A stretch of 64,000 bases of DNA, from positions 4,296,501 to 4,360,500 of the forward strand of contig NZ_CP133269.1 of NCBI RefSeq assembly GCF_030915525.1, in the 5' to 3' direction. The notes under the pieces were generated by a model. The model worked only from the letters and a program-made list of their open reading frames with translations, had not been told where the DNA came from and ran no database searches. A program made the position numbers and the translations under genes. This DNA comes from Neobacillus sp. PS2-9. GTDB taxonomy: Bacteria; Bacillota; Bacilli; Bacillales; Cytobacillaceae. Below, piece by piece: positions 1-64,000 of the stretch; positions within the stretch are counted from its first letter, which is position 1, and each line of letters starts with the position of its first letter.

Positions 1-719
1 TTTTGAATTTCTTCTATAATTAAGTCCTCTTTAGGTAACTCTTTTTGTGTAGTAATAAGGACGACCTGAAGCTCTCCCGTTTCCACTCCTACGCGGGCAA
101 CGATTGTTCTAACAATACCTTTACTCCTTTTTTCATTATAAATTGGAATTTGCAGGTCCTCTAAGACTGATTTTACCTTTGTGACCGCTTCGTTTGTTTG
201 TGAATGCTGGACCGCACAATGTTCAATATCAATGAGCTGGTGCGAATTCATTCCATATAATCCGGCTAACACCTTACCATTTTTCTGAGCCACTTGGAAA
301 CTGCTTTTATTCCGGTAGCCCCACGGATTTTCCATTCCAATCGTTTCACGGATATCCAGCTTGTTGACTGCTAGTTTTGTATGCCGCTCAAGCGATTGAA
401 TGATGATATCGCGTTTTTCTTTTAATTGCTGTCCGTACTGTAAATGCTGCAGCTGACAGCCACCACATTGCTCATAAACCGGACATGGCGCTTGTACACG
501 ATGCGGTGATTGGATACGGATTTTCTTAATTTTTGCCTCAGCGAATTTAGGATTGATTTTCGTCGCCTCAACCACTACCTCTTCACCAGGAAGCGCACCC
601 GGTACAAACACGACTTGCTTTTTAAAATAGCCGACGCCTTCCCCATTAATCCCTAGTCTTTTGATCGTTAACGGAAAAGTCTGCTTCAGTTGAATTTTAA
701 TACTTTGCTCGGTTTTCAT
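1..719 (-). CDS. rlmD: 23S rRNA (uracil-C5)-methyltransferase, RlmD/RlmCD family (3' end cut by window edge)
   Basis: TrmA/RumA-family S-adenosylmethionine-dependent RNA methylase that makes 5-methyluridine in 23S rRNA. It reads leftward from an ATG at 717-719, and 239 codons are present before the window edge. Visible parts are an N-terminal TRAM-like RNA-binding region (about residues 5-60), the iron-sulphur motif [14 protein letters not shown] (Cys79, Cys85, Cys88) and a further Cys near residue 162. The SAM-binding and catalytic region lies outside the window. Bacilli usually carry two paralogues (YefA and YfjO). The position next to alkA and pdaA matches YfjO, so the exact target uridine is not certain. 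Confidence 0.9.
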
Positions 720-731
720 ATGTTCACTCCA

Positions 732-1592
732 TTATTCAAGGCTTCTCCATAAATACAAAGAAACGTAGCTTTGATAAGGCTCCCAGCCTTGTTTATAGTG
801 TTCCATTTCTTCAAAAGTTGGCTTTGTCTCCAACTTGTACAATTTTTTCAGTGCATTTTGAATGCCAATATCGGCCATCGGAAACAGGTTAGGCCTCCCC
901 ATGCCAAACAATAGGAAGTTCTCAACCGTCCATTTGCCAACCCCACGTATCAACGTTAATTTTTGAAAAATTTCTTCGTTTGTTAGCATTTTGAGAGCCT
1001 GTAAGTCCAGACCTTTTTCAACGATTTCCTTCGCAATTTGAATCATGTATTCCGCTTTCCTACCGCTAAATTGTAGCTCACGCAATTGCTCTACTGTTAG
1101 GCTAGCTACTTTTTCAGGCGGAGGAAAGAACCAAACACCGTCGATTTCATAGCCAAATGTTTTTACAAAACGCTCCGTTAACCGATAGGCAAACGTCATA
1201 TTTATCTGCTGGTGGATAATACACTTGATGAGGCTATCAAATAGACCGAAATCAAGGACGAGCGGTGTGCCAATGAATGTGTCGAAGATGTCCTTAAGGT
1301 CGGTTTGTTGAAAGTGATTATGGATTGGTTTTAAAGATATATTCCATTGAAAAAGTTCGGATATATGTTGTATGACAGCATCCTAATCCGTTTGTCCTTT
1401 TACGGTAAATGCAGGCTGATCGACCGTACCAATTGCCGTCACATCTATAACCTGTGAGTGGTTGTCAATAACAACAGGTACTCTGATGGACCGAGCTTCT
1501 ATATCTACCTGTTTCAATGGATCTGGTTTATGCCTCTGCAATACACTGACAAAATGATAAGGACCTTCGAAATGAATCTCTTCTCTCCACAC
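732..1592 (-). pseudogene. alkA: DNA-3-methyladenine glycosylase II (AlkA), interrupted by one in-frame TAG
   Basis: Base-excision-repair glycosylase removing alkylated purines. Reading one frame from GTG at 1592 to the stop at 732 gives 287 codons, the usual AlkA length, with a single TAG at 1385-1383 (codon 70). Upstream lies the N-terminal AlkA domain. Downstream of the stop the frame continues without a break through LFDSLIKCIIHQQINMTFAY, then the helix-hairpin-helix LIRGVGKWT and the catalytic Asp in FPMADIG. No frameshift is needed. An ATG at 1199 could start a 155-residue C-terminal fragment, but it lacks the first domain and would probably be inactive. Homologous to B. subtilis YfjP; it ends 12 nt from the rRNA methylase start. 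A sequencing error at one base is the alternative. Confidence 0.85.
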
Positions 1593-1649
1593 GGGCCGAT
1601 TCCATCCTTTAGTATTTTCCCCGTATTATAGCACGAAAAATCTTGAAAA

Positions 1650-1684
1650 GGGAAAAACCGAATTTCTCTGTGAAATTCGGTTAG
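1650..1684 (-). terminator. Rho-independent terminator of pdaA
   Basis: An 11-bp stem AACCGAATTTC/GAAATTCGGTT with a short loop is followed on the minus strand by a T run, just after the pdaA stop. Confidence 0.85.
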
Positions 1685-1688
1685 TCGA

Positions 1689-2450
1689 TTATTCTTTAAA
1701 CTTATCAAGGCTCTTGAATTTATAGCCTCTCTTTTTCAAATCAATAATTGCCTTTTCTAGCGCATCGGCGTTATCCTGTGATATCGAATGCAGCAGCATC
1801 ACACAGCCGGGGTGAGCCTGTCTCATGATGTTGTCATAGGCATATTGCCAGCCTTTTTGCTGATTGACATTCCAATCAACGAACGCCATCGACCAAAAGA
1901 CATGTGTGTACCCTTCTTCTTTCGCAATCTGCAAAGTTCTTTCACTGAAAACTCCACGTGGCGGACGAAGGTATTTCATCTTTTTTTGACCAGTGATTTC
2001 TGTTGTGCGTTTCTTTACTTTTGCCAGTTCTTCACGAATTCGTTCGTCACTGACGGCTGTAAAATCGGGATGATGCCAAGAATGATTGCCAATGATATGG
2101 CCTTCTTTTACTATGCGTTTGGACAGTTCTTGCTGGGACTCTAAAAAGTGCCCAGTGACAAAAAAAGCAGCTGGTACTTTTTCTTTTTTTAACACATCAA
2201 GAATTTTCGGCATTTGTCCGTTCTCATACCCGCTATCAAAAGTAAGATATAAGATTTTGGAGTTCGGGTTTCCTTTGTAAAACGCCCCGTATTTAGCCAA
2301 GATCTGATCGTAGGCGGTACCTGCTTCTGGCGGCTGCTCATTGACAGATTTTTTAAAGCCCCAATGAATGGGTTGATTGGAGACGGCTGCATAGGTCATT
2401 TGCGGAATGAGTAGTAGCCCCGCAATCAGCAGGCTCATTATTCTTTTCAT
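1689..2450 (-). CDS. pdaA: Polysaccharide deacetylase PdaA (delta-lactam-forming de-N-acetylase)
   Basis: Deacetylates N-acetylmuramic acid in spore cortex peptidoglycan, the first step to muramic-delta-lactam, which the germination lytic enzymes recognise. The 253-residue product has a signal peptide (residues 1-21) and a NodB domain: LTFDSGYE carries the metal/catalytic Asp, HSWHHPDF the two metal His, RPPRG the substrate Arg, and LLHSIS the C-terminal His. Length and the N-terminal HWGFKKS motif match B. subtilis PdaA (YfjS). The ATG at 2450 has AGGGGGAA five bases upstream. Expression is probably forespore-specific, as known for the family, but I did not find a clear sporulation promoter. 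Confidence 0.95.
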   Translation of the reverse strand: MKRIMSLLIAGLLLIPQMTYAAVSNQPIHWGFKKSVNEQPPEAGTAYDQILAKYGAFYKGNPNSKILYLTFDSGYENGQMPKILDVLKKEKVPAAFFVTGHFLESQQELSKRIVKEGHIIGNHSWHHPDFTAVSDERIREELAKVKKRTTEITGQKKMKYLRPPRGVFSERTLQIAKEEGYTHVFWSMAFVDWNVNQQKGWQYAYDNIMRQAHPGCVMLLHSISQDNADALEKAIIDLKKRGYKFKSLDKFKE

Positions 2451-2502
2451 CCATGTTCCCCCTAGTTTGTTTTTTTTAGTGTTTGTTTTATTGGGGAAAA
2501 GA

Positions 2503-3468
2503 TTATAGGAAATCTTTGGGTTGGTGGTAGATGCGACCTTTTGTGGTGCCTGTTGAAGGGAAATCTAATAAGAATATAAAGTAGGTTGCTGACCTGGAGG
2601 TTGGAAGATGTAGAAACTTTCGAATTTCCGCATTAGTAAATGAGGGATTTATGAGCAGGAAATAATCAGCCACCGCATTTATAAAGGCATCTGGTGAAAG
2701 GAAGTGGCAGGTTGGGCAAATCCAATTGTTTCTTTTGTAGTTCATTGGTATATAGAAGCACTTTGGGCATTGAACTCCTGTTATTATATCTAGTATCGTC
2801 ACGTTGAACTTCTCCATAATGTTTGTGTTCAATGGCGTGTGTTTTTTTAGTAACAGCTTTTTAATCTTTTCTACTGTCTTATTATCAATATGTTCCTTTC
2901 TGTAATAACGATATTTTCCCTCCATTTTATTAACTAAATCACTTGCACGACAAATTATTTTATGTGCCTCTGTGTAACCTGCTTCAATAGTCACCTCGGT
3001 TGATGATTTACTTATTACAACAAGGGATTCGATTGGGATGGACGGGATTTTGTGTTTTTCTAAAAAGTACTTTAACAAAATGTTATGGCGATTGGCTTGT
3101 ATAATTGGATTTTCAAATACATTGCGAGTGCCCAAATACTCTTGAACCATTTGTTCTTTATCAATATAAAGTTTTCCGGAATGATTTTTCCCATCAAGCA
3201 TGAGAATAAACTTAGTAGATAATAGGAGAGTATCAATTTGAAAGTAAGTATCACCATATGGGAGACGTAAATCGTGGAAAATGCGAAACCTTTGGGGTGG
3301 AATTTGACTTAAAAAATAGTTGATTGTCTTTTCACCGTTATAACCGGACCTTAAATTCTTTATGTATGACTTTAAATCCCCCCTACACGGATGGTTTTCT
3401 GCTGTTCTTCTCTCTAATGCTTCTGCTTTTATTAGATTAATGGGTACTTTAAGATCTTTATCAAACAA
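2503..3468 (-). CDS. NERD domain protein with C-terminal zinc-ribbon module
   Basis: 321 residues. Residues about 36-155 form a NERD (nuclease-related) domain: GYNGEKTINYFL, then a restriction-endonuclease-like core FQIDTLLLS...ILMLDGKNHSG with the Asp/Lys pattern expected of that fold. The C-terminal third has two CPxC pairs (CPKC and CPTC, 17 residues apart), a treble-clef or zinc-ribbon signature, followed by a helical tail. The start is TTG at 3468, chosen because GGAGG lies nine bases upstream; no ATG is suitable. NERD proteins are common in Bacillaceae but their biological role is not established. It stands alone, with a helically phased repeat array directly upstream. Confidence 0.8.
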   Translation of the reverse strand: MFDKDLKVPINLIKAEALERRTAENHPCRGDLKSYIKNLRSGYNGEKTINYFLSQIPPQRFRIFHDLRLPYGDTYFQIDTLLLSTKFILMLDGKNHSGKLYIDKEQMVQEYLGTRNVFENPIIQANRHNILLKYFLEKHKIPSIPIESLVVISKSSTEVTIEAGYTEAHKIICRASDLVNKMEGKYRYYRKEHIDNKTVEKIKKLLLKKHTPLNTNIMEKFNVTILDIITGVQCPKCFYIPMNYKRNNWICPTCHFLSPDAFINAVADYFLLINPSFTNAEIRKFLHLPTSRSATYFIFLLDFPSTGTTKGRIYHQPKDFL

Positions 3469-3603
3469 TTTATGATACCTCCTTTGTATTTTAGGTAGAA
3501 TTTCGGCTAATGAACCGATTTTTCCTTTGTTTTCTATATGGACTTTTTGTGACTTTTTTAATTTGAGAGAAGTTTGGGTGGAATTTGGGTGTGCCTGAAG
3601 AGG

Positions 3604-3801
3604 AATTCTACAAATTGAAGGACGAATTCTACAAAATTTCGAGTAATTCTACAAAATCGGAGGTGAATTCTACAAAATTTGGTAATCAACTTCCAATTGT
3701 TAACGTTTCAGATCAAGGTTGAGGATTATTCTACAAATTGGGAGAGGAATTCTACAAAAAATTGATTTATTCTACAAAATTAAGATTGTATTCTACAAAA
3801 C
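3604..3801. repeat. Array of ATTCTACAAA motifs at 20-21 bp spacing in a duplicated 123-bp block
   Basis: ATTCTACAAA starts at 3605, 3626, 3646, 3667, then 3728, 3749, 3769, 3790. The first four and second four are each offset by exactly 123 bp, and each group is followed by a related tail (ATCAACTTCCAATTGTTAACG near 3687 and ATCAATTTCCAACTAACAATT near 3808). All copies have the same orientation. It lies upstream of the NERD gene. I see no promoter or ORF within it. Confidence 0.9.
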
Positions 3802-3839
3802 ATGGAAATCAATTTCCAACTAACAATTACGTGAGCAAA

Positions 3840-3980
3840 ACCGAAGGCTAAGGCCCCAAGATAGGATCGTCAACCACACAAAGCCCACTAACAAATAGAT
3901 AGCCGCAGCCCCCAACGCCCAAAGCAAACAAAAAAGGACCAAGCACACAAGTGCCCAGCCCCCAAAAAAATCCCACAATC
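3840..3980. other. Strand-asymmetric segment downstream of fumarase
   Basis: On the plus strand this stretch is almost free of T and rich in A and C, so the minus strand is G/T-rich. A reading frame (minus, about 3848-3970) would encode a Gly/Leu/Phe-rich peptide ending VVDDPILGP, but it lacks a convincing ribosome-binding site. I treat it as non-coding. No terminator hairpin is evident for the fumarase gene. Confidence 0.4.
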
Positions 3981-5534
3981 CTATTTAAAAACCGGCTCCT
4001 TAAACAACGCCAATTTTTCCAATGAAGACTTATCCACATCAGCGTGCAAGCTGTTGCCGTGAGAATCCATCGTTACAACGGCTGTAAAGCCTTCTACGCG
4101 AAGATGCCACATAGCTTCTGGAATACCGAATTGCATTAAATCCACACCTTCGACACCCTTGATACAGTCCGCATAATACTGAGCTGCACCGCCGATTGCG
4201 TTCAAGTACACCCCGCCGTGCTCCTTCAACGCAGCCAATGTCTTCGGTCCCATACCGCCTTTACCGATTACGGCGCGGATACCGAACTTCTTCATGATAT
4301 CACCTTGGTATGGCTCCTCACGAATACTCGTTGTTGGTCCAGCCGCCTTAACGTGCCACTGACCAGCTTCGTCCTTCAACATAACCGGACCGCAGTGGTA
4401 AATAACTTGGCCATTTAAGTCAACAGGTGCTTCGTGATCGCTTAAATATTTGTGGATCGCGTCACGTCCTGTGTACATTAATCCGTTAATTTTGACCACA
4501 TCGCCGACTTTAAGCTCACGGATTTGTTCCTCTGTAATTGGTGCCTGCAACGTGATGAATTCCTCAGACTCGTCAGCCGAAGCAGCTGCCGTTTCCTTCG
4601 CTGCCTCACCCTCTGCGAAATCAATGAACTCACCATCTTGGTATGCCCATTCTGTGATTTCACCTGACACAGGATCCACACTTACACCTAAGCGGCGGAA
4701 TGCCCAGCAGTTATAAGCAACGGAAACATAGAAGCTAGCCGGAATACGGTTCATTACGCCAACTTTACAGCCTAGTAAGGTAGCTTCCCCGCCAAAGCCC
4801 ATTGTTCCGATTCCAAGCTTGTTCGCATTTTCCATTACATATTCTTCAAGCTTACGAAGATCTTCATTTGGATTCACGTCATCCACAGAACGGAATAATT
4901 GTTCTTTTGCTAAATCATAGCCAGATGAACGGTCACCACCGATACCAACGCCGATAAAACCTGCGCTACAGCCCTGTCCTTGCGCCTGGTAAACGGAATG
5001 CATAACACATTTACGAATACCATCAAGGTCGCGGCCTGCGCGGCCAAGCCCATCTAATTCACAAGGAAGGCTATATTGAATATTTTTATTTTCACATCCG
5101 CCGCCCTTTAAAATCAAGCGGACATCGATGTAATCTTTTTCCCATTGGTCAAATTTCATGACCGGAAGTCCAGCACCAAGGTTATCCCCACTGTTTTCAC
5201 CTGTTAGTGAGTCAACAGAGTTAGGGCGTAGCTTTCCTTCTTTTGTCGCTTGGACAATTGCATTTTTAATGGCTTCTTTCATAACCAATTGGTTTACACC
5301 AACAGGAGTTTTAATTTTGAACGTTGGTAAACCTGTATCCTGGCAAATGGGTGATACTTGATCGTCTGCCATTTTGATGTTGTTCGTGATGGTAGCAAGG
5401 CTCATTGCCGCACTTGTACCAGCGTTTTCAAGTTCCTTGGCTTTTTTCACAGCCCGACGGACGTCCTTAGGAAGCTTAGTAGACGTTTCAACAATTAGCT
5501 TGTACATGCTTTCTTGAAATTTTTCGATATTCAA
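3981..5534 (-). CDS. fumA: Fumarate hydratase, class I (iron-sulphur)
   Basis: Interconverts fumarate and L-malate in the TCA cycle using a [4Fe-4S] cluster. 517 residues with the alpha (TtdA-like) part at about 1-285 and the beta (TtdB-like) part at about 335-515, fused as in single-chain class I enzymes. Motifs seen: ICQDTGLPTF, GGGCENKN, GQGCSAGFIG, LLGCKVGV and the beta-part GKGGMG. The start is TTG at 5534 (NIEKFQES...), with GGGAGAGGGG eight bases upstream. An upstream in-frame TTG at 5564 would place that Shine-Dalgarno inside the gene. It is monocistronic, flanked by long gaps. Bacillus species often have a class II fumarase (CitG) elsewhere. Confidence 0.93.
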   Translation of the reverse strand: MNIEKFQESMYKLIVETSTKLPKDVRRAVKKAKELENAGTSAAMSLATITNNIKMADDQVSPICQDTGLPTFKIKTPVGVNQLVMKEAIKNAIVQATKEGKLRPNSVDSLTGENSGDNLGAGLPVMKFDQWEKDYIDVRLILKGGGCENKNIQYSLPCELDGLGRAGRDLDGIRKCVMHSVYQAQGQGCSAGFIGVGIGGDRSSGYDLAKEQLFRSVDDVNPNEDLRKLEEYVMENANKLGIGTMGFGGEATLLGCKVGVMNRIPASFYVSVAYNCWAFRRLGVSVDPVSGEITEWAYQDGEFIDFAEGEAAKETAAASADESEEFITLQAPITEEQIRELKVGDVVKINGLMYTGRDAIHKYLSDHEAPVDLNGQVIYHCGPVMLKDEAGQWHVKAAGPTTSIREEPYQGDIMKKFGIRAVIGKGGMGPKTLAALKEHGGVYLNAIGGAAQYYADCIKGVEGVDLMQFGIPEAMWHLRVEGFTAVVTMDSHGNSLHADVDKSSLEKLALFKEPVFK

Positions 5535-5671
5535 TTCGAGTACCCCTCTCCCTTTGTTCCTCAAATGTATCTATTTTCAATTTTATAACTTTTTCACGTT
5601 TCCATTATACTCCTATACGCACATGAATTAAAGGATTTGATTGCAAGCGAATTCATTCCATAATACCCCAA

Positions 5672-5706
5672 ATAAAAAGAGCCTGTTGTGTTAAACAGAC
5701 TCTGGA
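5672..5706 (-). terminator. Terminator overlapping the end of the SE1561-type gene
   Basis: AGAGTCTGTT/AACAGGCTCT stem (one G-U pair) followed by TTTTTATT on the minus strand; the stem begins inside the last codons of the upstream gene. Confidence 0.8.
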
Positions 5707-5888
5707 ATATCACGATTATTAAATTCCTTACATTTAGACTCCATATCATCCAACATAGAGATTAAGCGATCAATATCCTCAAGATCCGTATCTTCCGGAT
5801 CAATTGCATCAAGCACATCGATAAACATATTTAAACGCTGTTTTAAAAAAGTAACTTGTGTGTTTTTGTCTTGTAATGGACTGCCCAA
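5691..5888 (-). CDS. SE1561 family protein
   Basis: Small acidic helical protein of 65 residues, recognised as the SE1561 family of staphylococci and bacilli, with no known function. The centre is a run of Asp/Glu residues (AIDPEDTDLEDIDRL) in amphipathic helices. The start is TTG at 5888, placed eight bases after GGAG; an in-frame ATG at 5906 would overlap the Shine-Dalgarno. No signal peptide or membrane segment. It stands alone with its own terminator, between fumarase and yfkD. Confidence 0.75.
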   Translation of the reverse strand: MGSPLQDKNTQVTFLKQRLNMFIDVLDAIDPEDTDLEDIDRLISMLDDMESKCKEFNNRDIPESV

Positions 5889-6003
5889 GCTGCTCGCTCC
5901 TTTCATGTTCCGTTTTCATCCTATCGTAAAAAGACGGCTGTTGGCAATAGTTATCCTTATTTTACCCAACTTTTAGAAAAGAAAACGCGAGCCACCTGCA
6001 AAA

Positions 6004-6037
6004 AAAGACCCCTGCAGACAATCAGCAGGAGTCCTTT
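6004..6037 (-). terminator. Terminator of yfkD
   Basis: GACTCCTGC/GCAGGGGTC stem followed by seven T on the minus strand, directly downstream of the yfkD stop. Confidence 0.85.
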
Positions 6038-6044
6038 CTCACAA

Positions 6045-6845
6045 TCATCGCGGACGCTCGGAAGCAGCAAAACCAAATGATACATAATCCTGGACCGGAA
6101 TCCAAGCACCAATTCCTTGTGATGTCACGTTCTTAACAACAATAAATTTTTTACTGCCCTTAAGCATCAAGTACACTTCACCGTAAGTCACTTTGCCTTT
6201 TTCATTTACCCCAGGTGCATATGCATAAAGGTACCCTAAGCGGTTTGGCGGGATATTGTAAATGTGATCATTTTTCGTTCCTGCACCAATAATGGTTTCA
6301 AACGACAAAGGAAGACGAGTTTTTTCCATCGCTTTTAATAGCATCATCTTTTTCACATCTTCAGGATTGGCAATTTTCGCAGTCAGGCCACCTCTAACGA
6401 TTTTCTGAGCCTCTTGCACATACTTAATTTGATATGGCACTTTCCCGCCACGGTTATCAAAATAATTAGTGTTAATTTTTTGGTACTCCCAATTTGGAGA
6501 GGTCTCCGTTGACTCATAATTTAATGGCCATTGTCCGAGATAAATAATCGCACGGTAGCCAAGTGCAAACGGAGTACTGTTGATACTTGACTCATTGAGC
6601 ATACGAATTAAATCAGGATTTTGAATCTTCACTTTAGAAGAGTTGATTAGTTTTTTTGTTAAATCACTCGGCTGCAATAAAGGTAAGTCTTGTGTTGAAT
6701 TTGGATACGTATTTTCCTTCGTAATATTTCGAACCGAGGCTGGGACTTGATACTTTACCTGGTCTTTTGCTTTTTGAGCGAAAGCAGATGGAATAAAGGT
6801 TAGCATTAATAGCAGTGTCATCAGGATCGATACATTTCTCTTCAC
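6045..6845 (-). CDS. yfkD: YfkD-like secreted protein
   Basis: 266 residues beginning with a typical signal peptide (KRNVSILMTLLLMLTFIPSAFA, cleavage near residue 23), then a soluble domain without cysteines, so probably exported. Length, sequence character and position next to the Ca2+/H+ exchanger and MFS gene match B. subtilis YfkD, whose function is unknown. The start is GTG at 6845 with GGGAG nine bases upstream. It ends with its own terminator. The order yfkD-(yczE-like)-cax differs from B. subtilis by the membrane-protein gene between. Confidence 0.8.
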   Translation of the reverse strand: MKRNVSILMTLLLMLTFIPSAFAQKAKDQVKYQVPASVRNITKENTYPNSTQDLPLLQPSDLTKKLINSSKVKIQNPDLIRMLNESSINSTPFALGYRAIIYLGQWPLNYESTETSPNWEYQKINTNYFDNRGGKVPYQIKYVQEAQKIVRGGLTAKIANPEDVKKMMLLKAMEKTRLPLSFETIIGAGTKNDHIYNIPPNRLGYLYAYAPGVNEKGKVTYGEVYLMLKGSKKFIVVKNVTSQGIGAWIPVQDYVSFGFAASERPR

Positions 6846-6935
6846 GAGGTTAAACTCCCTTCACTAATAGCATTACCATGTCTGCTATTAGTTTTTTCGG
6901 AGTTCATTAATATTATCCATTCAAGCAACTTAATT

Positions 6936-7553
6936 TCAATATTTCGCCTGCAGTCGTCCCATTAATTTTTCAAAAAAAGGAAAAAACAGCTGAATGGCCG
7001 GACCGACTGTAAATGTAATAATAATCGTTCCATACGAAATCGGCCCGTGTAAAAGGAACGCGGGAATTAAAGCCGTAATCTCACCGATCGTTTTTGCCAT
7101 CATTAAATTCACACGAAAACGCTCCTTGATGGCTAACATAAAGTTATCAATAGGACTTTGCGGAAACTTCGCCTGAATATAAATCGCCGCACCAAATCCG
7201 ATAATTAAAATCCCTACCAAGAGCATCGCTATTTTTGCAATAAACCCATGTACTTCAAATAATTCAAAGAAAGTCATCAGCCAAAAATCAACTAAAGACC
7301 CAATCACTATAATTGTAAAAAGTGAAAGAATTGCCGGCCTTCTTTTTAATAGTAAGGAATTGACGATAACTAAAATAGCCCCATCAATCATGACCCATTT
7401 ACCAATCGATAAGCCCACCTTTTTGGTAAGAGCATAATTCAGTGCATCCCAGGCACCCACTCCAATATCCGCTACCTTAATAGTCATACATACGCCAAAA
7501 GTCATAATGACTAAGCCAAAAATAAAAAATAATAGCCTAATAAAAAATTTCAT
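6936..7553 (-). CDS. YczE/YitT-type integral membrane protein
   Basis: 205 residues with five to six predicted membrane helices (about 5-27, 45-65, 72-95, 105-128, 145-195). The N-terminal FGLVIMTFGVCMTIKADIG-type region with IGVGAWDALN, and the FPQSPIDNFMLAI motif, are typical of the YczE/YyaS/YitT family of putative transporters. In B. subtilis YczE is needed for surfactin production by an unknown route. ATG at 7553 follows AAAGGAG. An extended -10 promoter about 280 bp upstream suggests a long 5' leader. Function here is not known. Confidence 0.8.
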   Translation of the reverse strand: MKFFIRLLFFIFGLVIMTFGVCMTIKVADIGVGAWDALNYALTKKVGLSIGKWVMIDGAILVIVNSLLLKRRPAILSLFTIIVIGSLVDFWLMTFFELFEVHGFIAKIAMLLVGILIIGFGAAIYIQAKFPQSPIDNFMLAIKERFRVNLMMAKTIGEITALIPAFLLHGPISYGTIIITFTVGPAIQLFFPFFEKLMGRLQAKY

Positions 7554-7607
7554 ATGTTTCTCCTTTAAAGTTGGTAAAAAAGTAATGTAAATGTAATAAT
7601 CTGATTA

Positions 7608-7661
7608 TTTACAAAATTCAAACTTAGATTTATAATAAACTTAACCTTTTAAAAAAGGAGG
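7608..7661 (+). promoter_or_regulatory. Strong sigma-A promoter followed by a Shine-Dalgarno, no AUG
   Basis: TTTACA (7608-7613), 17-bp spacer, TATAAT (7631-7636), then AAGGAGG at 7655-7661. No ATG/GTG/TTG follows at proper distance. An open frame from ATC at 7668 runs to TAA at 7758-7760 (30 residues, Leu/Arg/Phe-rich). It lies antisense to the long leader of the YczE-type gene. It is either a small gene with a non-AUG start or a small RNA. Confidence 0.5.
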
Positions 7662-7830
7662 GCAGCAATCAATCGACTACTTATATTTAATTTACTAAGG
7701 AGGTTGGGATTCCCGTCTTATATGAAATTCAACACTCGTGTTTTTATTGTCAATAACTAAACATGAAGGTTGGTGGTTGATGGTCCCAGAAATACGATTG
7801 ATTTTTGAACCCTAAAAATCATGCTGTTAT

Positions 7831-7838
7831 ATTATAGC
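7831..7838 (-). promoter_or_regulatory. Extended -10 promoter for the YczE-type gene
   Basis: TGCTATAAT on the minus strand (an extended -10), without a clear -35. Transcription from about 7824 would give a leader of roughly 270 nt before the ATG at 7553. Confidence 0.4.
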
Positions 7839-7879
7839 ATAGCAAAAATTAAAATTACTCCGTACATTTAAAAAAGTGA

Positions 7880-7918
7880 AAAAAAAGAGACTCTAGGCCA
7901 GTTGGCTTAGAGTCTCTT
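7880..7918 (-). terminator. Terminator of the Ca2+/H+ exchanger gene
   Basis: AGAGACTCTA/TAGAGTCTCT stem with a TTTTTTTT tail on the minus strand. Confidence 0.9.
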
Positions 7919-7927
7919 TCAGTTTTG

Positions 7928-8986
7928 TTAGAGTAGATAAAACCCAATGCCCATGATCACATAGGCTGCTAGCAATGTTAATCCTTCAAACCAATTCGAT
8001 TCTCCGTCGTTGGAGATGACGACCATTAGAAGGACCGAAGAAACCATAGCGATTAATTCCTGCCAGCTAAATAAAAGCGGCATGGTGGAATCAAAGAACA
8101 ATGAGATCAAAACTAGTACTGGTAAAACAAACATGGCCACTTGCAGAGTGGAACCAATCGCAATTTCCACTGCAATGTCCATTTTATTTTTAAAGGCCAT
8201 AACAATCGCAGAAGCGTGTTCTGCTGCATTCCCTACTATTGCTACGATAATTACCCCAATAAACAACTCAGACCAGCCGAATGTATCGCCTACATATTCA
8301 AAGGTATGTACAAGATGTTCGGATATATATCCAACCGCAACTGTGGCAATCGCTAGTATAGCAATCGCTTTCCCTTTACTCCATTCCGGCTCTTCTTCTT
8401 CATGTGCAGTATTCTCATTATTTGACTGATACACGCCACGGTGCGTTACCAGTTTAAAGAATAAGGCAGCCAAATAGAGAAGAATCAAAATAACGGATAT
8501 TCCAATACTTAATGAAAGAGTTTTTGTTTCATTCATGTTCATGGCGAAAACCTCAGGAATAACAAAGGCAATAATCACTGCAAACATTAGCAGACCAGAA
8601 TTATGGCGGGCATCATACACATTAAATTGCTGGCGTTTGAATTTTATGCCGCCAATAAAAAAGGACAATCCTGCGACAAGTAGTAAATTCCCTAACACTG
8701 AACCAGTCAAGGAGGCTAGAACCACTCCCACTAGTCCCGCCTTCAAGGCGAATATTGAAATAATCAGCTCAACGGCATTTCCAAAGGTAGCATTTAACAA
8801 ACCGCCGATTCGAGGTCCAGCCACTATAGCCAGACTTTCTGTTGCTCTTCCCATATAACTTGCAAGAGCAATTATGGTTAAACAGTACACAATAAATAAG
8901 ACAATATATGACCAATGCATCAGCGTTCCTATAATGGATAGTGGAACACCAATGAATGTCATCAGCATAAAGATTTTGTTCGTCAC
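7928..8986 (-). CDS. cax: Calcium/proton exchanger (CaCA family, YfkE/ChaA)
   Basis: Cytoplasmic-membrane antiporter that exports Ca2+ in exchange for H+. 352 residues and about eleven membrane helices. The two inverted CaCA repeats are visible: FGNAVELIISIFAL with GSVLGNLLLVAG near residues 65-105, and GNAAEHASAIVMAF with GSTLQVAMFVLP near 250-290. The acidic residues in both repeats are the cation-binding ones in the family. A soluble acidic loop (HEEEEPEW, about 192-202) separates the halves. Start GTG at 8986 with GGAGGG six bases upstream. Syntenic with B. subtilis yfkE, whose product is a characterised Ca2+/H+ antiporter. Confidence 0.93.
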   Translation of the reverse strand: MTNKIFMLMTFIGVPLSIIGTLMHWSYIVLFIVYCLTIIALASYMGRATESLAIVAGPRIGGLLNATFGNAVELIISIFALKAGLVGVVLASLTGSVLGNLLLVAGLSFFIGGIKFKRQQFNVYDARHNSGLLMFAVIIAFVIPEVFAMNMNETKTLSLSIGISVILILLYLAALFFKLVTHRGVYQSNNENTAHEEEEPEWSKGKAIAILAIATVAVGYISEHLVHTFEYVGDTFGWSELFIGVIIVAIVGNAAEHASAIVMAFKNKMDIAVEIAIGSTLQVAMFVLPVLVLISLFFDSTMPLLFSWQELIAMVSSVLLMVVISNDGESNWFEGLTLLAAYVIMGIGFYLL

Positions 8987-9165
8987 TACATTCCCTCCGA
9001 ATTCTTTTTCACCTATTATATATGTTTTTTCTATTTTCCCCTAAATTTTCCTTTAAAACATAAAAAAATTCAAATCCTTTTTCTCTTGCAAATGTTCCAT
9101 TTTCTCGTTACCATCATTTAGGAACAATTTAAACTATTTGAAATTCGGAGAGTGGAGAAAGTAAC

Positions 9166-10344
9166 ATGAATAAAATGTATTTACGGTTTTGGATCTTGGT
9201 CAGTATTGTGGCCATTTCTGGTTTTTCCCAAGGAATGCTTTTGCCGCTGATTGCTGTTATTTTTGAAAAAAGTGGGGTTTCTCCTTCATTAAATGGATTA
9301 AATGCTACAGCACTTTATATTGGAATCCTGCTTGTCTCTCCGTTTATGGAATGGCCCTTAAGAAAATTTGGGTATAAACCGGTTATTATTTTCGGTGGCG
9401 CACTTGTCTTTCTATCCTTAGCCTTATTTCCTTTATGGAAGACCTTTTGGTTTTGGTTTATATTAAGATTACTGATTGGTATAGGGGACCACTCCCTCCA
9501 TTTCGCAACTCAAACCTGGATTACTTCGTTTTCACCACCGGAAAGACGGGGACGAAATATCTCATTATACGGCTTATTTTTTGGAATTGGATTTGCCACA
9601 GGGCCTTTGATGACACCGTTAGTAAATGTAAATGAAGCCTTGCCCTTTATTGCCTCTTCCATTTTATGTTTGATTGGCTGGGCATTTGTCTTTCTTTTAA
9701 AAAATGAACTACCTGAACAAGAAGTGTCGATCAACTCTTTTCTAGGAACAATCAAGCAGTTTAGAAAAGCCTTAAAGTATGGTTGGGTGGCCTTCTTACC
9801 TCCCTTTTCTTATGGATTTCTGGAATCATCATTAAATGGGAGTTTTCCTGTTTATGCTTTACGAATGGACATGGATGTATCGAGTGTCTCGATTGTTTTA
9901 TCTGCCTTTGCCATTGGAAGTATTATTACCCAGCTTCCGTTAGGGATGTTAAGTGATCAATACGGCCGGAGAAATATTTTAATGACGGTTCTCTTCCTTG
10001 GTTTTTTCAGTTTTACTGCTGCAAGCTTCATGGAGCATTCAGTTATCGGACTGTTTGTTACGTTTTTCATTTCAGGAATGGTTGTTGGGTCGACCTTCTC
10101 TCTTGGCATAAGTTATATGACCGACTTGGTACCAAAAAAACTTTTACCTACAGGAAACTTATTATGCGGCATTTTCTTCAGTCTAGGCAGCTTAATGGGG
10201 CCCATCATCGGCGGTTTATTTATTAAGTACCTGCAAGATGTAAGTTTCTTTTACATTATTAGTACAATGCTTTTAGTATTATCAGTCATCATCTTTTCTT
10301 TTGGTAAAAAATCCTATCTACTGGTTGAACAGCAAAATTCATAA
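9166..10344 (+). CDS. MFS transporter (YfkF-like)
   Basis: 392 residues with twelve predicted membrane helices, a major facilitator. The motif between helices 8 and 9, LGMLSDQYGRRNIL, is the signature-type loop; the matching first-half loop is degenerate (PLRKFGYKPVI). Divergent from the cax gene, as yfkF is next to yfkE in B. subtilis. Substrate unknown; the family includes drug and sugar exporters. ATG at 9166 follows GGAGAGTGGAG. The transcript ends at the hairpin at 10421-10456, between it and the metal ATPase. Confidence 0.85.
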   Translation: MNKMYLRFWILVSIVAISGFSQGMLLPLIAVIFEKSGVSPSLNGLNATALYIGILLVSPFMEWPLRKFGYKPVIIFGGALVFLSLALFPLWKTFWFWFILRLLIGIGDHSLHFATQTWITSFSPPERRGRNISLYGLFFGIGFATGPLMTPLVNVNEALPFIASSILCLIGWAFVFLLKNELPEQEVSINSFLGTIKQFRKALKYGWVAFLPPFSYGFLESSLNGSFPVYALRMDMDVSSVSIVLSAFAIGSIITQLPLGMLSDQYGRRNILMTVLFLGFFSFTAASFMEHSVIGLFVTFFISGMVVGSTFSLGISYMTDLVPKKLLPTGNLLCGIFFSLGSLMGPIIGGLFIKYLQDVSFFYIISTMLLVLSVIIFSFGKKSYLLVEQQNS

Positions 10345-10420
10345 GGTTTTTATGAAGCAAGTTGATATTCAATGAATAGAATGTATGGTAAGATTAAAAT
10401 AAATAAAAGAAAGAATTTTC

Positions 10421-10456
10421 GCTGTCATCCATTGATGACAGCTTTCGTGTTTTTTA
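10421..10456 (+). terminator. Terminator of the MFS gene
   Basis: GCTGTCATC/GATGACAGC stem, 4-nt loop, then TTTCGTGTTTTTT. It precedes the true start of the metal ATPase, which argues against a longer ATPase N-terminus. Confidence 0.85.
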
Positions 10457-10545
10457 GGGGTAATGAGTTTGATTCTACTTCTCAATTAGAATGCAAGAAT
10501 GAATGGAAAATTACGCAAAGTAAAATGAATAGGGAGGGGAAAAAC

Positions 10546-12462
10546 ATGAGTTCAGAAGCAAAGTCACTTAGCAAGGGAATTCAGGAACCGAGCTTTTTAG
10601 AAAAAATCAAACCACATGCAGAACTAATTGCGGCTGGTCTAAGCGGGGTATTGATTGCAGCTGGATGGCTTCTTGATCATTACGGGCAAGGGGCCGATTC
10701 CATCGTAGCCTATCTGTTGGCATTTGTCATAGGCGGCTTCGCAAAAGCCAAAGAAGGGATCGAGGCAACCTTTGAGGATAAAGAATTAAATGTAGAAATG
10801 CTAATGATTTTTGCTGCTGTTGGATCAGCTATCATCGGCTATTGGACAGAAGGGGCCATCCTCATCTTTATTTTTGCAGTAAGTGGTGCCCTGGAGACCT
10901 ACACCATGAATAAGAGCCATAAAGAAATTTCTTCTTTAATGGAGCTTCAGCCAGAAGAGGCGCTATTGATATCAAAGGGCTATGAAAAACGAGTCCCTGT
11001 ATCTGAGCTAGTTGTTGGCGATCACATTTTAATCAAGCCCGGAGAGCGTGTCCCTTCTGACGGAATGATTATCAAAGGTCAAACCAATATTGATGAAGCG
11101 GCAATCACAGGTGAATCGATGCCCGTATCCAAGGGCGAACAAACAGAAGTTTTTGCCGGAACAGTAAACATGACAGGCTCAATTACTGTTGAAGTAACAA
11201 AATCAAGTAATGATACTTTGTTTCAAAAAATAATACAGCTTGTTCAATCAGCCCAAAGTGAAAAATCTCCTTCACAGCTTTTTATTGAGCGATTTGAAGG
11301 TACCTATGTAAAGGTTGTTTTACTTGTTGTTCTGGCCATGTTTTTTATTCCGCATTTTTTACTAGGCTGGAGCTGGCATGAATCGTTTTATCGAGCCATG
11401 ATCCTATTGGTTGTCGCTTCGCCTTGTGCGTTGGTAGCATCTATTATGCCTGCTACCCTCTCTGCTATTTCAAATGGAGCCAAACACGGAATTTTAGTTA
11501 AAGGCGGTGTCCATCTTGAAAATCTAGGTCATTTAGGAGCGATCGCGTTTGATAAAACAGGAACACTTACTAAAGGGACACCAGAAGTAACAGAGGTCAT
11601 CGTAAAAGATGGATTAGATAAAGAAAATCTGATTTGGAAGGCTGCCTCCATCGAAAGCCACTCTAATCATCCTTTGGCACAAGCGATCGTGAAATACGTG
11701 AAACCTAACATTAAGAAAGAACTGTTCCATCCAGACAGTCTTGAAGATATTCCCGGCTGGGGCGTGAAGGCAGAAATCAACGGTGAACAATGGAAGATTG
11801 GTAAGGCTGCATTTGTCGGGAAAGAAGCGGTCGACAGGTTCTCAGGCGGAAAAGCAAAAGACCTTGCAAGCCAAGGAAATACACTTGTGTTTATCGAAAT
11901 TAACGGTGAGCTTAGTGCGATGATTGCCTTAAAGGACGTTGTACGTGAAGAAACGAAGATTGCAATTGACCATCTAAAGAAACAAGGTATCCGTACGGTC
12001 ATGCTTACGGGGGACAGTGAAAAAACAGCTCAAGCGATTGCGGCTGAAAGTCATGTCGATGAGGTATTTGCAGAATGCCTCCCAGAGGAAAAAGTGGAAC
12101 ATCTTAAAAAGTTAAAAAAGAAGTATACTACAGTAGCAATGGTTGGAGATGGTATCAATGATGCCCCTGCCCTAGCCATTGCCAATGTTGGTATTGCCAT
12201 GGGGGAAGGTACGGATGTGGCCCTAGAAACATCAGATATTGTGTTGATGAAAAGTGATCTGACACGAATAGCCGAAGCCGTCAATCTTTCTCAGCGGATG
12301 AACAGAATTATTAAACAAAACGTTGTGTTCTCGATTTCCGTTATCATGCTCCTGATTTCATCGAATTTTTTCCAGGTTCTCGACCTACCATTTGGTGTCA
12401 TCGGTCACGAAGGAAGTACCATACTTGTTATATTGAACAGCTTAAGATTGTTAAAATCTTAG
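10546..12462 (+). CDS. zosA: P1B-type heavy-metal translocating ATPase, ZosA-like
   Basis: ATP-driven metal pump of 638 residues. All P-type landmarks are present: TGES (actuator), the membrane metal-site motif SPCAL in helix 6, the phosphorylation site DKTGTLT, the nucleotide-domain HP dipeptide (SNHPLAQ) and GDGINDAP. There is no N-terminal HMA domain. SPC in place of CPC is as in B. subtilis ZosA (YkvW), a PerR-regulated zinc importer; that function is inferred here. The start is ATG at 10546 with AGGGAGGGG; the open frame extends further upstream but crosses the previous gene's terminator. I did not find a convincing PerR box. Confidence 0.88.
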   Translation: MSSEAKSLSKGIQEPSFLEKIKPHAELIAAGLSGVLIAAGWLLDHYGQGADSIVAYLLAFVIGGFAKAKEGIEATFEDKELNVEMLMIFAAVGSAIIGYWTEGAILIFIFAVSGALETYTMNKSHKEISSLMELQPEEALLISKGYEKRVPVSELVVGDHILIKPGERVPSDGMIIKGQTNIDEAAITGESMPVSKGEQTEVFAGTVNMTGSITVEVTKSSNDTLFQKIIQLVQSAQSEKSPSQLFIERFEGTYVKVVLLVVLAMFFIPHFLLGWSWHESFYRAMILLVVASPCALVASIMPATLSAISNGAKHGILVKGGVHLENLGHLGAIAFDKTGTLTKGTPEVTEVIVKDGLDKENLIWKAASIESHSNHPLAQAIVKYVKPNIKKELFHPDSLEDIPGWGVKAEINGEQWKIGKAAFVGKEAVDRFSGGKAKDLASQGNTLVFIEINGELSAMIALKDVVREETKIAIDHLKKQGIRTVMLTGDSEKTAQAIAAESHVDEVFAECLPEEKVEHLKKLKKKYTTVAMVGDGINDAPALAIANVGIAMGEGTDVALETSDIVLMKSDLTRIAEAVNLSQRMNRIIKQNVVFSISVIMLLISSNFFQVLDLPFGVIGHEGSTILVILNSLRLLKS

Positions 12463-12473
12463 ATAGCATAGGA

Positions 12474-12509
12474 AAAGGAGGTTGACTCAAAGTCAGCCTC
12501 CTTTCTTTC
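12474..12509 (+). terminator. Bidirectional terminator after zosA
   Basis: AAAGGAGGTTGACT/AGTCAGCCTCCTTT stem followed by CTTTC. It also lies just beyond the stop of the small minus-strand gene. Confidence 0.85.
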
Positions 12510-12510
12510 A

Positions 12511-12615
12511 TTAGTGGTAGCCATTCGAACCATTGGCTGATCCAGATGTTTTATTTCCTTTACTGCCCTTGCCTTTTTGCTTTGTGCCGCCATCTTTTTT
12601 CGTATGTTTGGTCAT
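12511..12615 (-). CDS. Small basic Lys/Gly/Ser-rich protein (34 aa)
   Basis: A 34-residue product (MTKHTKKDGGTKQKGKGSKG...) made almost only of Lys, Gly, Ser, Thr and Asn, ending NGYH. The start ATG at 12615 has GGGAGGG eight bases upstream, and the gene ends at a strong hairpin, both supporting a real gene. No fold or signal peptide is expected. Composition is reminiscent of small spore-associated or disordered proteins of bacilli, but I do not recognise a family. Confidence 0.6.
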   Translation of the reverse strand: MTKHTKKDGGTKQKGKGSKGNKTSGSANGSNGYH

Positions 12616-12694
12616 CGCTTTTACCCTCCCTTACTATGGGGTTGTCCTTCCATCATAGTTTGAACAGAAGGAGTAATTTCATGAAGGGAAAGTA

Positions 12695-13531
12695 TTAGCA
12701 ATTTCTTTTATTTTTTTCACTATAAAAAGCATTGATTTCCCCGCCCAAAATAATAATGAAAGCAGAGATATATAACCAAATCATTAACACAATAATAGCC
12801 CCAATACTGCCATAAGTTAGAGAATAGTTAGTAATATTTCCAACATAAAAGGATAAGCCAATGGAAGAGATGATCCAGCCAACAGTGGCAAAAGCTGCAC
12901 CTGGAAAAGCACTGCGGCATTTTAGTTTTACATTTGGTGCAATCCAGTACAGACCAGTGAAAATGAGAAACAGGATGATTGCACTCACTAGCCAGCTTAA
13001 GGCGTTCCAAAGCTTAATAAATTCTGTTGTATAACCTAATTGCGAAAAAAGAAACAGACCTATTTCTCTACCAAATACGGGTATGATAAGTGCAAGGATA
13101 AAAACAAAAATCATCCCGAAGGTTAAGAATATAGCTGTTCCTCTTGCCACGATAAAGGAACGGCTTTCCTTAACGTTATACGCTTTGTTAAATGCTCTCA
13201 CAATTGCATTAATTCCATTCGATGCGGACCAAATAGTCCCTATAATCCCAAAGGATAAAAGTCCACCATTACGATGGTTCATGATTTCATTCACATTTTT
13301 ATCAATCAGATTGATAGCTTCTGCCGGTGCAAAGTCTCTGATCATCCCCAGCATATCTTCATGTGGAAACGGTATGTATGGCAATAGTGTAAATAGTACG
13401 ATGAGGAGCGGAAACAAAGAAAGTAGTAAAAAATAGGCCAATTGCGCACTTAATCCAGGAAGATCGTCTTCTTCAATCCTGTGCCAAAGTAATCGTAGCA
13501 AAGATGAGCGTAAATTCGCTGCTTTATCCAT
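12695..13531 (-). CDS. YihY/BrkB family membrane protein (YfkH-like)
   Basis: 278-residue integral membrane protein with six predicted helices (about 30-52, 93-110, 133-158, 177-200, 210-232, 240-262). The AQLAYFLLLSLFPLLIVL stretch and the WSASNGINAIVRAFNKAYNV motif are typical of the YihY/UPF0761 family, once misnamed ribonuclease BN. B. subtilis YfkH occupies the same place. Function unknown. The next gene (YtxH type) ends 13 bp upstream of its start, so the two are probably cotranscribed. Confidence 0.85.
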   Translation of the reverse strand: MDKAANLRSSLLRLLWHRIEEDDLPGLSAQLAYFLLLSLFPLLIVLFTLLPYIPFPHEDMLGMIRDFAPAEAINLIDKNVNEIMNHRNGGLLSFGIIGTIWSASNGINAIVRAFNKAYNVKESRSFIVARGTAIFLTFGMIFVFILALIIPVFGREIGLFLFSQLGYTTEFIKLWNALSWLVSAIILFLIFTGLYWIAPNVKLKCRSAFPGAAFATVGWIISSIGLSFYVGNITNYSLTYGSIGAIIVLMIWLYISAFIIILGGEINAFYSEKNKRNC

Positions 13532-13544
13532 TTCCTTCCTCCCT

Positions 13545-13916
13545 CTATTTGTTCGTTTTCTCTTCTCCTAGAACATCCTCTAATAAATCATCTTCCTCGC
13601 TCTTAGAGAACGTCTCTTTCGTTTCTTTAATGATGTCCGTCACGTGAGGTGTTAGTTCACGTAACTCGTCCACTTTGTCCGTAATATAGGCAATATCCTC
13701 ACTCACTTGTTCAAAGGTTTCCTTAAGCTTGGATGCCGTTCCCTTCACCTTATCGGCAATTTCACCTGGGTTTCTCGCAATATAGGATACCTTTCTAGAC
13801 GTTTTTAGGACATTTTCCGTCATCGCCTGACGGGTTTGTTTATCTAATAAACTGATGGCACCACCGGCGATTGCACCGATCAGCATGCCCCTCCAAAATT
13901 GATTCTTCTTTGTCAT
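13545..13916 (-). CDS. YtxH domain-containing protein
   Basis: 123 residues. A short hydrophobic segment near the N-terminus (WRGMLIGAIAGGAISLLD, residues 8-25) with the GxxxGG pattern typical of YtxH proteins, followed by a long charged helical region with predicted coiled coil (residues about 30-110) and an acidic end. The family includes stress-induced proteins of unknown function. ATG at 13916. It is followed after 13 bp by the YihY-type gene, an arrangement equivalent to B. subtilis yfkI-yfkH. Confidence 0.7.
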   Translation of the reverse strand: MTKKNQFWRGMLIGAIAGGAISLLDKQTRQAMTENVLKTSRKVSYIARNPGEIADKVKGTASKLKETFEQVSEDIAYITDKVDELRELTPHVTDIIKETKETFSKSEEDDLLEDVLGEEKTNK

Positions 13917-14084
13917 CTTAAACTCTCCTTAATCCTAGTTATTATCATTCATCTTTTTCAAAAAATAATGCCAAAGATTCCCTACGTTTATTTTGCGTTA
14001 TCTCTGTTTCCTATGCAAGTCCGCGTACTCTTTTATACCCATTCTTTTACGAGATTAATCGTGTGAATTAAAGAGAAGATTATA

Positions 14085-14113
14085 TTGACAGATCATTTTT
14101 AACATGAAAAGAT
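14085..14113 (+). promoter_or_regulatory. Sigma-A-like promoter of the DUF1128 gene
   Basis: TTGACA at 14085-14090, 17-bp spacer, AAAGAT at 14108-14113, about 32 bp before the start codon. Confidence 0.5.
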
Positions 14114-14144
14114 GAGATATATGAATTCGGAAAGGGTGACCGAA

Positions 14145-14369
14145 ATGAATCTATCAGAAAAATCGATTGAAAACGTGGAATATATGATTGAACAAATAAA
14201 AGAAAAACTTAGGGTATTAAACCTAGGGGCTATTAAACCTTCTCACTTTGATGAAGAAATGTACGAAGAATTAAAAGAGATTTATGAAATGGTACAAAAA
14301 AAGAACTCCTTCAGTCCGAATGAAATGCAGGCTTTAGTAGAAGAATTAGGAAGTCTGCGAAAAAAATAA
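14145..14369 (+). CDS. DUF1128 family protein (YfkK-like)
   Basis: 74 residues, highly charged and all-helical ([20 protein letters not shown]...). Sequence and length fit the DUF1128 family, B. subtilis YfkK, of unknown function. The start is the ATG at 14145 with GAAAGGGTGA upstream; a further in-frame ATG at 14121 lacks a ribosome-binding site. It is convergent with map and shares a bidirectional terminator. Confidence 0.85.
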
Positions 14370-14377
14370 TAAATAGA

Positions 14378-14412
14378 GGTTGACTCCTTGGAGTCAACCT
14401 CATTTATTTTTG
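14378..14412. terminator. Bidirectional terminator between the DUF1128 gene and map
   Basis: Perfect stem GAGGTTGACTCC/GGAGTCAACCTC with a 3-nt loop and T-rich flanks on both strands; the stem overlaps the region just after both stop codons. Confidence 0.9.
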
Positions 14413-15153
14413 CTCTGTTAAGATGATAGGACCTTCCTTAGTAACGGCAAGTGTGTGCTCATATTGTGCGGAAAATTTCCCATCTACAGTTCTGGCGGTC
14501 CAGCCATTTGTATCCATCTTCGTTTGATATTGACCGATATTTACCATCGGCTCAATCGTAAAGACCATTCCCTCTTTAATTCTTGCCCCTTTTCCTGGCA
14601 GCCCATAATGAGGAACATCCGGTTTCTCATGAATCACAGCTCCTATGCCGTGACCAATAAAGTCTCTTACAACCGATAAACCTTCACTTTCCACATAGGT
14701 TTGGATCGCATGACCAATATCACCGATTCGATTGCCTACAACCGCTTGCTCAATACCTTTATATAATGCTTCCTTTGTCACTTTTAATAAATGCTCTGTT
14801 TCTTTAGAAATATTTCCTACCGCATAAGACCATGCAGAATCAGCTAAGGCACCATTATAATTGACGACCATATCAATGGTAACAATATCTCCTTCATTTA
14901 ATGGCTCTTTTCTTGGAAAGCCATGGCAAATTTCATCATTGATACTTGCACATGTTGCATATTCATAGCCTTTATATCCCTTTTGCTCGGGTGTGGCCTT
15001 GTGTTCGCTTAAGAATTTATTAACAAACTGGTCAATTTCCCAAGTAGTTACACCTGGCTTAATTAATTTAGCAATTTCCTTATGACAGGCCGCAAGGATT
15101 TCTCCAGCCTTTTTCATCGCTTCAATTTCACGTTGTGATTTCAGGACAATCAT
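14404..15153 (-). CDS. map: Methionine aminopeptidase, type I
   Basis: Removes the initiator Met from new proteins. 249 residues, the bare pita-bread catalytic domain. Metal ligands are visible in order: Asp in TIDMVVNYNG, Asp in GALADSAW, His in DFIGHGIG, Glu in FTIEPM and Glu in QYEHT. The NEEICHGFP-type motif is here NDEICHGFP. The ATG at 15153 follows GGCAGGG. Bacilli often carry two map genes, one in the ribosomal-protein cluster; this stand-alone copy corresponds to B. subtilis YflG. Confidence 0.95.
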   Translation of the reverse strand: MIVLKSQREIEAMKKAGEILAACHKEIAKLIKPGVTTWEIDQFVNKFLSEHKATPEQKGYKGYEYATCASINDEICHGFPRKEPLNEGDIVTIDMVVNYNGALADSAWSYAVGNISKETEHLLKVTKEALYKGIEQAVVGNRIGDIGHAIQTYVESEGLSVVRDFIGHGIGAVIHEKPDVPHYGLPGKGARIKEGMVFTIEPMVNIGQYQTKMDTNGWTARTVDGKFSAQYEHTLAVTKEGPIILTEQK

Positions 15154-15413
15154 TCTTTTCCCTGCCTTTTTGAATATTTTTATGTATAGTATGCTTTACG
15201 GTTCGCATTAAACTATATTCTCTTTTGGAAACACTATTAATAGTAACTCGAATCCGCCAATTTTTCAAAAGAACTTCTTACCCTTGGGCTTTTCAAGAGG
15301 ACCATTTTATAATATTCACTATTTTGTCATATTCCTTCGTTCTTAATATGGTACTTTTTCATTCTTTTTGGTAGAATTAACGTATAAATATGTTTAATAG
15401 GTGTGTGAATGAA

Positions 15414-15746
15414 ATGATTGGAGACCGCGTTAAAAAATTTCGCTTAGAAAAGAAGATGTCTCTTTCCGAACTTGCAGAGCAAGCTGGTGTCGCTAAGTCT
15501 TATTTAAGCTCTCTTGAAAGAAACCTGCAAAAAAATCCATCTATACAATTTCTTGAAAAAATTGCAGCCGTATTAAATTTACCCGTTGAACATTTTATCC
15601 ATGAGCAAATTAATAAGGATGAGTTAGACAGTGAATGGATGAACTTAGTTAAAGAAGCAATGGGATCTGGCGTTTCAAAAGAACAATTTCGTGACTTCTT
15701 GGAATTTAATAAGTGGAGAATAAATCAAAATAGTAGTAACGAATAA
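15414..15746 (+). CDS. sinR: Biofilm master repressor SinR family
   Basis: 110 residues. N-terminal HTH_3 domain (residues 2-62: GDRVKKFRLEKKMSLSELAEQAGVAKSYLSSLER) that binds operators of matrix genes, and a C-terminal SinI-like dimerisation hook (about 72-105: LDSEWMNLVKEAMGSGVSKEQFRDFLEFNKW). Length equals B. subtilis SinR (111). In that species SinR represses eps and tapA-sipW-tasA. The start is ATG at 15414; an upstream in-frame ATG (15390) has no ribosome-binding site. Here sinI is not upstream but convergent, on the other strand. Confidence 0.9.
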   Translation: MIGDRVKKFRLEKKMSLSELAEQAGVAKSYLSSLERNLQKNPSIQFLEKIAAVLNLPVEHFIHEQINKDELDSEWMNLVKEAMGSGVSKEQFRDFLEFNKWRINQNSSNE

Positions 15747-15763
15747 TTTTGTCTATAAAGAAG

Positions 15764-15808
15764 AAAAGCATTCTACAAAAGAAACCTCTTCTGTAGAATG
15801 CTTTTTTT
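15764..15808. terminator. Bidirectional terminator between sinR and sinI
   Basis: AAAAGCATTCTACA/TGTAGAATGCTTTT stem with T runs on both strands, lying between the two stop codons. Confidence 0.9.
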
Positions 15809-15821
15809 AATATGTACCAAG

Positions 15822-15953
15822 TTAGTTCTTTTGACCATCTTGGTGAAGGAATTCCCGAACATCTGTAATAGATAAGCCAAGTTCCTTTGCTTCTAATATG
15901 AGCGCCATCCATTCCTGATCAATTACATCCACGTCTCTCTCTGTAATCAACAT
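15822..15953 (-). CDS. sinI: Anti-repressor SinI family
   Basis: 43 residues: VIDQEWMALILEAKELGLSI followed by TDVREFLHQ, the SinI helix-hook that forms a heterodimer with SinR and frees it from DNA. It aligns with the C-terminal part of the neighbouring SinR (DSEWMNLVKEAMGSGVSKEQFRDFL). It is shorter than B. subtilis SinI (57) at the C-terminus. ATG at 15953 follows AGGGGTGAG. The leader is a c-di-GMP-I riboswitch, so expression should respond to cyclic di-GMP. SinI-only small proteins are also called SIN-like; the assignment rests on the motif and on the SinR neighbour. Confidence 0.85.
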   Translation of the reverse strand: MLITERDVDVIDQEWMALILEAKELGLSITDVREFLHQDGQKN

Positions 15954-15981
15954 TATTCTCACCCCTAAAATACTTATCGTA

Positions 15982-16095
15982 TTCCAGGTAACCCGGCCAT
16001 CATAGCAAGCACCATGCCTACCTTAGATCCTCGGTTTTGCGTCCCTACTTTTCAACAGGTTTGCCCTTTTCTGTTCGTCCTACAACTTAAGTATT
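15982..16095 (-). promoter_or_regulatory. Cyclic di-GMP-I (GEMM) riboswitch in the sinI leader
   Basis: On the minus strand, in order: AGGGCAAACC (P2 5' part), GGGACGCAAA with the conserved GCAAA after the tetraloop-bearing stem, a second arm AGGTAGGCATGG...GATGGCC, and CCGGGTTACC closing the aptamer. These are the hallmark blocks of the GEMM-I family, in the right order and spacing. AATACTTA (16095-16088) and TAAGTATT (15976-15969) flank the aptamer and could extend P1; the latter can instead pair with AATAC at 15983-15979. The Shine-Dalgarno of sinI follows within 20 nt. No U-rich terminator is evident, so the mechanism (translation or processing) is open. Confidence 0.9.
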
Positions 16096-16282
16096 ACATT
16101 CTTCCATTTATCCACTATTTGTTTAGGTAAAAATACTTAATACTAAATGATATGTTCATTATATCTAGTCCTTTTATAATAGGTTGTTGTTTTTTGTCTT
16201 TTTTTTATAATTTTCGAACTACTTTTATACACAAATTATCTTATTTTTCTACAAAAAATTCCTTTTACTACCATTTTCGAGA

Positions 16283-16326
16283 GAGGAAATTAAAAAAGGA
16301 AGGAAATTAGGTCAAATCCTCCCTTT
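16283..16326 (-). terminator. Terminator of the psuK-psuG operon
   Basis: AAAGGGAGGA/TCCTTCCTTT imperfect stem followed by TTTTTT on the minus strand, right after the psuG stop. Confidence 0.75.
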
Positions 16327-16337
16327 AAAATGTATGA

Positions 16338-17252
16338 TTATTTGTCGCCTTTTACTGCTGCAATAAGCGCACCTATTTTAGCATTGTGTTTTACTAGTGC
16401 AATATTTGCTTCTAAACTTGATCCTTCTGTTAGCTCTTTTACCCTGCTTAAGAGAAAAGGTGTGACATCTTTACCATGAATGTCCTTACTTTTGGCCTCG
16501 TTTAAAGCAACCTCTATAACCTTATTGATTACAGCTTCATCCATAGCATAGGGTTCTGGTATAGGATTGGCGATGACGATCCCACCTTGTAACCCTAAAT
16601 CCCATTTAGCCTTCATTAACGCCGAAGCTTCTTCAGGGGAATCCACTCGGAAATTTACTTTATATGGACTTGTTCTCGTATAAAAAGCTGGCAGAATCTC
16701 TGTTTGATAACCAATGACGGGCACTCCGTTGGTTTCTAAATATTCCAACGTTAAGCCTAAATCAAGAATTGATTTTGCTCCTGCACAAACGACTGCTACA
16801 TTTGTTTTTGCTAATTCCTGCAAGTCAGCTGAAATATCCATTGTTACTTCTGCTCCGCGGTGAACACCGCCAATACCACCTGTCACAAACACGTCAATTC
16901 CACCCATTTGTGCACAAATCATGGTCGCTGCTACCGTTGTGGCTCCATGTTTTTGTGCTGCGATTAAGTAGGGGAGGTCCCGCCGGCTTGCTTTCATGAT
17001 CTCCTTACTAGTGGCTAAAAATTCTAAATCCTCTTCAGATAAACCAATCTTGATTTTCCCATTAATGATAGCAATGGTTGCTGGTACAGCCCCATTCTGA
17101 CGGATAATTTCTTCTACTTCCCTTGCAGTCTCTACATTCTGAGGGTACGGCATCCCATGTGAAATAATCGTCGATTCAAGTGCAACAATGGGCTTACCTT
17201 CTCTTTTGGCTTTAAGTACTTCCTCAGAAAAGGACAGATATTCTTGGTTCAT
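16338..17252 (-). CDS. psuG: Pseudouridine-5'-phosphate glycosidase
   Basis: Cleaves pseudouridine 5'-phosphate to uracil and ribose 5-phosphate, the second step of pseudouridine catabolism. 304 residues, the usual family length, nearly all one domain. Recognised from [16 protein letters not shown], the Lys of [26 protein letters not shown] and the C-terminal [10 protein letters not shown]. Its ATG overlaps the psuK stop by four bases (ATGA), so the two are translationally coupled. Substrate probably comes from RNA turnover; no dedicated transporter is nearby. Confidence 0.95.
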
Positions 17253-18217
17253 CGCTTGGTGACCCCTTTACTGAAGTATTTCTGATACGTTTCAAGTAAG
17301 GTTTTCTGGTTTAATTTGGGATTTACCGTTTCATTTGAATTTATGGTAATCAATGAACAGGAAAGACCAATTTTACATGAATCTTCGGTATTCAGCCCCT
17401 TAAGATAGCCAAATAAAATTCCGGCAATAAGAGAGTCTCCTGCCCCCGTTACATCTACAATCGGAACAGTCGGAGGTAGTAACGCCCCAGCTTCGCCAGC
17501 CTTTGTATAATAAATTAATCCCTTCTCACCTCGAGTAATAACTACTTTCTCCACACCTTTTTTCAAAATGACTTCAGCTGCTTGGTAGAAGTCTCCTTCT
17601 GATTTGATTTCTAGGTTAGATAACGCCTCTGCCTCTTTATGGTTGGCCACCAGCCAGGTTACACCTTCAAGGGATGCTGGGAGCTTTTCTGATTTCGGAG
17701 CGGAAACTGTAGCAATACAAATAGGCTTCATGAAGTTTTTACAGTCAGTAATTACTTGTTGAATGATTGTTTTTGGAAAGTTTGTGTCTAATAAAATCAT
17801 TTTTGATTTTTCGATATAGGTCCATATATCTTCAAAAATGGATTCTTTCACTTCATCATATATAGCCATGTCAGCTAGTGCGATTTCCATTTCACCTAAT
17901 GGATCAATTACGGCAGTATAAGTGCCGGTAGATTTTCCTTGTATGATTTGTGTAGGACTTACTTCCACAAAATTTTTAGTGTTCTCTAGTAGCCATTCTC
18001 CTTCAGGATCTGAGCCAACATAAGCAAACAGAGATGTTTTTAGACCTATCCGGCCTGAGTTTTCTGCTATATTTCTTGCGACTCCGCCCCGTGACATTGA
18101 GCTTATGGCTGGGTTTGATGTTCCATACTCCAACTGTTTAAGCGCCTGAATTTTACGGTCTACATTCGCTCCACCAATACAGAGAATATCAAAAATGATT
18201 GCTTCCTGTTTGTTCAT
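17249..18217 (-). CDS. psuK: Pseudouridine kinase, PfkB family
   Basis: Phosphorylates pseudouridine to the 5'-phosphate for PsuG. PfkB/ribokinase fold: N-terminal signature [13 protein letters not shown], first substrate loop [29 protein letters not shown], and the C-terminal catalytic motif [16 protein letters not shown] with the base Asp. About 322 residues. Start is uncertain between ATG 18217 and ATG 18226; the only Shine-Dalgarno (AAGGAG, 18235-18230) is slightly far from the first and very close to the second. Still longer in-frame starts lack a ribosome-binding site. Assignment to PsuK rather than another sugar kinase rests on the overlap with psuG. Confidence 0.88.
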
Positions 18218-18385
18218 TGTTAGCATCCACTCCTTAAGATCCTTTGTTAAGCAAGTCAAAATTTCATAATATTCCCTACTCATATAACTATTACGATACG
18301 AATCTTGAAAATCCTGTTAAAAAATAGAAAAACATTTTGCTATTTGAGTACACTGCTAAACAACAGTGATTTATGTTAATAAAAT

Positions 18386-18415
18386 TTGTCTAAAATGTGA
18401 CAGTTAACATATAAT
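18386..18415 (+). promoter_or_regulatory. Sigma-A-like promoter of the small membrane-protein gene
   Basis: TTGTCT at 18386-18391, 18-bp spacer, TATAAT at 18410-18415; the ribosome-binding site follows about 45 bp downstream. Confidence 0.5.
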
Positions 18416-18479
18416 ATAAACAACGTATAAATATACTAAATATTATTAATATTCAAAATAAAAGGTGGTGTTTAATGCT

Positions 18480-18620
18480 ATGACTGTGATTCATGTTTTA
18501 AATTACTCAATTCCGATTGCGTTTATGGTGTTTGCTGGTTTTCTACTCGACCGTATGTGCAAACCGGACAAACAAGAAGATGCCTCGACTGGAGAGTCTC
18601 CAGGGGGAGAAATAAAATAA
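18480..18620 (+). CDS. Small single-pass membrane protein (46 aa)
   Basis: 46 residues: a hydrophobic helix (residues 4-23) followed by a hydrophilic charged tail (DRMCKPDKQEDAS...EIK). ATG at 18480 follows AAAGGTGGTG. A promoter lies upstream and a strong terminator immediately after the stop, so this is a complete monocistronic unit. Its layout resembles the small proteins at 26706 and 47784 in this window. I do not recognise a family. Confidence 0.7.
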   Translation: MTVIHVLNYSIPIAFMVFAGFLLDRMCKPDKQEDASTGESPGGEIK

Positions 18621-18666
18621 AGCTGGTGAAAAGTGTATGATGCTCACTTCCACCAGCTTTTTTTGT
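18618..18666 (+). terminator. Terminator of the small membrane-protein gene
   Basis: AAAGCTGGTG/CCACCAGCTTT stem followed by a run of T. Confidence 0.9.
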
Positions 18667-18689
18667 TAGCTTTATTAATTTGTATTGAA

Positions 18690-19497
18690 CGAGAACGACC
18701 CTACGTTACCGGTTTTCCTTTTCCATACTCTCTTGGGGCTGGTAGAACACTTCTACGTTATCGGTTCGCCCTTTCCATACCTCTTTGGGGCTCGTACCTC
18801 TTCTACGCGACCGGTTTTCCTTTTCTACGAGGCTTAATTGCCTGGTGGAAATGAATTAGGTCGCTTAAACGAGGTCTATGCGACCGTACTGCTTGATGGA
18901 GAAGGGGTTTGGTCGCTTAGACGGGGTCTATGCGACCGTATTGCCTTCTAGAGAAGGATTTTGGTCGCTTAGACGGGGTCTATGTGACCGTATTGCCTTC
19001 TAGAGAAGGATTTTGGTCGCTTAGACGGGGTCTATGCGACCGTATTGCCTTCTAGAGAAGGATTTTGGTCGCTTAGACGGGGTCTATGCGACCATATTGC
19101 CTTCTGGAGAATGATTTTGGTCGCTTAGACGGGGTCTATGCGACCTTACTGCCTTCTGGAGAATGATTTTGGTCGCTTAAACGAGGTCTATGCGACCGTA
19201 CTGCTTGATGGAGAAGGGGTTTGGTCGCTTAGACGGGGTCTATGCGACCGTATTGCCTTCTAGAGAAGGATTTTGGTCGCTTAGACGGGGTCTATGCGAC
19301 CGTATTGCCTTCTGGAGAATGATTTTGGTCGCTTAGACGGGGTCTATGCGACCTAATTGCCTTCTGGAGATGGATTTTGGTCGCTTAGACGGGGTCTATG
19401 CGACCGTATTGCCTTCTGGAGATGGATTTTGGTCGCTTAGACGAGGTCTATGCGACCGTATTGCCTTCTCCATACCCACTTGGGGCTCGTAAAGACC
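18690..19497. repeat. 52-bp-period palindromic tandem array B
   Basis: Twelve units start at 18859 and every 52 bp to 19431. Each has a 27-bp interrupted palindrome (GGTCGCTTAGAC, 3-nt loop, GTCTATGCGACC) plus a 25-bp spacer, itself often palindromic (CCTTCTAGAGAAGG). Units 1-2 and 7-8 are identical over 104 bp, so a 312-bp block was duplicated. Three diverged units at about 18701, 18753 and 18803 and the last spacer (CCATACCCACTTGGGG) resemble array D instead. The array fills the gap between two convergent genes. Confidence 0.97.
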
Positions 19498-19504
19498 TAT
19501 TATG

Positions 19505-19882
19505 TTAATATTTTATTTTCTTCTGCACTTTTTGCTCATAATTTTTAAAAATGGCTGAATTTGTCTTTACTCCTCGTTTGGACATTAGTTGGTTAAACCG
19601 AAGGAGTTTTTCATTCAATTTCTTTTGGAGGCTTTCCTTCTCAGTGGAGTCATCACATTTCTTCAATAATCCCTCGATTGTCATCATTTCTTGCCGCAGC
19701 TGACCTTCCTCCTGAGTATATCCTGCATTTTTCAGCAATTTATAAGCCATACGGAGCTCCTCAGGAATTCCCGATAAATCTTCTAACTGCAATGGTTTAC
19801 CCAATCCTGGTAGATTGTCGAATTCACCATCTTGATAAGCTTTTTTGATGCGATCTTCTGAGACAATGTGAAACAGATCCAT
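19505..19882 (-). CDS. DUF1992 (DnaJ-homologue C28-type) protein
   Basis: 125 residues. The opening DLFHIVSEDRIKKAYQDGEFDNLPGLGKPL is the conserved signature of the DUF1992 domain, found in bacterial YhdN-like proteins and in eukaryotic DNAJC28. The rest is helical and charged with possible coiled coil (residues 45-110). Cytoplasmic, function unknown. ATG at 19882 with AAGGAGG upstream. It ends right at the edge of repeat array B. Confidence 0.85.
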   Translation of the reverse strand: MDLFHIVSEDRIKKAYQDGEFDNLPGLGKPLQLEDLSGIPEELRMAYKLLKNAGYTQEEGQLRQEMMTIEGLLKKCDDSTEKESLQKKLNEKLLRFNQLMSKRGVKTNSAIFKNYEQKVQKKIKY

Positions 19883-20028
19883 GCTTTAGACCTCCTTATT
19901 ATTACCATTTTCCCTATGTTAAGTATATCAAGTCACATCTGATAATTAAAATGGCAACCCCGTCCCATCCGTAATTATTTTTCGAAGTTTTGGGAATGCT
20001 ACATGCGTAGATGAAAGGAGTGTTGATT

Positions 20029-20238
20029 TTGTCACGCGGAGAACATTTTAACCATAAGAACAAGAGTCATCCTGGTAATTTTCCACAAGATAGCTTAACG
20101 GAGAAAAAAGGAAAAGAAGCAGTTGGGGATGAAGAATTCCTGGTAGTAAGAGAAGCATTTAAAAATAGAGTCGAGAATGAAGAAGAATATCGCGGCGATA
20201 CTGCCCGCTTGCTTTCAGAACAGGATCAGACAGAGTAA
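20029..20238 (+). CDS. Small hydrophilic protein of unknown function (69 aa)
   Basis: 69 residues, very hydrophilic (SRGEHFNHKNKSHPGNFPQD...), with no hydrophobic segment and an acidic C-terminal half. The TTG at 20029 is preferred because AAAGGAG lies eight bases upstream; the in-frame ATG at 20011 overlaps that site. It is followed by a strong bidirectional terminator shared with hutH. I do not recognise the family; the composition suggests a flexible or spore-associated protein. Confidence 0.65.
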   Translation: MSRGEHFNHKNKSHPGNFPQDSLTEKKGKEAVGDEEFLVVREAFKNRVENEEEYRGDTARLLSEQDQTE

Positions 20239-20265
20239 AAGGCGTGAGTTTTCACGCCTTTTTCG
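20236..20265. terminator. Bidirectional terminator between the small gene and hutH
   Basis: AAAAGGCGTGA/TCACGCCTTTTT stem with T runs on both strands. Confidence 0.9.
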
Positions 20266-20272
20266 TTGCCCA

Positions 20273-21799
20273 TTAATATTGTTCTTTTTCCACAGTAAAT
20301 TCTTTTATAAAATGAGAAATCTCAATTTCTTTTAACCATTTGGCCGCTTTTTCGATATCCTTTGAGAACACCCGGTCCTGTTTAAGGGAAGCTACTTGCT
20401 CGCGTCCCTTTTCAAAGAACCTTTTCGTTTGAGTCGCCATTTTTTCAACACCGCGAATCTCAACCGCCTGCATGGCACAAATTAATTCAATTGCTAAAAC
20501 TCTTCTAACGTTTTGAATGATTTGATACGCATGCCTAGAGGCAATCGTTCCCATACTCACATGGTCCTCTTGGTTTGCTGAGGATGGAATCGAATCCACA
20601 CTCGCTGGATGTGCTAGTGTTTTATTTTCTGATACTAGTGCCGCCGCTGCATACTGCATAATCATGGCGCCAGATTGTAAACCTGGCTGAGGGCTTAGGA
20701 ATGCTGGCAAATCATTTAATTGTGGATTCACTAACCGTTCAATTCTTCGCTCTGAAATATTGGCCAATTCCGCAACCGCAATTTTCATAAAATCCATCGC
20801 GAACGCAATAGGCTGCCCATGGAAGTTTCCTCCCGAAATGACCTTTTCCCCATCATCAAAAATTAACGGGTTATCGGTTGCAGCATTCATTTCTATTTCT
20901 AATTTTTCTTTTACATAATCCAAGACCTGCCATGAAGCACCATGGACTTGTGGAATACAGCGTAAGGAATAGGCATCCTGTACCCTTAATTCACCTTGCT
21001 GCGTTGTTAATAAACTATCACTTAAATAACCACGAATCCTTCGCGCTGTATCAATTTGCTGTTTATAGCCCCTTGCTACATGAACTTCTTCCGCAAAGGC
21101 ATCAATAATGCCATTTAATCCTTCTATAGTCATAGAGGCGATCAGTTCGCTTTCAAACGCCAGCTGCTCTGCTTCTAGATAACCAACCACACCCATGGCT
21201 GTCATTGCTTGTGTCCCATTAATAAGTGCCAGACCTTCCTTCGCCTCTAATGTGACTGGAAGGATTCCCTCTTGTTGAAGCGCACTTATTGCTTCCATCT
21301 GATTTCCTTTATAAAAAACTTCCCCTTCCCCAATTAAAACTAAAGCAAGGTGGGACAGCGGCGCTAAGTCACCACTTGCACCTAAAGAGCCCTGCTGTGG
21401 AATAACAGGAATAATCTCCAGATTAACCAGCTCTAAGAGTTTTTCAATAATAATCGGTCTAACTCCAGAAAAGCCTTTAAGGAGTGCATTGGCACGAAGA
21501 AGGACCATTGCTTTTGAAACAATTTCAGGAAATGGTTCTCCCACACCACATGCATGTGAGCGAATTAAATTTAGTTGAAGGTCCTGAACATGATTTTTAT
21601 CAATTAACACATCGCTGAACTTTCCAAACCCAGTCGTAATCCCATATACTACTCTCGATTCTGAAACAATTCGATCGACAGCTTCTCTGCTCTTTTTAAC
21701 TGCTTCCATACTCTTCTCTGAAGCTCGAACCTTTTGACCTCGGTATAATACTTCCTTCATTTGTTCTAGCGTTAAACTTTCACCTGTTAATGTAATCAT
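20273..21799 (-). CDS. hutH: Histidine ammonia-lyase
   Basis: Deaminates L-histidine to urocanate, the first step of histidine breakdown. 508 residues. The Ala-Ser-Gly triad that cyclises to the MIO prosthetic group is seen in [14 protein letters not shown] (residues about 141-143). Other family motifs: [11 protein letters not shown] with the catalytic Tyr, and [10 protein letters not shown]. The ATG at 21799 follows GAGGAG. No hutU, hutI, hutG or hutM lies nearby, unlike the B. subtilis hutPHUIGM operon. The leader contains a promoter and a terminator-like hairpin. Confidence 0.95.
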
Positions 21800-21831
21800 T
21801 TTTCTCGCTCCTCTACCACTTTAGTATAATA

Positions 21832-21886
21832 AAGAAAGAGGCTGGACTCCTTATCACTTTAGATTTGGAGTTCAGCCTCTTTTATA
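21832..21886 (-). terminator. Attenuator-like hairpin in the hutH leader
   Basis: On the minus strand AGAGGCTGAACTCC pairs with GGAGTCCAGCCTCT, followed by TTCTTT, between the hutH promoter and its start. In B. subtilis the hut leader terminator is overcome by HutP with histidine. I do not see a clear set of HutP UAG triplets here, so the control protein is open. Confidence 0.7.
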
Positions 21887-21967
21887 ATTGTTATTAAATA
21901 TGGAATTGTTTTTTGATAATGGCTCATGAAAATCATTCCATTCAATTTTATTATTATGATTATAACT

Positions 21968-21997
21968 ATTGTATGAGAGGAAAACTTAATCTGTCAA
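21968..21997 (-). promoter_or_regulatory. Sigma-A promoter of hutH
   Basis: TTGACA (21997-21992), 18-bp spacer, TACAAT (21973-21968) on the minus strand; predicted leader about 160 nt. Confidence 0.65.
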
Positions 21998-22076
21998 CTA
22001 AATTTTCTGAATTTTAGCACGATAACACTTTAGCAGAATAATGAACGAAATGGCTTTATGGTTCCTTATAAATACG

Positions 22077-22108
22077 AAAAGCGCTATTCCTTTTTACAGA
22101 ATAGCGCC
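22077..22108 (-). terminator. Terminator of topB
   Basis: GCGCTATTC/GAATAGCGC stem followed by TTTTC on the minus strand. Confidence 0.85.
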
Positions 22109-22123
22109 TTAATAAATATCGTA

Positions 22124-24313
22124 TTAATCAAACTTTAATCCTTTTAGTGCCTCTGCCAACGCATTATTTATTGGTTCTTCTTCTTTCTGCTGGTTTTTCA
22201 AATAATTTTGTACCGTACGTTTATCTACTTTACCACCAGATTCTTTTTTACGGCGTGCTTCGAAAGCAGATAGCTTTTCACGGTATCCACATTTACATGC
22301 GAAGATTTGGCCAGCACCTTCGCCACGTAGCTCTAGCTTTTTATGGCATTGTGGGCAACGTGCATTGGTGACGCGTGCGACATTTTTACGATGTCCACAT
22401 TCACGATCCTGGCACACGAGCATTTTACCTTTTTTACCATTCACTTCAAGCATTGGTTTCCCACAGTCTGGACAAGATTTGGTGGAAATATTATCGTGCT
22501 TATATTTCTTATCAGTTGCTTTAATTTCAGCAACGATTTCTTTTGTGTAGTTTTTCATTTCACTGATAAACACTTCTTTTTTCAACTTGCCATGCGCAAT
22601 TTGGTCAAGCTTTTGTTCCCATTCTGCTGTTAAGGTAGGCGATTTTAGCTCTTCTGGAACCAAATCCAGCAATTGACGACCTTTAGAAGTAATATGAATG
22701 TCATTACCACGCTTTTCAATTAAAAATGAATTGAATAGCTTATCAATAATATCAGCACGTGTCGCAACAGTACCTAGTCCACCCGTCGATTTTAAGGTGT
22801 CTGCAAGTTGTTTATTTTGTGTATCCATATACTTCGTAGGATTTTCCATTGCCGATAGTAATGTCGCCTCAGTAAATCTTGCCGGCGGCTTAGTTTGACC
22901 AGATGTTTGTGCGATTAATTTTACGTTTAATGTATCACCTTTTTCGATCCGAGGTAATATTTGCTCTTTCAGATCATCTGTATTATCGTCGTCTTCAAGT
23001 CGATTATTGTAAACTTCTTTCCAGCCAAGAGATAAAATAGTTTTTCCTCTAGCAACGAAGTTTTCATCACCAATTTTCGCACGAAGAGTTAATTGCTCGT
23101 ACTCAAATGCTGGGAATAATACCGCTAAAAAGCGTTTAACCACTAAGTCATAAATTTTGCGTTCTTTATCCGTAAATGCTGAAAAATTAACGTATCCTTC
23201 GGTTGGAATAATTGCATGGTGATCGGATACCTTGCTATCATCTACAAACGACTTTGAAGGCTTTATTGGATTTTTTAAGATTTTGGTTGTTAGTGAACGA
23301 TATTCTCCTATTCCACATGCTTTCAGACGTTCTGGAATCGTTGGAACGATATCTGACGAAATAAAGCGTGAATCTGTACGGGGATACGTTAAAACTTTAT
23401 GCTGCTCGTACAACTTTTGCATAATATTTAGTGTCTCTTTAGCTGAGTAACCGAATATTTTATTGGCATCCCGCTGTAGTTCTGTTAGGTCATAAAGGCC
23501 AGGAGAGAATAACTTCTTCGGCTTTTTTTCAATTTCGGTTACTTTGGCATTTTGGTTGCCCAGTTTTTTCACAATCGTATCAATGCTTTCCTTATTAAAA
23601 CTACGGCTATTCCCTTTTGCATCTTGCCAAGTCAGCTTTAATTGGGCTGTAGTTTGGGCTTCAATGCCGTAATAGGTTTGCGCTTTGAAGTTTTTAATTT
23701 CTTCCTCACGTGCTGCAATGATAGCAACAGTTGGGGTTTGTACACGACCACAGTTTAGTTGGGCATTGAACCTGGTGGTTAATGCACGTGTTGCATTTAG
23801 ACCGATATACCAGTCTGCTTCTGAACGTGCTACCGCTGAAGCATATAAATTGTCATAGGCTTTTCCAGGCTTTAGGTTGGCAAAGCCGTCTTTAATCGCT
23901 TTATCCGTAACAGATGAGATCCAGAGGCGTTTAATTGGTTTATTGACTTTTACTTTATCAATAATCCAACGTGCAACTAATTCTCCCTCTCTGCCTGCGT
24001 CTGTAGCTACAATTATTCCATTAACATCACTTCTAGTCAGTTGACTTTTAACTGCTTGAAACTGTTTTCCAGTTTGCTTAATGACTGTCAATTTCAAACG
24101 CTCAGGTAGCATAGGCAAATCTTCCAATTTCCATGATTTATACTTCACATCGTAATTTTCTGGATCAGCAAGTGTGACTAGATGCCCAAGCGCCCATGTA
24201 ACGATATATTTATCTCCTTCAAGAAACCCATTTCCTTTTTTATGACAATTAAGCACACGTGCAATATCACGTGCGACAGAAGGTTTTTCAGCAATTACAA
24301 CACTTTTAACCAA
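22124..24313 (-). CDS. topB: DNA topoisomerase III
   Basis: Type IA topoisomerase that decatenates and relaxes DNA through a tyrosyl-DNA bond. 729 residues: N-terminal Toprim domain (VVIAEKPSVARD at 5-16; DAGREGELVARW near 104), topoisomerase IA core with active-site Tyr in LTYPRTDSRF (about 312), and two C-terminal zinc ribbons (CPDCGKPM...CQDREC and CPQCHKKL...CKC, about 610-680), then a basic tail. Start is TTG at 24313 with AAAGGATG upstream. The 5' side faces the 14-unit repeat array C. Confidence 0.96.
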   Translation of the reverse strand: MVKSVVIAEKPSVARDIARVLNCHKKGNGFLEGDKYIVTWALGHLVTLADPENYDVKYKSWKLEDLPMLPERLKLTVIKQTGKQFQAVKSQLTRSDVNGIIVATDAGREGELVARWIIDKVKVNKPIKRLWISSVTDKAIKDGFANLKPGKAYDNLYASAVARSEADWYIGLNATRALTTRFNAQLNCGRVQTPTVAIIAAREEEIKNFKAQTYYGIEAQTTAQLKLTWQDAKGNSRSFNKESIDTIVKKLGNQNAKVTEIEKKPKKLFSPGLYDLTELQRDANKIFGYSAKETLNIMQKLYEQHKVLTYPRTDSRFISSDIVPTIPERLKACGIGEYRSLTTKILKNPIKPSKSFVDDSKVSDHHAIIPTEGYVNFSAFTDKERKIYDLVVKRFLAVLFPAFEYEQLTLRAKIGDENFVARGKTILSLGWKEVYNNRLEDDDNTDDLKEQILPRIEKGDTLNVKLIAQTSGQTKPPARFTEATLLSAMENPTKYMDTQNKQLADTLKSTGGLGTVATRADIIDKLFNSFLIEKRGNDIHITSKGRQLLDLVPEELKSPTLTAEWEQKLDQIAHGKLKKEVFISEMKNYTKEIVAEIKATDKKYKHDNISTKSCPDCGKPMLEVNGKKGKMLVCQDRECGHRKNVARVTNARCPQCHKKLELRGEGAGQIFACKCGYREKLSAFEARRKKESGGKVDKRTVQNYLKNQQKEEEPINNALAEALKGLKFD

Positions 24314-24410
24314 ATTTAAAACATCCTTTCAAGTTTTCGTATGTTAACTATAGCATACGTCCCAACTGGATTCAGTAATTCAACCTCTATTAATAGAGTT
24401 GATAGTCTTA

Positions 24411-25140
24411 TCTCACAGTTCCCACTCTAACTCTTTTTAAGGGATACTGGCACTGTCCACTCCTCACAGTTCCCATGCAAGCATTTTTGGTGGGGTCTCG
24501 GGAGTTGTGAACTCTTCACAATTCCCATGCAAGCCTTATTAGTGGGGCCTCGGGGATTGTGAACTCTTCACAATTCCCATGGAAGCCTTATTAGTGGGGT
24601 CTCGGGAGTTGTGAACCCTTCACAGTTCCCATGCAAGCATTTTGGTGAGGTCTCGGGAGTTGTGAACTCTTCACAATTCCCATGCAAGCCTTATTAGTGG
24701 GGCCTCGGGGATTGTGAACTCTTCACAATTCCCATGCAGGCATTTTTGGTGGGGTCTCGGGAGTTGTGAACCCTTCACAGTTCCCATGCAAGCATTTTTA
24801 GTGGGGTCTCGGGCATTGTGAACTCTTCACAATTCCCATGCAAGCATTTTTAGTGGAGCATCGGGCACTGTGCGCTCCTCACAATTCCCATGCAAGCATT
24901 TTTAGTGGGGTCTCGGGCATTGTGAACTCTTCACAATTCCCATGCAAGCATCTTTAGTGGAGCCTCGGGCACTGTGCGCTCCTCACAATTCCCATGCAAC
25001 CCTTTTTAGTGGAGCATAGGGAGTTGTGAACTCTTCACAATTCCCAAGCAAGCATTTTAAGTGGAGCATCGGGCACTGTGCGCTCCTCACAATTCCCATC
25101 AAGCCTTTTTGGTGGAGCTATGGGAATTGTGTGCGTAGTT
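24411..25140. repeat. 52-bp-period palindromic tandem array C
   Basis: Fourteen units; the anchor CACA(A/G)TTCCC starts at 24414, 24465, 24517, 24569, 24621, 24672, 24724, 24776, 24828, 24880, 24932, 24984, 25036, 25088 (12 steps of 51-52, mostly exactly 52). Each unit has a palindrome (GGGAGTTGTGAA, 3-nt loop, TTCACAATTCCC) and a 25-bp spacer ATGCAAGCATTTTTAGTGGG plus five bases. The array lies between two divergently transcribed genes (topB and an MFS gene), so it is upstream of both. Confidence 0.97.
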
Positions 25141-25306
25141 ACATATAAGCTTTTTTACTGTGGCCAACAGTCACTGTCCACTCTCCCGCTTAAGTTTTTC
25201 TCAGGTTCTTTGTAGATACACATTTGTTTACCTACATTTTTCTTGAAATTCCTTCCATGAGAATAGTATGATGGATTGACATGAAATAGAGAAATGGGGA
25301 TTCAAC

Positions 25307-26578
25307 ATGAGAATTAGAGATTGGGACCCAAACTTAAAGGTTCGCTTATATAGTGAAGCCATGATGAATATTACCTTTTGGATGTTTTTCCCGTTCTTAA
25401 CCATCTATTTTGCAGACGAGTTCGGTAAAAATAAAGCAGGATTATTATTAGTTTTTTCTCAGGTTTTCTCTGTCGCTGCAAACCTGATGGGCGGATATTG
25501 CGCAGATCGCTTCGGACGAAAAAGAATGATGGTTCTTTCCGCCATTGGTCAAGGGCTTTCCTTCTTAGCTTTTGCTGTAGCCAGCTCTCCCTGGCTCCAT
25601 TCCCCTTGGATTGGATTTATTTCGTTCGCGGTTGCAGGGGTTTTTGGTTCCTTTTACTGGCCTGCTAGTCAGGCGATGATTGCAGATGTCGTGGAAGAAA
25701 AACATAGAAGTAGTGTATTTGCCATTTTTTATACATCTATTAATATTGCAGTTGTGGTCGGGCCTATATTAGGATCCATTTTTTATGTTCACTACCGCTT
25801 TCAGCTGTTACTTGTAGCTGGATTTGTTTGTATTTTATTTGGATTGATTCTTGCCAAAATGATCAGAGAAACGGCACCACTCCAACAGAATACTGCTCTT
25901 TCTAGCGATGGAAAGTGGTATTACTTTTTACTCAATCAACTGAGGGATTATTCCCTCATCATTAAGGATAAGACCTTCCTTTTATTTATCCTCGCAGGAG
26001 TTTTGGCTGGGCAGACGTTTATGCAGCTGGATCTGCTAATCCCTGTTTATATAAAGGATTTCGTGAAAAATCAAACACTCTTTTCTGTCGGTGATTGGTC
26101 GTTTACGATTAAGGCTGAACAGGTATTTGGAATCGTCCTCGCTGAAAATGGCTTGCTCGTTGCCTTATTAACGGTGTTTGTGACAAAGTGGATGAATCAA
26201 TATTATGAAAGAAATGTATTTGTTCTCTCCTCTATTGTGTACGCCATCTCCATTGTTATTTTCAGTCAAACACATTGGATATGGGGATTAATCTTGGCAA
26301 TGGCGGTATTCACGTTTGCTGAATTAATGGGGGCAGGACTGCAGCAGAGCTTCGTTTCAAAGCTAGCACCTGAGCATATGAGGGGTCAGTATTTTGCGGC
26401 AGCCAGCTTGCGGTTTACAATCAGCCGGACTATTGCTCCGCTTGCTATTCCATTGACCGTGTGGATTGGCTATGACTGGACCTTTTTCGTCCTTTGCATT
26501 CTTGCCCTCGCAAGTGCTGTACTGTATTGGATTATGTTTGTTCATTTTGAAAAAAAAGCTACCATTACGGGATCGTAA
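25307..26578 (+). CDS. MFS transporter
   Basis: 423 residues with twelve predicted helices. The loop between helices 2 and 3, GGYCADRFGRKRMM, is the major facilitator signature. Similar to MdtH/YttB-like drug exporters, but the substrate cannot be read from sequence. Residues about 245-265 form an amphipathic insert between helices 7 and 8. ATG at 25307 follows GGGG. Monocistronic, with its own terminator; the upstream region is repeat array C. Confidence 0.85.
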   Translation: MRIRDWDPNLKVRLYSEAMMNITFWMFFPFLTIYFADEFGKNKAGLLLVFSQVFSVAANLMGGYCADRFGRKRMMVLSAIGQGLSFLAFAVASSPWLHSPWIGFISFAVAGVFGSFYWPASQAMIADVVEEKHRSSVFAIFYTSINIAVVVGPILGSIFYVHYRFQLLLVAGFVCILFGLILAKMIRETAPLQQNTALSSDGKWYYFLLNQLRDYSLIIKDKTFLLFILAGVLAGQTFMQLDLLIPVYIKDFVKNQTLFSVGDWSFTIKAEQVFGIVLAENGLLVALLTVFVTKWMNQYYERNVFVLSSIVYAISIVIFSQTHWIWGLILAMAVFTFAELMGAGLQQSFVSKLAPEHMRGQYFAAASLRFTISRTIAPLAIPLTVWIGYDWTFFVLCILALASAVLYWIMFVHFEKKATITGS

Positions 26579-26598
26579 ACACGGTCCCATTTTTTGTA
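26569..26598 (+). terminator. Terminator of the MFS gene
   Basis: GGGATCG/CGGTCCC stem (one G-U) then ATTTTTT; the stem starts within the last codons. Confidence 0.75.
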
Positions 26599-26705
26599 TT
26601 TAAGTTCAAATAAATTTCGAAAAATTGTACTAAAATGTTCACATCTACCTCTTTTAATATTATAATTAACTTGTAAACGGTTAATATATAAGGACGGTGG
26701 AATGT

Positions 26706-26822
26706 ATGGAATTGTCACAATTCATGTCTCCAACCTCAGTATCAGGAATCATTACTTTTCTAGTGTTATTTTCAGCAGGTGTTTATTTTAATATAAAAGT
26801 ATACGGTAGCAAGCTGCAGTAG
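26706..26822 (+). CDS. Small single-pass membrane protein (38 aa)
   Basis: 38 residues: MELSQFMSP, then a hydrophobic helix (residues 12-30) and a short basic tail ending YGSKLQ. ATG at 26706 is six bases from GGTGGA; an overlapping ATG at 26702 gives another, less plausible frame. The stop is inside a strong terminator stem. With its own promoter-like region and terminator it looks like a complete small gene. Family not recognised. Confidence 0.65.
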   Translation: MELSQFMSPTSVSGIITFLVLFSAGVYFNIKVYGSKLQ

Positions 26823-26850
26823 AGATGAAATGTCTCTACTGTTTTTTTGT
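26817..26850 (+). terminator. Terminator of the small membrane-protein gene
   Basis: CAGTAGAGA/TCTCTACTG perfect stem, then seven T. Confidence 0.92.
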
Positions 26851-26944
26851 TGTAAATAGATTCCAGTTACATTTTGTTATCGGTTTCTTTTTCTAAAGAA
26901 AAACGATACAATATAGGAAGATTCTGAAAAAAGGAGACATACAT

Positions 26945-28177
26945 ATGAGTGATTTTCAAAAAAATCTTGAGAAATATGCTGAGCTTGCTGTTAAAGTCGG
27001 TGTAAATATTCAGCCTGGCCAAACGTTGGTCGTCAATGCCACTCTTGATGCGGCAGAATTTATTCGGTTAGTTGTGAAAAAAGCCTACGAAACAGGTGCC
27101 CACAATGTCATTGTGAACTGGAACGATGATACGGTTACAAGAACAAAATACGATTTAGCTCCGGATGAGGCTTTTCTTGAGTACCCTGTTTGGCGTGCAA
27201 AGGAAATGGATGAACTTGCAGAAAAAGGTGCTGCCTTTATGTCTGTTGTTTCCCAAAGCCCAGACTTGCTAAGCGGCGTTAATCCAGAACGTATTTCCAA
27301 CTTCAACAAAGCGGCTGGAAAAGCTTTAGCAAATTATCGGAAAGCTGCACAATCAGATAAGGTGAGTTGGACTGTTATTGCTGCTCCATCGCCAGCTTGG
27401 GCAGCTATGGTTTTCCCTGACGAGCCAGCTGAAAACCAAGTAAACAAGCTTTGGGATGCGATTTTCAAAGCTACACGCGTGGATGTAGAAAATCCAGTAG
27501 AAGCTTGGAAAAAGCATGACGAAACGCTTCATGAAAAGGTAAAATACCTAAATGACAAACGCTACCAAAAGCTTCACTACACAGCTCCAGGTACAGATTT
27601 AACGGTCGAACTTCCTGAGAAACATATTTGGGTTGGTGCCGGAAGCATCAATGAAAAAGGCTTCGAATTCATGGCCAACATGCCGACTGAAGAAGTTTTC
27701 ACTGTTCCATTAAGAACGGGTGTCAATGGTACGGTTGCAAGCACAAAGCCATTAAGCTATGCTGGAAACATCATTGACCGTTTCTCGATTACATTTGAGA
27801 ACGGACGAATTGTTGGTTATCAAGCAGAACAAGGCGAAGAAATTTTGAAGCGTCTTGTAGAAACGGACGAAGGTTCACATTATCTTGGCGAGGTGGCGCT
27901 GGTCCCTTATAATTCACCAATCTCCCAATCTAATGTTCTTTTCTTTAATACATTATTCGATGAGAATGCGTCGAACCATTTAGCGATCGGAAGTGCCTAC
28001 GCATTCTGTATCGAGGGTGGTAAGAAAATGTCATCTGAGGAATTAGCTGAGAATGGACTTAACGAAAGTCTTACACACGTAGATTTTATGATTGGATCTC
28101 CTGAAATGGACATCGATGGTATCACAGCCGATGGAAAGACTGAGCCAATCTTCAGAGCAGGAAACTGGGCTTTCTAA
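26945..28177 (+). CDS. Aminopeptidase, M29 family (AmpS/PepS-like)
   Basis: Cytoplasmic metallo-aminopeptidase of broad specificity. 410 residues, the usual length. Family features: N-terminal FQKNLEKYAELAVKVGVNIQPGQTL, the metal-ligand Glu residues around FTVPLRTGVNG (about 257), then GEVALVPYNSPI, HLAIGSAYAFCIEGG and the C-terminal SLTHVDFMIGSPEMDIDGI. ATG at 26945 follows AAAAGGAG. Monocistronic with a terminator after the stop. Confidence 0.93.
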   Translation: MSDFQKNLEKYAELAVKVGVNIQPGQTLVVNATLDAAEFIRLVVKKAYETGAHNVIVNWNDDTVTRTKYDLAPDEAFLEYPVWRAKEMDELAEKGAAFMSVVSQSPDLLSGVNPERISNFNKAAGKALANYRKAAQSDKVSWTVIAAPSPAWAAMVFPDEPAENQVNKLWDAIFKATRVDVENPVEAWKKHDETLHEKVKYLNDKRYQKLHYTAPGTDLTVELPEKHIWVGAGSINEKGFEFMANMPTEEVFTVPLRTGVNGTVASTKPLSYAGNIIDRFSITFENGRIVGYQAEQGEEILKRLVETDEGSHYLGEVALVPYNSPISQSNVLFFNTLFDENASNHLAIGSAYAFCIEGGKKMSSEELAENGLNESLTHVDFMIGSPEMDIDGITADGKTEPIFRAGNWAF

Positions 28178-28186
28178 GATAACACA

Positions 28187-28222
28187 GAGAGAGGATGACC
28201 ATAATGGTCATCCTCCTTTTTA
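28187..28222 (+). terminator. Terminator of the aminopeptidase gene
   Basis: GAGGATGACCA/TGGTCATCCTC stem followed by CTTTTTATT. Confidence 0.9.
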
Positions 28223-29434
28223 TTGAGAATACACAACTGCTCCGTCCTTTTCTTTAGCTATTTTTTCACGCATTTTCTTAAGTTGCTGAACCGGGTCCTC
28301 ATTTAATACCTTTCCTAATAAATCTAGTAGTCCTAGTGAGCTTAGTAGACTCTTTTCCCAGCTTTGAAGTTCTTTTGTTAGTGTCGTGTCATTCTGACAG
28401 ATTGAATTCAAAGGTACCTTTTTCGAAATGGCTTCATCAATCAGATTCAATGCCAATTCCTTTGTGATGACTCCATTGGCATTCTTTAACTGCTCGCACG
28501 TCGTTTGAACGACTTGATCAACCTTTTCTTTTGTACCTGTTACGATTGGCTCCACTGGTTTTAAGACTGGTTCAAGCGGTTTCATAACAGGATCTAATGG
28601 TTTTAACACAGGTTCTAGTGGTTTTAGGACTGGCTCTAGTGGTTTCAACACAGGCTCTAGTGGTTTCAACACAGGTTCTAGCGGTTTCAACACAGGTTCT
28701 AGTGGCTCTAATACCGGCTCCAGTGGCTCCAACACCGGCTCCAGTGGCTTTGTCACTACGCCAACCATATCCGGAAGTGGGTCGGTCACAACTCCGATGC
28801 TACCAGGAGACTCATCTCCCTTTCCACCATCCTCACACGTTAGCGGCAAATGTCCATTTGATATTTTTTCAATTTCTTTATCTATCTGATTGATAGGTAA
28901 CCTACTTAAATCTTGTAAAAGTTTACTCTGATCAGGATGAGGAGCCCCCCGCTTACCAGCCAATGTGTCGAGGACTAATTGGTTAATTATGCTGTTTTTA
29001 GATTCCATATAATGTGCATTCATAACCACATTTTCCATCCCCAGCTCCGGAATCGTCTCTGATGCTTTGACACAAGCACCCTTAAAGGAAATGGCCGATG
29101 TATCCACTGTCATATCTTTTACAGTAACGGGACCTTTTGCTTTTAAGGATATCGTAACTGGGCCATTGGAAGATTCTAATTGCTTGGTTAATCTCATTCC
29201 ATAGATGACTGCAGATTTATAGTGGAATCGCAGCATGGGCTTCTGATCACTTTCAGATGTTTCCCGCTTCACAATGGACGCCGTCATACCTGACCCAACA
29301 ACACGGTCCGCTTCAATAACAAAGCCTTCATTTGCTGTACTTTCGGCCTTTACAGCAGAGCTGAAAGGGAAGAATGATAAAAACAATAGCTGGATACAAA
29401 TGTTTATAACGAAGTACTTGCTTTTCCACCACAT
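28220..29434 (-). CDS. Secreted protein with PLEPVLK tandem repeats
   Basis: 404 residues. Signal peptide (about 1-30), an N-terminal domain (about 35-215), then a low-complexity block of near-perfect 7-residue repeats PLEPVLK/PLEPVLE (about 230-310, matching 21-bp DNA repeats), and a C-terminal helical region with two Cys. The repeat block is proline-rich and acidic, likely an extended stalk or wall-spanning linker. Start ATG at 29434 with AAAGGGGAG. Third gene of an operon with the DUF6114 and DUF6230 genes (14 bp gap). I do not recognise the N-terminal domain, but it shares phrases with the DUF6230 protein (VKITASKPVQITGL against ISLKAKGPVTVKDM), so they may be related folds. Confidence 0.75.
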   Translation of the reverse strand: MWWKSKYFVINICIQLLFLSFFPFSSAVKAESTANEGFVIEADRVVGSGMTASIVKRETSESDQKPMLRFHYKSAVIYGMRLTKQLESSNGPVTISLKAKGPVTVKDMTVDTSAISFKGACVKASETIPELGMENVVMNAHYMESKNSIINQLVLDTLAGKRGAPHPDQSKLLQDLSRLPINQIDKEIEKISNGHLPLTCEDGGKGDESPGSIGVVTDPLPDMVGVVTKPLEPVLEPLEPVLEPLEPVLKPLEPVLKPLEPVLKPLEPVLKPLEPVLKPLDPVMKPLEPVLKPVEPIVTGTKEKVDQVVQTTCEQLKNANGVITKELALNLIDEAISKKVPLNSICQNDTTLTKELQSWEKSLLSSLGLLDLLGKVLNEDPVQQLKKMREKIAKEKDGAVVYSQ

Positions 29435-29447
29435 AGTTCGCTCCCCT

Positions 29448-29834
29448 TTAGACAGTATGAACCGTCTTATCAACTCTGTTTGGAGGTGCTGCCTTCACTT
29501 GAACGGGAGCAAGGCGCCATGCCATTAATAACGCCCCTCCGATAATTCCAAAAAGGGTTCCAAACAGGAAGCCTCCCAATGCCCCAATCACCGAGAGAAT
29601 GGATAGAAAAATAGTAAAGATTCCTAGTATTTTAGATGCATTCGGAAAAAATAGGGCAACGATACCTAACAAAGTAATGACTCCGCCAAACAATAAACCG
29701 ATGATGGCTATGGAGCCAGGAAGAAATGTACTGAGGTAAAGGTTTAATGGGACCCACGAGATCATCAGACCACTAAGAATGGTAGTTACTGCTCCCCCTA
29801 GCGGCCGTTTTTTTCGCCACTTTTTAAATGCCAT
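29448..29834 (-). CDS. DUF6114 membrane protein
   Basis: 128 residues with four predicted membrane helices (about 14-34, 38-58, 62-82, 85-107). A basic N-terminus (KKWRKKRPLGGA) and a short C-terminal tail. Matches the DUF6114 family, best known as a partner of DUF6230 proteins in actinobacteria. ATG at 29834 with GGAGGG six bases upstream. Second gene of the three-gene operon. Function unknown; an assembly or export role for the two secreted partners is only an inference. Confidence 0.7.
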   Translation of the reverse strand: MAFKKWRKKRPLGGAVTTILSGLMISWVPLNLYLSTFLPGSIAIIGLLFGGVITLLGIVALFFPNASKILGIFTIFLSILSVIGALGGFLFGTLFGIIGGALLMAWRLAPVQVKAAPPNRVDKTVHTV

Positions 29835-29849
29835 CAAAGTCCCTCCTCT

Positions 29850-30425
29850 TTATTTCTTATTAATCTTCTCAACTGTTAATCTCATCCCGTTCATATTTAT
29901 CGTCTTTTGAAATAGGTAATGAGTCTTTAATTTTGCGTGCTCTAGGGTAATTTTAGAAGAGGTTTGCTGGAATTGTTTTTGCCAGTCATCGCTATGCTTT
30001 TCCTGGAGTACTAAATTCTGAAATTTGGCGTTGGCTTCAATAAGTCCGGCATCATGCTGCAAACCAGTAATCTGTACCGGTTTGGAGGCAGTAATTTTAA
30101 CCCGGATCCATTCGCCACCAACTTGGAAGTCCTTGTATAGCTGTAGATTGTCGATCGTTAAGGTGTCGATTAAATTAGTCCCTTGTGGTGCTGAATCAGA
30201 AGAGCTTGTTTCTCCCATTTTCGGGTAGAAGACATAGCCATTTCCTTCTAATTTATCAAACTCTACATAAAAGTCCCCTACACCGGCAATAGGTACCGCA
30301 TAGGCTACCCCAGATATTCCAAATGACACTAAAAGTAGGGCTAGAGCTATGATTCCTGTTCCTAACGCTGACCAAAAAACTTTTTTACTTGTGGTACCCT
30401 CAACAAGCTGAATCGTGCTTTCCAT
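29850..30425 (-). CDS. DUF6230 family secreted/membrane-anchored protein
   Basis: 191 residues. A hydrophobic segment at about 20-42 acts as signal anchor, followed by an extracytoplasmic domain (about 45-190) starting VAGVGDFYVEFDKLEG, typical of DUF6230, a family annotated in streptomycetes with no proven function. ATG at 30425 has AGGAGGGG upstream. First gene of the operon and divergent from a LuxR-type regulator, which may control it. Confidence 0.7.
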   Translation of the reverse strand: MESTIQLVEGTTSKKVFWSALGTGIIALALLLVSFGISGVAYAVPIAGVGDFYVEFDKLEGNGYVFYPKMGETSSSDSAPQGTNLIDTLTIDNLQLYKDFQVGGEWIRVKITASKPVQITGLQHDAGLIEANAKFQNLVLQEKHSDDWQKQFQQTSSKITLEHAKLKTHYLFQKTINMNGMRLTVEKINKK

Positions 30426-30634
30426 GAAACCCCTCCTATTTTCCCAATTTTCAATATACAACCTTTCCTTTACAATACAACCTAAGGTATCCTCCTACAA
30501 TCACGGAAAATATCGTAAAAAAAAGAGACCCCCGACAAATGACGGGTACAGTTTTTTCACTACGGACATATTGGAAATTTTTTCTTCGTATTATTTAGAA
30601 AAAGCAGAAGCATTCGTTACGGAGGTGGATGACA

Positions 30635-32137
30635 ATGAAGCATAAAATCGAACAGCTTGTACAAAAAGGGATGACCCTCTTACTTGAACTGAAAGAGCCC
30701 TTCTTGATGGAATGGAGGAAACTTCAACCTACATTAAAGATTCAAAATGATCATTTAGTAGATGAAATAGATACGATGATTCAAATAGCATTAAAGAAGG
30801 TTTCAGCCGGAAAAGCTACAAATGCAGATACCTTCATCCATTCGATTCTCACAGAATGGCAAAATCGATTTTCGACCGAATACAATGAATCCGATTCCAT
30901 TTCTCTCGTCTCAACGATTGAAAATATATTTCATAAGCTTCTAGCAGAAAAATCGGAAGCTACTTTTCTTGACCACCAGGCCATACAATCGTTTTTTTCA
31001 CGAATGATGGATCAGGCATTGTTAACACAAAGCTGGGAAGAACAAAATAAAAAGTGGATTAAAAATATGATCGTCACTGATATCATTCCCATGAAGTGGG
31101 CGGCTGTGGTTAAAAAGGAGCTGGAGAATTACCAAATTGAAAGTATTGTCTGTTCAGACGATTATGCTGTAGACACCCATTTAATCGACATGTGCTCCAA
31201 TTTGAAAGCCAGTCAAATCAGCCATCTTTCATCAGCGATAAATAAACTAATCGGCACAGGCGAGGAGGAATCGGACATTGTTCAGGTACCTTGTCTGAAT
31301 GATGTGTTACTTGTTTGTGTACGGGATCCTGGAACGACGATTACAGAACATCAATGTGATTTTATTAGAGGTATGTATCTTCGACAGTTAAAGCTCCAAC
31401 AGCTTGAGAGCAGGATGGAGTGGAAGGATGGGTCTCTCCTCTTCTTACAGCATTTGTTACGTGCACGGAGCGTGGATGATGCCGTAAAGGCGATTACAAA
31501 GGGGTTAGTCGACTATATGCCGTTTAGCCGCTGTGGTTTGTTTTTGTATAATCATTACGAAGATAAAGGGATTGGTGTTTCGGGCTATAATGTCAGCATT
31601 CCTTCTGTGCAGCAAATCCAAGAAGAAATATTAGGGCTCTCTTTAATAGAAAAATATTTAAGCTCGTTAACCCATTCGCAGCCGCTTTACTTTTCTAATG
31701 CCTTAGATGTGTTACCCAAAAAATATGTAAATGAATTTCAACTTCGCTCATTAGTGGTGTTACCCATCTTCGTTCCCACTAAAAGCAAACTGCTTGGGAT
31801 TGCTCTATTAGATCAAGGCGAAAATTCACATTTTGATATCAGCATGCAAACCCTATCGACGCTCATCAAATTTGGGCATTATGCCGGGGAATTGTTGTAT
31901 TCTATATGGGATGAAGCCTTACACCAGTTCGGTGGGACGCACTCTGTCTTAACCATGCGTGAAAAAGAGGTATTACAATTGATCGCAGGGGGTGCCTCTA
32001 TCAATGAAGCAGCTGAAAAACTCCATCTGAGCAGCTATACCGTACGAGATTATATATCCGTTATCATTCAGAAACTAGAAGCTAAAAATCGGACGGATGC
32101 CGCTGTAAAGGCCATAAAAATGAAACTCATATCATAA
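30635..32137 (+). CDS. GAF-LuxR type transcriptional regulator
   Basis: 500 residues. N-terminal helical region (1-250) with no recognised domain, a GAF-like domain (about 265-415: SRCGLFLYNHYEDKGIG...LRSLVVLPIFVPTKSKLLG) and a C-terminal LuxR helix-turn-helix (about 438-500: LTMREKEVLQLIAGGASINE then AAEKLHLSSYTVRDYIS). No receiver domain, so it is not a standard response regulator. ATG 30635 is nine bases from GGAGG; ATG 30629 is only three bases away. It is divergent from the DUF6230 operon, which suggests it regulates that operon, as LuxR regulators often sit beside their targets. Confidence 0.8.
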   Translation: MKHKIEQLVQKGMTLLLELKEPFLMEWRKLQPTLKIQNDHLVDEIDTMIQIALKKVSAGKATNADTFIHSILTEWQNRFSTEYNESDSISLVSTIENIFHKLLAEKSEATFLDHQAIQSFFSRMMDQALLTQSWEEQNKKWIKNMIVTDIIPMKWAAVVKKELENYQIESIVCSDDYAVDTHLIDMCSNLKASQISHLSSAINKLIGTGEEESDIVQVPCLNDVLLVCVRDPGTTITEHQCDFIRGMYLRQLKLQQLESRMEWKDGSLLFLQHLLRARSVDDAVKAITKGLVDYMPFSRCGLFLYNHYEDKGIGVSGYNVSIPSVQQIQEEILGLSLIEKYLSSLTHSQPLYFSNALDVLPKKYVNEFQLRSLVVLPIFVPTKSKLLGIALLDQGENSHFDISMQTLSTLIKFGHYAGELLYSIWDEALHQFGGTHSVLTMREKEVLQLIAGGASINEAAEKLHLSSYTVRDYISVIIQKLEAKNRTDAAVKAIKMKLIS

Positions 32138-32170
32138 AAAGGAGCAACTGCTAGCAGCTGCTCCTTTTAC
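32136..32170 (+). terminator. Terminator of the GAF-LuxR gene
   Basis: AAAAGGAGCA-ACTGCTAGCAGC-TGCTCCTTTT stem-loop. Confidence 0.88.
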
Positions 32171-32175
32171 GCATT

Positions 32176-32200
32176 AACGCACCGGGGGACTGTCCCCAAA
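32176..32200. repeat. GGGGGACTGTCCCC dispersed repeat (short copy)
   Basis: A short copy of the family also seen at 37128-37182 and 52036-52084; here only one hairpin arm set is present, two bases from the queF stop. Confidence 0.75.
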
Positions 32201-32201
32201 T

Positions 32202-32702
32202 TTAGCGGTTATCGATTTTTTCAGGGTATAAATCATGGTTCATCATACGATGATCAGCCATTTGCTCGTATTTCGTACCTGGTCTGCCGTAGTTGCAGTA
32301 AGGGTCAATGGAGATTCCGCCTCTTGGCGTGAATTTGCCCCATACTTCAATATAGCGAGGATCCATTAACTTAATTAAATCATTCATGATTATATTCATG
32401 CAGTCTTCATGGAAATCTCCATGATTACGGAAGCTGAAAAGATAAAGCTTAAGCGATTTGCTTTCCACCATCTTTTGATCCGGAATATAGCTGATATAAA
32501 TTGTAGCAAAGTCAGGCTGTCCTGTTTTTGGACAAAGACTTGTAAACTCAGGAAAATTGAATTTTACGAAGTAATCACGGTTCGGGTGTTTATTATCAAA
32601 CGCCTCTAGAACCTCTGGCGTGTATTCAAATAAATACTTTGTTCCTTGATTTCCTAATAATGTTACACCTTCTAATTCAGCATCTGTTCTTCCTTCTGCC
32701 AT
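32202..32702 (-). CDS. queF: NADPH-dependent 7-cyano-7-deazaguanine reductase
   Basis: Reduces preQ0 to preQ1 in queuosine biosynthesis. 166 residues, the unimodular (short) type. The nucleophilic Cys57 lies in [12 protein letters not shown], followed by the NADPH-binding motif [23 protein letters not shown] at 32702 with AAGGAGG. The gene is controlled by a preQ1-I riboswitch with a terminator in the leader, so product shuts off expression. The other queuosine genes (queCDE) are not in the window. Confidence 0.97.
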
Positions 32703-32744
32703 TGTTAGTCCTCCTTATATAACCCGGTTATAACTATAAGAAAG

Positions 32745-32776
32745 AAATAAAAAACCATATCCTAAGGATATGGTTG
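32745..32776 (-). terminator. Riboswitch-controlled terminator of queF
   Basis: AACCATATCC/GGATATGGTT perfect stem followed by TTTTTATTTC on the minus strand, about 15 nt downstream of the preQ1 aptamer. Confidence 0.92.
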
Positions 32777-32787
32777 AATTCTCCATT

Positions 32788-32827
32788 TCCATAGTTTTTT
32801 ATAGAGGGTGTCTGCTATGAACCTCTC
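32788..32827 (-). promoter_or_regulatory. PreQ1-I riboswitch aptamer
   Basis: On the minus strand AGAGGTTCATAGC, ACACCCTCT and the A-rich tail TATAAAAAACTA match the class I preQ1 aptamer: P1 stem AGAGG/CCTCT, the C-containing loop, and the A-rich strand that forms the pseudoknot. It precedes the queF terminator, giving transcriptional OFF control. Confidence 0.95.
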
Positions 32828-32975
32828 CCCAGTATTCGGGTATCCATGTAATTAATTTCATAGTAACTATAGTGAATTTTGCGTCCACTGTCAATCAGCA
32901 TTTTATGGGAAGCCTTGAGAAGGATAGGGTATAAAGGTACAATAATACTAAGTATAAGAAAGGGGGCAGTATGTC

Positions 32976-33368
32976 ATGTGGAACGAATTCAAGAAATTTG
33001 CCATGAAGGGCAATGTCATTGATTTAGCAGTTGGGGTTATTATTGGGGGGGCATTTGGAAAAATAGTCTCGTCTCTGGTCTCAGATATCATTATGCCATT
33101 AATTGGATTATTGATTGGAAAAACAGACTCGTTTTCTAAACTTGCTTATCATGATTTAAAATACGGACAATTTATTCAAACTGTTGTTGATTTCTTTATC
33201 ATCGCCTTCTCTATTTTCCTATTTGTAAAATTCATTAATCGCTTTAAAAAGAAAGAGGAACCCGCTGTGGTTGTAGCAAAAATTGACCGCCAAGAAGAAC
33301 TCTTAGCTGAAATTCGCGACTTATTAAAGGAAGATCGAGATATTTTAAGAAAAAATGAAACATCTTGA
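32976..33368 (+). CDS. mscL: Large-conductance mechanosensitive channel
   Basis: Homopentameric emergency valve in the cell membrane that opens on hypo-osmotic shock. 130 residues. N-terminal amphipathic helix [22 protein letters not shown], pore helix TM1 (about 15-45, [16 protein letters not shown]), TM2 (about 70-92) and the charged C-terminal coiled-coil bundle. ATG at 32976 behind AGGGGG. Monocistronic. Confidence 0.97.
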
Positions 33369-33416
33369 CCTCTTGTACGTATATTCTAGTAACAAATAAA
33401 TTTAGAGGTGAAAAAC

Positions 33417-34055
33417 TTGTATACTCAAACATCTACTGAGTTTATGCCATCCGTATTACGGACATTTGCTCTATCACTTGCTATCGCTTTCTTAGGCACA
33501 ATGGCTGGTGCGTTTATTGTACCGTCTTGGCTTATGATTCCATTGTATATTTTAGAATTTGTCATGCTTATATCTGCGTTCTTTTTAAGACGAAAAAAAG
33601 CCATCTCGTACTCATTCCTTTATGTCTTTACCTTTCTTTCTGGTATCACACTATACCCAATTGTCGCTCACTACTTAGCGACATCAGGAGCAAACGTAGT
33701 AGTTATGGCCTTTGCAAGTACTACCGTTGTCTTTACAGGTATTTCTATTTATGCGGCAAAATCAAAACGTAATTTCTCGTTTTTAGGTGGATTTTTGCTG
33801 GCTGCACTGCTTGCTTTAGTAGCCATCTCCATCTTTAATATTTTCTTCCCGTTAAGCTCAACAGGAATGCTTGCTTACTCCTTTATTGGTGTAGTCGTAT
33901 TTAGCGGGTATGTACTTTTTGATATCAGCCGAATGAAGCATTACGGTGTAAGAGCAGAAGAAGTTCCATTGATGGCCTTAAACCTATACCTTGATTTTAT
34001 TAACCTATTCATTAGCATTCTTCGTATCTTGGGGATTCTATCAAGTAAAGATTAA
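33417..34055 (+). CDS. Bax inhibitor-1/YccA family membrane protein
   Basis: 212 residues with seven predicted membrane helices. The family C-terminal Asp pair is visible (FDISRMKHYG and NLYLDFINLFISILRILG), which in the B. subtilis homologue YetJ controls pH-sensitive Ca2+ leak. The start is TTG at 33417 with AGAGGTG upstream; GTG at 33408 is part of that site. The next gene region is repeat array D. Confidence 0.85.
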   Translation: MYTQTSTEFMPSVLRTFALSLAIAFLGTMAGAFIVPSWLMIPLYILEFVMLISAFFLRRKKAISYSFLYVFTFLSGITLYPIVAHYLATSGANVVVMAFASTTVVFTGISIYAAKSKRNFSFLGGFLLAALLALVAISIFNIFFPLSSTGMLAYSFIGVVVFSGYVLFDISRMKHYGVRAEEVPLMALNLYLDFINLFISILRILGILSSKD

Positions 34056-34098
34056 TAGTAAAAGGAGCTTGGATCACATTCCAAGCTCCTTTTACTTT
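34056..34098 (+). terminator. Terminator of the BI-1 gene
   Basis: AAAAGGAGCTTGGA/TCCAAGCTCCTTTT stem followed by A/T-rich tail ACTTTATT. Confidence 0.9.
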
Positions 34099-34107
34099 AT
34101 TAGTACC

Positions 34108-34700
34108 TAGTTTATTAGGTAGACTGGTTTTATGTTACCCGGTTCTCTTTTCTGGATCCATTTCGGGCACGTAGATCGATTCTATGTTACCCAGTTCCCT
34201 TTTTCAATCACATCTCGGGCACGTAGACTGCTTCTACGTTACCCAGTTCCCTTTTTCAATCACATCTCGGGCACGTAGACTGCTTCTACGTTACCCAGTT
34301 CCCTTTTTCAATCACATCTCGGGCACGTAGACTGCTTCTACGTTACCCAGTTCTCTTTTCCATACCCATTTCGGGCACGTAGACTGCTTCTACGTTACCC
34401 AGTTCCTTTTTCAATCACATCTCGGGCACGTAGACCGATTCTATGTTACCCAGTTCCCTTTTCCATACCCAATTCGGGCACGTAGACTGCTTCTACGTTA
34501 CCCAGTTCTCTTTTCCATACCCATTTCGGGCACGTAGACTGCTTCTACGTTACCCAGTTCCCTTTTTCAATCACATCTCGGGCACGTAGACCGATTCTAT
34601 GTTACCCAGTTCCCTTTTCCATACCCAATTCGGGCACGTAGACTGCTTCTACGTTACCCAGTTCCCTTTTATCAATCACATCTCGGGCACGTAGACCAAC
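34108..34700. repeat. 52-bp-period palindromic tandem array D
   Basis: Eleven units; TA(C/T)GTTACCC starts at 34131, 34183, 34235, 34287, 34339, 34391, 34442, 34494, 34546, 34598, 34650 (all steps 52 except one 51). Palindrome GGGCACGTAGA / TCTACGTTACCC around a 5-nt loop, plus a 24-bp spacer of two types: one with TTCAATCACATCTC and one with CCATACCCATTTC. Fills the gap between convergent genes. Confidence 0.97.
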
Positions 34701-34742
34701 TAATCCCTACAAAAAAACACGATTTTCTTTATTTAAACCATG

Positions 34743-36488
34743 TTATTTTTCAAAGGAATTAATTAAAGTTAATCCCCGATTAATCATTTGTTTAACTGAT
34801 GAGTCCCAGTCAGTATTTTGCAGCTTATTCATGATAGCGTTTACATTTTGATGACCATCATCGTGCATTTTATAAAGTTCGAGAATCTCTAAGCGCAGTA
34901 ACCACTCTTTTGGATACCGGTCATCTAAGATGGCTAAAACTTCTCCTACATGGGCCGCACTTTGTTCATCCCAAACCAAACCTTCACGTATGTGGCGAAT
35001 CTCTTCATATAAATTTTCCAGCTCATTCCATTCTGGTTTATCAACAACTTCCTCTGTATCTTCTATCTCTGTCCATTCAAAATAAGCATCAGGATCTGCA
35101 GCACCAGCAAAGACCGAATCAATGCTTGCACCCACGGCCATATCGAATGTCCCCCATGCTGGTTCAAATAGTACCTGATCCTTATAAGCTACTTGGCAAT
35201 CTTTAAAGGAGATAATAACAGGTTTGGAGTCTGAAAAAAGAATTCCTTTCACCGTTCCCTCAACCAACACTCCACTCTCAAATTTTAATTGGACCTTATG
35301 ATCCTGAAAAATACCTAAGTCCTTTAGCTGCGCAACCGTACATTGCTCTAAGACAATATCTCCTTCTAAACGACCAATAGGTGTACCAAAGCCTTTACGA
35401 TGTGTTTCTTTTCCATGTCCATCCAATTGTTGATTGTTGTAGGCCAATGCTGTTGGACCCTTCGTCTTGAGATAAACGGCTTCCTTTTTTTCATTTATTA
35501 AAACATCAGCTAGAGTTCCTGTAACTTGCAGGCCTGAGGAAAAGCAAATCGTTGCCGTGTTTTCTGTCTGCAGTGCTTGAACGAGACTCTCCGTTCCTCC
35601 TTTCCGGAAGGCCATTGTCGAAGCAAAGTCATCAATAGCCGCGACTAAGTCCTCAAAGCTTTTACAAACAAATAACTGTGGCTGCGGTTTCGTAACATCA
35701 TAAGGGGTACTTATGCAGGCTTCAACGGAAAATGGAATTTTACGGATATCATCCTTCAAACAGCTTTGGCTCTCTCCCACCGAAGATAGCAAGCCAGCCC
35801 CGTATATGATTGGGTGATCGAGCTCACCAATTAATCCGTATTCCACCGTCCACCAAAACAGTCGTGATACCTTATCAGCTTCTGATAAACCTTTCAACTT
35901 GCTGCGCGCTTCAGCAACCTGCATCTCGGCCTCTTTTACTTGCTCTGGAGTCGAATTGGGGTCTTCTGCCACAATCGTTAAATGACGAACAGCCATAAAT
36001 ACCTGTGCTTTTTCTTTACTCGAAAGAGCCTTTGCACCCATTTCCCCGATTTTCCTTACAAATTCGCGGTAGGCTTCATCTAAAAGGATAGGCGCATGCC
36101 CTGCCGCTTCATGAAGCATATCCGGTGCCGGCGTATAAGCAATATTTTGTACGTTCCGAATCTCTGTTGCAATCGGTAAGAGGCGGTTAGCTAAAAAGCC
36201 ATAAAAAGCAGAGCCTGGAATAAGTCCATCGATGGTCACCGCCCCCCAGCCAACCTTCGAAAGACTCGTATTCATATCTTCGACTTTTGGAATGGATTCC
36301 GTCTTGATCCCTGAATCTCTTAATCCATTCACATAAGCAGGATGGGCAATTTCCTTTAGGAAATAATGATTTTGCTTCATAACAAAACGCCAAACTGCAT
36401 GCTCAATTGGCGTATAACGGTGGTAATGTTGCTTTGAAATATATGGCAGTAAATTGGCAGGAATATTTTTTATTCTTTTTCCAGTCAT
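34743..36488 (-). CDS. phhA: Aromatic amino acid (phenylalanine) hydroxylase, long form
   Basis: Iron- and pterin-dependent monooxygenase that converts phenylalanine to tyrosine. 581 residues. The catalytic domain occupies about residues 20-310, with iron ligands His and His in HEAAGHAP (about 127-132) and Glu in FWWTVEYGLIGE (about 219). The roughly 270-residue C-terminal extension (glycine-poor, beta-rich) is absent from the 262-residue proteobacterial PhhA and is typical of the Bacillus long form; its role is unknown. No pterin dehydratase (phhB) is close. An ECF sigma gene ends 42 bp upstream on the same strand and may be cotranscribed. Confidence 0.9.
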   Translation of the reverse strand: MTGKRIKNIPANLLPYISKQHYHRYTPIEHAVWRFVMKQNHYFLKEIAHPAYVNGLRDSGIKTESIPKVEDMNTSLSKVGWGAVTIDGLIPGSAFYGFLANRLLPIATEIRNVQNIAYTPAPDMLHEAAGHAPILLDEAYREFVRKIGEMGAKALSSKEKAQVFMAVRHLTIVAEDPNSTPEQVKEAEMQVAEARSKLKGLSEADKVSRLFWWTVEYGLIGELDHPIIYGAGLLSSVGESQSCLKDDIRKIPFSVEACISTPYDVTKPQPQLFVCKSFEDLVAAIDDFASTMAFRKGGTESLVQALQTENTATICFSSGLQVTGTLADVLINEKKEAVYLKTKGPTALAYNNQQLDGHGKETHRKGFGTPIGRLEGDIVLEQCTVAQLKDLGIFQDHKVQLKFESGVLVEGTVKGILFSDSKPVIISFKDCQVAYKDQVLFEPAWGTFDMAVGASIDSVFAGAADPDAYFEWTEIEDTEEVVDKPEWNELENLYEEIRHIREGLVWDEQSAAHVGEVLAILDDRYPKEWLLRLEILELYKMHDDGHQNVNAIMNKLQNTDWDSSVKQMINRGLTLINSFEK

Positions 36489-36530
36489 CTTAAACTTCCC
36501 CTTTTCAAAGAATAATTACATATGGAGCAT

Positions 36531-37049
36531 TTAGGCTAGTGATAGCATTTTTGGCCGGAGCCGTTCCTTCGCCCTTTTCATTCTTGTTTTAACAGTAGAC
36601 ATCGGAAGATTACTTTTTTTCGCAATTTCTAGTAGAGATAGATCTTGATAGTAATAAAGATAAATAGGATAACGATAAATTTCGGGTAATAGGTTTATCT
36701 TTTCCGCCATTTGCTGAGCAGAAAAATTATGTAGGACTTCTTCTTCTGGAATGTAGGGAGATTCGACTGAGACAGAATACGAATACACCTCTTCCTTCCA
36801 AAAATGCTTTGATTTATTTTCCTTCCGCCAATAATCACGGCATTTATTGATGGCGATCGTATATAACCAGCTTTTGTATTTACCCTGCTCCTTAATTGAA
36901 GGATATGCTAAATAAGCAGAGAGTAATACCTCCTGATATAGATCCTCCGCAAGTTCCTTATGTTTGACTAACGAAAAAATATATTTATAGATGGTTGTCC
37001 CATATTCATTGACTAATTCCTCAAACGAATTCACTAATTGCTGTTTCAT
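36531..37049 (-). CDS. ECF-type RNA polymerase sigma factor
   Basis: 172 residues. Sigma region 2 (about 12-80) with AEDLYQEVLLSAYLAYPSI and the -10-binding KYKSWLYTIAINKCRDYWR, then a linker and region 4 (about 118-170) with LPEIYRYPIYLYYYQDLSLLE and the helix-turn-helix NLPMSTVKTRMKRAKERL. Start chosen at ATG 37049; the Shine-Dalgarno GGAGGG is 11 bases upstream, so a slightly earlier ATG at 37058 is possible. No anti-sigma gene is adjacent, which is unusual for this group. phhA follows after 42 bp. Confidence 0.85.
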   Translation of the reverse strand: MKQQLVNSFEELVNEYGTTIYKYIFSLVKHKELAEDLYQEVLLSAYLAYPSIKEQGKYKSWLYTIAINKCRDYWRKENKSKHFWKEEVYSYSVSVESPYIPEEEVLHNFSAQQMAEKINLLPEIYRYPIYLYYYQDLSLLEIAKKSNLPMSTVKTRMKRAKERLRPKMLSLA

Positions 37050-37127
37050 TTCTACCATTCCCTCCAAACAAAAAACTTTCTATATTAATAGACGGAATGG
37101 ACAGACCGAACCCCTACACTTTCTTTT

Positions 37128-37182
37128 TTGGGTACAGTCCCCCGGCGCTTTAGCGCAACGGGGGATTGTCCCCGATTTTCAC
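37128..37182. repeat. GGGGACAGTCCCC-type dispersed repeat, copy 2
   Basis: Outer arms ACAGTCCCCCGGCGC and the matching GGGGGATTGTCCCC around the inner hairpin GCGCTTTAGCGC. It encodes the last residues and stop codon of the flippase gene on the minus strand. Confidence 0.85.
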
Positions 37183-38490
37183 GCCCTTCATAAAGACAGA
37201 CACGCCAATTTTTTTACAGATAGTTAAATAATGCATCAGCGCTAGTAGAATGGAGCCTGTATTCATTCCTATAATCACTCCGTTCATTCGCCAATCCGGC
37301 GAGGAACCAAGCCATAAGACGAGCCCAAAGGAGATGACAATTGACCAAACGATGTGTATAAAGGCATCCTTAATCAAATCAAGACCGATCATAAAGGCCT
37401 GCATTGGCATGATAAAAAAGTGAAATAAGAAATACGGCCACAGTAATTGTAAAAATACAGCCGAAGTATCTGATTTAAAGAATAGCGATGTTAATTCAGG
37501 AGCAAAAAAATAAAAAATGGTTACTGCTGCGACTCCATAGATAAAAGTAAGCTTCATCACCTGTTGCAGCATTTTTTGTAGAGTAGGATAATCCTTTTGC
37601 GAATGGGTTTTTGACACGGCCGGAATCAGGACGATCATTAAAGAATGGGCAATAAAGGCCGGAAAAAATCCGATCGATACAGCTACGCCCATTAACATCC
37701 CAAATTGTTCGGTTGCCAGTACATCAGACATTCCTGAGTGTACCAATGCGGCTTTGATGATAAATGGTTGAATCGCACCAGTGAAAGCAGAAAACAACCG
37801 AAGTCCTGTGGTAGGGACGGAAACGGCCATTAGATTCTTCCGTACCACTTTGCGATTGATGTTTGAAAAAGGCTGGCGCTTCAATTGTTGGAATTGAATA
37901 ATAAACAAGTAGACTAAGTAAAGAAAGACGACAATTTCACTGCCAATCAAAGTTCCAATAGCAATTAACAGTGATTCCTGTGAATCAAACTCAAACAAAC
38001 GGAAGAGGATAAACAATCCACCAAGCTGGATGATTTTTCTTATAAAGTTAGAGATGGCGATTCTCCCCATCTGCTGTTTACCCATAAAATATCCTCTGGC
38101 AACGCTAGTAAACGCAATAACAGGAATAAGAATCATCACCAGCCATCGAATATAAGGATGATAGGCATTAAAGACTGGAATAAATGGAAGAACAGCCGCT
38201 GTTAACAAAAAAAGAATACTGGTAAATACAACTGTTATGGTAATCGCATGATGCAAAATATTCCGATGGTAGCGCTCTTCTCTTTCTGCAATAAACTTAG
38301 AAATGGATACCTGAAGTTCAAAACTTGATAGTAAAACGATTAAAAAGATAGAAGGCAGGATGGACATATAAAGCCCTAATCCGTGTGATCCCAGCTCTCG
38401 TGCAAGAATCATATTCACCAGCACTTCAATCCCTTCCCCTAAAAAAGCGGAAGCTGCCAAAAATAAGATTCCTCTATAGTAAATAGCCAT
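37150..38490 (-). CDS. SpoVB-like oligosaccharide flippase (MOP superfamily)
   Basis: 446 residues with 12-14 predicted membrane helices. N-terminal GILFLAASAFLGEGIEVLVNM and LGSHGLGLYMSILPSIFL, and ARGYFMGKQQMGRIAISNF, are characteristic of SpoVB/YkvU-type lipid-linked polysaccharide exporters of the PST family. SpoVB acts in spore cortex synthesis; YkvU is a spore-membrane paralogue. This gene is closest in character to YkvU but I cannot distinguish them. The last five codons (NPPLR) come from the dispersed repeat, so the native C-terminus has been replaced. Confidence 0.8.
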   Translation of the reverse strand: MAIYYRGILFLAASAFLGEGIEVLVNMILARELGSHGLGLYMSILPSIFLIVLLSSFELQVSISKFIAEREERYHRNILHHAITITVVFTSILFLLTAAVLPFIPVFNAYHPYIRWLVMILIPVIAFTSVARGYFMGKQQMGRIAISNFIRKIIQLGGLFILFRLFEFDSQESLLIAIGTLIGSEIVVFLYLVYLFIIQFQQLKRQPFSNINRKVVRKNLMAVSVPTTGLRLFSAFTGAIQPFIIKAALVHSGMSDVLATEQFGMLMGVAVSIGFFPAFIAHSLMIVLIPAVSKTHSQKDYPTLQKMLQQVMKLTFIYGVAAVTIFYFFAPELTSLFFKSDTSAVFLQLLWPYFLFHFFIMPMQAFMIGLDLIKDAFIHIVWSIVISFGLVLWLGSSPDWRMNGVIIGMNTGSILLALMHYLTICKKIGVSVFMKGVKIGDNPPLR

Positions 38491-38578
38491 ACATCGACTC
38501 CCCTTTGACCCAATCTTACTTTTAATAACCTATGAGACAAGTTGTAAGATTAGTAGGGGAATTTTTTTCGAATGACGA

Positions 38579-38605
38579 AAAAAAGGGCGTATGAGCGCCC
38601 TTTTA
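38579..38605 (-). terminator. Terminator of the efe operon
   Basis: AAAAGGGCG/CGCCCTTTT stem with a long T run on the minus strand, overlapping the efeU stop. Confidence 0.92.
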
Positions 38606-40351
38606 AACTTCTGCAGAAACCATCTGTTTTCCTTCTCTTTTTTTCATAAAAAACACAATAAACATAATGACTATAAGTAAAAGCACTTGAGATAAGGTGG
38701 TTTCCCAAGTTGGATAAAGTCCAATCCAATCCACAAATGGAAATCCTTCAACCGTACTGGTCGGGATCACATTAGATATTTGCAATGCATGAATACTGAT
38801 CCCAAGAATTTTAAATGCCAAAAAGTATATTAGAATCGTGGCTGTTTTAAAGAAAAGTCGAATAGGAATCTTCACACTGTACTTGATAATCACAAAGCCG
38901 ACAATGACTAAAATAACTATCGCTAACAAGACCCCGCTTACGAGCTGCATTAAGCTAATATAAGGGGTAATTCCTGTATAGAAGATAATCGTCTCTGCGC
39001 CTTCACGAAAGACGGATAGAAAACTTATGAAAGAAAACGAGAGAAGACTTCCTTTGGCGATTGCCTGATGCATTTGTTGATTGATGTACTTGTTCCAATT
39101 TCCAATACTCGATTTGTTGTGGAGCCATGCCCCCACTGTCAGCATCATCACTACGGCAACCACACCGGTTAATCCCTCAATATACTCCCTGCTTGATGCA
39201 GCAACAATTTGTGAAAAGACGATGTTGATGATAATCGCTAAAACCGCACTAGCTAAAATCCCTGCAACAACCCCGGACCAAATCCATTTCTGTTTTGAAG
39301 ACTGTCCCATCTTTTTCAAAAAGGCAATTAACGTCGCGACAACGAGTAACCCTTCTAAACCTTCTCGTAAAAGAATCAGGGCTGCATCCCATATTGTGTA
39401 ATTCGTTTTGCTTAATAAAGGGGCAAGGCGATCACTGATTTCCTTAATCATGTCAGAAGCTTTCTCAGCCTTCACCTTTTCCGAATTTAACAGACTGATA
39501 GCCGTAGGGATTTTCGTTTCGATATCACTGTACAACCCACTGTCCCTTGTCTGAACATCGCCTTCTACCATTGGCCAAATGCTTAGAATCTCATTCAGTT
39601 GGGAGCTCGCACCTTTGTACTCTTTTTGAGAAATCTGCTTTTCAGCTTTTTCCAACAAAGCGGCTACATCTGAAAGCGAAGCTTCACCCTCGAGTTGTTT
39701 TGAAACCTTTCCAGCTAAAAAGTTATTCACTTCTTTCGTTAACTGTGCAAGATTTGCCTTTGCTTTTTCCAGGTCAGCTGGCTCTTGTTTAATCGCAATT
39801 CGTATGAGAGCCATGTATTTTTCGATATTTCCGTATGCGGCAATACTCTCATCATGAACAAGTTTTTCCGAAGCCGTCCATTGGTTCAATATTTTTTGAT
39901 ATTGACCTTTTAAACTAGCAGTCTCTCCATTTTTAATTGAACTCTCCATAGTGCTAATGAGTGGGAGTAATTGTTTGACCTGCTCTTTTGCTTTTTCTTT
40001 ATCCTGTGGATTTTGTTCTTGGTCATACAAAACAACGGCACTCGATAGAGAAGAAAGGCTTTTGGCAAGTGTCTCATTTTCTACATTGCCTTTGGTTAGT
40101 AAGCTTTGAACCTCTTTTAATTCCTGGTCCACCTTTTTAGCCTGCTTACTATCTGCTTTCTTCATTTCCTTCCAATCAACTGCAAATTGTTCCATATTAC
40201 TAGAAACAACCGCTAACTCCCCATCCTTTGCCTTCATTAAACTGTCTCCAATCAGCACAAAAAGCTCATCATGGTTTTCTTCTGCTGATACAGGTTGGAA
40301 GGTTTGAAATAAGATGAAAAGTACCGTAAGTAATATTGTAAATCTTTGCAT
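38603..40351 (-). CDS. efeU: FTR1-family iron permease, EfeU-like
   Basis: Inner-membrane iron permease of the EfeUOB (YwbLMN) system. 582 residues: signal peptide (1-23), a long helical extracytoplasmic region (about 24-310) as in the Gram-positive form, then seven membrane helices. Both FTR1 iron motifs RExxE are visible: LLREGLEGLL (about 328) and VFREGAETIIF (about 446). ATG at 40351 with AGGGAGAGAG; 30 bp after efeB. Last gene of the operon. Confidence 0.93.
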   Translation of the reverse strand: MQRFTILLTVLFILFQTFQPVSAEENHDELFVLIGDSLMKAKDGELAVVSSNMEQFAVDWKEMKKADSKQAKKVDQELKEVQSLLTKGNVENETLAKSLSSLSSAVVLYDQEQNPQDKEKAKEQVKQLLPLISTMESSIKNGETASLKGQYQKILNQWTASEKLVHDESIAAYGNIEKYMALIRIAIKQEPADLEKAKANLAQLTKEVNNFLAGKVSKQLEGEASLSDVAALLEKAEKQISQKEYKGASSQLNEILSIWPMVEGDVQTRDSGLYSDIETKIPTAISLLNSEKVKAEKASDMIKEISDRLAPLLSKTNYTIWDAALILLREGLEGLLVVATLIAFLKKMGQSSKQKWIWSGVVAGILASAVLAIIINIVFSQIVAASSREYIEGLTGVVAVVMMLTVGAWLHNKSSIGNWNKYINQQMHQAIAKGSLLSFSFISFLSVFREGAETIIFYTGITPYISLMQLVSGVLLAIVILVIVGFVIIKYSVKIPIRLFFKTATILIYFLAFKILGISIHALQISNVIPTSTVEGFPFVDWIGLYPTWETTLSQVLLLIVIMFIVFFMKKREGKQMVSAEV

Positions 40352-40381
40352 AAGCCTCTCTCTCCCTTAAAAGGAAAAACA

Positions 40382-41650
40382 CTAGTTAAATAGTGTTTCT
40401 CCAATGAAACTTCCCTTTTTGACTCCTGGCAAACAGGCAAAAATCGCACTGCCTCGGTGGGATGTATATTCGTTTAATTTATCCATTTTGGCTAGTCTCT
40501 CTTGGATTGGAATAAATTGCTTACTTGGCTTCCGCTGAAAACCTAGGAACAACAATCCTGCATCAAAACTTCCTGTTTTCTTATCCATTCCATCTGAATA
40601 CGAATAGGCTCTGCGAAGAATTTGCTGTGACCCATCACCTCGAGATAATCGGACATGTGAATCTGCTGGGATGTCTTTCAGATCCACTTTATCGAATTCA
40701 TCTTTTTTACCAAATGGGGCGCCACTCACACGATGTCTTCCAAATGTATTTTCCTGTTCCTTTAAGTTGGTTCGGTCCCAAACCTCGATGAACATCTGAA
40801 TTCTTCTGACAACTAGATAGCTTCCATCAACAAGCCAATTAGGGCCATCACCTGGCTGTACCCATAACTGCTCGTTCATGATCTTCTCATCATTTACATC
40901 AGGATTGATGGTACCATCTTTAAAGCCAAATAAATTTCTAGGTGTTTCATTTTTGGCATCTGCTTGTTTCGTCCGTTGGAACCCCGATTGCGCCCAACGT
41001 AATGTTGCTTTTCCTCTTGCAATCCGAATGAGGTTTCTTACCGCATGGAATGCTACCTGCAAATCATCCGCACAAGCTTGGATACACAAATCCCCGCCAG
41101 TCCATTCCTCTTCCAAGGCATCAAGCGGAAATTTTGGAAGATCGACTAATTCTTTCGGCTGCTTATGTTTCAACCCAAACCGGTCTTGATTATCATTTTG
41201 AAAAAGTGAGGGACCGACGCCGAAGGTAATGGTTAAGTTTGAGGCAGATAACCCAGCTGCCTCACCCGTATCTTGTGGGGGGAGAAATTCATTCCCAGTG
41301 AGTTCGCCGATGGCCTTTCCTTCTGTCATCAAAGCCGCCGCTTTTGTCCAGTCCTTAAACATTTTCACTAACTCTTCTCTTTTCGTAGTGGTCACATCTA
41401 AGGAAACAAAATAAACATGGTTTTGTGTTTTTGTAGTTATTCCACTTTGATGCTTTCCATAAAACGGAACAACGTCCTTATTTGTCCTCGTACTTGCCGC
41501 CTTGCTTTCTTGGATGGAAAGGATTCCGCCAAGACCAGATGCACCGAGAATCACTCCTACCCCACCGATACCTGCTGTTTTAAGAATATCGCGTCTCGAA
41601 ACCTTTTTTTCATTTAATGTCTCTAAGCTGTTAGTAGTATTCGTTGTCAA
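40382..41650 (-). CDS. efeB: Dyp-type peroxidase EfeB, Tat-exported
   Basis: Heme peroxidase of the Efe system, thought to oxidise Fe2+ to Fe3+ (or release iron from heme) before uptake. 422 residues. A twin-arginine signal SRRDILKTAGIGG (Arg19-Arg20) and hydrophobic stretch to about residue 52; the Dyp motif GFKDGTINP (GxxDG) near residue 240; heme-binding His and Arg further on. Start TTG at 41650 with GGAGG eight bases upstream; it overlaps the efeO stop (TAATTG). Second gene of the operon. Confidence 0.94.
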   Translation of the reverse strand: MTTNTTNSLETLNEKKVSRRDILKTAGIGGVGVILGASGLGGILSIQESKAASTRTNKDVVPFYGKHQSGITTKTQNHVYFVSLDVTTTKREELVKMFKDWTKAAALMTEGKAIGELTGNEFLPPQDTGEAAGLSASNLTITFGVGPSLFQNDNQDRFGLKHKQPKELVDLPKFPLDALEEEWTGGDLCIQACADDLQVAFHAVRNLIRIARGKATLRWAQSGFQRTKQADAKNETPRNLFGFKDGTINPDVNDEKIMNEQLWVQPGDGPNWLVDGSYLVVRRIQMFIEVWDRTNLKEQENTFGRHRVSGAPFGKKDEFDKVDLKDIPADSHVRLSRGDGSQQILRRAYSYSDGMDKKTGSFDAGLLFLGFQRKPSKQFIPIQERLAKMDKLNEYTSHRGSAIFACLPGVKKGSFIGETLFN

Positions 41651-42499
41651 TTAAGACGCCTCCGTTACCATTCCTATTTGAGAAAGCGGTTCTGCAAGCG
41701 CATCGATTGCTTGGCTCAGTTCCTTCACTTGCGCTTCAGTTAATTCCGTATAAAGTTTATAGTCTTCACCGTTTTTATGCTGACTCAGTAAAGCATATAC
41801 ATCATCAAATCGAGCTTGAATTTCTTTAGAGACTTCCTCATTTTTTTCCTTTAAGGCTGGTTGAAGAAGCTTGTAAATTTTTTCTGCACCCTCTACGTTA
41901 GCAGCAAAATCATAAAGATCCGTATGAGAGTAACGGTCTTCTTCTCCAGTTACTTTTGAAGTCGAGACCTCGTTTAAAAGATCGACTGCTCCGGTAATTA
42001 ACAGGTCAGGTGTCACCTCTACGGTATCTACCTTCGCACGTAATAGATTAACGTCTTTCATTAGTTGATCGGCGATTTGCTCATACCCTTTTGTTGTTTT
42101 GTCGATCCATAGACCTTTTTCAAGTTTATGGTAGCCGCCCCATTCAGCTTCCGGTACGTCCCCTTCACGTGCATCAATTTTAGGATCGAGATCACCGAAT
42201 ACCTCTGCAATTGGCTCTGCCCGTTCGTAGTGCATCCGCGCTGGTGCATAAAGTTGTTTCGCTTTCTCCACATCACCGTTTTTTACAGCAGTAGTAAAGG
42301 CCTCCGTTGCCTTAACAAATTCCTCAATTTCACCGATTGCGTATTCGCGGTACTCTTTTGATACCCCTTCAAGAGCAGCTGAAGCTTGAGTCTTTGTTTC
42401 TTTGACTTTTTCCGTTGTAGAAGTCTTCTCTGTATTTGAGCATCCGAATAGAAGACTGCTAGATAATAATAACGTTCCTGATATTTTTAGTAGTTTCAT
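41651..42499 (-). CDS. efeO: EfeO/EfeM iron-uptake lipoprotein
   Basis: Extracytoplasmic iron-binding component. 282 residues. Lipobox LLFGC with lipidated Cys at about 20, then an M75/imelysin-like helical domain with the conserved HxxE (GGYHKLEKGLW). No N-terminal cupredoxin domain, so it is the short EfeM-like form. The start is ATG at 42499 with GGAGGG; the Fur box lies 23 bp upstream. First gene of the operon. Confidence 0.92.
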   Translation of the reverse strand: MKLLKISGTLLLSSSLLFGCSNTEKTSTTEKVKETKTQASAALEGVSKEYREYAIGEIEEFVKATEAFTTAVKNGDVEKAKQLYAPARMHYERAEPIAEVFGDLDPKIDAREGDVPEAEWGGYHKLEKGLWIDKTTKGYEQIADQLMKDVNLLRAKVDTVEVTPDLLITGAVDLLNEVSTSKVTGEEDRYSHTDLYDFAANVEGAEKIYKLLQPALKEKNEEVSKEIQARFDDVYALLSQHKNGEDYKLYTELTEAQVKELSQAIDALAEPLSQIGMVTEAS

Positions 42500-42521
42500 A
42501 TGTAAAAACCCTCCTGGTAAA

Positions 42522-42540
42522 TGATAATGATTTTCATTAT
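42522..42540 (-). promoter_or_regulatory. Fur box of the efe operon
   Basis: TGATAATGATTTTCATTAT, 14 of 15 positions of TGATAATNATTATCA, upstream of efeO. Expected to repress in iron-replete cells. Confidence 0.9.
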
Positions 42541-42605
42541 TAATATAATAACAGTAATTGAGAAGAATTTTCAATTACTTTTTTAATTAATTTGGCGCTG
42601 TTAAC

Positions 42606-42640
42606 TTGCCTGTTGATTTCCGCTCCAATCAACAGGGTGT
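42606..42640. repeat. Deletion derivative of the CCTGTTGATT element
   Basis: CCTGTTGATT and AATCAACAGG flank TCCGCTCC, forming one perfect hairpin. Except for small differences at the left edge it equals the 45892-46042 element with the 106 bp between the two TTCCGCTCCA copies removed. Confidence 0.85.
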
Positions 42641-42677
42641 AAAATATCAACACTGTTCTGTAACACAGTCAATTAAA

Positions 42678-42712
42678 TAAAAAAAACTATCCTGTTTTAT
42701 GGATAGTTTCTC
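42678..42712 (-). terminator. Terminator of the lia operon
   Basis: AACTATCC/GGATAGTT stem followed by a run of T on the minus strand, just after liaR. Confidence 0.9.
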
Positions 42713-42716
42713 GGTT

Positions 42717-43349
42717 TTATTTGATTAAAGAATGCTTAAACGCATAGATCACTGCTTGGGTTCGGTCTTGTACATTTAGCTTACTTAGGATGTTGCTGAC
42801 ATGGGTTTTGACGGTCTTTAGTGCGATGAAGAGTTCATCGGCAATATCCTGATTGGCTTTTCCCTCTGCCATTAGTAGCAGAATCTCTAACTCCCGGCTG
42901 GTCAGATCTTCGTGGGGCAGATGAGTATGTTTTTGGCGCATCTTCACCATCATTTTTCCCGTCACTTCCGGCTCAAGTACGGATTGACCATGGTATGTAG
43001 CACGAACAGCATTGGCAATTTCACCAGCTTTAGAAGTCTTCAGCATATAGCTGGTTGCTCCTGCCTCCAGGGCTGGGTACACCTTCTCATCATCTAAGAA
43101 GCTTGTAACAATAATAACCTTTGCTTCCGGCCATTGTTCAACGATTTGCCTTGTTGCCTCAATCCCGTCCATTTCCTTCATAACCAAATCCATTAAAATG
43201 ATATCAGGGCGCAGTTCGAGAGCAAGCTCGACCCCTTTTTTCCCATCATCTGCTTCACCTACCACTTCAATGTCAGGTTGCGCGGATAAATAAGAGGAAA
43301 CCCCGATTCTCACCATTTCATGATCATCAACAAACACGACTCTAATCAT
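42717..43349 (-). CDS. liaR: Response regulator LiaR
   Basis: NarL-family regulator activated by LiaS during cell-envelope stress. 210 residues: receiver domain (1-120) with [10 protein letters not shown] and phospho-acceptor Asp in [10 protein letters not shown] (about residue 54), Lys in [10 protein letters not shown]-terminal LuxR HTH (about 145-205, [20 protein letters not shown]). Start ATG at 43349, overlapping the liaS stop, with GGAG nine bases upstream. Last gene of the operon. Confidence 0.95.
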
Positions 43350-44391
43350 TCGCACCATCTCCATTTATCATCACCGGAATTTTCACTTCCAGCCTTGTTC
43401 CTTTATTTTTGACACTAATGACTTTTAAGGTACCTCCAACCTCTAGTGCCCGTTCATGCATATTTTGCATCCCGTAAGAACCGGCTTTCATCTCGTTTAC
43501 TTCAAAACCAATTCCATCATCAACAATCCTAAGAATAGCAAAATCATCTCGTTTGACCATCAGCACCTCTAAGCTGCTTGCTTTCGAGTGTCTCAATGTG
43601 TTTGAGATTGATTCCTGCAGAATCCGGAAGAGATGATCTTCGACACCTTTATCTAATGGAAAATCTTCTACTTTCCAATTAATATCCATTGTTACCTTTT
43701 GAGATAATTCGACTAACAGCTCTTCCATTCCTTCCTGCAGCGTTTTATTCTTTAAGGCAACGGGACGCAAATGAAGAAGGAGCGCACGCATTTCAAGCTG
43801 GGATTGATGAATCATCTCTTCCACCAATTTCAACTGCTTTGCTTCGCGCTCATTTTCAGACTCTTGTTTTGTTTCATTAATGGCGGACATCATCATTGAT
43901 GCGGCAAAAAGTTGCTGACTGACTGAATCATGTAATTCACGTGCAAGACGGTTTCGTTCCTGCTCAATAATTTCTTGAATCCTTGCTTCCTGATCTTCTA
44001 CTTTTTCAGTAGCTAAACGTTGGGACAACTTCACTTGCTCTGACATTTGTTTACCAATTTTATCAATCCGCTCGGCAATGGTTTGCATTTCTACAATGGC
44101 AGGCTTACCTTCTGCCTCCGCAGCTCTTCCCTGCTCTAATTGATGAAGGGAATGATCAATAGCAAGAAACTGTTTCCGCCAAAATAAACCAGAAACCCCA
44201 CCCAAGAGAATCCCAATGACAATGCTGAAAGCAGGAATAAAAATAACAAATGGAATATCCATGAAATGCCGTTTCCACAATTCAGACCAGCTGTTTAATG
44301 GAAACACAATGGTGAAAATTGCTGCAACAATAAGGGCCATGAGGAACGAGCAAGCGACACTCCAGACGATCTGGCGCTGGGTTGTACTCAT
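43342..44391 (-). CDS. liaS: Sensor histidine kinase LiaS
   Basis: 349 residues. Two membrane helices (about 10-30 and 47-68) with a very short extracytoplasmic loop, a HAMP-like linker, HisKA_3 domain with phospho-His in [15 protein letters not shown] (about 155) and an HATPase domain with [10 protein letters not shown] and [12 protein letters not shown]. This is the intramembrane-sensing type. In B. subtilis LiaF inhibits it. ATGA overlaps with the liaF stop; the kinase gene is upstream of liaR. Confidence 0.95.
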
Positions 44392-45122
44392 ATCCGGCTC
44401 ACCTCTAAATTCCCAACAATAAGTGAGGTAAAGATTTTCACCTTTTGCTCTGACTCCTCATAACCTGGAGTTTTCAATTGAAAAACTTGATTAAATATCC
44501 TCGGTTCGTGGTTTCCAAACACAGTTGTTGAGCCCACCACACAGGAATGGTTAATGCATACATCTATTTCATATGGAACATGGATGTGAATATTACCGAT
44601 CAGGTTTCGGATGAAAATTACTGTTTCCCCTTTTGGTAGCATCGTGTAACTGAGGTCAATAACGGTATCCCCTATTCCGGTCTGGATGTTAACATCCTTC
44701 CATTCGTACACGCCTACTGGTGTCTTTTGCTGACCCAACAACACATTTTCAAACAACGGCTCAACTTTAATAACCGTCTCTTCCGGGGCAGTTGTTTCTT
44801 GAGTCTGAATATCTAATGGAATCTTTTTTGGATTCTTCTTTGATTGTAAGTATTGGATAAAAAAGTGTAGTAATATCGCTAATAATAAGAAGCGAAAGGT
44901 CATCATGTTAAAGACACTTATAACAAAGATAATAATTCCAGCAATGAAAAGGATCTTACCAGACTTACGGCCAGCCTTTTTCCTGCTAATATAAATCAGT
45001 CCACCTGCGATAATAAGGGAGAAAATAAGCCCTTTATTGAAAAATAAAATCTCCAATAGCAAAATGACTATACCGATGAATACAAGCCATCCTAAGTAAT
45101 CATTTTTTTTATTTTTAATCAT
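44388..45122 (-). CDS. liaF: LiaF, inhibitor of LiaS
   Basis: 244 residues: four membrane helices in the N-terminal third and a cytosolic beta-helical domain (DUF2154 type, about 125-244) with repeated VIDLSYTMLPKGETVIFIRN-type strands. It holds the LiaRS system off without stress. ATG at 45122 with GGAGGG. A terminator separates it from liaH, as in B. subtilis between liaH and liaG; liaG itself is missing here. Confidence 0.93.
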   Translation of the reverse strand: MIKNKKNDYLGWLVFIGIVILLLEILFFNKGLIFSLIIAGGLIYISRKKAGRKSGKILFIAGIIIFVISVFNMMTFRFLLLAILLHFFIQYLQSKKNPKKIPLDIQTQETTAPEETVIKVEPLFENVLLGQQKTPVGVYEWKDVNIQTGIGDTVIDLSYTMLPKGETVIFIRNLIGNIHIHVPYEIDVCINHSCVVGSTTVFGNHEPRIFNQVFQLKTPGYEESEQKVKIFTSLIVGNLEVSRI

Positions 45123-45175
45123 CGGCTCACCCTCCCTTTTTACCTTATGTATTTATTAATTTTTCATGGGATAAA

Positions 45176-45203
45176 AGGCGTAGAAACCTACGCCTTCTTT
45201 AGA
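45176..45203 (-). terminator. Terminator between liaH and liaF
   Basis: AAGGCGTAGG/CCTACGCCTT-type stem with a TTAT tail on the minus strand. It would give high liaIH and lower liaFSR expression by readthrough. Confidence 0.8.
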
Positions 45204-45218
45204 ATACCATATTTGTTA

Positions 45219-45863
45219 TTATATGGACTTGCTTTCTTCTAATTTCATTTCTTTTTCTAGTTGAGCGATCCTTGCATCAATGGTATTGCGGTAGTAAGAG
45301 CTGTTGACTTGATGCTCTAAACGATCAAGATAGTTCTCGATGTCTTTGAATTTTGAATAGGCCGCATCGGAATACGTATTTGAATCAAGCACTTTGTTGA
45401 TTTGGAGATTGGCGCGAGTGACGTTTTCACGTCCCATTAATTCCATTCTGCGAAGGTGCATATCTTTAAGCTTGTGCTTCATTTCTTCATACTTTCTTTC
45501 TAACTCCCCAAGCTGGCCATTCACCTGTTCGAGTGAGGCGCTTAGACGGCTGGCCCGATCAGCATATTGTTGATGTTCTGCAGCAGCGAATTGACACAGC
45601 TCCGATTCTCCCGCTTTTGAAGCAACTTCTGCTTGGTGCTTTCTTTTTTCTGCTAATTCCATCGCTTGATGATATTCTCTTGTAAATTCATCCTTAAGTG
45701 TATTTTGGCGTTCTAAAAGCTTTCTTACCTTTTCTGTTTCTTGCTCGGATTGGCGAAGGTATTGATTCAGTAAGGCAATTGGGTTTTGATTTTCCTTTTT
45801 GTCTAAAGCCTCGTGTAAATCCGCAGTAATCGTGTTTTTAATTCTTGTGAATAAGTTTGTCAT
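45219..45863 (-). CDS. liaH: PspA/IM30 family protein LiaH
   Basis: Membrane-associated coiled-coil oligomer that protects a stressed envelope. 214 residues, almost all helical, coiled coil from about residue 30 to 150 (ALLNQYLRQSEQETEKVRKL...). The N-terminal helix TNLFTRIKNTITADLHEALD is the membrane-binding amphipathic one. The start is ATG at 45863 with AAAGGAGAG; reading further upstream would run into the inserted GC-rich element. Preceded by the liaI-like gene. Confidence 0.92.
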   Translation of the reverse strand: MTNLFTRIKNTITADLHEALDKKENQNPIALLNQYLRQSEQETEKVRKLLERQNTLKDEFTREYHQAMELAEKRKHQAEVASKAGESELCQFAAAEHQQYADRASRLSASLEQVNGQLGELERKYEEMKHKLKDMHLRRMELMGRENVTRANLQINKVLDSNTYSDAAYSKFKDIENYLDRLEHQVNSSYYRNTIDARIAQLEKEMKLEESKSI

Positions 45864-45891
45864 TTTTATTCTCTCCTTTAAGTTTATCTTT

Positions 45892-46042
45892 GTTAAACTA
45901 GCCTGTTGATTTCCGCTCCAGACGCTTCGCTTTCCGTGGGCGTTTCGGCGAGCCTCCTCGGCGCTTGCGCCTGCGGGGTCTCCCCTGACCCGTACTCCCA
46001 CAGGAGTCTTCGCGTCTTCCGCTCCAATCAACAGGGTGAAAA
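45892..46042. repeat. GC-rich dispersed element with CCTGTTGATT terminal repeats
   Basis: About 150 bp, far more GC-rich than its surroundings. Ends with inverted arms CCTGTTGATT and AATCAACAGG; just inside lie direct repeats TTCCGCTCCA (45911-45920 and 46017-46026), and the middle has nested hairpins (GGCGCTTGCGCC). No coding capacity. It sits between the liaI-like gene and liaH and would lie in their common transcript. Similar GC-rich elements are familiar in Bacillus genomes. Confidence 0.85.
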
Positions 46043-46063
46043 AAATCACCAATGTCCTAATGT

Positions 46064-46411
46064 TTAATAATTTTTTAATTCATTCCACTGTTTTTCGAAA
46101 TTGGCGAATGGATCTGCTTCTTCTTTTTTAATGCTGTGCTTGTTCTGATTCCATTTTTTATAAACGAGGTACAGCACATAGGCTGCGCCTACTCCAATAA
46201 TGGCTGGTGCGTTGTGAAGGGAAGCCACTAGGACGATGAGACCGATGATTCCAAGTCCAATTTTCCCTCCAGTGGATTCAGCCTTTAAAAATTGTTTGAA
46301 TATGAAGTAGAGAAGCACCAAGCTAACAAGTAACCCCACCATTGGACCGATTGTTGAAAGTAAGATGATAGCTGCTATCCCTCCAGCTACCAGTAAACCG
46401 AATTTCTTCAT
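46064..46411 (-). CDS. LiaI-like small membrane protein (lmo0954 family)
   Basis: 115 residues: membrane helices at about 5-25, 27-44 and 50-85, then a charged tail with EEADPFANFEKQWNELKN. This family accompanies PspA/LiaH and is the probable membrane anchor for LiaH (LiaI role), although sequence similarity to B. subtilis LiaI is low. ATG at 46411 with AAAGGAG. First gene of the operon; I could not identify a LiaR box upstream. Confidence 0.8.
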   Translation of the reverse strand: MKKFGLLVAGGIAAIILLSTIGPMVGLLVSLVLLYFIFKQFLKAESTGGKIGLGIIGLIVLVASLHNAPAIIGVGAAYVLYLVYKKWNQNKHSIKKEEADPFANFEKQWNELKNY

Positions 46412-46512
46412 TTTGTTTCACTCCTTTTCTTTTCTTGATTTCATCTTACCTTTTTTCTTTTGTTCTCATAATTGCGCCTGAGCTTGATTTTTATATCGGT
46501 CTCAAGACGTAG

Positions 46513-46562
46513 AAAGGGTCAGCCCCTTAAGCAAAATGCTTAAAAAACTGACCCTTTTTTCG
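46513..46562 (-). terminator. Terminator of the CAP/LysM gene
   Basis: Outer stem AAAGGGTCAG/CTGACCCTTT with an inner TTAAGCA/TGCTTAA hairpin; T-rich on the plus strand and TTTC on the minus strand. Confidence 0.75.
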
Positions 46563-46574
46563 ATATTTTGAAAC

Positions 46575-47186
46575 TTATTTTGAGATAAACATTTGCACCC
46601 AATAGTAGCCGTAGGAGCCGCCTTTAGCATAGCCCACGCCGATACGGGTGTTTGAGCTCAGGATGTTGGCACGGTGTCCTGAACTGTTCATCCAAGACTG
46701 TACCACTGATGCAGGTGTCGTTTGACCGGCAGCAATATTTTCAGCAGCCGAACGATAGGAAATACCAAAGTTCTTCATCATATCAAATGGGCTTCCATAG
46801 GTTGGGCTCGTATGGCTGAAATAGTTTTTATCTCGCATATCATTTGCCTTATAGCGAGCAACCCTTGATAGCTCCCAATCTGCTGTCATTGCCGGCTTTC
46901 CATTTTTGGCACGCTCTTGATTGGTTAATTGAATGACTTGATTTTCTATACTCTTAATCGCATCAAAGTTAGGGATGGTCACCTTCTGACCAGGATAGAT
47001 CAGGTTAGGATTTTTAAACTGAGGGTTAGCCGCAATTAACTCTGAGATTCCAACCTGATACCTAACAGCGATTTTCCAAAGCGAGTCTCCTGGCTGAACA
47101 GTGTAATATTGCTGTGCAAATGAAACGCTAGGAATACAGAAAAGAGATAGTAAGAACAACAAACTAATCCAAAAAGATTTTTTCAT
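46575..47186 (-). CDS. Secreted LysM-CAP domain protein (YkwD-like)
   Basis: 203 residues: signal peptide (1-24), one LysM domain (about 27-71: YTVQPGDSLWKIAVRYQVGI to PGQKVTIP) that binds peptidoglycan, and a CAP/SCP domain (about 80-203) with NQERAKNGKPAM, the His/Glu motifs NYFSHTSPTYGSPFDM and AAENIAAGQ, and HRANILS. Typical for Bacillus YkwD/SafA-associated or spore-coat-localised proteins, function unclear. ATG at 47186 with GGAGG. Confidence 0.9.
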   Translation of the reverse strand: MKKSFWISLLFLLSLFCIPSVSFAQQYYTVQPGDSLWKIAVRYQVGISELIAANPQFKNPNLIYPGQKVTIPNFDAIKSIENQVIQLTNQERAKNGKPAMTADWELSRVARYKANDMRDKNYFSHTSPTYGSPFDMMKNFGISYRSAAENIAAGQTTPASVVQSWMNSSGHRANILSSNTRIGVGYAKGGSYGYYWVQMFISK

Positions 47187-47294
47187 TTTTTCGCCTCCTC
47201 CGAATATATATTTTTGATTTCAGGCTCAAAATATACAAGGAACTGAAAAAATATCTTTTTGCCTGTTACAAATTGATTTTTGGAGGATGGAGAT

Positions 47295-47669
47295 TTGAGG
47301 GAAATTTCATGGATGACCTATATTATGTTAATTTTAGCGAGCTACCGCTTAACACATTTAATTGTCTTTGATAAGATTACCGAATTTATTCGCAGACCTT
47401 TTGTCAAAAAGGTGAAGGTAGAAACGCAGGATGGTACGGAAACAAAGGAAGTTCCCACTTCTATGTTTGGTTATCTATTGAAATGTTATTGGTGTGCGGG
47501 CGTTTGGAGTGCCATTTTACTTGCCGGAGCCTATTTGCTTTTTCCAAGAGTGGCCTTTGTGATTATTTTAATCTTTTCTATTGCCGGCGGTCAGTCTATT
47601 ATTGAAACTTTCGTCGGTGTTAATATTAAAAAGGTTGATTACTATTCACACTTAAAGGACAAGGACTAA
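47295..47669 (+). CDS. DUF1360 membrane protein
   Basis: 124 residues with three predicted membrane helices. Recognised from SYRLTHLIVFDKITEFIRRPF and LKCYWCAGVWSAIL (a conserved CxxC). In B. subtilis the relatives YjcA/YngL include a sporulation-related protein, but a function is not established. TTG at 47295 is eight bases from GGAGG and is preferred over the TTG at 47280. Confidence 0.8.
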   Translation: MREISWMTYIMLILASYRLTHLIVFDKITEFIRRPFVKKVKVETQDGTETKEVPTSMFGYLLKCYWCAGVWSAILLAGAYLLFPRVAFVIILIFSIAGGQSIIETFVGVNIKKVDYYSHLKDKD

Positions 47670-47783
47670 ATAAAAGCTTTGAAACATTGGTAAAATTAAT
47701 CCCCCCTTAGCATATATTTTAGAAAAGTGGCTGACTTATAATTTTTGCATGTAATTCAGCCTCAATATAAAGGGGGATTTTTA

Positions 47784-47930
47784 ATGGCTATTTGGTGGAT
47801 CACAACCATCGGTTTAGTCCTTTGTCTTGGTTTTGTAGGTGGTACACTCTTTCATTTCCTACGAGGAGCGCTCGATTCAGAGGATTCTTCCCGAATCGAT
47901 AAAATTAACTCCGATAAGGAGCCCCTTTAA
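47784..47930 (+). CDS. Small single-pass membrane protein (48 aa)
   Basis: 48 residues: hydrophobic helix (residues 3-25, AIWWITTIGLVLCLGFVGG) then an acidic/basic tail (LDSEDSSRIDKINSDKEPL). ATG at 47784 follows AGGGGGA. A terminator follows after about 50 bp. Layout is the same as in the 46-residue protein at 18480, but the sequences are different. Family not recognised. Confidence 0.65.
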   Translation: MAIWWITTIGLVLCLGFVGGTLFHFLRGALDSEDSSRIDKINSDKEPL

Positions 47931-47977
47931 TTTTAAGTAATTCTGTTTAAATAATTGGAATCATACCTTTCTTTCGA

Positions 47978-48007
47978 ACTCTGAGTAACTCAGAGTTCTT
48001 TTTACGT
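47978..48007 (+). terminator. Terminator of the small membrane-protein gene
   Basis: AACTCTGAG/CTCAGAGTT stem, then CTTTTT. Confidence 0.9.
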
Positions 48008-48096
48008 TCTAGAAAAATAAATTTTGCGTTTACCACATGATTTTTTTAGTTTAGGAAAAATTATACATGTGATTATTACGAGCTGGAGGAATACAT

Positions 48097-49626
48097 ATGA
48101 GTTCATCTGAAAATACAACAAAGTTTCCGAAAACCTTTTGGCGCGAAATAGATTTTCCCTCTTATCCTAAATTAACTGAAGACTTCTCTGTAGATGTAGC
48201 GATTGTCGGTGCCGGAATTACCGGTGTTACCGCAGCCTATTTATTATCCAAAGAAGGATTAAAGGTCGCCCTTATCGAGGCAGGTAGTGTCTTAAATGGA
48301 ACAACCGGCCACACTACCGCTAAATTAACAGCACAGCATGGTCTGATTTATGATGAATTAATCAATCATTTTGGTAAAGAAAAGGCTAGACTTTATTTTG
48401 ATTCTCAGATGGATGCCATTCATTTTGTTGAAAGAATGGTGAAGGACAATGGAATTGATTGTGATTTCAGTAAAGAAGATGCCTATATGTATGCAGTGAC
48501 AGATGAGTACTCAGAAAAGCTGCAAACTGAATGGGAAGCATATAAAAGTCTTGGCATCGATGGTGCTTTGAAAGACTCTATTCCCTTTAATATTCAAACA
48601 ACAGCAGCCTTAATGATGAGTAATCAAGCCCAGTATCACCCACTCAAATTCCTTAAAGCTCTGCTAGAAGAAGCGGTAAAGGCAGGCTGCATGGTTTATG
48701 AGAACACAACGGCCGAGGATATCGAGGACGATTATTCCGAACCAAAGGTGGTAACGAAGGATGGGCAAAGAGTAAGCTGTAAGCACGTAATCGTGGCCTC
48801 CCATTTTCCTTTTTATGATAAGCCTGGGCTTTATTTTGCTAGGATGTATGCAGACCGTTCTTATGCCATTGGCCTGAAGACGGACAAAGAGTATCCAGGT
48901 GGGATGTATATCAGTGCAGACAGTCCAACCCGTTCGATTCGGTATACACCTTATAACGGGGAGAAATTACTAATCATCGGTGGTGAAAACCACAAAACGG
49001 GGCAGGGTGTCGATACATTAAAGCATTATGAAGCACTTGAAGCCTTCGCTGAAGAGGTATTTGGGATTAAGGAGTATGAATATCGGTGGTCTGCTCAGGA
49101 TTTAGTGACGCTTGATAAACTGCCATATATCGGGGAAATCACATCTGGACGTGAACATATATTAGTAGCTACTGGTTATAAAAAGTGGGGTATGACGACG
49201 GGAATTCTTGCCGGTCATTTATTAACTAATTATGTCATGCAACGAGGCAATCCTTACCAAGAGCTGTACTCCCCTTCCCGCTTTCAGGCGGATCCAGATT
49301 TATCGAATGCCCTCACAACCAATGCTGATGTTGCCAAGCATCTCTTGAAGGGTAAGCTTGAAATTGTTGAGAAAGTTACGGATGATCTTCAAGATGGTGA
49401 AGGCGCAGTTGTTATGTATAAAGGAAAAAGAGCAGGTGCCTATAAGGATAAGAACGGTAAGCTTTATATTGTGGATACCACTTGTACTCATTTAGGGTGT
49501 GAATGTGAATGGAATCATGCTGAAAAATCATGGGATTGCCCATGCCATGGTTCACGTTTCTCGTATGCAGGCGATGTAATTGAAGGCCCAGCACGAAAAC
49601 CACTGGATCTGCTTGAGAAAGGATGA
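48097..49626 (+). CDS. FAD-dependent oxidoreductase with C-terminal Rieske domain
   Basis: 509 residues. FAD-binding Rossmann motif VAIVGAGITGVTAAYLLSKE (about 29-48), DAO (glycine-oxidase-like) domain to about residue 385, and a C-terminal Rieske [2Fe-2S] domain with CTHLGC and CPCHGSRF (about 465-490). The same fusion is B. subtilis YhfW. Substrate unknown. ATG at 48097 with GGAGG. It is monocistronic, and repeat array E starts right after the stop. Confidence 0.9.
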   Translation: MSSSENTTKFPKTFWREIDFPSYPKLTEDFSVDVAIVGAGITGVTAAYLLSKEGLKVALIEAGSVLNGTTGHTTAKLTAQHGLIYDELINHFGKEKARLYFDSQMDAIHFVERMVKDNGIDCDFSKEDAYMYAVTDEYSEKLQTEWEAYKSLGIDGALKDSIPFNIQTTAALMMSNQAQYHPLKFLKALLEEAVKAGCMVYENTTAEDIEDDYSEPKVVTKDGQRVSCKHVIVASHFPFYDKPGLYFARMYADRSYAIGLKTDKEYPGGMYISADSPTRSIRYTPYNGEKLLIIGGENHKTGQGVDTLKHYEALEAFAEEVFGIKEYEYRWSAQDLVTLDKLPYIGEITSGREHILVATGYKKWGMTTGILAGHLLTNYVMQRGNPYQELYSPSRFQADPDLSNALTTNADVAKHLLKGKLEIVEKVTDDLQDGEGAVVMYKGKRAGAYKDKNGKLYIVDTTCTHLGCECEWNHAEKSWDCPCHGSRFSYAGDVIEGPARKPLDLLEKG

Positions 49627-49639
49627 TTTGTTGGCTCCA

Positions 49640-50195
49640 TAAAGTGGAGTATGTTGCTATTTGTTTGGATGAAGGACATTATCATTGTGCTCGCGCTTGG
49701 TTTTGTCCTTCATGAGCTTGATGAAGGACATTTTCCATGTGTTTGTGCTTGATTTTGTCCTTCATGAGCTTGATGAAGGACATTTTACATGTGTCCGAGC
49801 CTGGTTTTGTCCTTCATCCCCTTGATGAAGGACATTTTTCATGTATTTAGGCTTGATTTTGTCCTTCATCCCCTTGATGAAAGACATTTTTCATGTGTCC
49901 GAGCCTGGTTTTGTCCTTCATCCCCTTGATGAAGGACATTTTTCATGTGTCCGCGCTTTGTTTTGTCCTTCATCCCCTTGATGAAAGACATTTTCCATGT
50001 GCCACCGCTTCGTTTTGTTCTTCATCCCCTTGATGAAGAACATTTTTCATATGCTCGTGCTTAGTTTTGTCCTTCATTCCCTTGATGAAGGACATTTTCC
50101 ATGTGCCACCGCTTCGTTTTGTCCTTCATCCCCTTGATGAAAGACAATTTTCATGTGTCCGTGCCTGGTTTTGTCCTTCATATCCATGGCTCCTC
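49640..50195. repeat. 52-bp-period palindromic tandem array E
   Basis: Ten units; GAAGGACA-type right arms start at 49671, 49723, 49775, 49827, 49879, 49931, 49983, 50035, 50087, 50139, all exactly 52 bp apart. Each unit is a perfect 11-bp stem (TGTCCTTCATC/GATGAAGGACA) with a 5-nt loop and a 25-bp spacer. One unit (50016-50042) has changes on both arms that keep the pair. It lies between convergent genes. Confidence 0.98.
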
Positions 50196-50223
50196 CCCAG
50201 GCCCTTAAGGGAGTAAAACAAAA

Positions 50224-50266
50224 AATGCACACATGATTTCACGAATGATGAAATCACGTGTGCATG
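50224..50266 (-). terminator. Terminator of the 44-aa gene
   Basis: TGCACACGTGATTTC/GAAATCATGTGTGCA stem followed by TTTTTTG on the minus strand. Confidence 0.88.
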
Positions 50267-50277
50267 ATTAAATTCTT

Positions 50278-50412
50278 TTATTTACTATTCGGACGGTTGT
50301 GTTTGATCGCTTCGCCGGTTGTAAACTCCACCAGCTCCTCGCTCATGACCATTGGCTTTTTACGATTGTTATTCCGTTGTGCATTCTGATTTCCCAGTTT
50401 CTGTCTACCCAC
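50278..50412 (-). CDS. Small hydrophilic protein (44 aa)
   Basis: 44 residues: Asn/Gln/Arg/Lys-rich first half (GRQKLGNQNAQRNNNRKKP) and VMSEELVEFTTGEAIKHNRPN. The GTG at 50412 follows AAAAGGAG at good distance. It ends at a strong terminator. Composition is typical of small Bacillus spore-related proteins, but I do not recognise the family. Confidence 0.6.
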   Translation of the reverse strand: MGRQKLGNQNAQRNNNRKKPMVMSEELVEFTTGEAIKHNRPNSK

Positions 50413-50481
50413 ACTTACCAGCTCCTTTTCGAGAAATAAGAAATACATTGATAGTATGGGTGAAAACAAATCAGCTTATTC

Positions 50482-51945
50482 TTATTTAAGGACAGGGGCT
50501 TTTCTACATTTTGTCATCTGTTCATAAGCATAAGCTACTTCAATTAACAGTGGCTCACTATACGCCGTTCCTGCAAACGTAATACCTACAGGTTCTCCTG
50601 CAGCTGTAAATCCTGCAGGAACAGCGATAGATGGGTATCCCGCTTTTGCACTAATATGTGACCCTTCTTCACCAGGGAAAATGATGACATCCAACTCATA
50701 TTTTTCTAAAGCATAATCAATCCCCTGCTTTGTCGAATGATAAAGATCAAATTCCAAAGCTTCGAAGTAGGCAGCCTCTGTCAGTGTTCCACTCGTGCCT
50801 TCCGATTCAAGCAATACCGCTTGCCCAAACTTAAGCATTTTTTCCTCATCCTTCTGATTAAATTCAATCAGATCGGCTAGCGATCGAATACCTACAGAAG
50901 GGTGCAACTGATTCAAATAGGCATTTAAATCTGGCTTAAATTCATAGGTTAACACATCATATTTCCACTTCGCTTTTGCAGAAGGAATTTCAATATTATC
51001 AACAATGTCTGCTCCTGATGCTTTCAACGCTTCTACAGCTGAAGCCACAATTGCTTGCTTCTCTTTACTTAAAAGCTCCATGAATCCATCGAGTGCAATA
51101 CCGATTCTTTTACCTTTAAGTCCTTCTTTTAAAAGAAACTCGGTAAAGTCAAAGTGATTAAACGGATTTGTTTTCGTAATGGGATCCTGCTCATCCTTTC
51201 CACACAAAGCATTTAGCAGAATGGCTGCATCTTGCACCGTCCTAGCCATCGGTCCAGCGGTGTCCTGTGTATGCGCAATCGGAATAATCCCTCTTCTGCT
51301 AATTAATCCCACCGTTGGCTTGATTCCTACAAGAGAGTTTTGACAGGATGGGTTCAAGATTGAACCGGAGGTCTCTGTACCTACTGCAGCAGCTGCAAAA
51401 TTGGCCGCTATTGCCGCTCCTGATCCAGCACTCGAGCCACCGACATCAAAGGTCCCTAGTCCATATGGATTGAGTACCTGACCGCCTCGAGAACTATAGC
51501 CGCTTGTCATTCCATTTGCCATGAAATTAGCCCACTCGGTCATATTAGTTTTTCCAAGAATGACTGCTCCTGCTTTTCGTAACTGTTCTGCGACAAAAGA
51601 ATCCTTTAAAGCAATCGAATCCTTTAAGGCTAGAGATCCAGCACTTGTATGCATTTTGTCGTGAGTATCAATATTATCTTTAATTAAAATGGGGATTCCA
51701 TGCAATTGGCTGCGTGGGCCTTTTTCCCTTCTCTCCGCATCTAATGCTTCTGCAATATGCAAAGCATCCGGATTAATTTCAAGGATAGAATGCAACTTTT
51801 GATCATAAAGCGAAATTCTATGTAAGTACATGAGAACCAGTTCTTTTGATGTAAGCTCACCGCTATCCAATTTCTCTTGGATTTCAGTGATGGTTACTTC
51901 CTCAAGCCACTCATCATGCATTTGTTTTAATTTTATGTTTTCCAT
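50482..51945 (-). CDS. Amidase signature family hydrolase
   Basis: 487 residues. Ser-cisSer-Lys triad: Lys in LIKDNIDTHDK, cis-Ser in GGSSAGSGAA, and nucleophilic Ser in GTETSGSILNPS. Related to GatA-type and enantioselective amidases, but no gatC/gatB is near, so it is probably a stand-alone hydrolase of an unknown amide. The start is ATG at 51945 with GGAGGG; no signal peptide. It is codirectional with the upstream helicase gene, with a terminator and repeat between. Confidence 0.88.
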   Translation of the reverse strand: MENIKLKQMHDEWLEEVTITEIQEKLDSGELTSKELVLMYLHRISLYDQKLHSILEINPDALHIAEALDAERREKGPRSQLHGIPILIKDNIDTHDKMHTSAGSLALKDSIALKDSFVAEQLRKAGAVILGKTNMTEWANFMANGMTSGYSSRGGQVLNPYGLGTFDVGGSSAGSGAAIAANFAAAAVGTETSGSILNPSCQNSLVGIKPTVGLISRRGIIPIAHTQDTAGPMARTVQDAAILLNALCGKDEQDPITKTNPFNHFDFTEFLLKEGLKGKRIGIALDGFMELLSKEKQAIVASAVEALKASGADIVDNIEIPSAKAKWKYDVLTYEFKPDLNAYLNQLHPSVGIRSLADLIEFNQKDEEKMLKFGQAVLLESEGTSGTLTEAAYFEALEFDLYHSTKQGIDYALEKYELDVIIFPGEEGSHISAKAGYPSIAVPAGFTAAGEPVGITFAGTAYSEPLLIEVAYAYEQMTKCRKAPVLK

Positions 51946-52004
51946 TGTCTTCCCTCCAATTCTTTTACAATTCAAGATAAACGGCCTAAATCCTTTTTTC
52001 GAGG

Positions 52005-52040
52005 CAAAAAAAGCAGTGGAATCCTCCACCGCTTTTTTGG
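52005..52040 (-). terminator. Terminator of the helicase gene
   Basis: AAAAAAGCGGTGGA/TCCACTGCTTTTTT stem with T run on the minus strand, downstream of the repeat copy. Confidence 0.85.
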
Positions 52041-52084
52041 GGACAGTCCCCCGGCGCTTTAGCGCAGTGGGGGACTGTCCCCAT
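52036..52084. repeat. GGGGACAGTCCCC dispersed repeat, copy 3
   Basis: GGGGACAGTCCCCC and GGGGGACTGTCCCC around the inner hairpin GCGCTTTAGCGC; 49 bp, almost a perfect compound hairpin, 8 bp from the helicase stop. Confidence 0.9.
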
Positions 52085-52091
52085 TTTATGT

Positions 52092-53237
52092 TTATCTTTT
52101 TTGTTTTTGAACTCGTTGATTTTCTTCAGAAATTTGACCTTGATAAAATACTCTCTTTTGAAGCGGAACATTTAGCTCACGACAATAGCGTTTTAGTTCT
52201 CTTTCTTCTCTTTCTGTAACAAGAGAAATTATCGTTCCATTTGCACCCATTCTACCTGTTCTACCTGCCCTATGGACATATTGAGCAATGTCCTTTGGTG
52301 AATCAATCTGAACAACATGGGTTACTCCCTGAATATCAAGTCCTCTTGCTGCCACATCCGTCGCAATAAGCATCTTCATTTTACCATCACGGAACGATTT
52401 TAAAGCCGCCTGACGCTCCAGTTTCTTCATGTCACTATGAAGAATGCCGATGGAAAGGTCTTTAAAAAGTAATTTTTCTTTAAACACTTGAATCTCACCA
52501 ATATCATTAATAAACGCAAGGGATTTGCTGTTTTCCAAGCGGACAATTTTTTCAAGAAGCTTGATTTTGTCTCGTGGTTCACATGAAAAATAAATATGTT
52601 CAACTTCTCCAGAAGAAGCCATTTCATCCTTTTCAATGCGTAGAACCTCTTGATCCTTTGTAAGCTCCTTTGCCAACTTTTCTGTTGCTGCTTTCATTGT
52701 CGCAGAGAATAGAACCACTTGACGGTCATTCATTGTTGATTTAACAATGTTTTGGACTGTGTTTAAATGCTCTGGAATGAGCAGCTGATCGCCTTCGTCA
52801 AGGACAACCAATTTCACTTCGTGCATTTTCACCTTTTTTTGTTTAATTAATTCAAACAGACGGCCTGGTGTAGCAAAAATGACTTGGGGACGCTTTTTTA
52901 ATTTTTCAAGCTGGCGTTTCACGTTTGCCCCGCCAATAATGGATGTGCCTCTGACTCCGCTTCCCTCTGACCATTTTTGAAATTCCTGATATACCTGCAT
53001 GACTAGTTCTTGTGAAGAGGCTAGTACAACAGCTTGTAAACCTTGCACGTCCGTATCAATTTTATCTAACAGTGGAAGTAAATAAGCAAGTGTTTTACCT
53101 GTTCCTGTTGGTGACTCAGCGATTAGATCTTTGCCTTCCAAAATCAGTGGGATTGCCGACTCTTGGATCGAAGTCGGAGTTTGAAACCCTGACTTTTCCC
53201 ATGCTTCCTGTAAAAAAGGCTTTAACGTATTTAACAT
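52092..53237 (-). CDS. DEAD-box RNA helicase, YfmL-like
   Basis: ATP-dependent RNA helicase, in B. subtilis (YfmL) linked to ribosome assembly. 381 residues, compact without C-terminal extension. Motifs: Q motif region FQTPTSIQESAIPLIL, I SPTGTGKT, II DEGD (not DEAD), III SAT, V TDVAARGLDIQ, VI YVHRAGRTGRMG. The DEGD variant keeps the two acids needed for Mg-ATP. ATG at 53237 with AAAGGAG. Confidence 0.92.
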   Translation of the reverse strand: MLNTLKPFLQEAWEKSGFQTPTSIQESAIPLILEGKDLIAESPTGTGKTLAYLLPLLDKIDTDVQGLQAVVLASSQELVMQVYQEFQKWSEGSGVRGTSIIGGANVKRQLEKLKKRPQVIFATPGRLFELIKQKKVKMHEVKLVVLDEGDQLLIPEHLNTVQNIVKSTMNDRQVVLFSATMKAATEKLAKELTKDQEVLRIEKDEMASSGEVEHIYFSCEPRDKIKLLEKIVRLENSKSLAFINDIGEIQVFKEKLLFKDLSIGILHSDMKKLERQAALKSFRDGKMKMLIATDVAARGLDIQGVTHVVQIDSPKDIAQYVHRAGRTGRMGANGTIISLVTEREERELKRYCRELNVPLQKRVFYQGQISEENQRVQKQKR

Positions 53238-53341
53238 ATTGTACTCCTTTATAAAAAAATCATTTTTCTTATTATTAGTATTTGTATATCGTATTGATAC
53301 TATCGTAATTACCGTGGAGTGTCTAGATTCAAAGATATAGA

Positions 53342-53641
53342 TTAAAATGAAGAATTAAAATAGAGGATCATCCATGCAGCATGAATCACAAGGACGGAAA
53401 AATATAAAACACAGGTGGATAGTAAAAGAGCTTTTGTCCATCCCTTTAATGGCCGTAAATAGAACAAACCGAGCAATAGAAGTGGAAGAGATATTTTAAT
53501 TAAATAAAAATAAGACCAGCTTTTACTAATAACAACCTTCATCACTGGATTTCCTTCCGTAACAAATCCAGAAACAATCCCAAAATGAGTTAAAACAGCA
53601 TCTAGCAACCCAGCAACCAGCAGGAATATACAAAATCTCAT
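53342..53641 (-). CDS. DUF5658 membrane protein
   Basis: 99 residues with three predicted membrane helices. LLDAVLTHFGI and EGNPVMKVVI are the family motif (DUF5658); function unknown. ATG at 53641 with AAAGGGGG. No partner gene in the gap on either side. Confidence 0.78.
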   Translation of the reverse strand: MRFCIFLLVAGLLDAVLTHFGIVSGFVTEGNPVMKVVISKSWSYFYLIKISLPLLLLGLFYLRPLKGWTKALLLSTCVLYFSVLVIHAAWMILYFNSSF

Positions 53642-53793
53642 TGGCTCCCCCTTTAAATCAAAATTAGATTAGTAAACAGTTTACCTACTTATACTTATGC
53701 TGATACATTCATAATCAAATGTTCTTATTAACGAACAATCAAACGTAATAATAGGGCTGCATCCTATAGCAACCCCAATCTTGAGAATTAAAA

Positions 53794-54642
53794 TCAATTA
53801 ACATATCGTCCACTTTCAGGCCTGCCAATCTCACTAAAATGTTCAACTAAGTAATGAAGACTTTCTTCCAATTCTTCACCACTCATTGGCAAACCATGTC
53901 CGGTTACAGCAACCTGAGGCTTTAGCGCTTCAAGCTTTTTTACGGATTCATAAGCAGCATCCCAATCGGTCGTATAGTATTTGGGCGGTCCACTAATTTC
54001 TTTTGTCTGTGTCATTACCTTATAAAGTGACTCCTGTTTGACCGTAACAAACGCATCACCGGCAATTAGCGTCCGATCTTGTTCACGGAATAGTGAAACA
54101 TGGCCAGGTGTATGGCCAGGTGTATGTATCCATTGCCAATTAGGCATAAATGGCACAGAGCCATCCGATGGAAGTGCGTTTACGAGTGAACTAATATTGA
54201 TCCCATGATTAGGGAACATGGGTGATAACTTGGCTACCAAACCACTGTCCACACTTGGATCACCCGGAGGATAATCCTTCTGTCCAGTTAAATACGGAAG
54301 TTCCTCTTCGTGGGCATAAACAGGGACATTCCAGTCTTCTAATAAGGTAGCAATCGAACCAACATGATCAAAATGGCCATGTGTTAAAATAATCGCCTTG
54401 GGAATCGCATGCTCACCAAATCTTTCTTGGACCATTTCCTTTATTTCATCTGCTGAATTAGGCATACCGGCATCAACCAGTACAAATTCATTTGTCTCAT
54501 TAGGGTTTCCCACCAAGATCAGATTGACAATCTGGTCCGTATAACTAAAGACATCTGGGAGAACAGCTATACCAACGCCATTGCCAATGGATGACATCGG
54601 TAGAAACGTTTTCTCAAATTTGCTATCTTTTTCGATTTCCAA
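53794..54642 (-). CDS. Metallo-beta-lactamase fold hydrolase
   Basis: 282 residues. MBL motif THGHFDHVG (HxHxDH), downstream His in HTPGHTPGHVSLF and Asp in IAGDAF, and C-terminal GHG. Typical of B. subtilis YflN/YobT-like hydrolases; substrate unknown. Start TTG at 54642 with GGGAGG seven bases upstream; a longer frame upstream lacks a ribosome-binding site. Codirectional with the HMA and flavodoxin genes, but separated by a terminator. Confidence 0.85.
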   Translation of the reverse strand: MEIEKDSKFEKTFLPMSSIGNGVGIAVLPDVFSYTDQIVNLILVGNPNETNEFVLVDAGMPNSADEIKEMVQERFGEHAIPKAIILTHGHFDHVGSIATLLEDWNVPVYAHEEELPYLTGQKDYPPGDPSVDSGLVAKLSPMFPNHGINISSLVNALPSDGSVPFMPNWQWIHTPGHTPGHVSLFREQDRTLIAGDAFVTVKQESLYKVMTQTKEISGPPKYYTTDWDAAYESVKKLEALKPQVAVTGHGLPMSGEELEESLHYLVEHFSEIGRPESGRYVN

Positions 54643-54777
54643 ATGGATTCCTCCCTTTTTGCCTAGTATTAATCTGGGAGGAAAAATTATTACAGTATCT
54701 ATTTTTTTAATGTCATTCCCTTTCAATTATATATTATAACGTACACTTATGTTCTTAATAAATTATAATTTTCATAA

Positions 54778-54812
54778 AAAAAAGAAACTGCTTTCAAATG
54801 AACAGTTCCTTT
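54778..54812 (-). terminator. Terminator of the flavodoxin-HMA operon
   Basis: GGAACTG/CAGTTTC stem followed by a run of T on the minus strand. Confidence 0.8.
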
Positions 54813-55020
54813 AATCAAATGAACGTAAGGTTAATTTATGAATGGTCTTGTTAATTTCATCTATTTGGATATGATTTTCATTAAATTTTATTTGGACTTT
54901 TCCGGTTCCTGACAATATCTTTACTTGTTCCACACCAGTGGTTTTTTCGATTCTCCTTTTTATTTTCCCCATACACCCTGTACACGCAACATCATTTAGA
55001 GCTAATTCAATCATACTCAT
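54811..55020 (-). CDS. Heavy-metal-associated (HMA) domain protein
   Basis: 69 residues, a single ferredoxin-like HMA fold with the metal-binding CxxC in VACTGCMGK (Cys13, Cys16), related to CopZ-type copper chaperones. The usual Met before the first Cys (MxCxxC) is replaced by Val-Ala, so metal preference is uncertain. ATG at 55020, 3 bp from the flavodoxin stop, so cotranscribed. No copper ATPase is in the window. Confidence 0.85.
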   Translation of the reverse strand: MSMIELALNDVACTGCMGKIKRRIEKTTGVEQVKILSGTGKVQIKFNENHIQIDEINKTIHKLTLRSFD

Positions 55021-55023
55021 TTT

Positions 55024-55482
55024 TTAAGCCCCTTTCTTTTGTGATATATGTTCCATAAACGACTGACCAAACATAATACATTGTTGTTTTTCTGAGTCAT
55101 TTGGAGCTAAATCAATTTTCAATCCATCCTGCACGACGTCTGCGCCGAGTTCCTTTAGCTTAGCAATTAACAAATCTACAGCCCCACCTCGATGCTCATA
55201 AGAGGAGTCACAGGAACCGAATGCAGCGGCTTTTTTTCCTGCTATATTTATTAGATCCATTTCATCATAAAAACTAAGAAATTCGTCTGGTAACTCCCCA
55301 TCCCCCCAAGTATATGCACCTAAAAGGATACCGTCGTAGTTGTGAAGATCTGTCACATCTGCCTCTAAAATATCCTTTATTTCTACTGACCCTCCGGCCT
55401 TTCGAATGCCCTCCGCAATCCATTCCGCTAACTCTTCTGTATTCCCTGTCATACTGGCATAGACCATTAAACAAGCTTGCAT
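55024..55482 (-). CDS. Flavodoxin
   Basis: 152 residues. FMN phosphate loop SMTGNTEELAEWI (residues about 9-20), then GAYTWGDGELPDEF with the 50s-loop Trp, and FGSCDSSYEH with the 90s-loop Tyr. A Fur-like box upstream suggests induction by iron starvation, when flavodoxin replaces ferredoxin. An FNR-type palindrome also lies in the upstream region. ATG at 55482 follows AGAGGTGAG. Confidence 0.92.
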   Translation of the reverse strand: MQACLMVYASMTGNTEELAEWIAEGIRKAGGSVEIKDILEADVTDLHNYDGILLGAYTWGDGELPDEFLSFYDEMDLINIAGKKAAAFGSCDSSYEHRGGAVDLLIAKLKELGADVVQDGLKIDLAPNDSEKQQCIMFGQSFMEHISQKKGA

Positions 55483-55516
55483 GACCTACTCACCTCTTGT
55501 TTTTCTTTCATTATAT

Positions 55517-55531
55517 TGATAATAATTCTCA
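55517..55531 (-). promoter_or_regulatory. Fur-like box upstream of flavodoxin
   Basis: TGATAATAATTCTCA matches 14 of 15 of the TGATAATNATTATCA consensus, 35 bp upstream of the flavodoxin start. Confidence 0.75.
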
Positions 55532-55537
55532 ATAACA

Positions 55538-55551
55538 TTGACCTAAATCAA
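55538..55551. promoter_or_regulatory. FNR-type site between flavodoxin and the Fnr-like gene
   Basis: TTGACCTAAATCAA: nine of ten arm positions of TTGAT-N4-ATCAA, in the divergent gap between flavodoxin and the Crp/Fnr gene. Confidence 0.65.
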
Positions 55552-55595
55552 GAAACAGCCGTTTTGAAAAAATTGGGTGAAGTTCTTAGTAAAAT

Positions 55596-55611
55596 TGATT
55601 GATACAAATCA
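55596..55611. promoter_or_regulatory. CRP/FNR-type palindrome upstream of the Fnr-like gene
   Basis: TGATTGATACAAATCA: perfect arms TGATT/AATCA with a 6-bp centre, the spacing of CRP/FNR-type sites; 72 bp upstream of the regulator start, so possible autoregulation. Confidence 0.5.
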
Positions 55612-55683
55612 CTACACCTTATCTAAAAAGGAGCTATGATGAACCTATAGAATGAAAACGGTCATATAGGAGTTGAATGAAGG

Positions 55684-56385
55684 ATGGGCTGTGAACATTG
55701 CTGCACTCATGATTCTTCGTGTCTAACAACTGTTCCTGTTTTTAAGGGATTGAAGGAAGTGGATCTCAAACTATTACAAAAAGTCACCAGGAGCCGTCAT
55801 TTTGTAAAAGGAGAGTTTATCTTTCATGACGGTGAGATCTCTGAAACATTATTTGTCATAAATTCAGGGTTAATTAAACTAACCAAAATGTCTGCTGAAG
55901 GAAAGGAGCAAATTGTCAGGTTGTTGTTTCCTGGAGACTTCTTTGGTTTATCTTCCTTACTCAGAAAAGATAGACATAATGTAAATGCTGAAACGGTAGG
56001 GAATACGGTTATATGCTCAATTGAGAAGAAGGATTTTTTAAAGACGATGGAGACGAACGCTGATTTAACCTATCGATTTTTATTAGCTTTAAGTGATCGT
56101 TTGTATCAAGCAGACGAGTCAGTTGGATTTTTAAGCTTGATGGAAGTAGAGCAACGGCTCGCAAGGGTTCTTATCCTTTTTCATAAAAAAATGAATGCAG
56201 GTCATGATGCCTTTACCCTGCCCATTTCAAAAAAAGATCTAGCAAGCTATATAGGAACAACTCCAGAATCCGTAAGCAGAAAGCTTTTAGCGTTCGAGTC
56301 AAAAAAATGGATCAATATGAATGGACGCAGACAAATACAGATTCTAGAGTTGGACCAACTAAAAATGATTACTCGAATGGACTAA
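55684..56385 (+). CDS. Crp/Fnr-family regulator with N-terminal cysteine cluster
   Basis: 233 residues: an N-terminal cysteine cluster (Cys3, Cys6, Cys7, Cys13 in MGCEHCCTHDSSC), cyclic-nucleotide-binding-type beta barrel (about 18-115), dimer helix (about 125-155) and HTH (about 175-215: KKDLASYIGTTPESVSRKLL). The N-terminal Cys arrangement is like E. coli FNR, not B. subtilis Fnr, whose Cys are at the C-terminus. It may bind an iron-sulphur cluster and sense oxygen, NO or redox. ATG at 55684; GGAG is 12 bp upstream. FNR-type sites lie around it and DUF2249/CopCD genes next to it. Confidence 0.88.
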   Translation: MGCEHCCTHDSSCLTTVPVFKGLKEVDLKLLQKVTRSRHFVKGEFIFHDGEISETLFVINSGLIKLTKMSAEGKEQIVRLLFPGDFFGLSSLLRKDRHNVNAETVGNTVICSIEKKDFLKTMETNADLTYRFLLALSDRLYQADESVGFLSLMEVEQRLARVLILFHKKMNAGHDAFTLPISKKDLASYIGTTPESVSRKLLAFESKKWINMNGRRQIQILELDQLKMITRMD

Positions 56386-56630
56386 AGCTCAGATAATTTT
56401 ACCGCCATGAGCCGGAAATGCATGGGTTCAAGTTCATTAACGATCACATTCATTCCTAACGATTGAATGCTCACAATTAACGGCTCGCCTCGATGTGGCA
56501 AATGAATTTCAAAGATCGTACCAACAGGTGCTGATTTAATAAAATTTAATATTTCTCGTCGTGGGTGCTCCCCCTTTGCAATTCTTTCCCGAACATCCAT
56601 GACTGCTTTTTTATCTACGATTTGAAACAT
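56382..56630 (-). CDS. DUF2249 domain protein
   Basis: 82 residues, TusA-like fold family DUF2249. Relatives sit beside Fnr/denitrification and NO-detoxification genes in other bacteria; function unproven. No Cys is present, so a sulphur-transfer role is unlikely. ATG at 56630 with AAGGGAGCGG. Convergent with the Fnr-like gene, with the stops overlapping by four bases. A perfect FNR-type box lies 62 bp upstream. Confidence 0.82.
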   Translation of the reverse strand: MFQIVDKKAVMDVRERIAKGEHPRREILNFIKSAPVGTIFEIHLPHRGEPLIVSIQSLGMNVIVNELEPMHFRLMAVKLSEL

Positions 56631-56691
56631 ACTTTTCCGCTCCCTTTATTAAAAGTTAGGTTCAGTTTATCACCTTCATTTTTGAAAAAAA

Positions 56692-56705
56692 TTGATTTAT
56701 ATCAA
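56692..56705. promoter_or_regulatory. FNR box between DUF2249 and copC genes
   Basis: TTGATTTATATCAA is a perfect match to TTGAT-N4-ATCAA, in the divergent gap between the DUF2249 gene and CopC-CopD. Confidence 0.8.
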
Positions 56706-56819
56706 GTAAAATAGATCTTAATTTCGACAGGTTTGTGAACTTTACATGCAAATTGATATAAGAAGATGAAAATGGTGATAGAATGACAACAGTTAAATAA
56801 CAATATAACGGAGTTGAAA

Positions 56820-57440
56820 ATGATGTTTAATAAGATATCTTTAATCACTGCTCTGTTGTTTTTTCTATTAGGAACGAATGTGTTTGCCCATTCCCATTTA
56901 GAAGATTCATCTCCTAAAGATGGCGCAGTGCTTACTGAATCATTGAAAGATATTACACTTACGTTTGAAACAAACCTGGAACCAACAAGTACATTTACAT
57001 TGGCTGATGCAAACCGTGCATCTATTGCCCTACCAGTTGAAATTAAAGGCAACCAGTTAGTTGGTGTTTTGCCTGAGGATCTTGCAAACGGATCTTATTC
57101 TATCCACTGGAAGATTATTGGGACAGATGGACACCCACTTGAAGGAGACCTTTCTTTTACAGTACAATTGCCTGAGACAAATAGCTCAACAGTCCAAGTT
57201 AGTAGTGCGGATTCAGCAACTAAAAAAGATGAGCAAACATTAACTGAAGAGACTAAAACTACAGACACAGTATCCTCGTCCAATTCGACTGACGGGAAAG
57301 AACAGGCTGCTTCTGTACCTACAACAGCTAGTCCTTCTGCGCCATCTTTCAAGGATTATGTCATCCCCGTTTCTGTTGCCTTCATTATTATTGTTGGCTT
57401 AGGAAGCTATTGGTTAATTTTTAGAAGGAAGCATGCCTAA
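56820..57440 (+). CDS. CopC domain protein
   Basis: 206 residues: signal peptide (1-22), CopC domain (about 23-120, beginning HSHLEDSSPKDGAVL with the copper-ligand His, and the second His in DGHPLEGDLSF), a Ser/Thr-rich linker, and a C-terminal membrane anchor (about 178-200). Extracytoplasmic copper binding or delivery is expected. ATG at 56820 with GGAG six bases upstream. Together with the CopD gene after it, one operon, downstream of an FNR-type box. Confidence 0.88.
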   Translation: MMFNKISLITALLFFLLGTNVFAHSHLEDSSPKDGAVLTESLKDITLTFETNLEPTSTFTLADANRASIALPVEIKGNQLVGVLPEDLANGSYSIHWKIIGTDGHPLEGDLSFTVQLPETNSSTVQVSSADSATKKDEQTLTEETKTTDTVSSSNSTDGKEQAASVPTTASPSAPSFKDYVIPVSVAFIIIVGLGSYWLIFRRKHA

Positions 57441-58535
57441 ATGTTAATTTTGAATGTACTAAGCGAAGCTTTGCTTTATTTATGTTTTTCCTTGTTGCTC
57501 GGAAGTTTTATTATCAATCTTGTACCCGAAAACTACCGTCCTGAGATAAAGATCTCAAAAGCGGTTATCCTGGGGGCAGTTCTAGGAATTGCCCTTTTTT
57601 CCTTTATGCCTGTTTTACGAATTATTCTTTATTTATCTGAGGGCGGTTTGGGAATAGGCAGCACACTGCAATCGGTGTTAACAAACTTTGAATCAGGTAA
57701 AGCCTGGATTAAAACAGGAATCCTTTCGATCATATTGTTTATATTTCTTCTCCCTATTAAGGTGGAGCGGAAACCTTACGTATCTATTACTGGTTTAATC
57801 CTGACACTTGCATTGATTGGAACCATCGGCTTGTCCAGTCACGCCAGTTCACTATCTAAATGGCCAGGTTTTTTTACTCACACCGCTCACTTACTAGCTG
57901 TTAGTACCTGGATTGGCGTTTTGATGATTGTCAGTTGGTTTTCTAAAAATCATGACAATTGGCTGAAGTTTTTAACCTGGTTTACACCGCTTGCCATGAT
58001 TTGTTTCCTTATTTCAATCATTACTGGGATTTCTTTAATGACCTTTGTGATGGATGTAAAGGACTATGCTAATACATGGCCATTATCATACGGGCAAGCC
58101 CTCTTAGTTAAACATTTAACGATCGTACCGTTACTCGTATTTGCTTTTATTAACAGTGTACTGGTACGGAAAAAGCTGGTCAGTGAACCAACCTTTAACC
58201 CACTATCATGGGCCAAGCTTGAGAGTGTAATTGTGTTACTCCTTTTTGCTGTTACTGGGGCACTAGGACAGCAATCACCACCGCATGATATATCTCTTAC
58301 ACTCAAAACAGAGGGTGTCTCGTCGCTTTTTAGCTTTTTTCATTCAAGTGAGGTTGTTTTTCCGTTACACGTAACACCTGGTATTGGAGCCGTAAGCTTG
58401 TTACTTATTGCCATCTTTTTTCTCATTTTAACGATCATTATTTTTGTAAAAAGAGCTCAAAAGAGTTTAACCATTTTGATGAGCGTCTTATTTATTTTCA
58501 CGGCCTATGTAGCAATGATGTTAAGTATAAAATAA
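57441..58535 (+). CDS. CopD domain copper-transport membrane protein
   Basis: 364 residues with eight to nine predicted membrane helices. The CopD domain includes SSHASSLSKWPGFFTHTAHLLAVSTWIGVL (split here from the next helix) with conserved His, and HDISLTLKTE. Works with CopC in copper import or distribution. The ATG directly follows the copC stop (TAA-ATG), so translation is coupled. Confidence 0.85.
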   Translation: MLILNVLSEALLYLCFSLLLGSFIINLVPENYRPEIKISKAVILGAVLGIALFSFMPVLRIILYLSEGGLGIGSTLQSVLTNFESGKAWIKTGILSIILFIFLLPIKVERKPYVSITGLILTLALIGTIGLSSHASSLSKWPGFFTHTAHLLAVSTWIGVLMIVSWFSKNHDNWLKFLTWFTPLAMICFLISIITGISLMTFVMDVKDYANTWPLSYGQALLVKHLTIVPLLVFAFINSVLVRKKLVSEPTFNPLSWAKLESVIVLLLFAVTGALGQQSPPHDISLTLKTEGVSSLFSFFHSSEVVFPLHVTPGIGAVSLLLIAIFFLILTIIIFVKRAQKSLTILMSVLFIFTAYVAMMLSIK

Positions 58536-58669
58536 ACAATGAACTTAAACATAGCCAGATAAAAAGAAGAAGAATGAGTATAACGGGTTCGGTTTCCTAT
58601 CGCACTATGGTAATTTGCACAGGAAAATGCAAACCAAAATGTAATCCTTTTTGCACTAGAAAACATTAG

Positions 58670-58706
58670 AAATAGCAAGGGTTTATACCCTTGCTATTTT
58701 GCTTTT
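58670..58706 (+). terminator. Terminator of the copC-copD operon
   Basis: AAATAGCAAGGG/CCCTTGCTATTT stem, then TGCTTTT. Confidence 0.88.
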
Positions 58707-59173
58707 AATTGCTAATTCTTCGGATTGCGAATTACGAATTTTAAAATCATTTCCGCCTTATCTTTATCGATTTCGAGTAGGTATGAGAATTCATAGGCGG
58801 AGAAATTCCTGCTAATGTATATAGAGGTAGCTTAAGAAGCAGATATAAGCGGAGTTATTCCGATTAACTGCTCAAAATAAGACACAATCCAAAGATTTGG
58901 ATAATATAAACGGAAAAACTCCCTTTATTTTTAAGGAAATATGGGTATTTCCCAATTTAGCCGGAATTTTTCCGTTTATTATTCATACACAGTGAAATTA
59001 ATATTCAGTTATAACAGAACCTAACCTTAAATATTTTTCTGTATATCAATTTGCAGGTAAAAATGTAGTGTATTTTGCTGCGGTACACTGGCTATTGTAC
59101 CCCCTACTTTTTAATATACAAATTGCACTACAAATTCTGCCAAAGTAATTATAAAAACTCCTTTATATCAACA

Positions 59174-59211
59174 AAAATAGACCTCCAAATCACCATACAA
59201 TTTGAAGGTCA
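59174..59211 (-). terminator. Probable terminator of kynB
   Basis: GACCTTCAAAT/ATTTGGAGGTC stem followed by TATTTTTG on the minus strand, about 75 bp after the kynB stop. Confidence 0.65.
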
Positions 59212-59287
59212 TTTTGCATTACATTTTTAATGTTTGCGATAGGGAACGGAATCCGTTAGCATGAGCATACTTCTTCTTTTTTATTAT

Positions 59288-59908
59288 CTACTTTTTACGA
59301 AGGATGGCACGAACTGGACTTCCGTCTCCTTCCACTAAAGGCAGCGGCAACGCAATCAGTTCATAATCTCCTGGTTCAATTTCATCGAGGAGGAGTGATT
59401 CCAGGATATGAATTCCGTGTTGATTTAAACTATGATGAGCAAGCAGTTCTTTACTATCAATTGGATCGACTGACGGAACATCCAAACCGATAAGCCTAAT
59501 CTCTTTCTCCGCCAAATATAGAGCTAACTCTGGCTCAATGTGGGGAATCTTCTCCGGAAATAGATCGGAATTCTTCCAGGCAAGGGTCTTAAATATGATT
59601 CTCGTGACTCCCTCAAGATTGATGTCTTTTACATCCGCTGGTCCAATACTATCTTTTCCTACCATATCAACAACTCTTGCAGGCCCTATGTATAATTGTA
59701 GATCTAACTCTATAATTCTTTTTCCATGGTTATCAAAATGAAACGGAGCATCGACATGTGTACCAGTATGGGTGCTCAATTCTAGTCTGCCTACATTAAC
59801 CGACCCGCTTTCCTCCATTGGCCACGAAACTTCATATTGAAAAGAGGTATCCCCTGGCCAAACCGGCATTCCATTTTCCAACTTCCTAGAAATATCGTAA
59901 ATCCTCAT
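59288..59908 (-). CDS. kynB: Kynurenine formamidase (arylformamidase)
   Basis: Hydrolyses N-formylkynurenine in tryptophan catabolism. 206 residues, cyclase-like metal hydrolase fold. Motifs: PVWPGDTSF, the metal-binding STHTGTHVDAPFHF (HxxxHxDxxxH), VDPIDSKELLAHHSL and the C-terminal EGDGSPVRAILR. These distinguish KynB from general cyclases. No kynA or kynU in the window. ATG at 59908 with AAGGAG. Confidence 0.9.
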   Translation of the reverse strand: MRIYDISRKLENGMPVWPGDTSFQYEVSWPMEESGSVNVGRLELSTHTGTHVDAPFHFDNHGKRIIELDLQLYIGPARVVDMVGKDSIGPADVKDINLEGVTRIIFKTLAWKNSDLFPEKIPHIEPELALYLAEKEIRLIGLDVPSVDPIDSKELLAHHSLNQHGIHILESLLLDEIEPGDYELIALPLPLVEGDGSPVRAILRKK

Positions 59909-60002
59909 TCAATTCACTCCTTCTATTTTCATTTGGTAGATATTCACATTATTTCATATTCCCCTTACCTTTTTCTATTGTTATTTTTAAAATTCCACCT
60001 AG

Positions 60003-60031
60003 CAAAAAGGCAGGAATATCCTCCTGCCTCC
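60003..60031 (-). terminator. Terminator of the WG-repeat gene
   Basis: GGCAGGA/TTCCTGCC stem with TTTTT on the minus strand. Confidence 0.85.
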
Positions 60032-60033
60032 CA

Positions 60034-61992
60034 TTAATGAAATGACCTCCAAAAGCTTCCATTCTGATTAATGATGCCACTTAATTCCTCAAAAGGAATC
60101 GTAAATGTTGGGAATCCCGCAGCAAAAGCGGCGATTTCGTAAGGTTTAAAATAAATATTTAATCCTTCCTCATTTATAAAAAAGGGCTGGTCTTCTTTTA
60201 TCCCATGATAATCTTCAGGTGTGATGTAGGAATATTGATCATCAGTTTTGATTTTGTTCCCAATGAAGTCACCAATAATTTTTACGAACGGGCTCCCCTT
60301 CTTGAACAAATCTTTTAACTGATACATAGTACCGGTTTTAAGATTGATATGAGCATATTTAGAAATGGGCATACCGTGCGCCGCACAAGATACATAATCA
60401 TACCCGGTAATTTCTATTACTAGTAAATCTTTTTGATAAAAAGGAAGCTCAAAATCACCATCATAGCTGGATTCCAACTGTGTATGGGAAGGTACTGGCT
60501 TTACACCAGAAAGCTTTGCTAAGGCTCCATTCACGGCTGCCTCATTAGGAATCCCTCTTAGTTGTGGATAGTAAACTAAATAATCTTTATTGGGCCGATA
60601 TTTTTGTTCTAAAATAAAGTACTGCTTGGTGAGGGGGATCATAGTGTTTTGCTTCCATATTAAATCACCATTAAGACTAAAATATTGTAACCGCATATCG
60701 ACTTCACTCTTAATCATTGTTTTCTCAACTTGCAATGTTCCACTCCCGTTAACCAATGGCAGGTGCTTCACTCGCCTTCCACTTTTATCAATAAAGAATG
60801 TATGTTGGTCATCAGATACAGAAGCCACCCCTTCTTCAAAAGTAGTGATTTCATTAAAAATAAAACCGGTTAAAATATGTCCATCAGAATCCCCCAACGC
60901 ATAAATAGACTTGATACAGGGCTGTTCTGGCTGCCTTTCCTTACCAACCGCAAATCGATTTTCCCCTAGATTGATTAGATTATTGTAGTTTGGTTTTATG
61001 ACAAAGTGCCCTTTTTGATCGATTAATCCATAGCGTGCTTCGTTACCCTCAGACAAAGCAACGATGGCACGCCCTTCTATAAATGGTTCTGCATCAGTGA
61101 AACGGGGTTCTATGACGATCCTACCTTCTTCATCAATAAATCCAAATTTGCCATCTTCCGTTTTCTTGAACGATAGTAAACCTTGACCATAGTTACCGAC
61201 AAATGCATATGGAAAAGATTTCAGCACCTTTCCAGTTAAATCAATTAACTGAAAGGTCCCTTCCTTCGTTTTTACAATTGCTTTTCCATCCTTAAATTCA
61301 CTTGTAGAAACATAGATTAGGGGAATGACTTCCTTACCTCTTTTGTTCAAGTACCCATAAACATACTGACCATGTTCATCCTCTATCGCCGCTGCAACGC
61401 GCCCTTCCTTATACTCGGGCATAATTACGGAATAGGCTCTTTCTGTAATTTCCTTGCCGCTCTCATCAATGACCTTAGTTCCTTGACGGTCATTACCAAT
61501 GGCTCGGCCTTCTGAAAACGGCTGAATCGTATCGTATTTTGGTTTTACGATAAAATATCCCTTTGAATCGATAACCCCTGCTTTGTCCAATAACCTCATG
61601 ATGGCTAAACCATTGTCATGAAAATCCTGGGCCTCTTCATAAGCCGGAGGAAGAACGAATTTCCCTTTCGCATTAATATAGCCCCACTTTGTGCCTCCAA
61701 CCTCTTTAATTGGCGCAGGAAAGAGGTAGACAGCTCTTTCTTCTTGATGATTAGAGAGTGCCCGGATGGCTTTAGTAACTATCTCATTTGATAGCGGATA
61801 ATAGAACCAATACTGGCCCGCATAGTTTTTTAATACATATAAAAAAAGCTGTTGATGGTAACGGTACATTCCAAACACTTCATTTATTCCATCACCATCC
61901 AAATCATTATATCGAAGGACATCTTGTAATTCTGCCCCTGCAGGAATGCAGGATTGAATCCATTTCACTAGTTGAAGATTACTTTCAAACAT
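60034..61992 (-). CDS. WG-repeat protein with C-terminal DUF3298 domain
   Basis: 652 residues, no signal peptide seen. Residues about 100-420 are WG-type repeats: KWGYINAKGKFVLPPAYEEA, GVIDSKGYFIVKPKYD, KFGFIDEEGRIVIEPRF and YGLIDQKGHFVIKPNY, with EGRA phrases between. The C-terminal 180 residues (YDYVSCAAHGMPISKYAHIN...) match DUF3298/RsiV-like domains. Such proteins are common in Bacillaceae, with unproven roles. The ATG at 61992 has only a weak GGGTG upstream. Confidence 0.82.
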   Translation of the reverse strand: MFESNLQLVKWIQSCIPAGAELQDVLRYNDLDGDGINEVFGMYRYHQQLFLYVLKNYAGQYWFYYPLSNEIVTKAIRALSNHQEERAVYLFPAPIKEVGGTKWGYINAKGKFVLPPAYEEAQDFHDNGLAIMRLLDKAGVIDSKGYFIVKPKYDTIQPFSEGRAIGNDRQGTKVIDESGKEITERAYSVIMPEYKEGRVAAAIEDEHGQYVYGYLNKRGKEVIPLIYVSTSEFKDGKAIVKTKEGTFQLIDLTGKVLKSFPYAFVGNYGQGLLSFKKTEDGKFGFIDEEGRIVIEPRFTDAEPFIEGRAIVALSEGNEARYGLIDQKGHFVIKPNYNNLINLGENRFAVGKERQPEQPCIKSIYALGDSDGHILTGFIFNEITTFEEGVASVSDDQHTFFIDKSGRRVKHLPLVNGSGTLQVEKTMIKSEVDMRLQYFSLNGDLIWKQNTMIPLTKQYFILEQKYRPNKDYLVYYPQLRGIPNEAAVNGALAKLSGVKPVPSHTQLESSYDGDFELPFYQKDLLVIEITGYDYVSCAAHGMPISKYAHINLKTGTMYQLKDLFKKGSPFVKIIGDFIGNKIKTDDQYSYITPEDYHGIKEDQPFFINEEGLNIYFKPYEIAAFAAGFPTFTIPFEELSGIINQNGSFWRSFH

Positions 61993-61998
61993 AACAAC

Positions 61999-62050
61999 AC
62001 ACCCAGTTTACTTTTCTATATGTATATGAAAAAAGTAAACTGGGTGTTTA
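61999..62050 (-). terminator. Terminator of the SCP2 gene
   Basis: ACACCCAGTTTACTTTT/AAAAGTAAACTGGGTGT long stem between the SCP2 stop and the WG-repeat start. Confidence 0.85.
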
Positions 62051-62062
62051 TCTAAGTGACTT

Positions 62063-62491
62063 TTATAAACGCTCTTTTAGGTTATATTGTCTGAGAAGGC
62101 TCTCGATTTTGATTGCCTTACTAAGATCCCCTTTGATTTTTAATTTTCCCGTCATGAAAGCCATGGTACCATTTAATTTCCCTAATAAAAATTTCCGAAA
62201 ATCAGCTAATGACATCACTAAGGTGCAATCAGCTGGTGGTTCGCTCTGTTCTTTTACAAGTGCCTTTCCAGAATCGATCCGCAACTGATAAACTCCCTCT
62301 TCTTCCCCTTCAATCGTAAATTGATAGCTTGCTGAGACGCCCTCAATCGGAGTCGGATTTTCATTTAACACTGATTCAATCAGCTTCATTAATTCAGACA
62401 AAAAATACCCCTCAATTGCTTTGGCCATAGTTTGTTTAAGCCCCTCCTTAATTTTCAAATATAGTTTCATAATAATGGTAGCTACTTCCAT
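62063..62491 (-). CDS. SCP2 sterol-carrier-type domain protein
   Basis: 142 residues. SCP2 fold recognised from YQFTIEGEEEGVYQLRIDSGKA, CTLVMSLADFRKFLLGKLN and AFMTGKLKIKGDLSKAIKIESLL. Presumed to bind lipids or fatty acyl groups; no substrate can be inferred. Start uncertain: ATG at 62491 or the later ATG at 62470; neither has a strong ribosome-binding site. Its own terminator follows. Confidence 0.85.
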   Translation of the reverse strand: MEVATIIMKLYLKIKEGLKQTMAKAIEGYFLSELMKLIESVLNENPTPIEGVSASYQFTIEGEEEGVYQLRIDSGKALVKEQSEPPADCTLVMSLADFRKFLLGKLNGTMAFMTGKLKIKGDLSKAIKIESLLRQYNLKERL

Positions 62492-62536
62492 TCCGCAATC
62501 TTTATTTCTAAATTTTCAGACTTATTAACCATAAAA

Positions 62537-62569
62537 ATAAGCAACCCATAACAGGTTGCTCATTTCTTT
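62537..62569 (-). terminator. Terminator of the polyferredoxin gene
   Basis: AGCAACC/GGTTGCT stem followed by TATTTTTA on the minus strand. Confidence 0.85.
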
Positions 62570-62573
62570 AAGA

Positions 62574-63590
62574 TTAATGGCCTACATAATTAGCATCTGG
62601 AATCAGTTGCTTCCACTCTTCATAAGAAATAATGGTATCCCAGTGACCGGTAAGTTTTGCAATACCTACGACTAAAATGAACATCACTAGGAAAGCGACA
62701 GGAATAAACCATTTGTTGACCTTTTTATTTACAACCGTCATATTCAACGTATCCTTAACAGGACAAGCTTCCACGCAGGACATACACGCCGTGCAGTTAA
62801 GTGAATTAACTGCTTCCACCTTGTGGACCTTTAACCTCTGCGGGCATACCTTAGTACACATTTCACAATTCGTGCAGGTCTCTTCATTTCTACGAATCTT
62901 TGTAATTCTAAATATGGAACCAAGACCAATTAATGCTCCATACGGGCAAAGGAAACGACACCAGAAGTTTTTAAAGAATAACGACAGAATAAAAATCACT
63001 GCAATAACGGTTAAACCTGTTCCGCCAATAGTTAAAAAGAATTGCAACATCTTTACATCAGAAACTTTATTATAATCCAACTCTAGGAACGCTTTTGCAC
63101 TATAGGTGGACATTTGTATGACCATACTCAAGAAGAACAAGAGCAATAAATATTTGATCGGTGATAAAAGCCATGCCAGCCACGTGGGAACCTCAAAATT
63201 CCTTTTAAAAATCTTTTTTCCTAGTCTTGCCGTCCACTCACTAACTGTACCAACAGGACAGAACCAGCTGCAAAAGGATTTACGGAAGATGATTCCTGCT
63301 CCTACAAAAAAGGTAAATAGGACTAGACCTGCCGGGTGAATCTGATCGAATTCCCCACTATTAATCCAAACCTTTAATGCAACTAGTGCACTGATTGGCA
63401 GAAAGCCTTCAACTGCAGAAGGCCTTTCGACAAAGGTAGTTTCTCCAAGCGTTTCAAAGTGCATATAAAAGCGGTAGAACTGCACACCTACATATAGTAA
63501 AAACAATAAAAAAGCAGACTGAACCACATATCTTGTGATGGTAATGGGCTTTCGCTTCAACTGTTTTTTATACCATGCTTTTGATTTCAT
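62574..63590 (-). CDS. NapH/NosR/YccM-like membrane polyferredoxin
   Basis: 338 residues with five predicted membrane helices. Two CxxxCP membrane-proximal motifs (FCSWFCPVG about 112, CRFLCPYG about 212) and two [4Fe-4S] motifs CTNCEMCTKVCP and CTACMSCVEACP (about 238-275). Such proteins pass electrons across the membrane to reductases, e.g. in nitrate, NO or flavin reduction; the partner is not in the window. Start ATG at 63590 with GGAGG seven bases upstream. An FNR-like site lies about 60 bp upstream. Confidence 0.88.
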   Translation of the reverse strand: MKSKAWYKKQLKRKPITITRYVVQSAFLLFLLYVGVQFYRFYMHFETLGETTFVERPSAVEGFLPISALVALKVWINSGEFDQIHPAGLVLFTFFVGAGIIFRKSFCSWFCPVGTVSEWTARLGKKIFKRNFEVPTWLAWLLSPIKYLLLLFFLSMVIQMSTYSAKAFLELDYNKVSDVKMLQFFLTIGGTGLTVIAVIFILSLFFKNFWCRFLCPYGALIGLGSIFRITKIRRNEETCTNCEMCTKVCPQRLKVHKVEAVNSLNCTACMSCVEACPVKDTLNMTVVNKKVNKWFIPVAFLVMFILVVGIAKLTGHWDTIISYEEWKQLIPDANYVGH

Positions 63591-63648
63591 CACATTTCCT
63601 CCATTCTTCCATTACTTTTACTATAAAGAACGGTAAAAACAGGGTATG

Positions 63649-63660
63649 TGATATTAATCA
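63649..63660. promoter_or_regulatory. FNR-like site upstream of the polyferredoxin gene
   Basis: TGATATTAATCA: TGAT-N4-ATCA core of the FNR box, lacking the outermost bases; 59 bp upstream of the start codon. Confidence 0.4.
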
Positions 63661-63763
63661 TCGATCCAATTCATTTCATAAAGATGTCACATTAGCAACT
63701 TAATTCTGTCAAAAATGATTTCCAATATGTAAACGGTTACCTCTATTTTTTTTAAAAAAGGGG

Positions 63764-63791
63764 TTGCAAAATTATTTAAAAATAATATAAT
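63764..63791 (+). promoter_or_regulatory. Promoter of the T-box transcript
   Basis: TTGCAA (63764-63769), 16-bp spacer, TATAAT (63786-63791), about 45 bp before the T-box stem I. Confidence 0.6.
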
Positions 63792-63830
63792 TGCTTTATT
63801 CATATTTATTAGAATCTTTTAAAATTATCA

Positions 63831-64000
63831 AAATCGATGACGAGAAGAGTAGCTTATATTTCTTGTACCTCAGAGAGCCGGCGGTTGGTGGAAGCCGGTG
63901 TCAGGAACTAAGTGAAAATCATCTCCGAGATGCAAGGCTGAAATTGTTTAGTAAGCCTTTGCCGACCTGCCCGCCGTTAACATGGGACACGTATGATGGT
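63831..64000 (+). promoter_or_regulatory. T-box riboswitch leader (3' part beyond window)
   Basis: Stem I elements of a T-box: GAGAAGAGTAGC (AGUA motif in the specifier loop), AGAGAGCCGGCGG-TTGGTGGAAGCCGGT (distal part, AG bulge and terminal loop) and GTGAAAATCATCTC closing the specifier loop. Pairing GAGA/TCTC leaves ATC as the likely specifier codon, i.e. isoleucine; AAA or AAT are less favoured readings. The T-box sequence, antiterminator and the gene itself are outside the window. The element would sense uncharged tRNA and control a downstream synthetase, biosynthetic or transport gene. Confidence 0.85.

Follow-up and report, generated by a model that had tools for sequence, protein, structure and literature searches.

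Arrays of 52-bp palindromic units in a Neobacillus genome share dyads with other Bacillales families and may be phased sites for dimeric DNA-binding proteins

The closest described relatives of the arrays analysed here are the tandem repeats of Bacillus with periods of 52 and 20-21 nt, in which the period is constant and the sequence varies (PMC8161180; Subirana and Messeguer, 2021). The phenomenon is thus not new, and the function of these constant-period bacterial satellites is considered an open question (PMC8161180). A single repeat often contains both a short signal sequence and its reverse (PMC8161180), and the 52-nt families of B. coagulans have been detected by RNA-seq and reported as transcribed (PMC8161180 and parts of PMC8625621). 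In Escherichia coli, BIME-2/REP elements form intergenic clusters of palindromes with a proposed role in DNA topology, and parts of PMC6379681 present BIME-2 as strong gyrase sites. The arrays described below are likewise clusters of intergenic palindromes. Their unit length and sequence differ from those of BIME-2/REP.

Four arrays (B to E) lie in the window, the whole stretch of 64,000 nt of Neobacillus sp. PS2-9 that was analysed (Table 1). As the first-pass annotation had claimed, all of them repeat at 52 bp with a few 51s: Tandem Repeats Finder (TRF) returns this period for each, and successive dyad centres are 52 bp apart with few exceptions, namely a single step of 51 bp in C, two in D (51 bp, and 53 bp leading to a decayed end unit) and two in B (50 and 73 bp), both where its left edge has diverged. 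Array B contains 12 regular units (centres 18872-19444), with three diverged units at the left (18697-18799) and one at the right (19496). There are 13 dyads in C (centres 24461-25084, the first one diverged), 11 in D (34126-34645, followed by the decayed unit) and nine whole dyads in E (49717-50133), with partial units at each end. Each unit combines a dyad of about 27 bp (arms of 10-11 bp, centre of 5-7 bp) with a spacer of about 25 bp, again as proposed earlier; this 27 + 25 division is a display register, aligned on the centre that gives the best palindrome in each consensus, and the 10-11-bp arms are seen directly in individual units.

Table 1. Arrays B to E and their flanking genes (positions in the window; TRF column: span, copies, matches, period).
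Feature	Coordinates	Strand	TRF	Remarks
Small ORF, 51 aa	18465..18620	+		Codon-usage gene caller; left of B
Array B	18684..19509	none	18837-19469; 12.2; 91%; 52	T1-class dyads GGTCGCTTAGA-CGGGG-TCTATGCGACC
DnaJ-C28 conserved-domain protein	19505..19882	-		Right flank of B
DNA topoisomerase (Toprim + Topoisom_bac; topB)	22124..24313	-		Left flank of C
Array C	24448..25131	none	24459-25131; 13.0; 84%; 52	Dyad GGGNATTGTGA-N5-TCACAATTCCC; divergent promoter gap
MFS transporter	25307..26578	+		Right flank of C
Bax1-I family membrane protein	33408..34055	+		Left flank of D
Array D	34113..34711	none	34119-34696; 11.1; 87%; 52	T1-class dyads GGGCACGTAGA-N5-TCTACGTTACC
Biopterin-dependent aromatic amino acid hydroxylase family protein	34743..36488	-		Right flank of D
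FAD oxidoreductase with Rieske domain	48097..49626	+		Left flank of E
Array E	49652..50185	none	49668-50181; 9.9; 84%; 52	T2 dyads TGTCCTTCAT-N7-ATGAAGGACA
Amidase	50482..52029	-		Right flank of E

The same geometry extends beyond the window. A sample of 1.664 Mb (the window and 80 stretches of 20 kb; 32% of the genome) holds 36 merged arrays of period 50-54, and chance is excluded as their source. The many different periods that would speak against a common geometry are not what the 99 non-coding repeat rows of this sample display: 37 have a period of 52 and 39 of 20-21, and the remaining 23 fall into 16 periods, none represented by more than four rows, in a count made with a poorer gene model (65% coding; 85% in the later model). 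Between units of the arrays in this genome, 236 of 272 steps measure 52 bp. Across all fetched loci, adjacent T1 or T2 dyads (defined below) lying 40-64 bp apart are separated by exactly 52 bp in 476/509 pairs, a set in which one G094 array (L180, L216) is counted twice, and among the 553 dyad steps of up to 420 bp, 527 deviate from a multiple of 52 by no more than 4 bp. The irregular junctions give no significant integral-turn phasing (26 steps, R 0.18, p ~0.44). With their period (51-53), non-coding position, several families per genome and high turnover, the arrays resemble the Bacillus 52-nt repeats (PMC8161180) and belong with them.

How different are the arrays from one another? The first-pass annotation had counted four different arrays. 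However, B and D both carry the dyad CRTAGA-N5-TCTAYG (T1), from which B departs at one or two positions, and the diverged left units of B resemble D; the window therefore holds three dyad classes. T1 accounts for 22 of the 36 arrays in the sample and T2, the dyad of array E with 20 fixed bases, for three, while 11 carry neither. Among 299 genomes of the order, T2 is found in 23, belonging to 14 families, with up to 97 copies per genome and a single copy in three genomes; a reversed-pattern control gives zero matches in the same 299 genomes. T1 recurs in four families of the order. Both dyads recur in B. coagulans repeats already in print, T2 with one base off; Table 1 of PMC8161180 lists these repeats as families 1_52_139 and 8_52_18. 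These recurrences speak against any suggestion of unconstrained sequence, and the dyads are not species-specific. In PMC8161180 the repeats are described as species-specific and without sequence conservation, which is the authors' description and no criterion of the class; spacers do differ here. The text of that paper contains none of the terms palindrom-, hairpin, convergent or intergenic, nor does it treat helical A+T phase, replication polarity or cross-family dyads, all of which are examined here. Relative to it, the shared dyads, conserved arms, A+T phase and convergent-gap preference appear to be new, as does the purine richness of the leading strand in two genomes. Some array-rich genomes carry at least two dyad classes (our own, G000, and G239) which, together with the 11 arrays of neither class, indicates that several proteins would be needed, a point against the protein-binding account given below.

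Within arrays the arms are the most constant part of the unit. Mean column variability is 0.079 in the arms, 0.169 in the centre and 0.163 in the spacer, and arms are less variable than spacers in 30 of the 31 arrays tested (Wilcoxon p 1e-7; n leaves out two arrays of non-52 consensus and three with fewer than four units). Neighbouring units in G267, set 52 bp apart, agree in their arms and are unrelated in centre and spacer. Conserved dyads separated by fixed-length spacers, which in G267 differ from unit to unit, recall CRISPR. In contrast to CRISPR, the repeat centre is variable, 36 arrays occur in one third of the genome and neighbouring spacers are conserved in most T1/T2 arrays: unlike spacers (<0.6 identity) make up 24 of 380 neighbour pairs overall, with the G094 array again counted twice. 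CRISPR is rejected, since Cas1 has no match in G000 (it is present in two of seven array-rich genomes) and the spacers of its arrays are not unique, with 0.85 identity between neighbours (133 pairs). The criterion for TIGR-Tas is a Nop-domain protein; that system is ruled out by the lack of a Nop match in G000, and weak matches occur in one of the seven genomes.

The base composition of the unit follows the helix. The strongest A+T harmonic lies at 10.4 bp in 34 own arrays (z 5.0), 38 arrays of other genomes (z 9.3) and 27 deduplicated units (z 5.3); arrays with a consensus length other than 52 (2/36 own, 3/41 other) were dropped from the run and harmonic tests, and because arrays and units of one genome are related, the tests are not fully independent. 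A+T reaches its minimum in the middle of the dyad (phase 178-180 degrees) and peaks 0.5, 1.5 and 2.5 turns away, and the phase is coherent even among dissimilar units. Spacers alone carry the 10.4-bp signal (55 distinct spacers, z 9.2). It is broad there, with z 8.5-9.5 for any period between 10 and 13 bp, and so does not fix the exact pitch. Furthermore, all 27 consensus units in Table 1 of PMC8161180 were analysed, and their mean 10.4-bp share is 0.114 against ~0.038 expected. Among these, 16 contain a significant palindrome; their mean phase is 180 degrees (R 0.60, p 0.003), and three of the 16 show the opposite phase.

Three arrays of the window lie in convergent gaps and one (C) in a divergent gap, as first described, B being counted as convergent only by virtue of the 51-aa ORF on its left. 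The preference generalises to the sample, with 18 of 36 arrays in convergent gaps and one in a divergent gap. Measured against the 713 gaps of at least 100 bp, a comparison set that includes the gaps holding the arrays, convergent gaps are over-represented (18/35 arrays vs 85/713 gaps, p 5e-8) and divergent gaps under-represented (1/35 vs 189/713, p 5e-4). Arrays are frequently found at the 3' ends of genes, and one of the 36 overlaps a called ORF. Avoidance of promoters is also to be expected from neutral insertions. Intrinsic terminators are rejected as a general identity: with the units read by eye on the plus strand, TTTT or TTTTT follows the dyad in E, the only array that fits, and not in B, C or D.

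We put at roughly even odds (a probability of about 0.5) that the arrays are phased sites for one or more dimeric DNA-binding proteins, forming a curved nucleoprotein complex at transcription-unit ends. Each array would line up the targets of a sequence-specific dimeric protein, or of a few related ones that differ in specificity (T1, T2 and T3), and spacing by five helical turns would place all dimers on one face of the DNA. With A+T low at the dyad centre and high at 0.5, 1.5 and 2.5 turns, the DNA may curve or wrap coherently, and an occupied array would then be compacted into a nucleoprotein segment. The location in convergent gaps and 3' of genes, and not at promoters, suggests a role in architecture or topology at the ends of transcription units; insulation, absorption of supercoils and anchoring are candidates. 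Arrays would expand, contract and vanish fast as single units and blocks of units are duplicated; arms and spacing would be preserved by binding.

Why should such arrays need a ligand at all? Slippage or unequal exchange could produce functionless satellites, with 52 bp as a ruler of the expansion machinery or the legacy of one ancestral element. The high identity within arrays is in keeping with this, as are duplications of multi-unit blocks (a 259-bp row in D, a 311-bp block in L188) and the gap holding array C, which measures 993 bp here and 127-253 bp in 23 relatives (local flank alignments, the locus being fetched with the topB gene as query). This account is nevertheless rather unlikely, as the arms are half as variable as centre and spacer, the same 20-base dyad spans 14 families, the units of G267 that share only arms hold the 52-bp spacing and the A+T phase is coherent among dissimilar units. 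The last feature also has no obvious reason in RNA, where the arrays, transcribed as tandems of hairpins, could stabilise 3' ends or work as sponges or small RNAs. Each dyad could fold into a 10-11-bp hairpin, arrays often sit at gene 3' ends and B. coagulans families appear in RNA-seq (PMC8161180 and parts of PMC8625621). However, the arm sequence itself, beyond pairing, is identical across families, and arm mismatches present no excess of G-T over A-C (T1, plus strand: 55 G-T/T-G vs 86 A-C/C-A), a weak test because it was scored on the plus strand irrespective of transcript orientation; an RNA role is therefore unlikely.

Alternatively, the arrays could be BIME-2-like stations for gyrase or topoisomerase, with the phased A+T wrapping DNA around the gyrase arms where convergent genes generate positive supercoils. 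The enrichment in convergent gaps would fit, and the gyrase motif has a GC periodicity of 10.75 bp (parts of PMC6379681), similar to the 10.4-bp periodicity of A+T here. The same parts term that motif degenerate, which sits badly with 20 identical dyad bases in 14 families. The distribution of T2 is a further obstacle to this quite improbable reading. T2 occurs in only 23 of 299 genomes, whereas gyrase is, to our knowledge, universal. The arrays might also be made or targeted, and maintained, by a mobile or recombination system of their own, either REP/RAYT-like or acting on dif-like recombinase sites. The arm-centre-arm geometry (10-11 + 5-7 + 10-11) is like that of tyrosine-recombinase core sites, and Y1_Tnp is matched in all seven array-rich genomes, the only kind tested, though in G239 as a broken fragment only. 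Unlike in REP/RAYT, one RAYT-like gene of our genome (L222) has a different palindrome of its own on its flanks, and the exact T2 dyad occurs in one of nine RAYT-like loci (10 kb fetched for each), so REP/RAYT is rejected. Mobile carriage is rejected as well, the T2 pattern having no match in a viral contig collection and array E, the one array of the four searched, none in plasmids or phages; a dedicated system of this kind is very improbable.

Selection on spacing with phased dimeric binding, as the first-pass annotation had suggested, is the best supported reading here and is partly supported: the conserved arms, the arm-only 52-bp steps of G267 and the A+T phase argue for it, while the irregular junctions add nothing significant. 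More tentatively, and with the odds against, the arrays may represent a widespread and so far unrecognised Bacillales system in which a dimeric protein family with a few 20-bp dyad specificities, a subset in each species, would organise five-turn-phased arrays into satellite chromatin at transcription-unit ends; the arrays would move and be rebuilt rapidly, with fixed replication polarity in some species, while dyad and helical phase are kept. Exact dyads common to unrelated-looking arrays across families, together with the helix-phased composition, make satellite function testable, and T2 could serve directly as bait to capture a candidate binding protein. Were the phased nucleoprotein complex real, it would be a bacterial satellite-based chromosome element at gene ends, with a logic comparable to that of eukaryotic satellites.

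A universal replication polarity is rejected. Among T1/T2-selected arrays of 13 other genomes, 23 of the 37 with a clear leading strand are purine-rich on it (p 0.19), and G239 gives 10/18. In our own genome 34 of 36 arrays are purine-rich on the leading strand, four of these at only 0.50-0.52, and in G141 polarity holds for 21 of 25 clusters and 86 of 97 sites (purine at the dyad centre).

The first-pass annotation gave arrays B, C, D and E a common period of 52 bp, which the present analysis bears out. Read in palindrome register, the unit is a dyad (interrupted palindrome) of ~27 bp, with arms of 10-11 bp and a centre of 5-7 bp, followed by a spacer of ~25 bp. The four arrays had also been described as largely different in sequence, but B and D are of one kind: both carry dyad class T1, CRTAGA-N5-TCTAYG, with ends mostly GG.../...CC. 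Array E carries T2 (TGTCCTTCAT-N7-ATGAAGGACA) and array C T3 (GGGNATTGTGA-N5-TCACAATTCCC).

Features and coordinates
Feature	Location	Strand	Remark
Array B	near 18.7-19.5 kb, window
Array C	near 24.4-25.1 kb, window
Array D	near 34.1-34.7 kb, window
Array E	near 49.65-50.2 kb, window
c-di-GMP-I riboswitch	window 15984-16075	-	match at gathering score
PreQ1 riboswitch	window 32785-32831	-	match at gathering score
20-21-bp arrays	window 3603-3680, 3749-3800		two helical turns
21/63-bp tandem repeat	window 28556-28751		within ORF 28220-29473 (-); probably coding repeat
Palindrome region	L222 4098-6229		own genome, ~617 kb
RAYT-like Y1 transposase gene	L222 5112-5669

The genome of Neobacillus sp. 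PS2-9 is a single contig of 5.19 Mb that includes the window, and, judged by the topoisomerase gene, the named relatives closest to it are for the most part species of Neobacillus. The sample analysed consisted of the window and 80 stretches of 20 kb at even spacing, together 1.664 Mb or 32% of the genome, and holds 36 merged arrays of period 50-54. Period 52 accounts for 37 of the 99 non-coding repeat rows and period 20-21 for 39, the remaining 23 having other periods. Unit steps measure 52 bp in 236 of 272 cases, the others being 51 (20), 50 (6), 53 (6) or longer (4). T1 occurs in 22 of the 36 arrays (at least two dyads with at most 2 mismatches), T2 in three (dyads with mismatches at no more than 4 of 20 bases) and neither in 11. 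The second tandem-array class, of period 20-21 bp, recurs in many stretches with differing unit sequences, mostly in non-coding gaps; it too has been published as a class (PMC8161180).

The most probable reading is that putative dimeric proteins recognise the dyads at the DNA level, phased over five helical turns. Such recognition would explain the conserved arms, the freer centre, the freer but phased spacer, the fixed period and the sharing across families. Within arrays, mean variability is 0.079 for arms, 0.169 for centres and 0.163 for spacers, so that arms are about half as variable, in a register set by consensus palindromy that could bias the result slightly; arms vary less than spacers in 30 of 31 arrays. 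Runs of at least four A/T gather around the middle of the spacer, at a distance of 23-27 bp from the centre of the dyad (18/34 own units vs 7.7 in shuffles; 21/38 vs 8.8 in other genomes). The strongest A+T harmonic is 10.4 bp whether own units, those of other genomes or deduplicated ones are taken, and the minimum lies at the dyad centre; distinct spacers by themselves carry A+T periodicity, the optimum being broad (10-13 bp). In 27 published consensus units (PMC8161180) the mean share of the 10.4-bp harmonic is 0.114 vs ~0.038 expected. A significant palindrome is found in 16 of these, with a mean phase of 180 degrees (p 0.003) and the opposite phase in three. This is countered by the irregular dyad-to-dyad steps (26/553), whose helical phasing is not significant.

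That the arrays are neutral satellites is unlikely, arm conservation not being readily explained on that basis. A role as RNA is somewhat less probable still: transcription is reported for B. coagulans arrays (PMC8625621), yet neither the fixed arm sequence nor the A+T phase readily follows. Wrapping by gyrase (PMC6379681) is a live if improbable rival for the A+T phase, and it leaves the exact dyad unaccounted for.

Sharing across families was sought in 299 genomes of the order. T1 core sites number 158 in the own genome and 199, 154, 18, 11 and 11 in five others, against a reversed-pattern control that also reaches counts up to 6; these genomes span four families of the order. The 20-base T2 dyad occurs in 23/299 genomes and 14 families (our count from the table), with zero reversed-pattern matches in the same genomes, and in 3/299 genomes of a class-wide draw, one belonging to another order. 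The 52-nt repeats have been described as species-specific and without sequence conservation (PMC8161180), with which this recurrence is at odds; two B. coagulans consensus units in Table 1 of that work contain T1 and T2 dyads, the latter with one base different. In genome G267, consecutive units exactly 52 bp apart have only their arms in common: identity in 12 neighbour pairs is 0.90 for arms (preselected by motif), 0.36 for centres and 0.47 for spacers. Such sharing of arms alone is the less usual case: across all loci, identity is below 0.6 in 24 of the 380 pairs of neighbouring spacers.

Enrichment in convergent gaps, raised in the first-pass annotation, holds in the sampled genome: 18 of 36 arrays are convergent, 16 codirectional, one divergent (array C) and one over a called ORF, vs 85, 439 and 189 convergent, codirectional and divergent background gaps of at least 100 bp (Fisher test, convergent over-represented, p 5e-8; divergent under-represented, p 5e-4). 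The 52-bp arrays number 29 on the left replichore vs 6 on the right (p 3e-4, in a test chosen after the data were seen), and 20-21-bp arrays are spread evenly (25 vs 31). In the sampled stretches, 52-bp arrays are scarce over most of the right replichore (~0.82-2.8 Mb; one, near 1.77 Mb); a few T1/T2 sites lie elsewhere in this region, at 1.55, 2.32 and 2.69 Mb.

The leading strand is purine-rich in 34/36 own arrays (mean 0.61 vs ~0.52 in other gaps), four of the 34, including array B, reaching only 0.50-0.52. In G141, a genome of another family, the dyad-centre base is a leading-strand purine in 21/25 T2 clusters (p 0.0009), assuming an origin at position 0 and a terminus near mid-chromosome, with which GC skew of six loci is consistent. 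In a set chosen for T1/T2 matches, polarity is found in 23/37 arrays from 13 further genomes; in genome G239 it is found in 10/18. Polarity is therefore a trait of some species. The exact T2 site is absent from G141 over ~1 Mb (2.2-3.2 Mb), likely including the terminus region.

Array C separates the topoisomerase gene topB from an MFS transporter gene, which tblastn detected in 28 of 80 relatives' loci. The gap measures 127-253 bp by tblastn ends in 23 of these vs 993 bp in the own genome. Its flanks align on both sides at 60-89% identity in 10 aligned relatives of the 23, with non-overlapping matches in four (L051, L056, L066, L101). Two further relatives (L071, L100) have 20-21-bp arrays there; on the opposite side of topB, two carry 52-bp arrays (L054, L058) and four 20-21-bp arrays (L051, L060, L062, L101). 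Arrays are thus gained and lost in favoured gaps; depending on the species, the gap to either side of topB (L051-L130) houses one class or the other, and certain gaps are therefore favoured by both. No plasmid or phage match was found for array E, and the T2 pattern had zero matches in a viral contig collection of stated size 2.9 million contigs.

The 52-bp arrays failed tests for CRISPR, TIGR and REP/RAYT membership. Around the RAYT-like gene at locus L222, a GGGGACAGTCCCCC...GGGGGACTGTCCCC palindrome occurs four times; gene and palindrome apparently form a REP/RAYT pair, here in a member of Bacillales, that has no relation to the 52-bp dyads. On contigs C11, C13 and C14 of genome G122, the Nop domain (PF01798) gives ten weak matches, several in open frames of 411-412 aa at several places; they are perhaps a repeated transposase-like gene.
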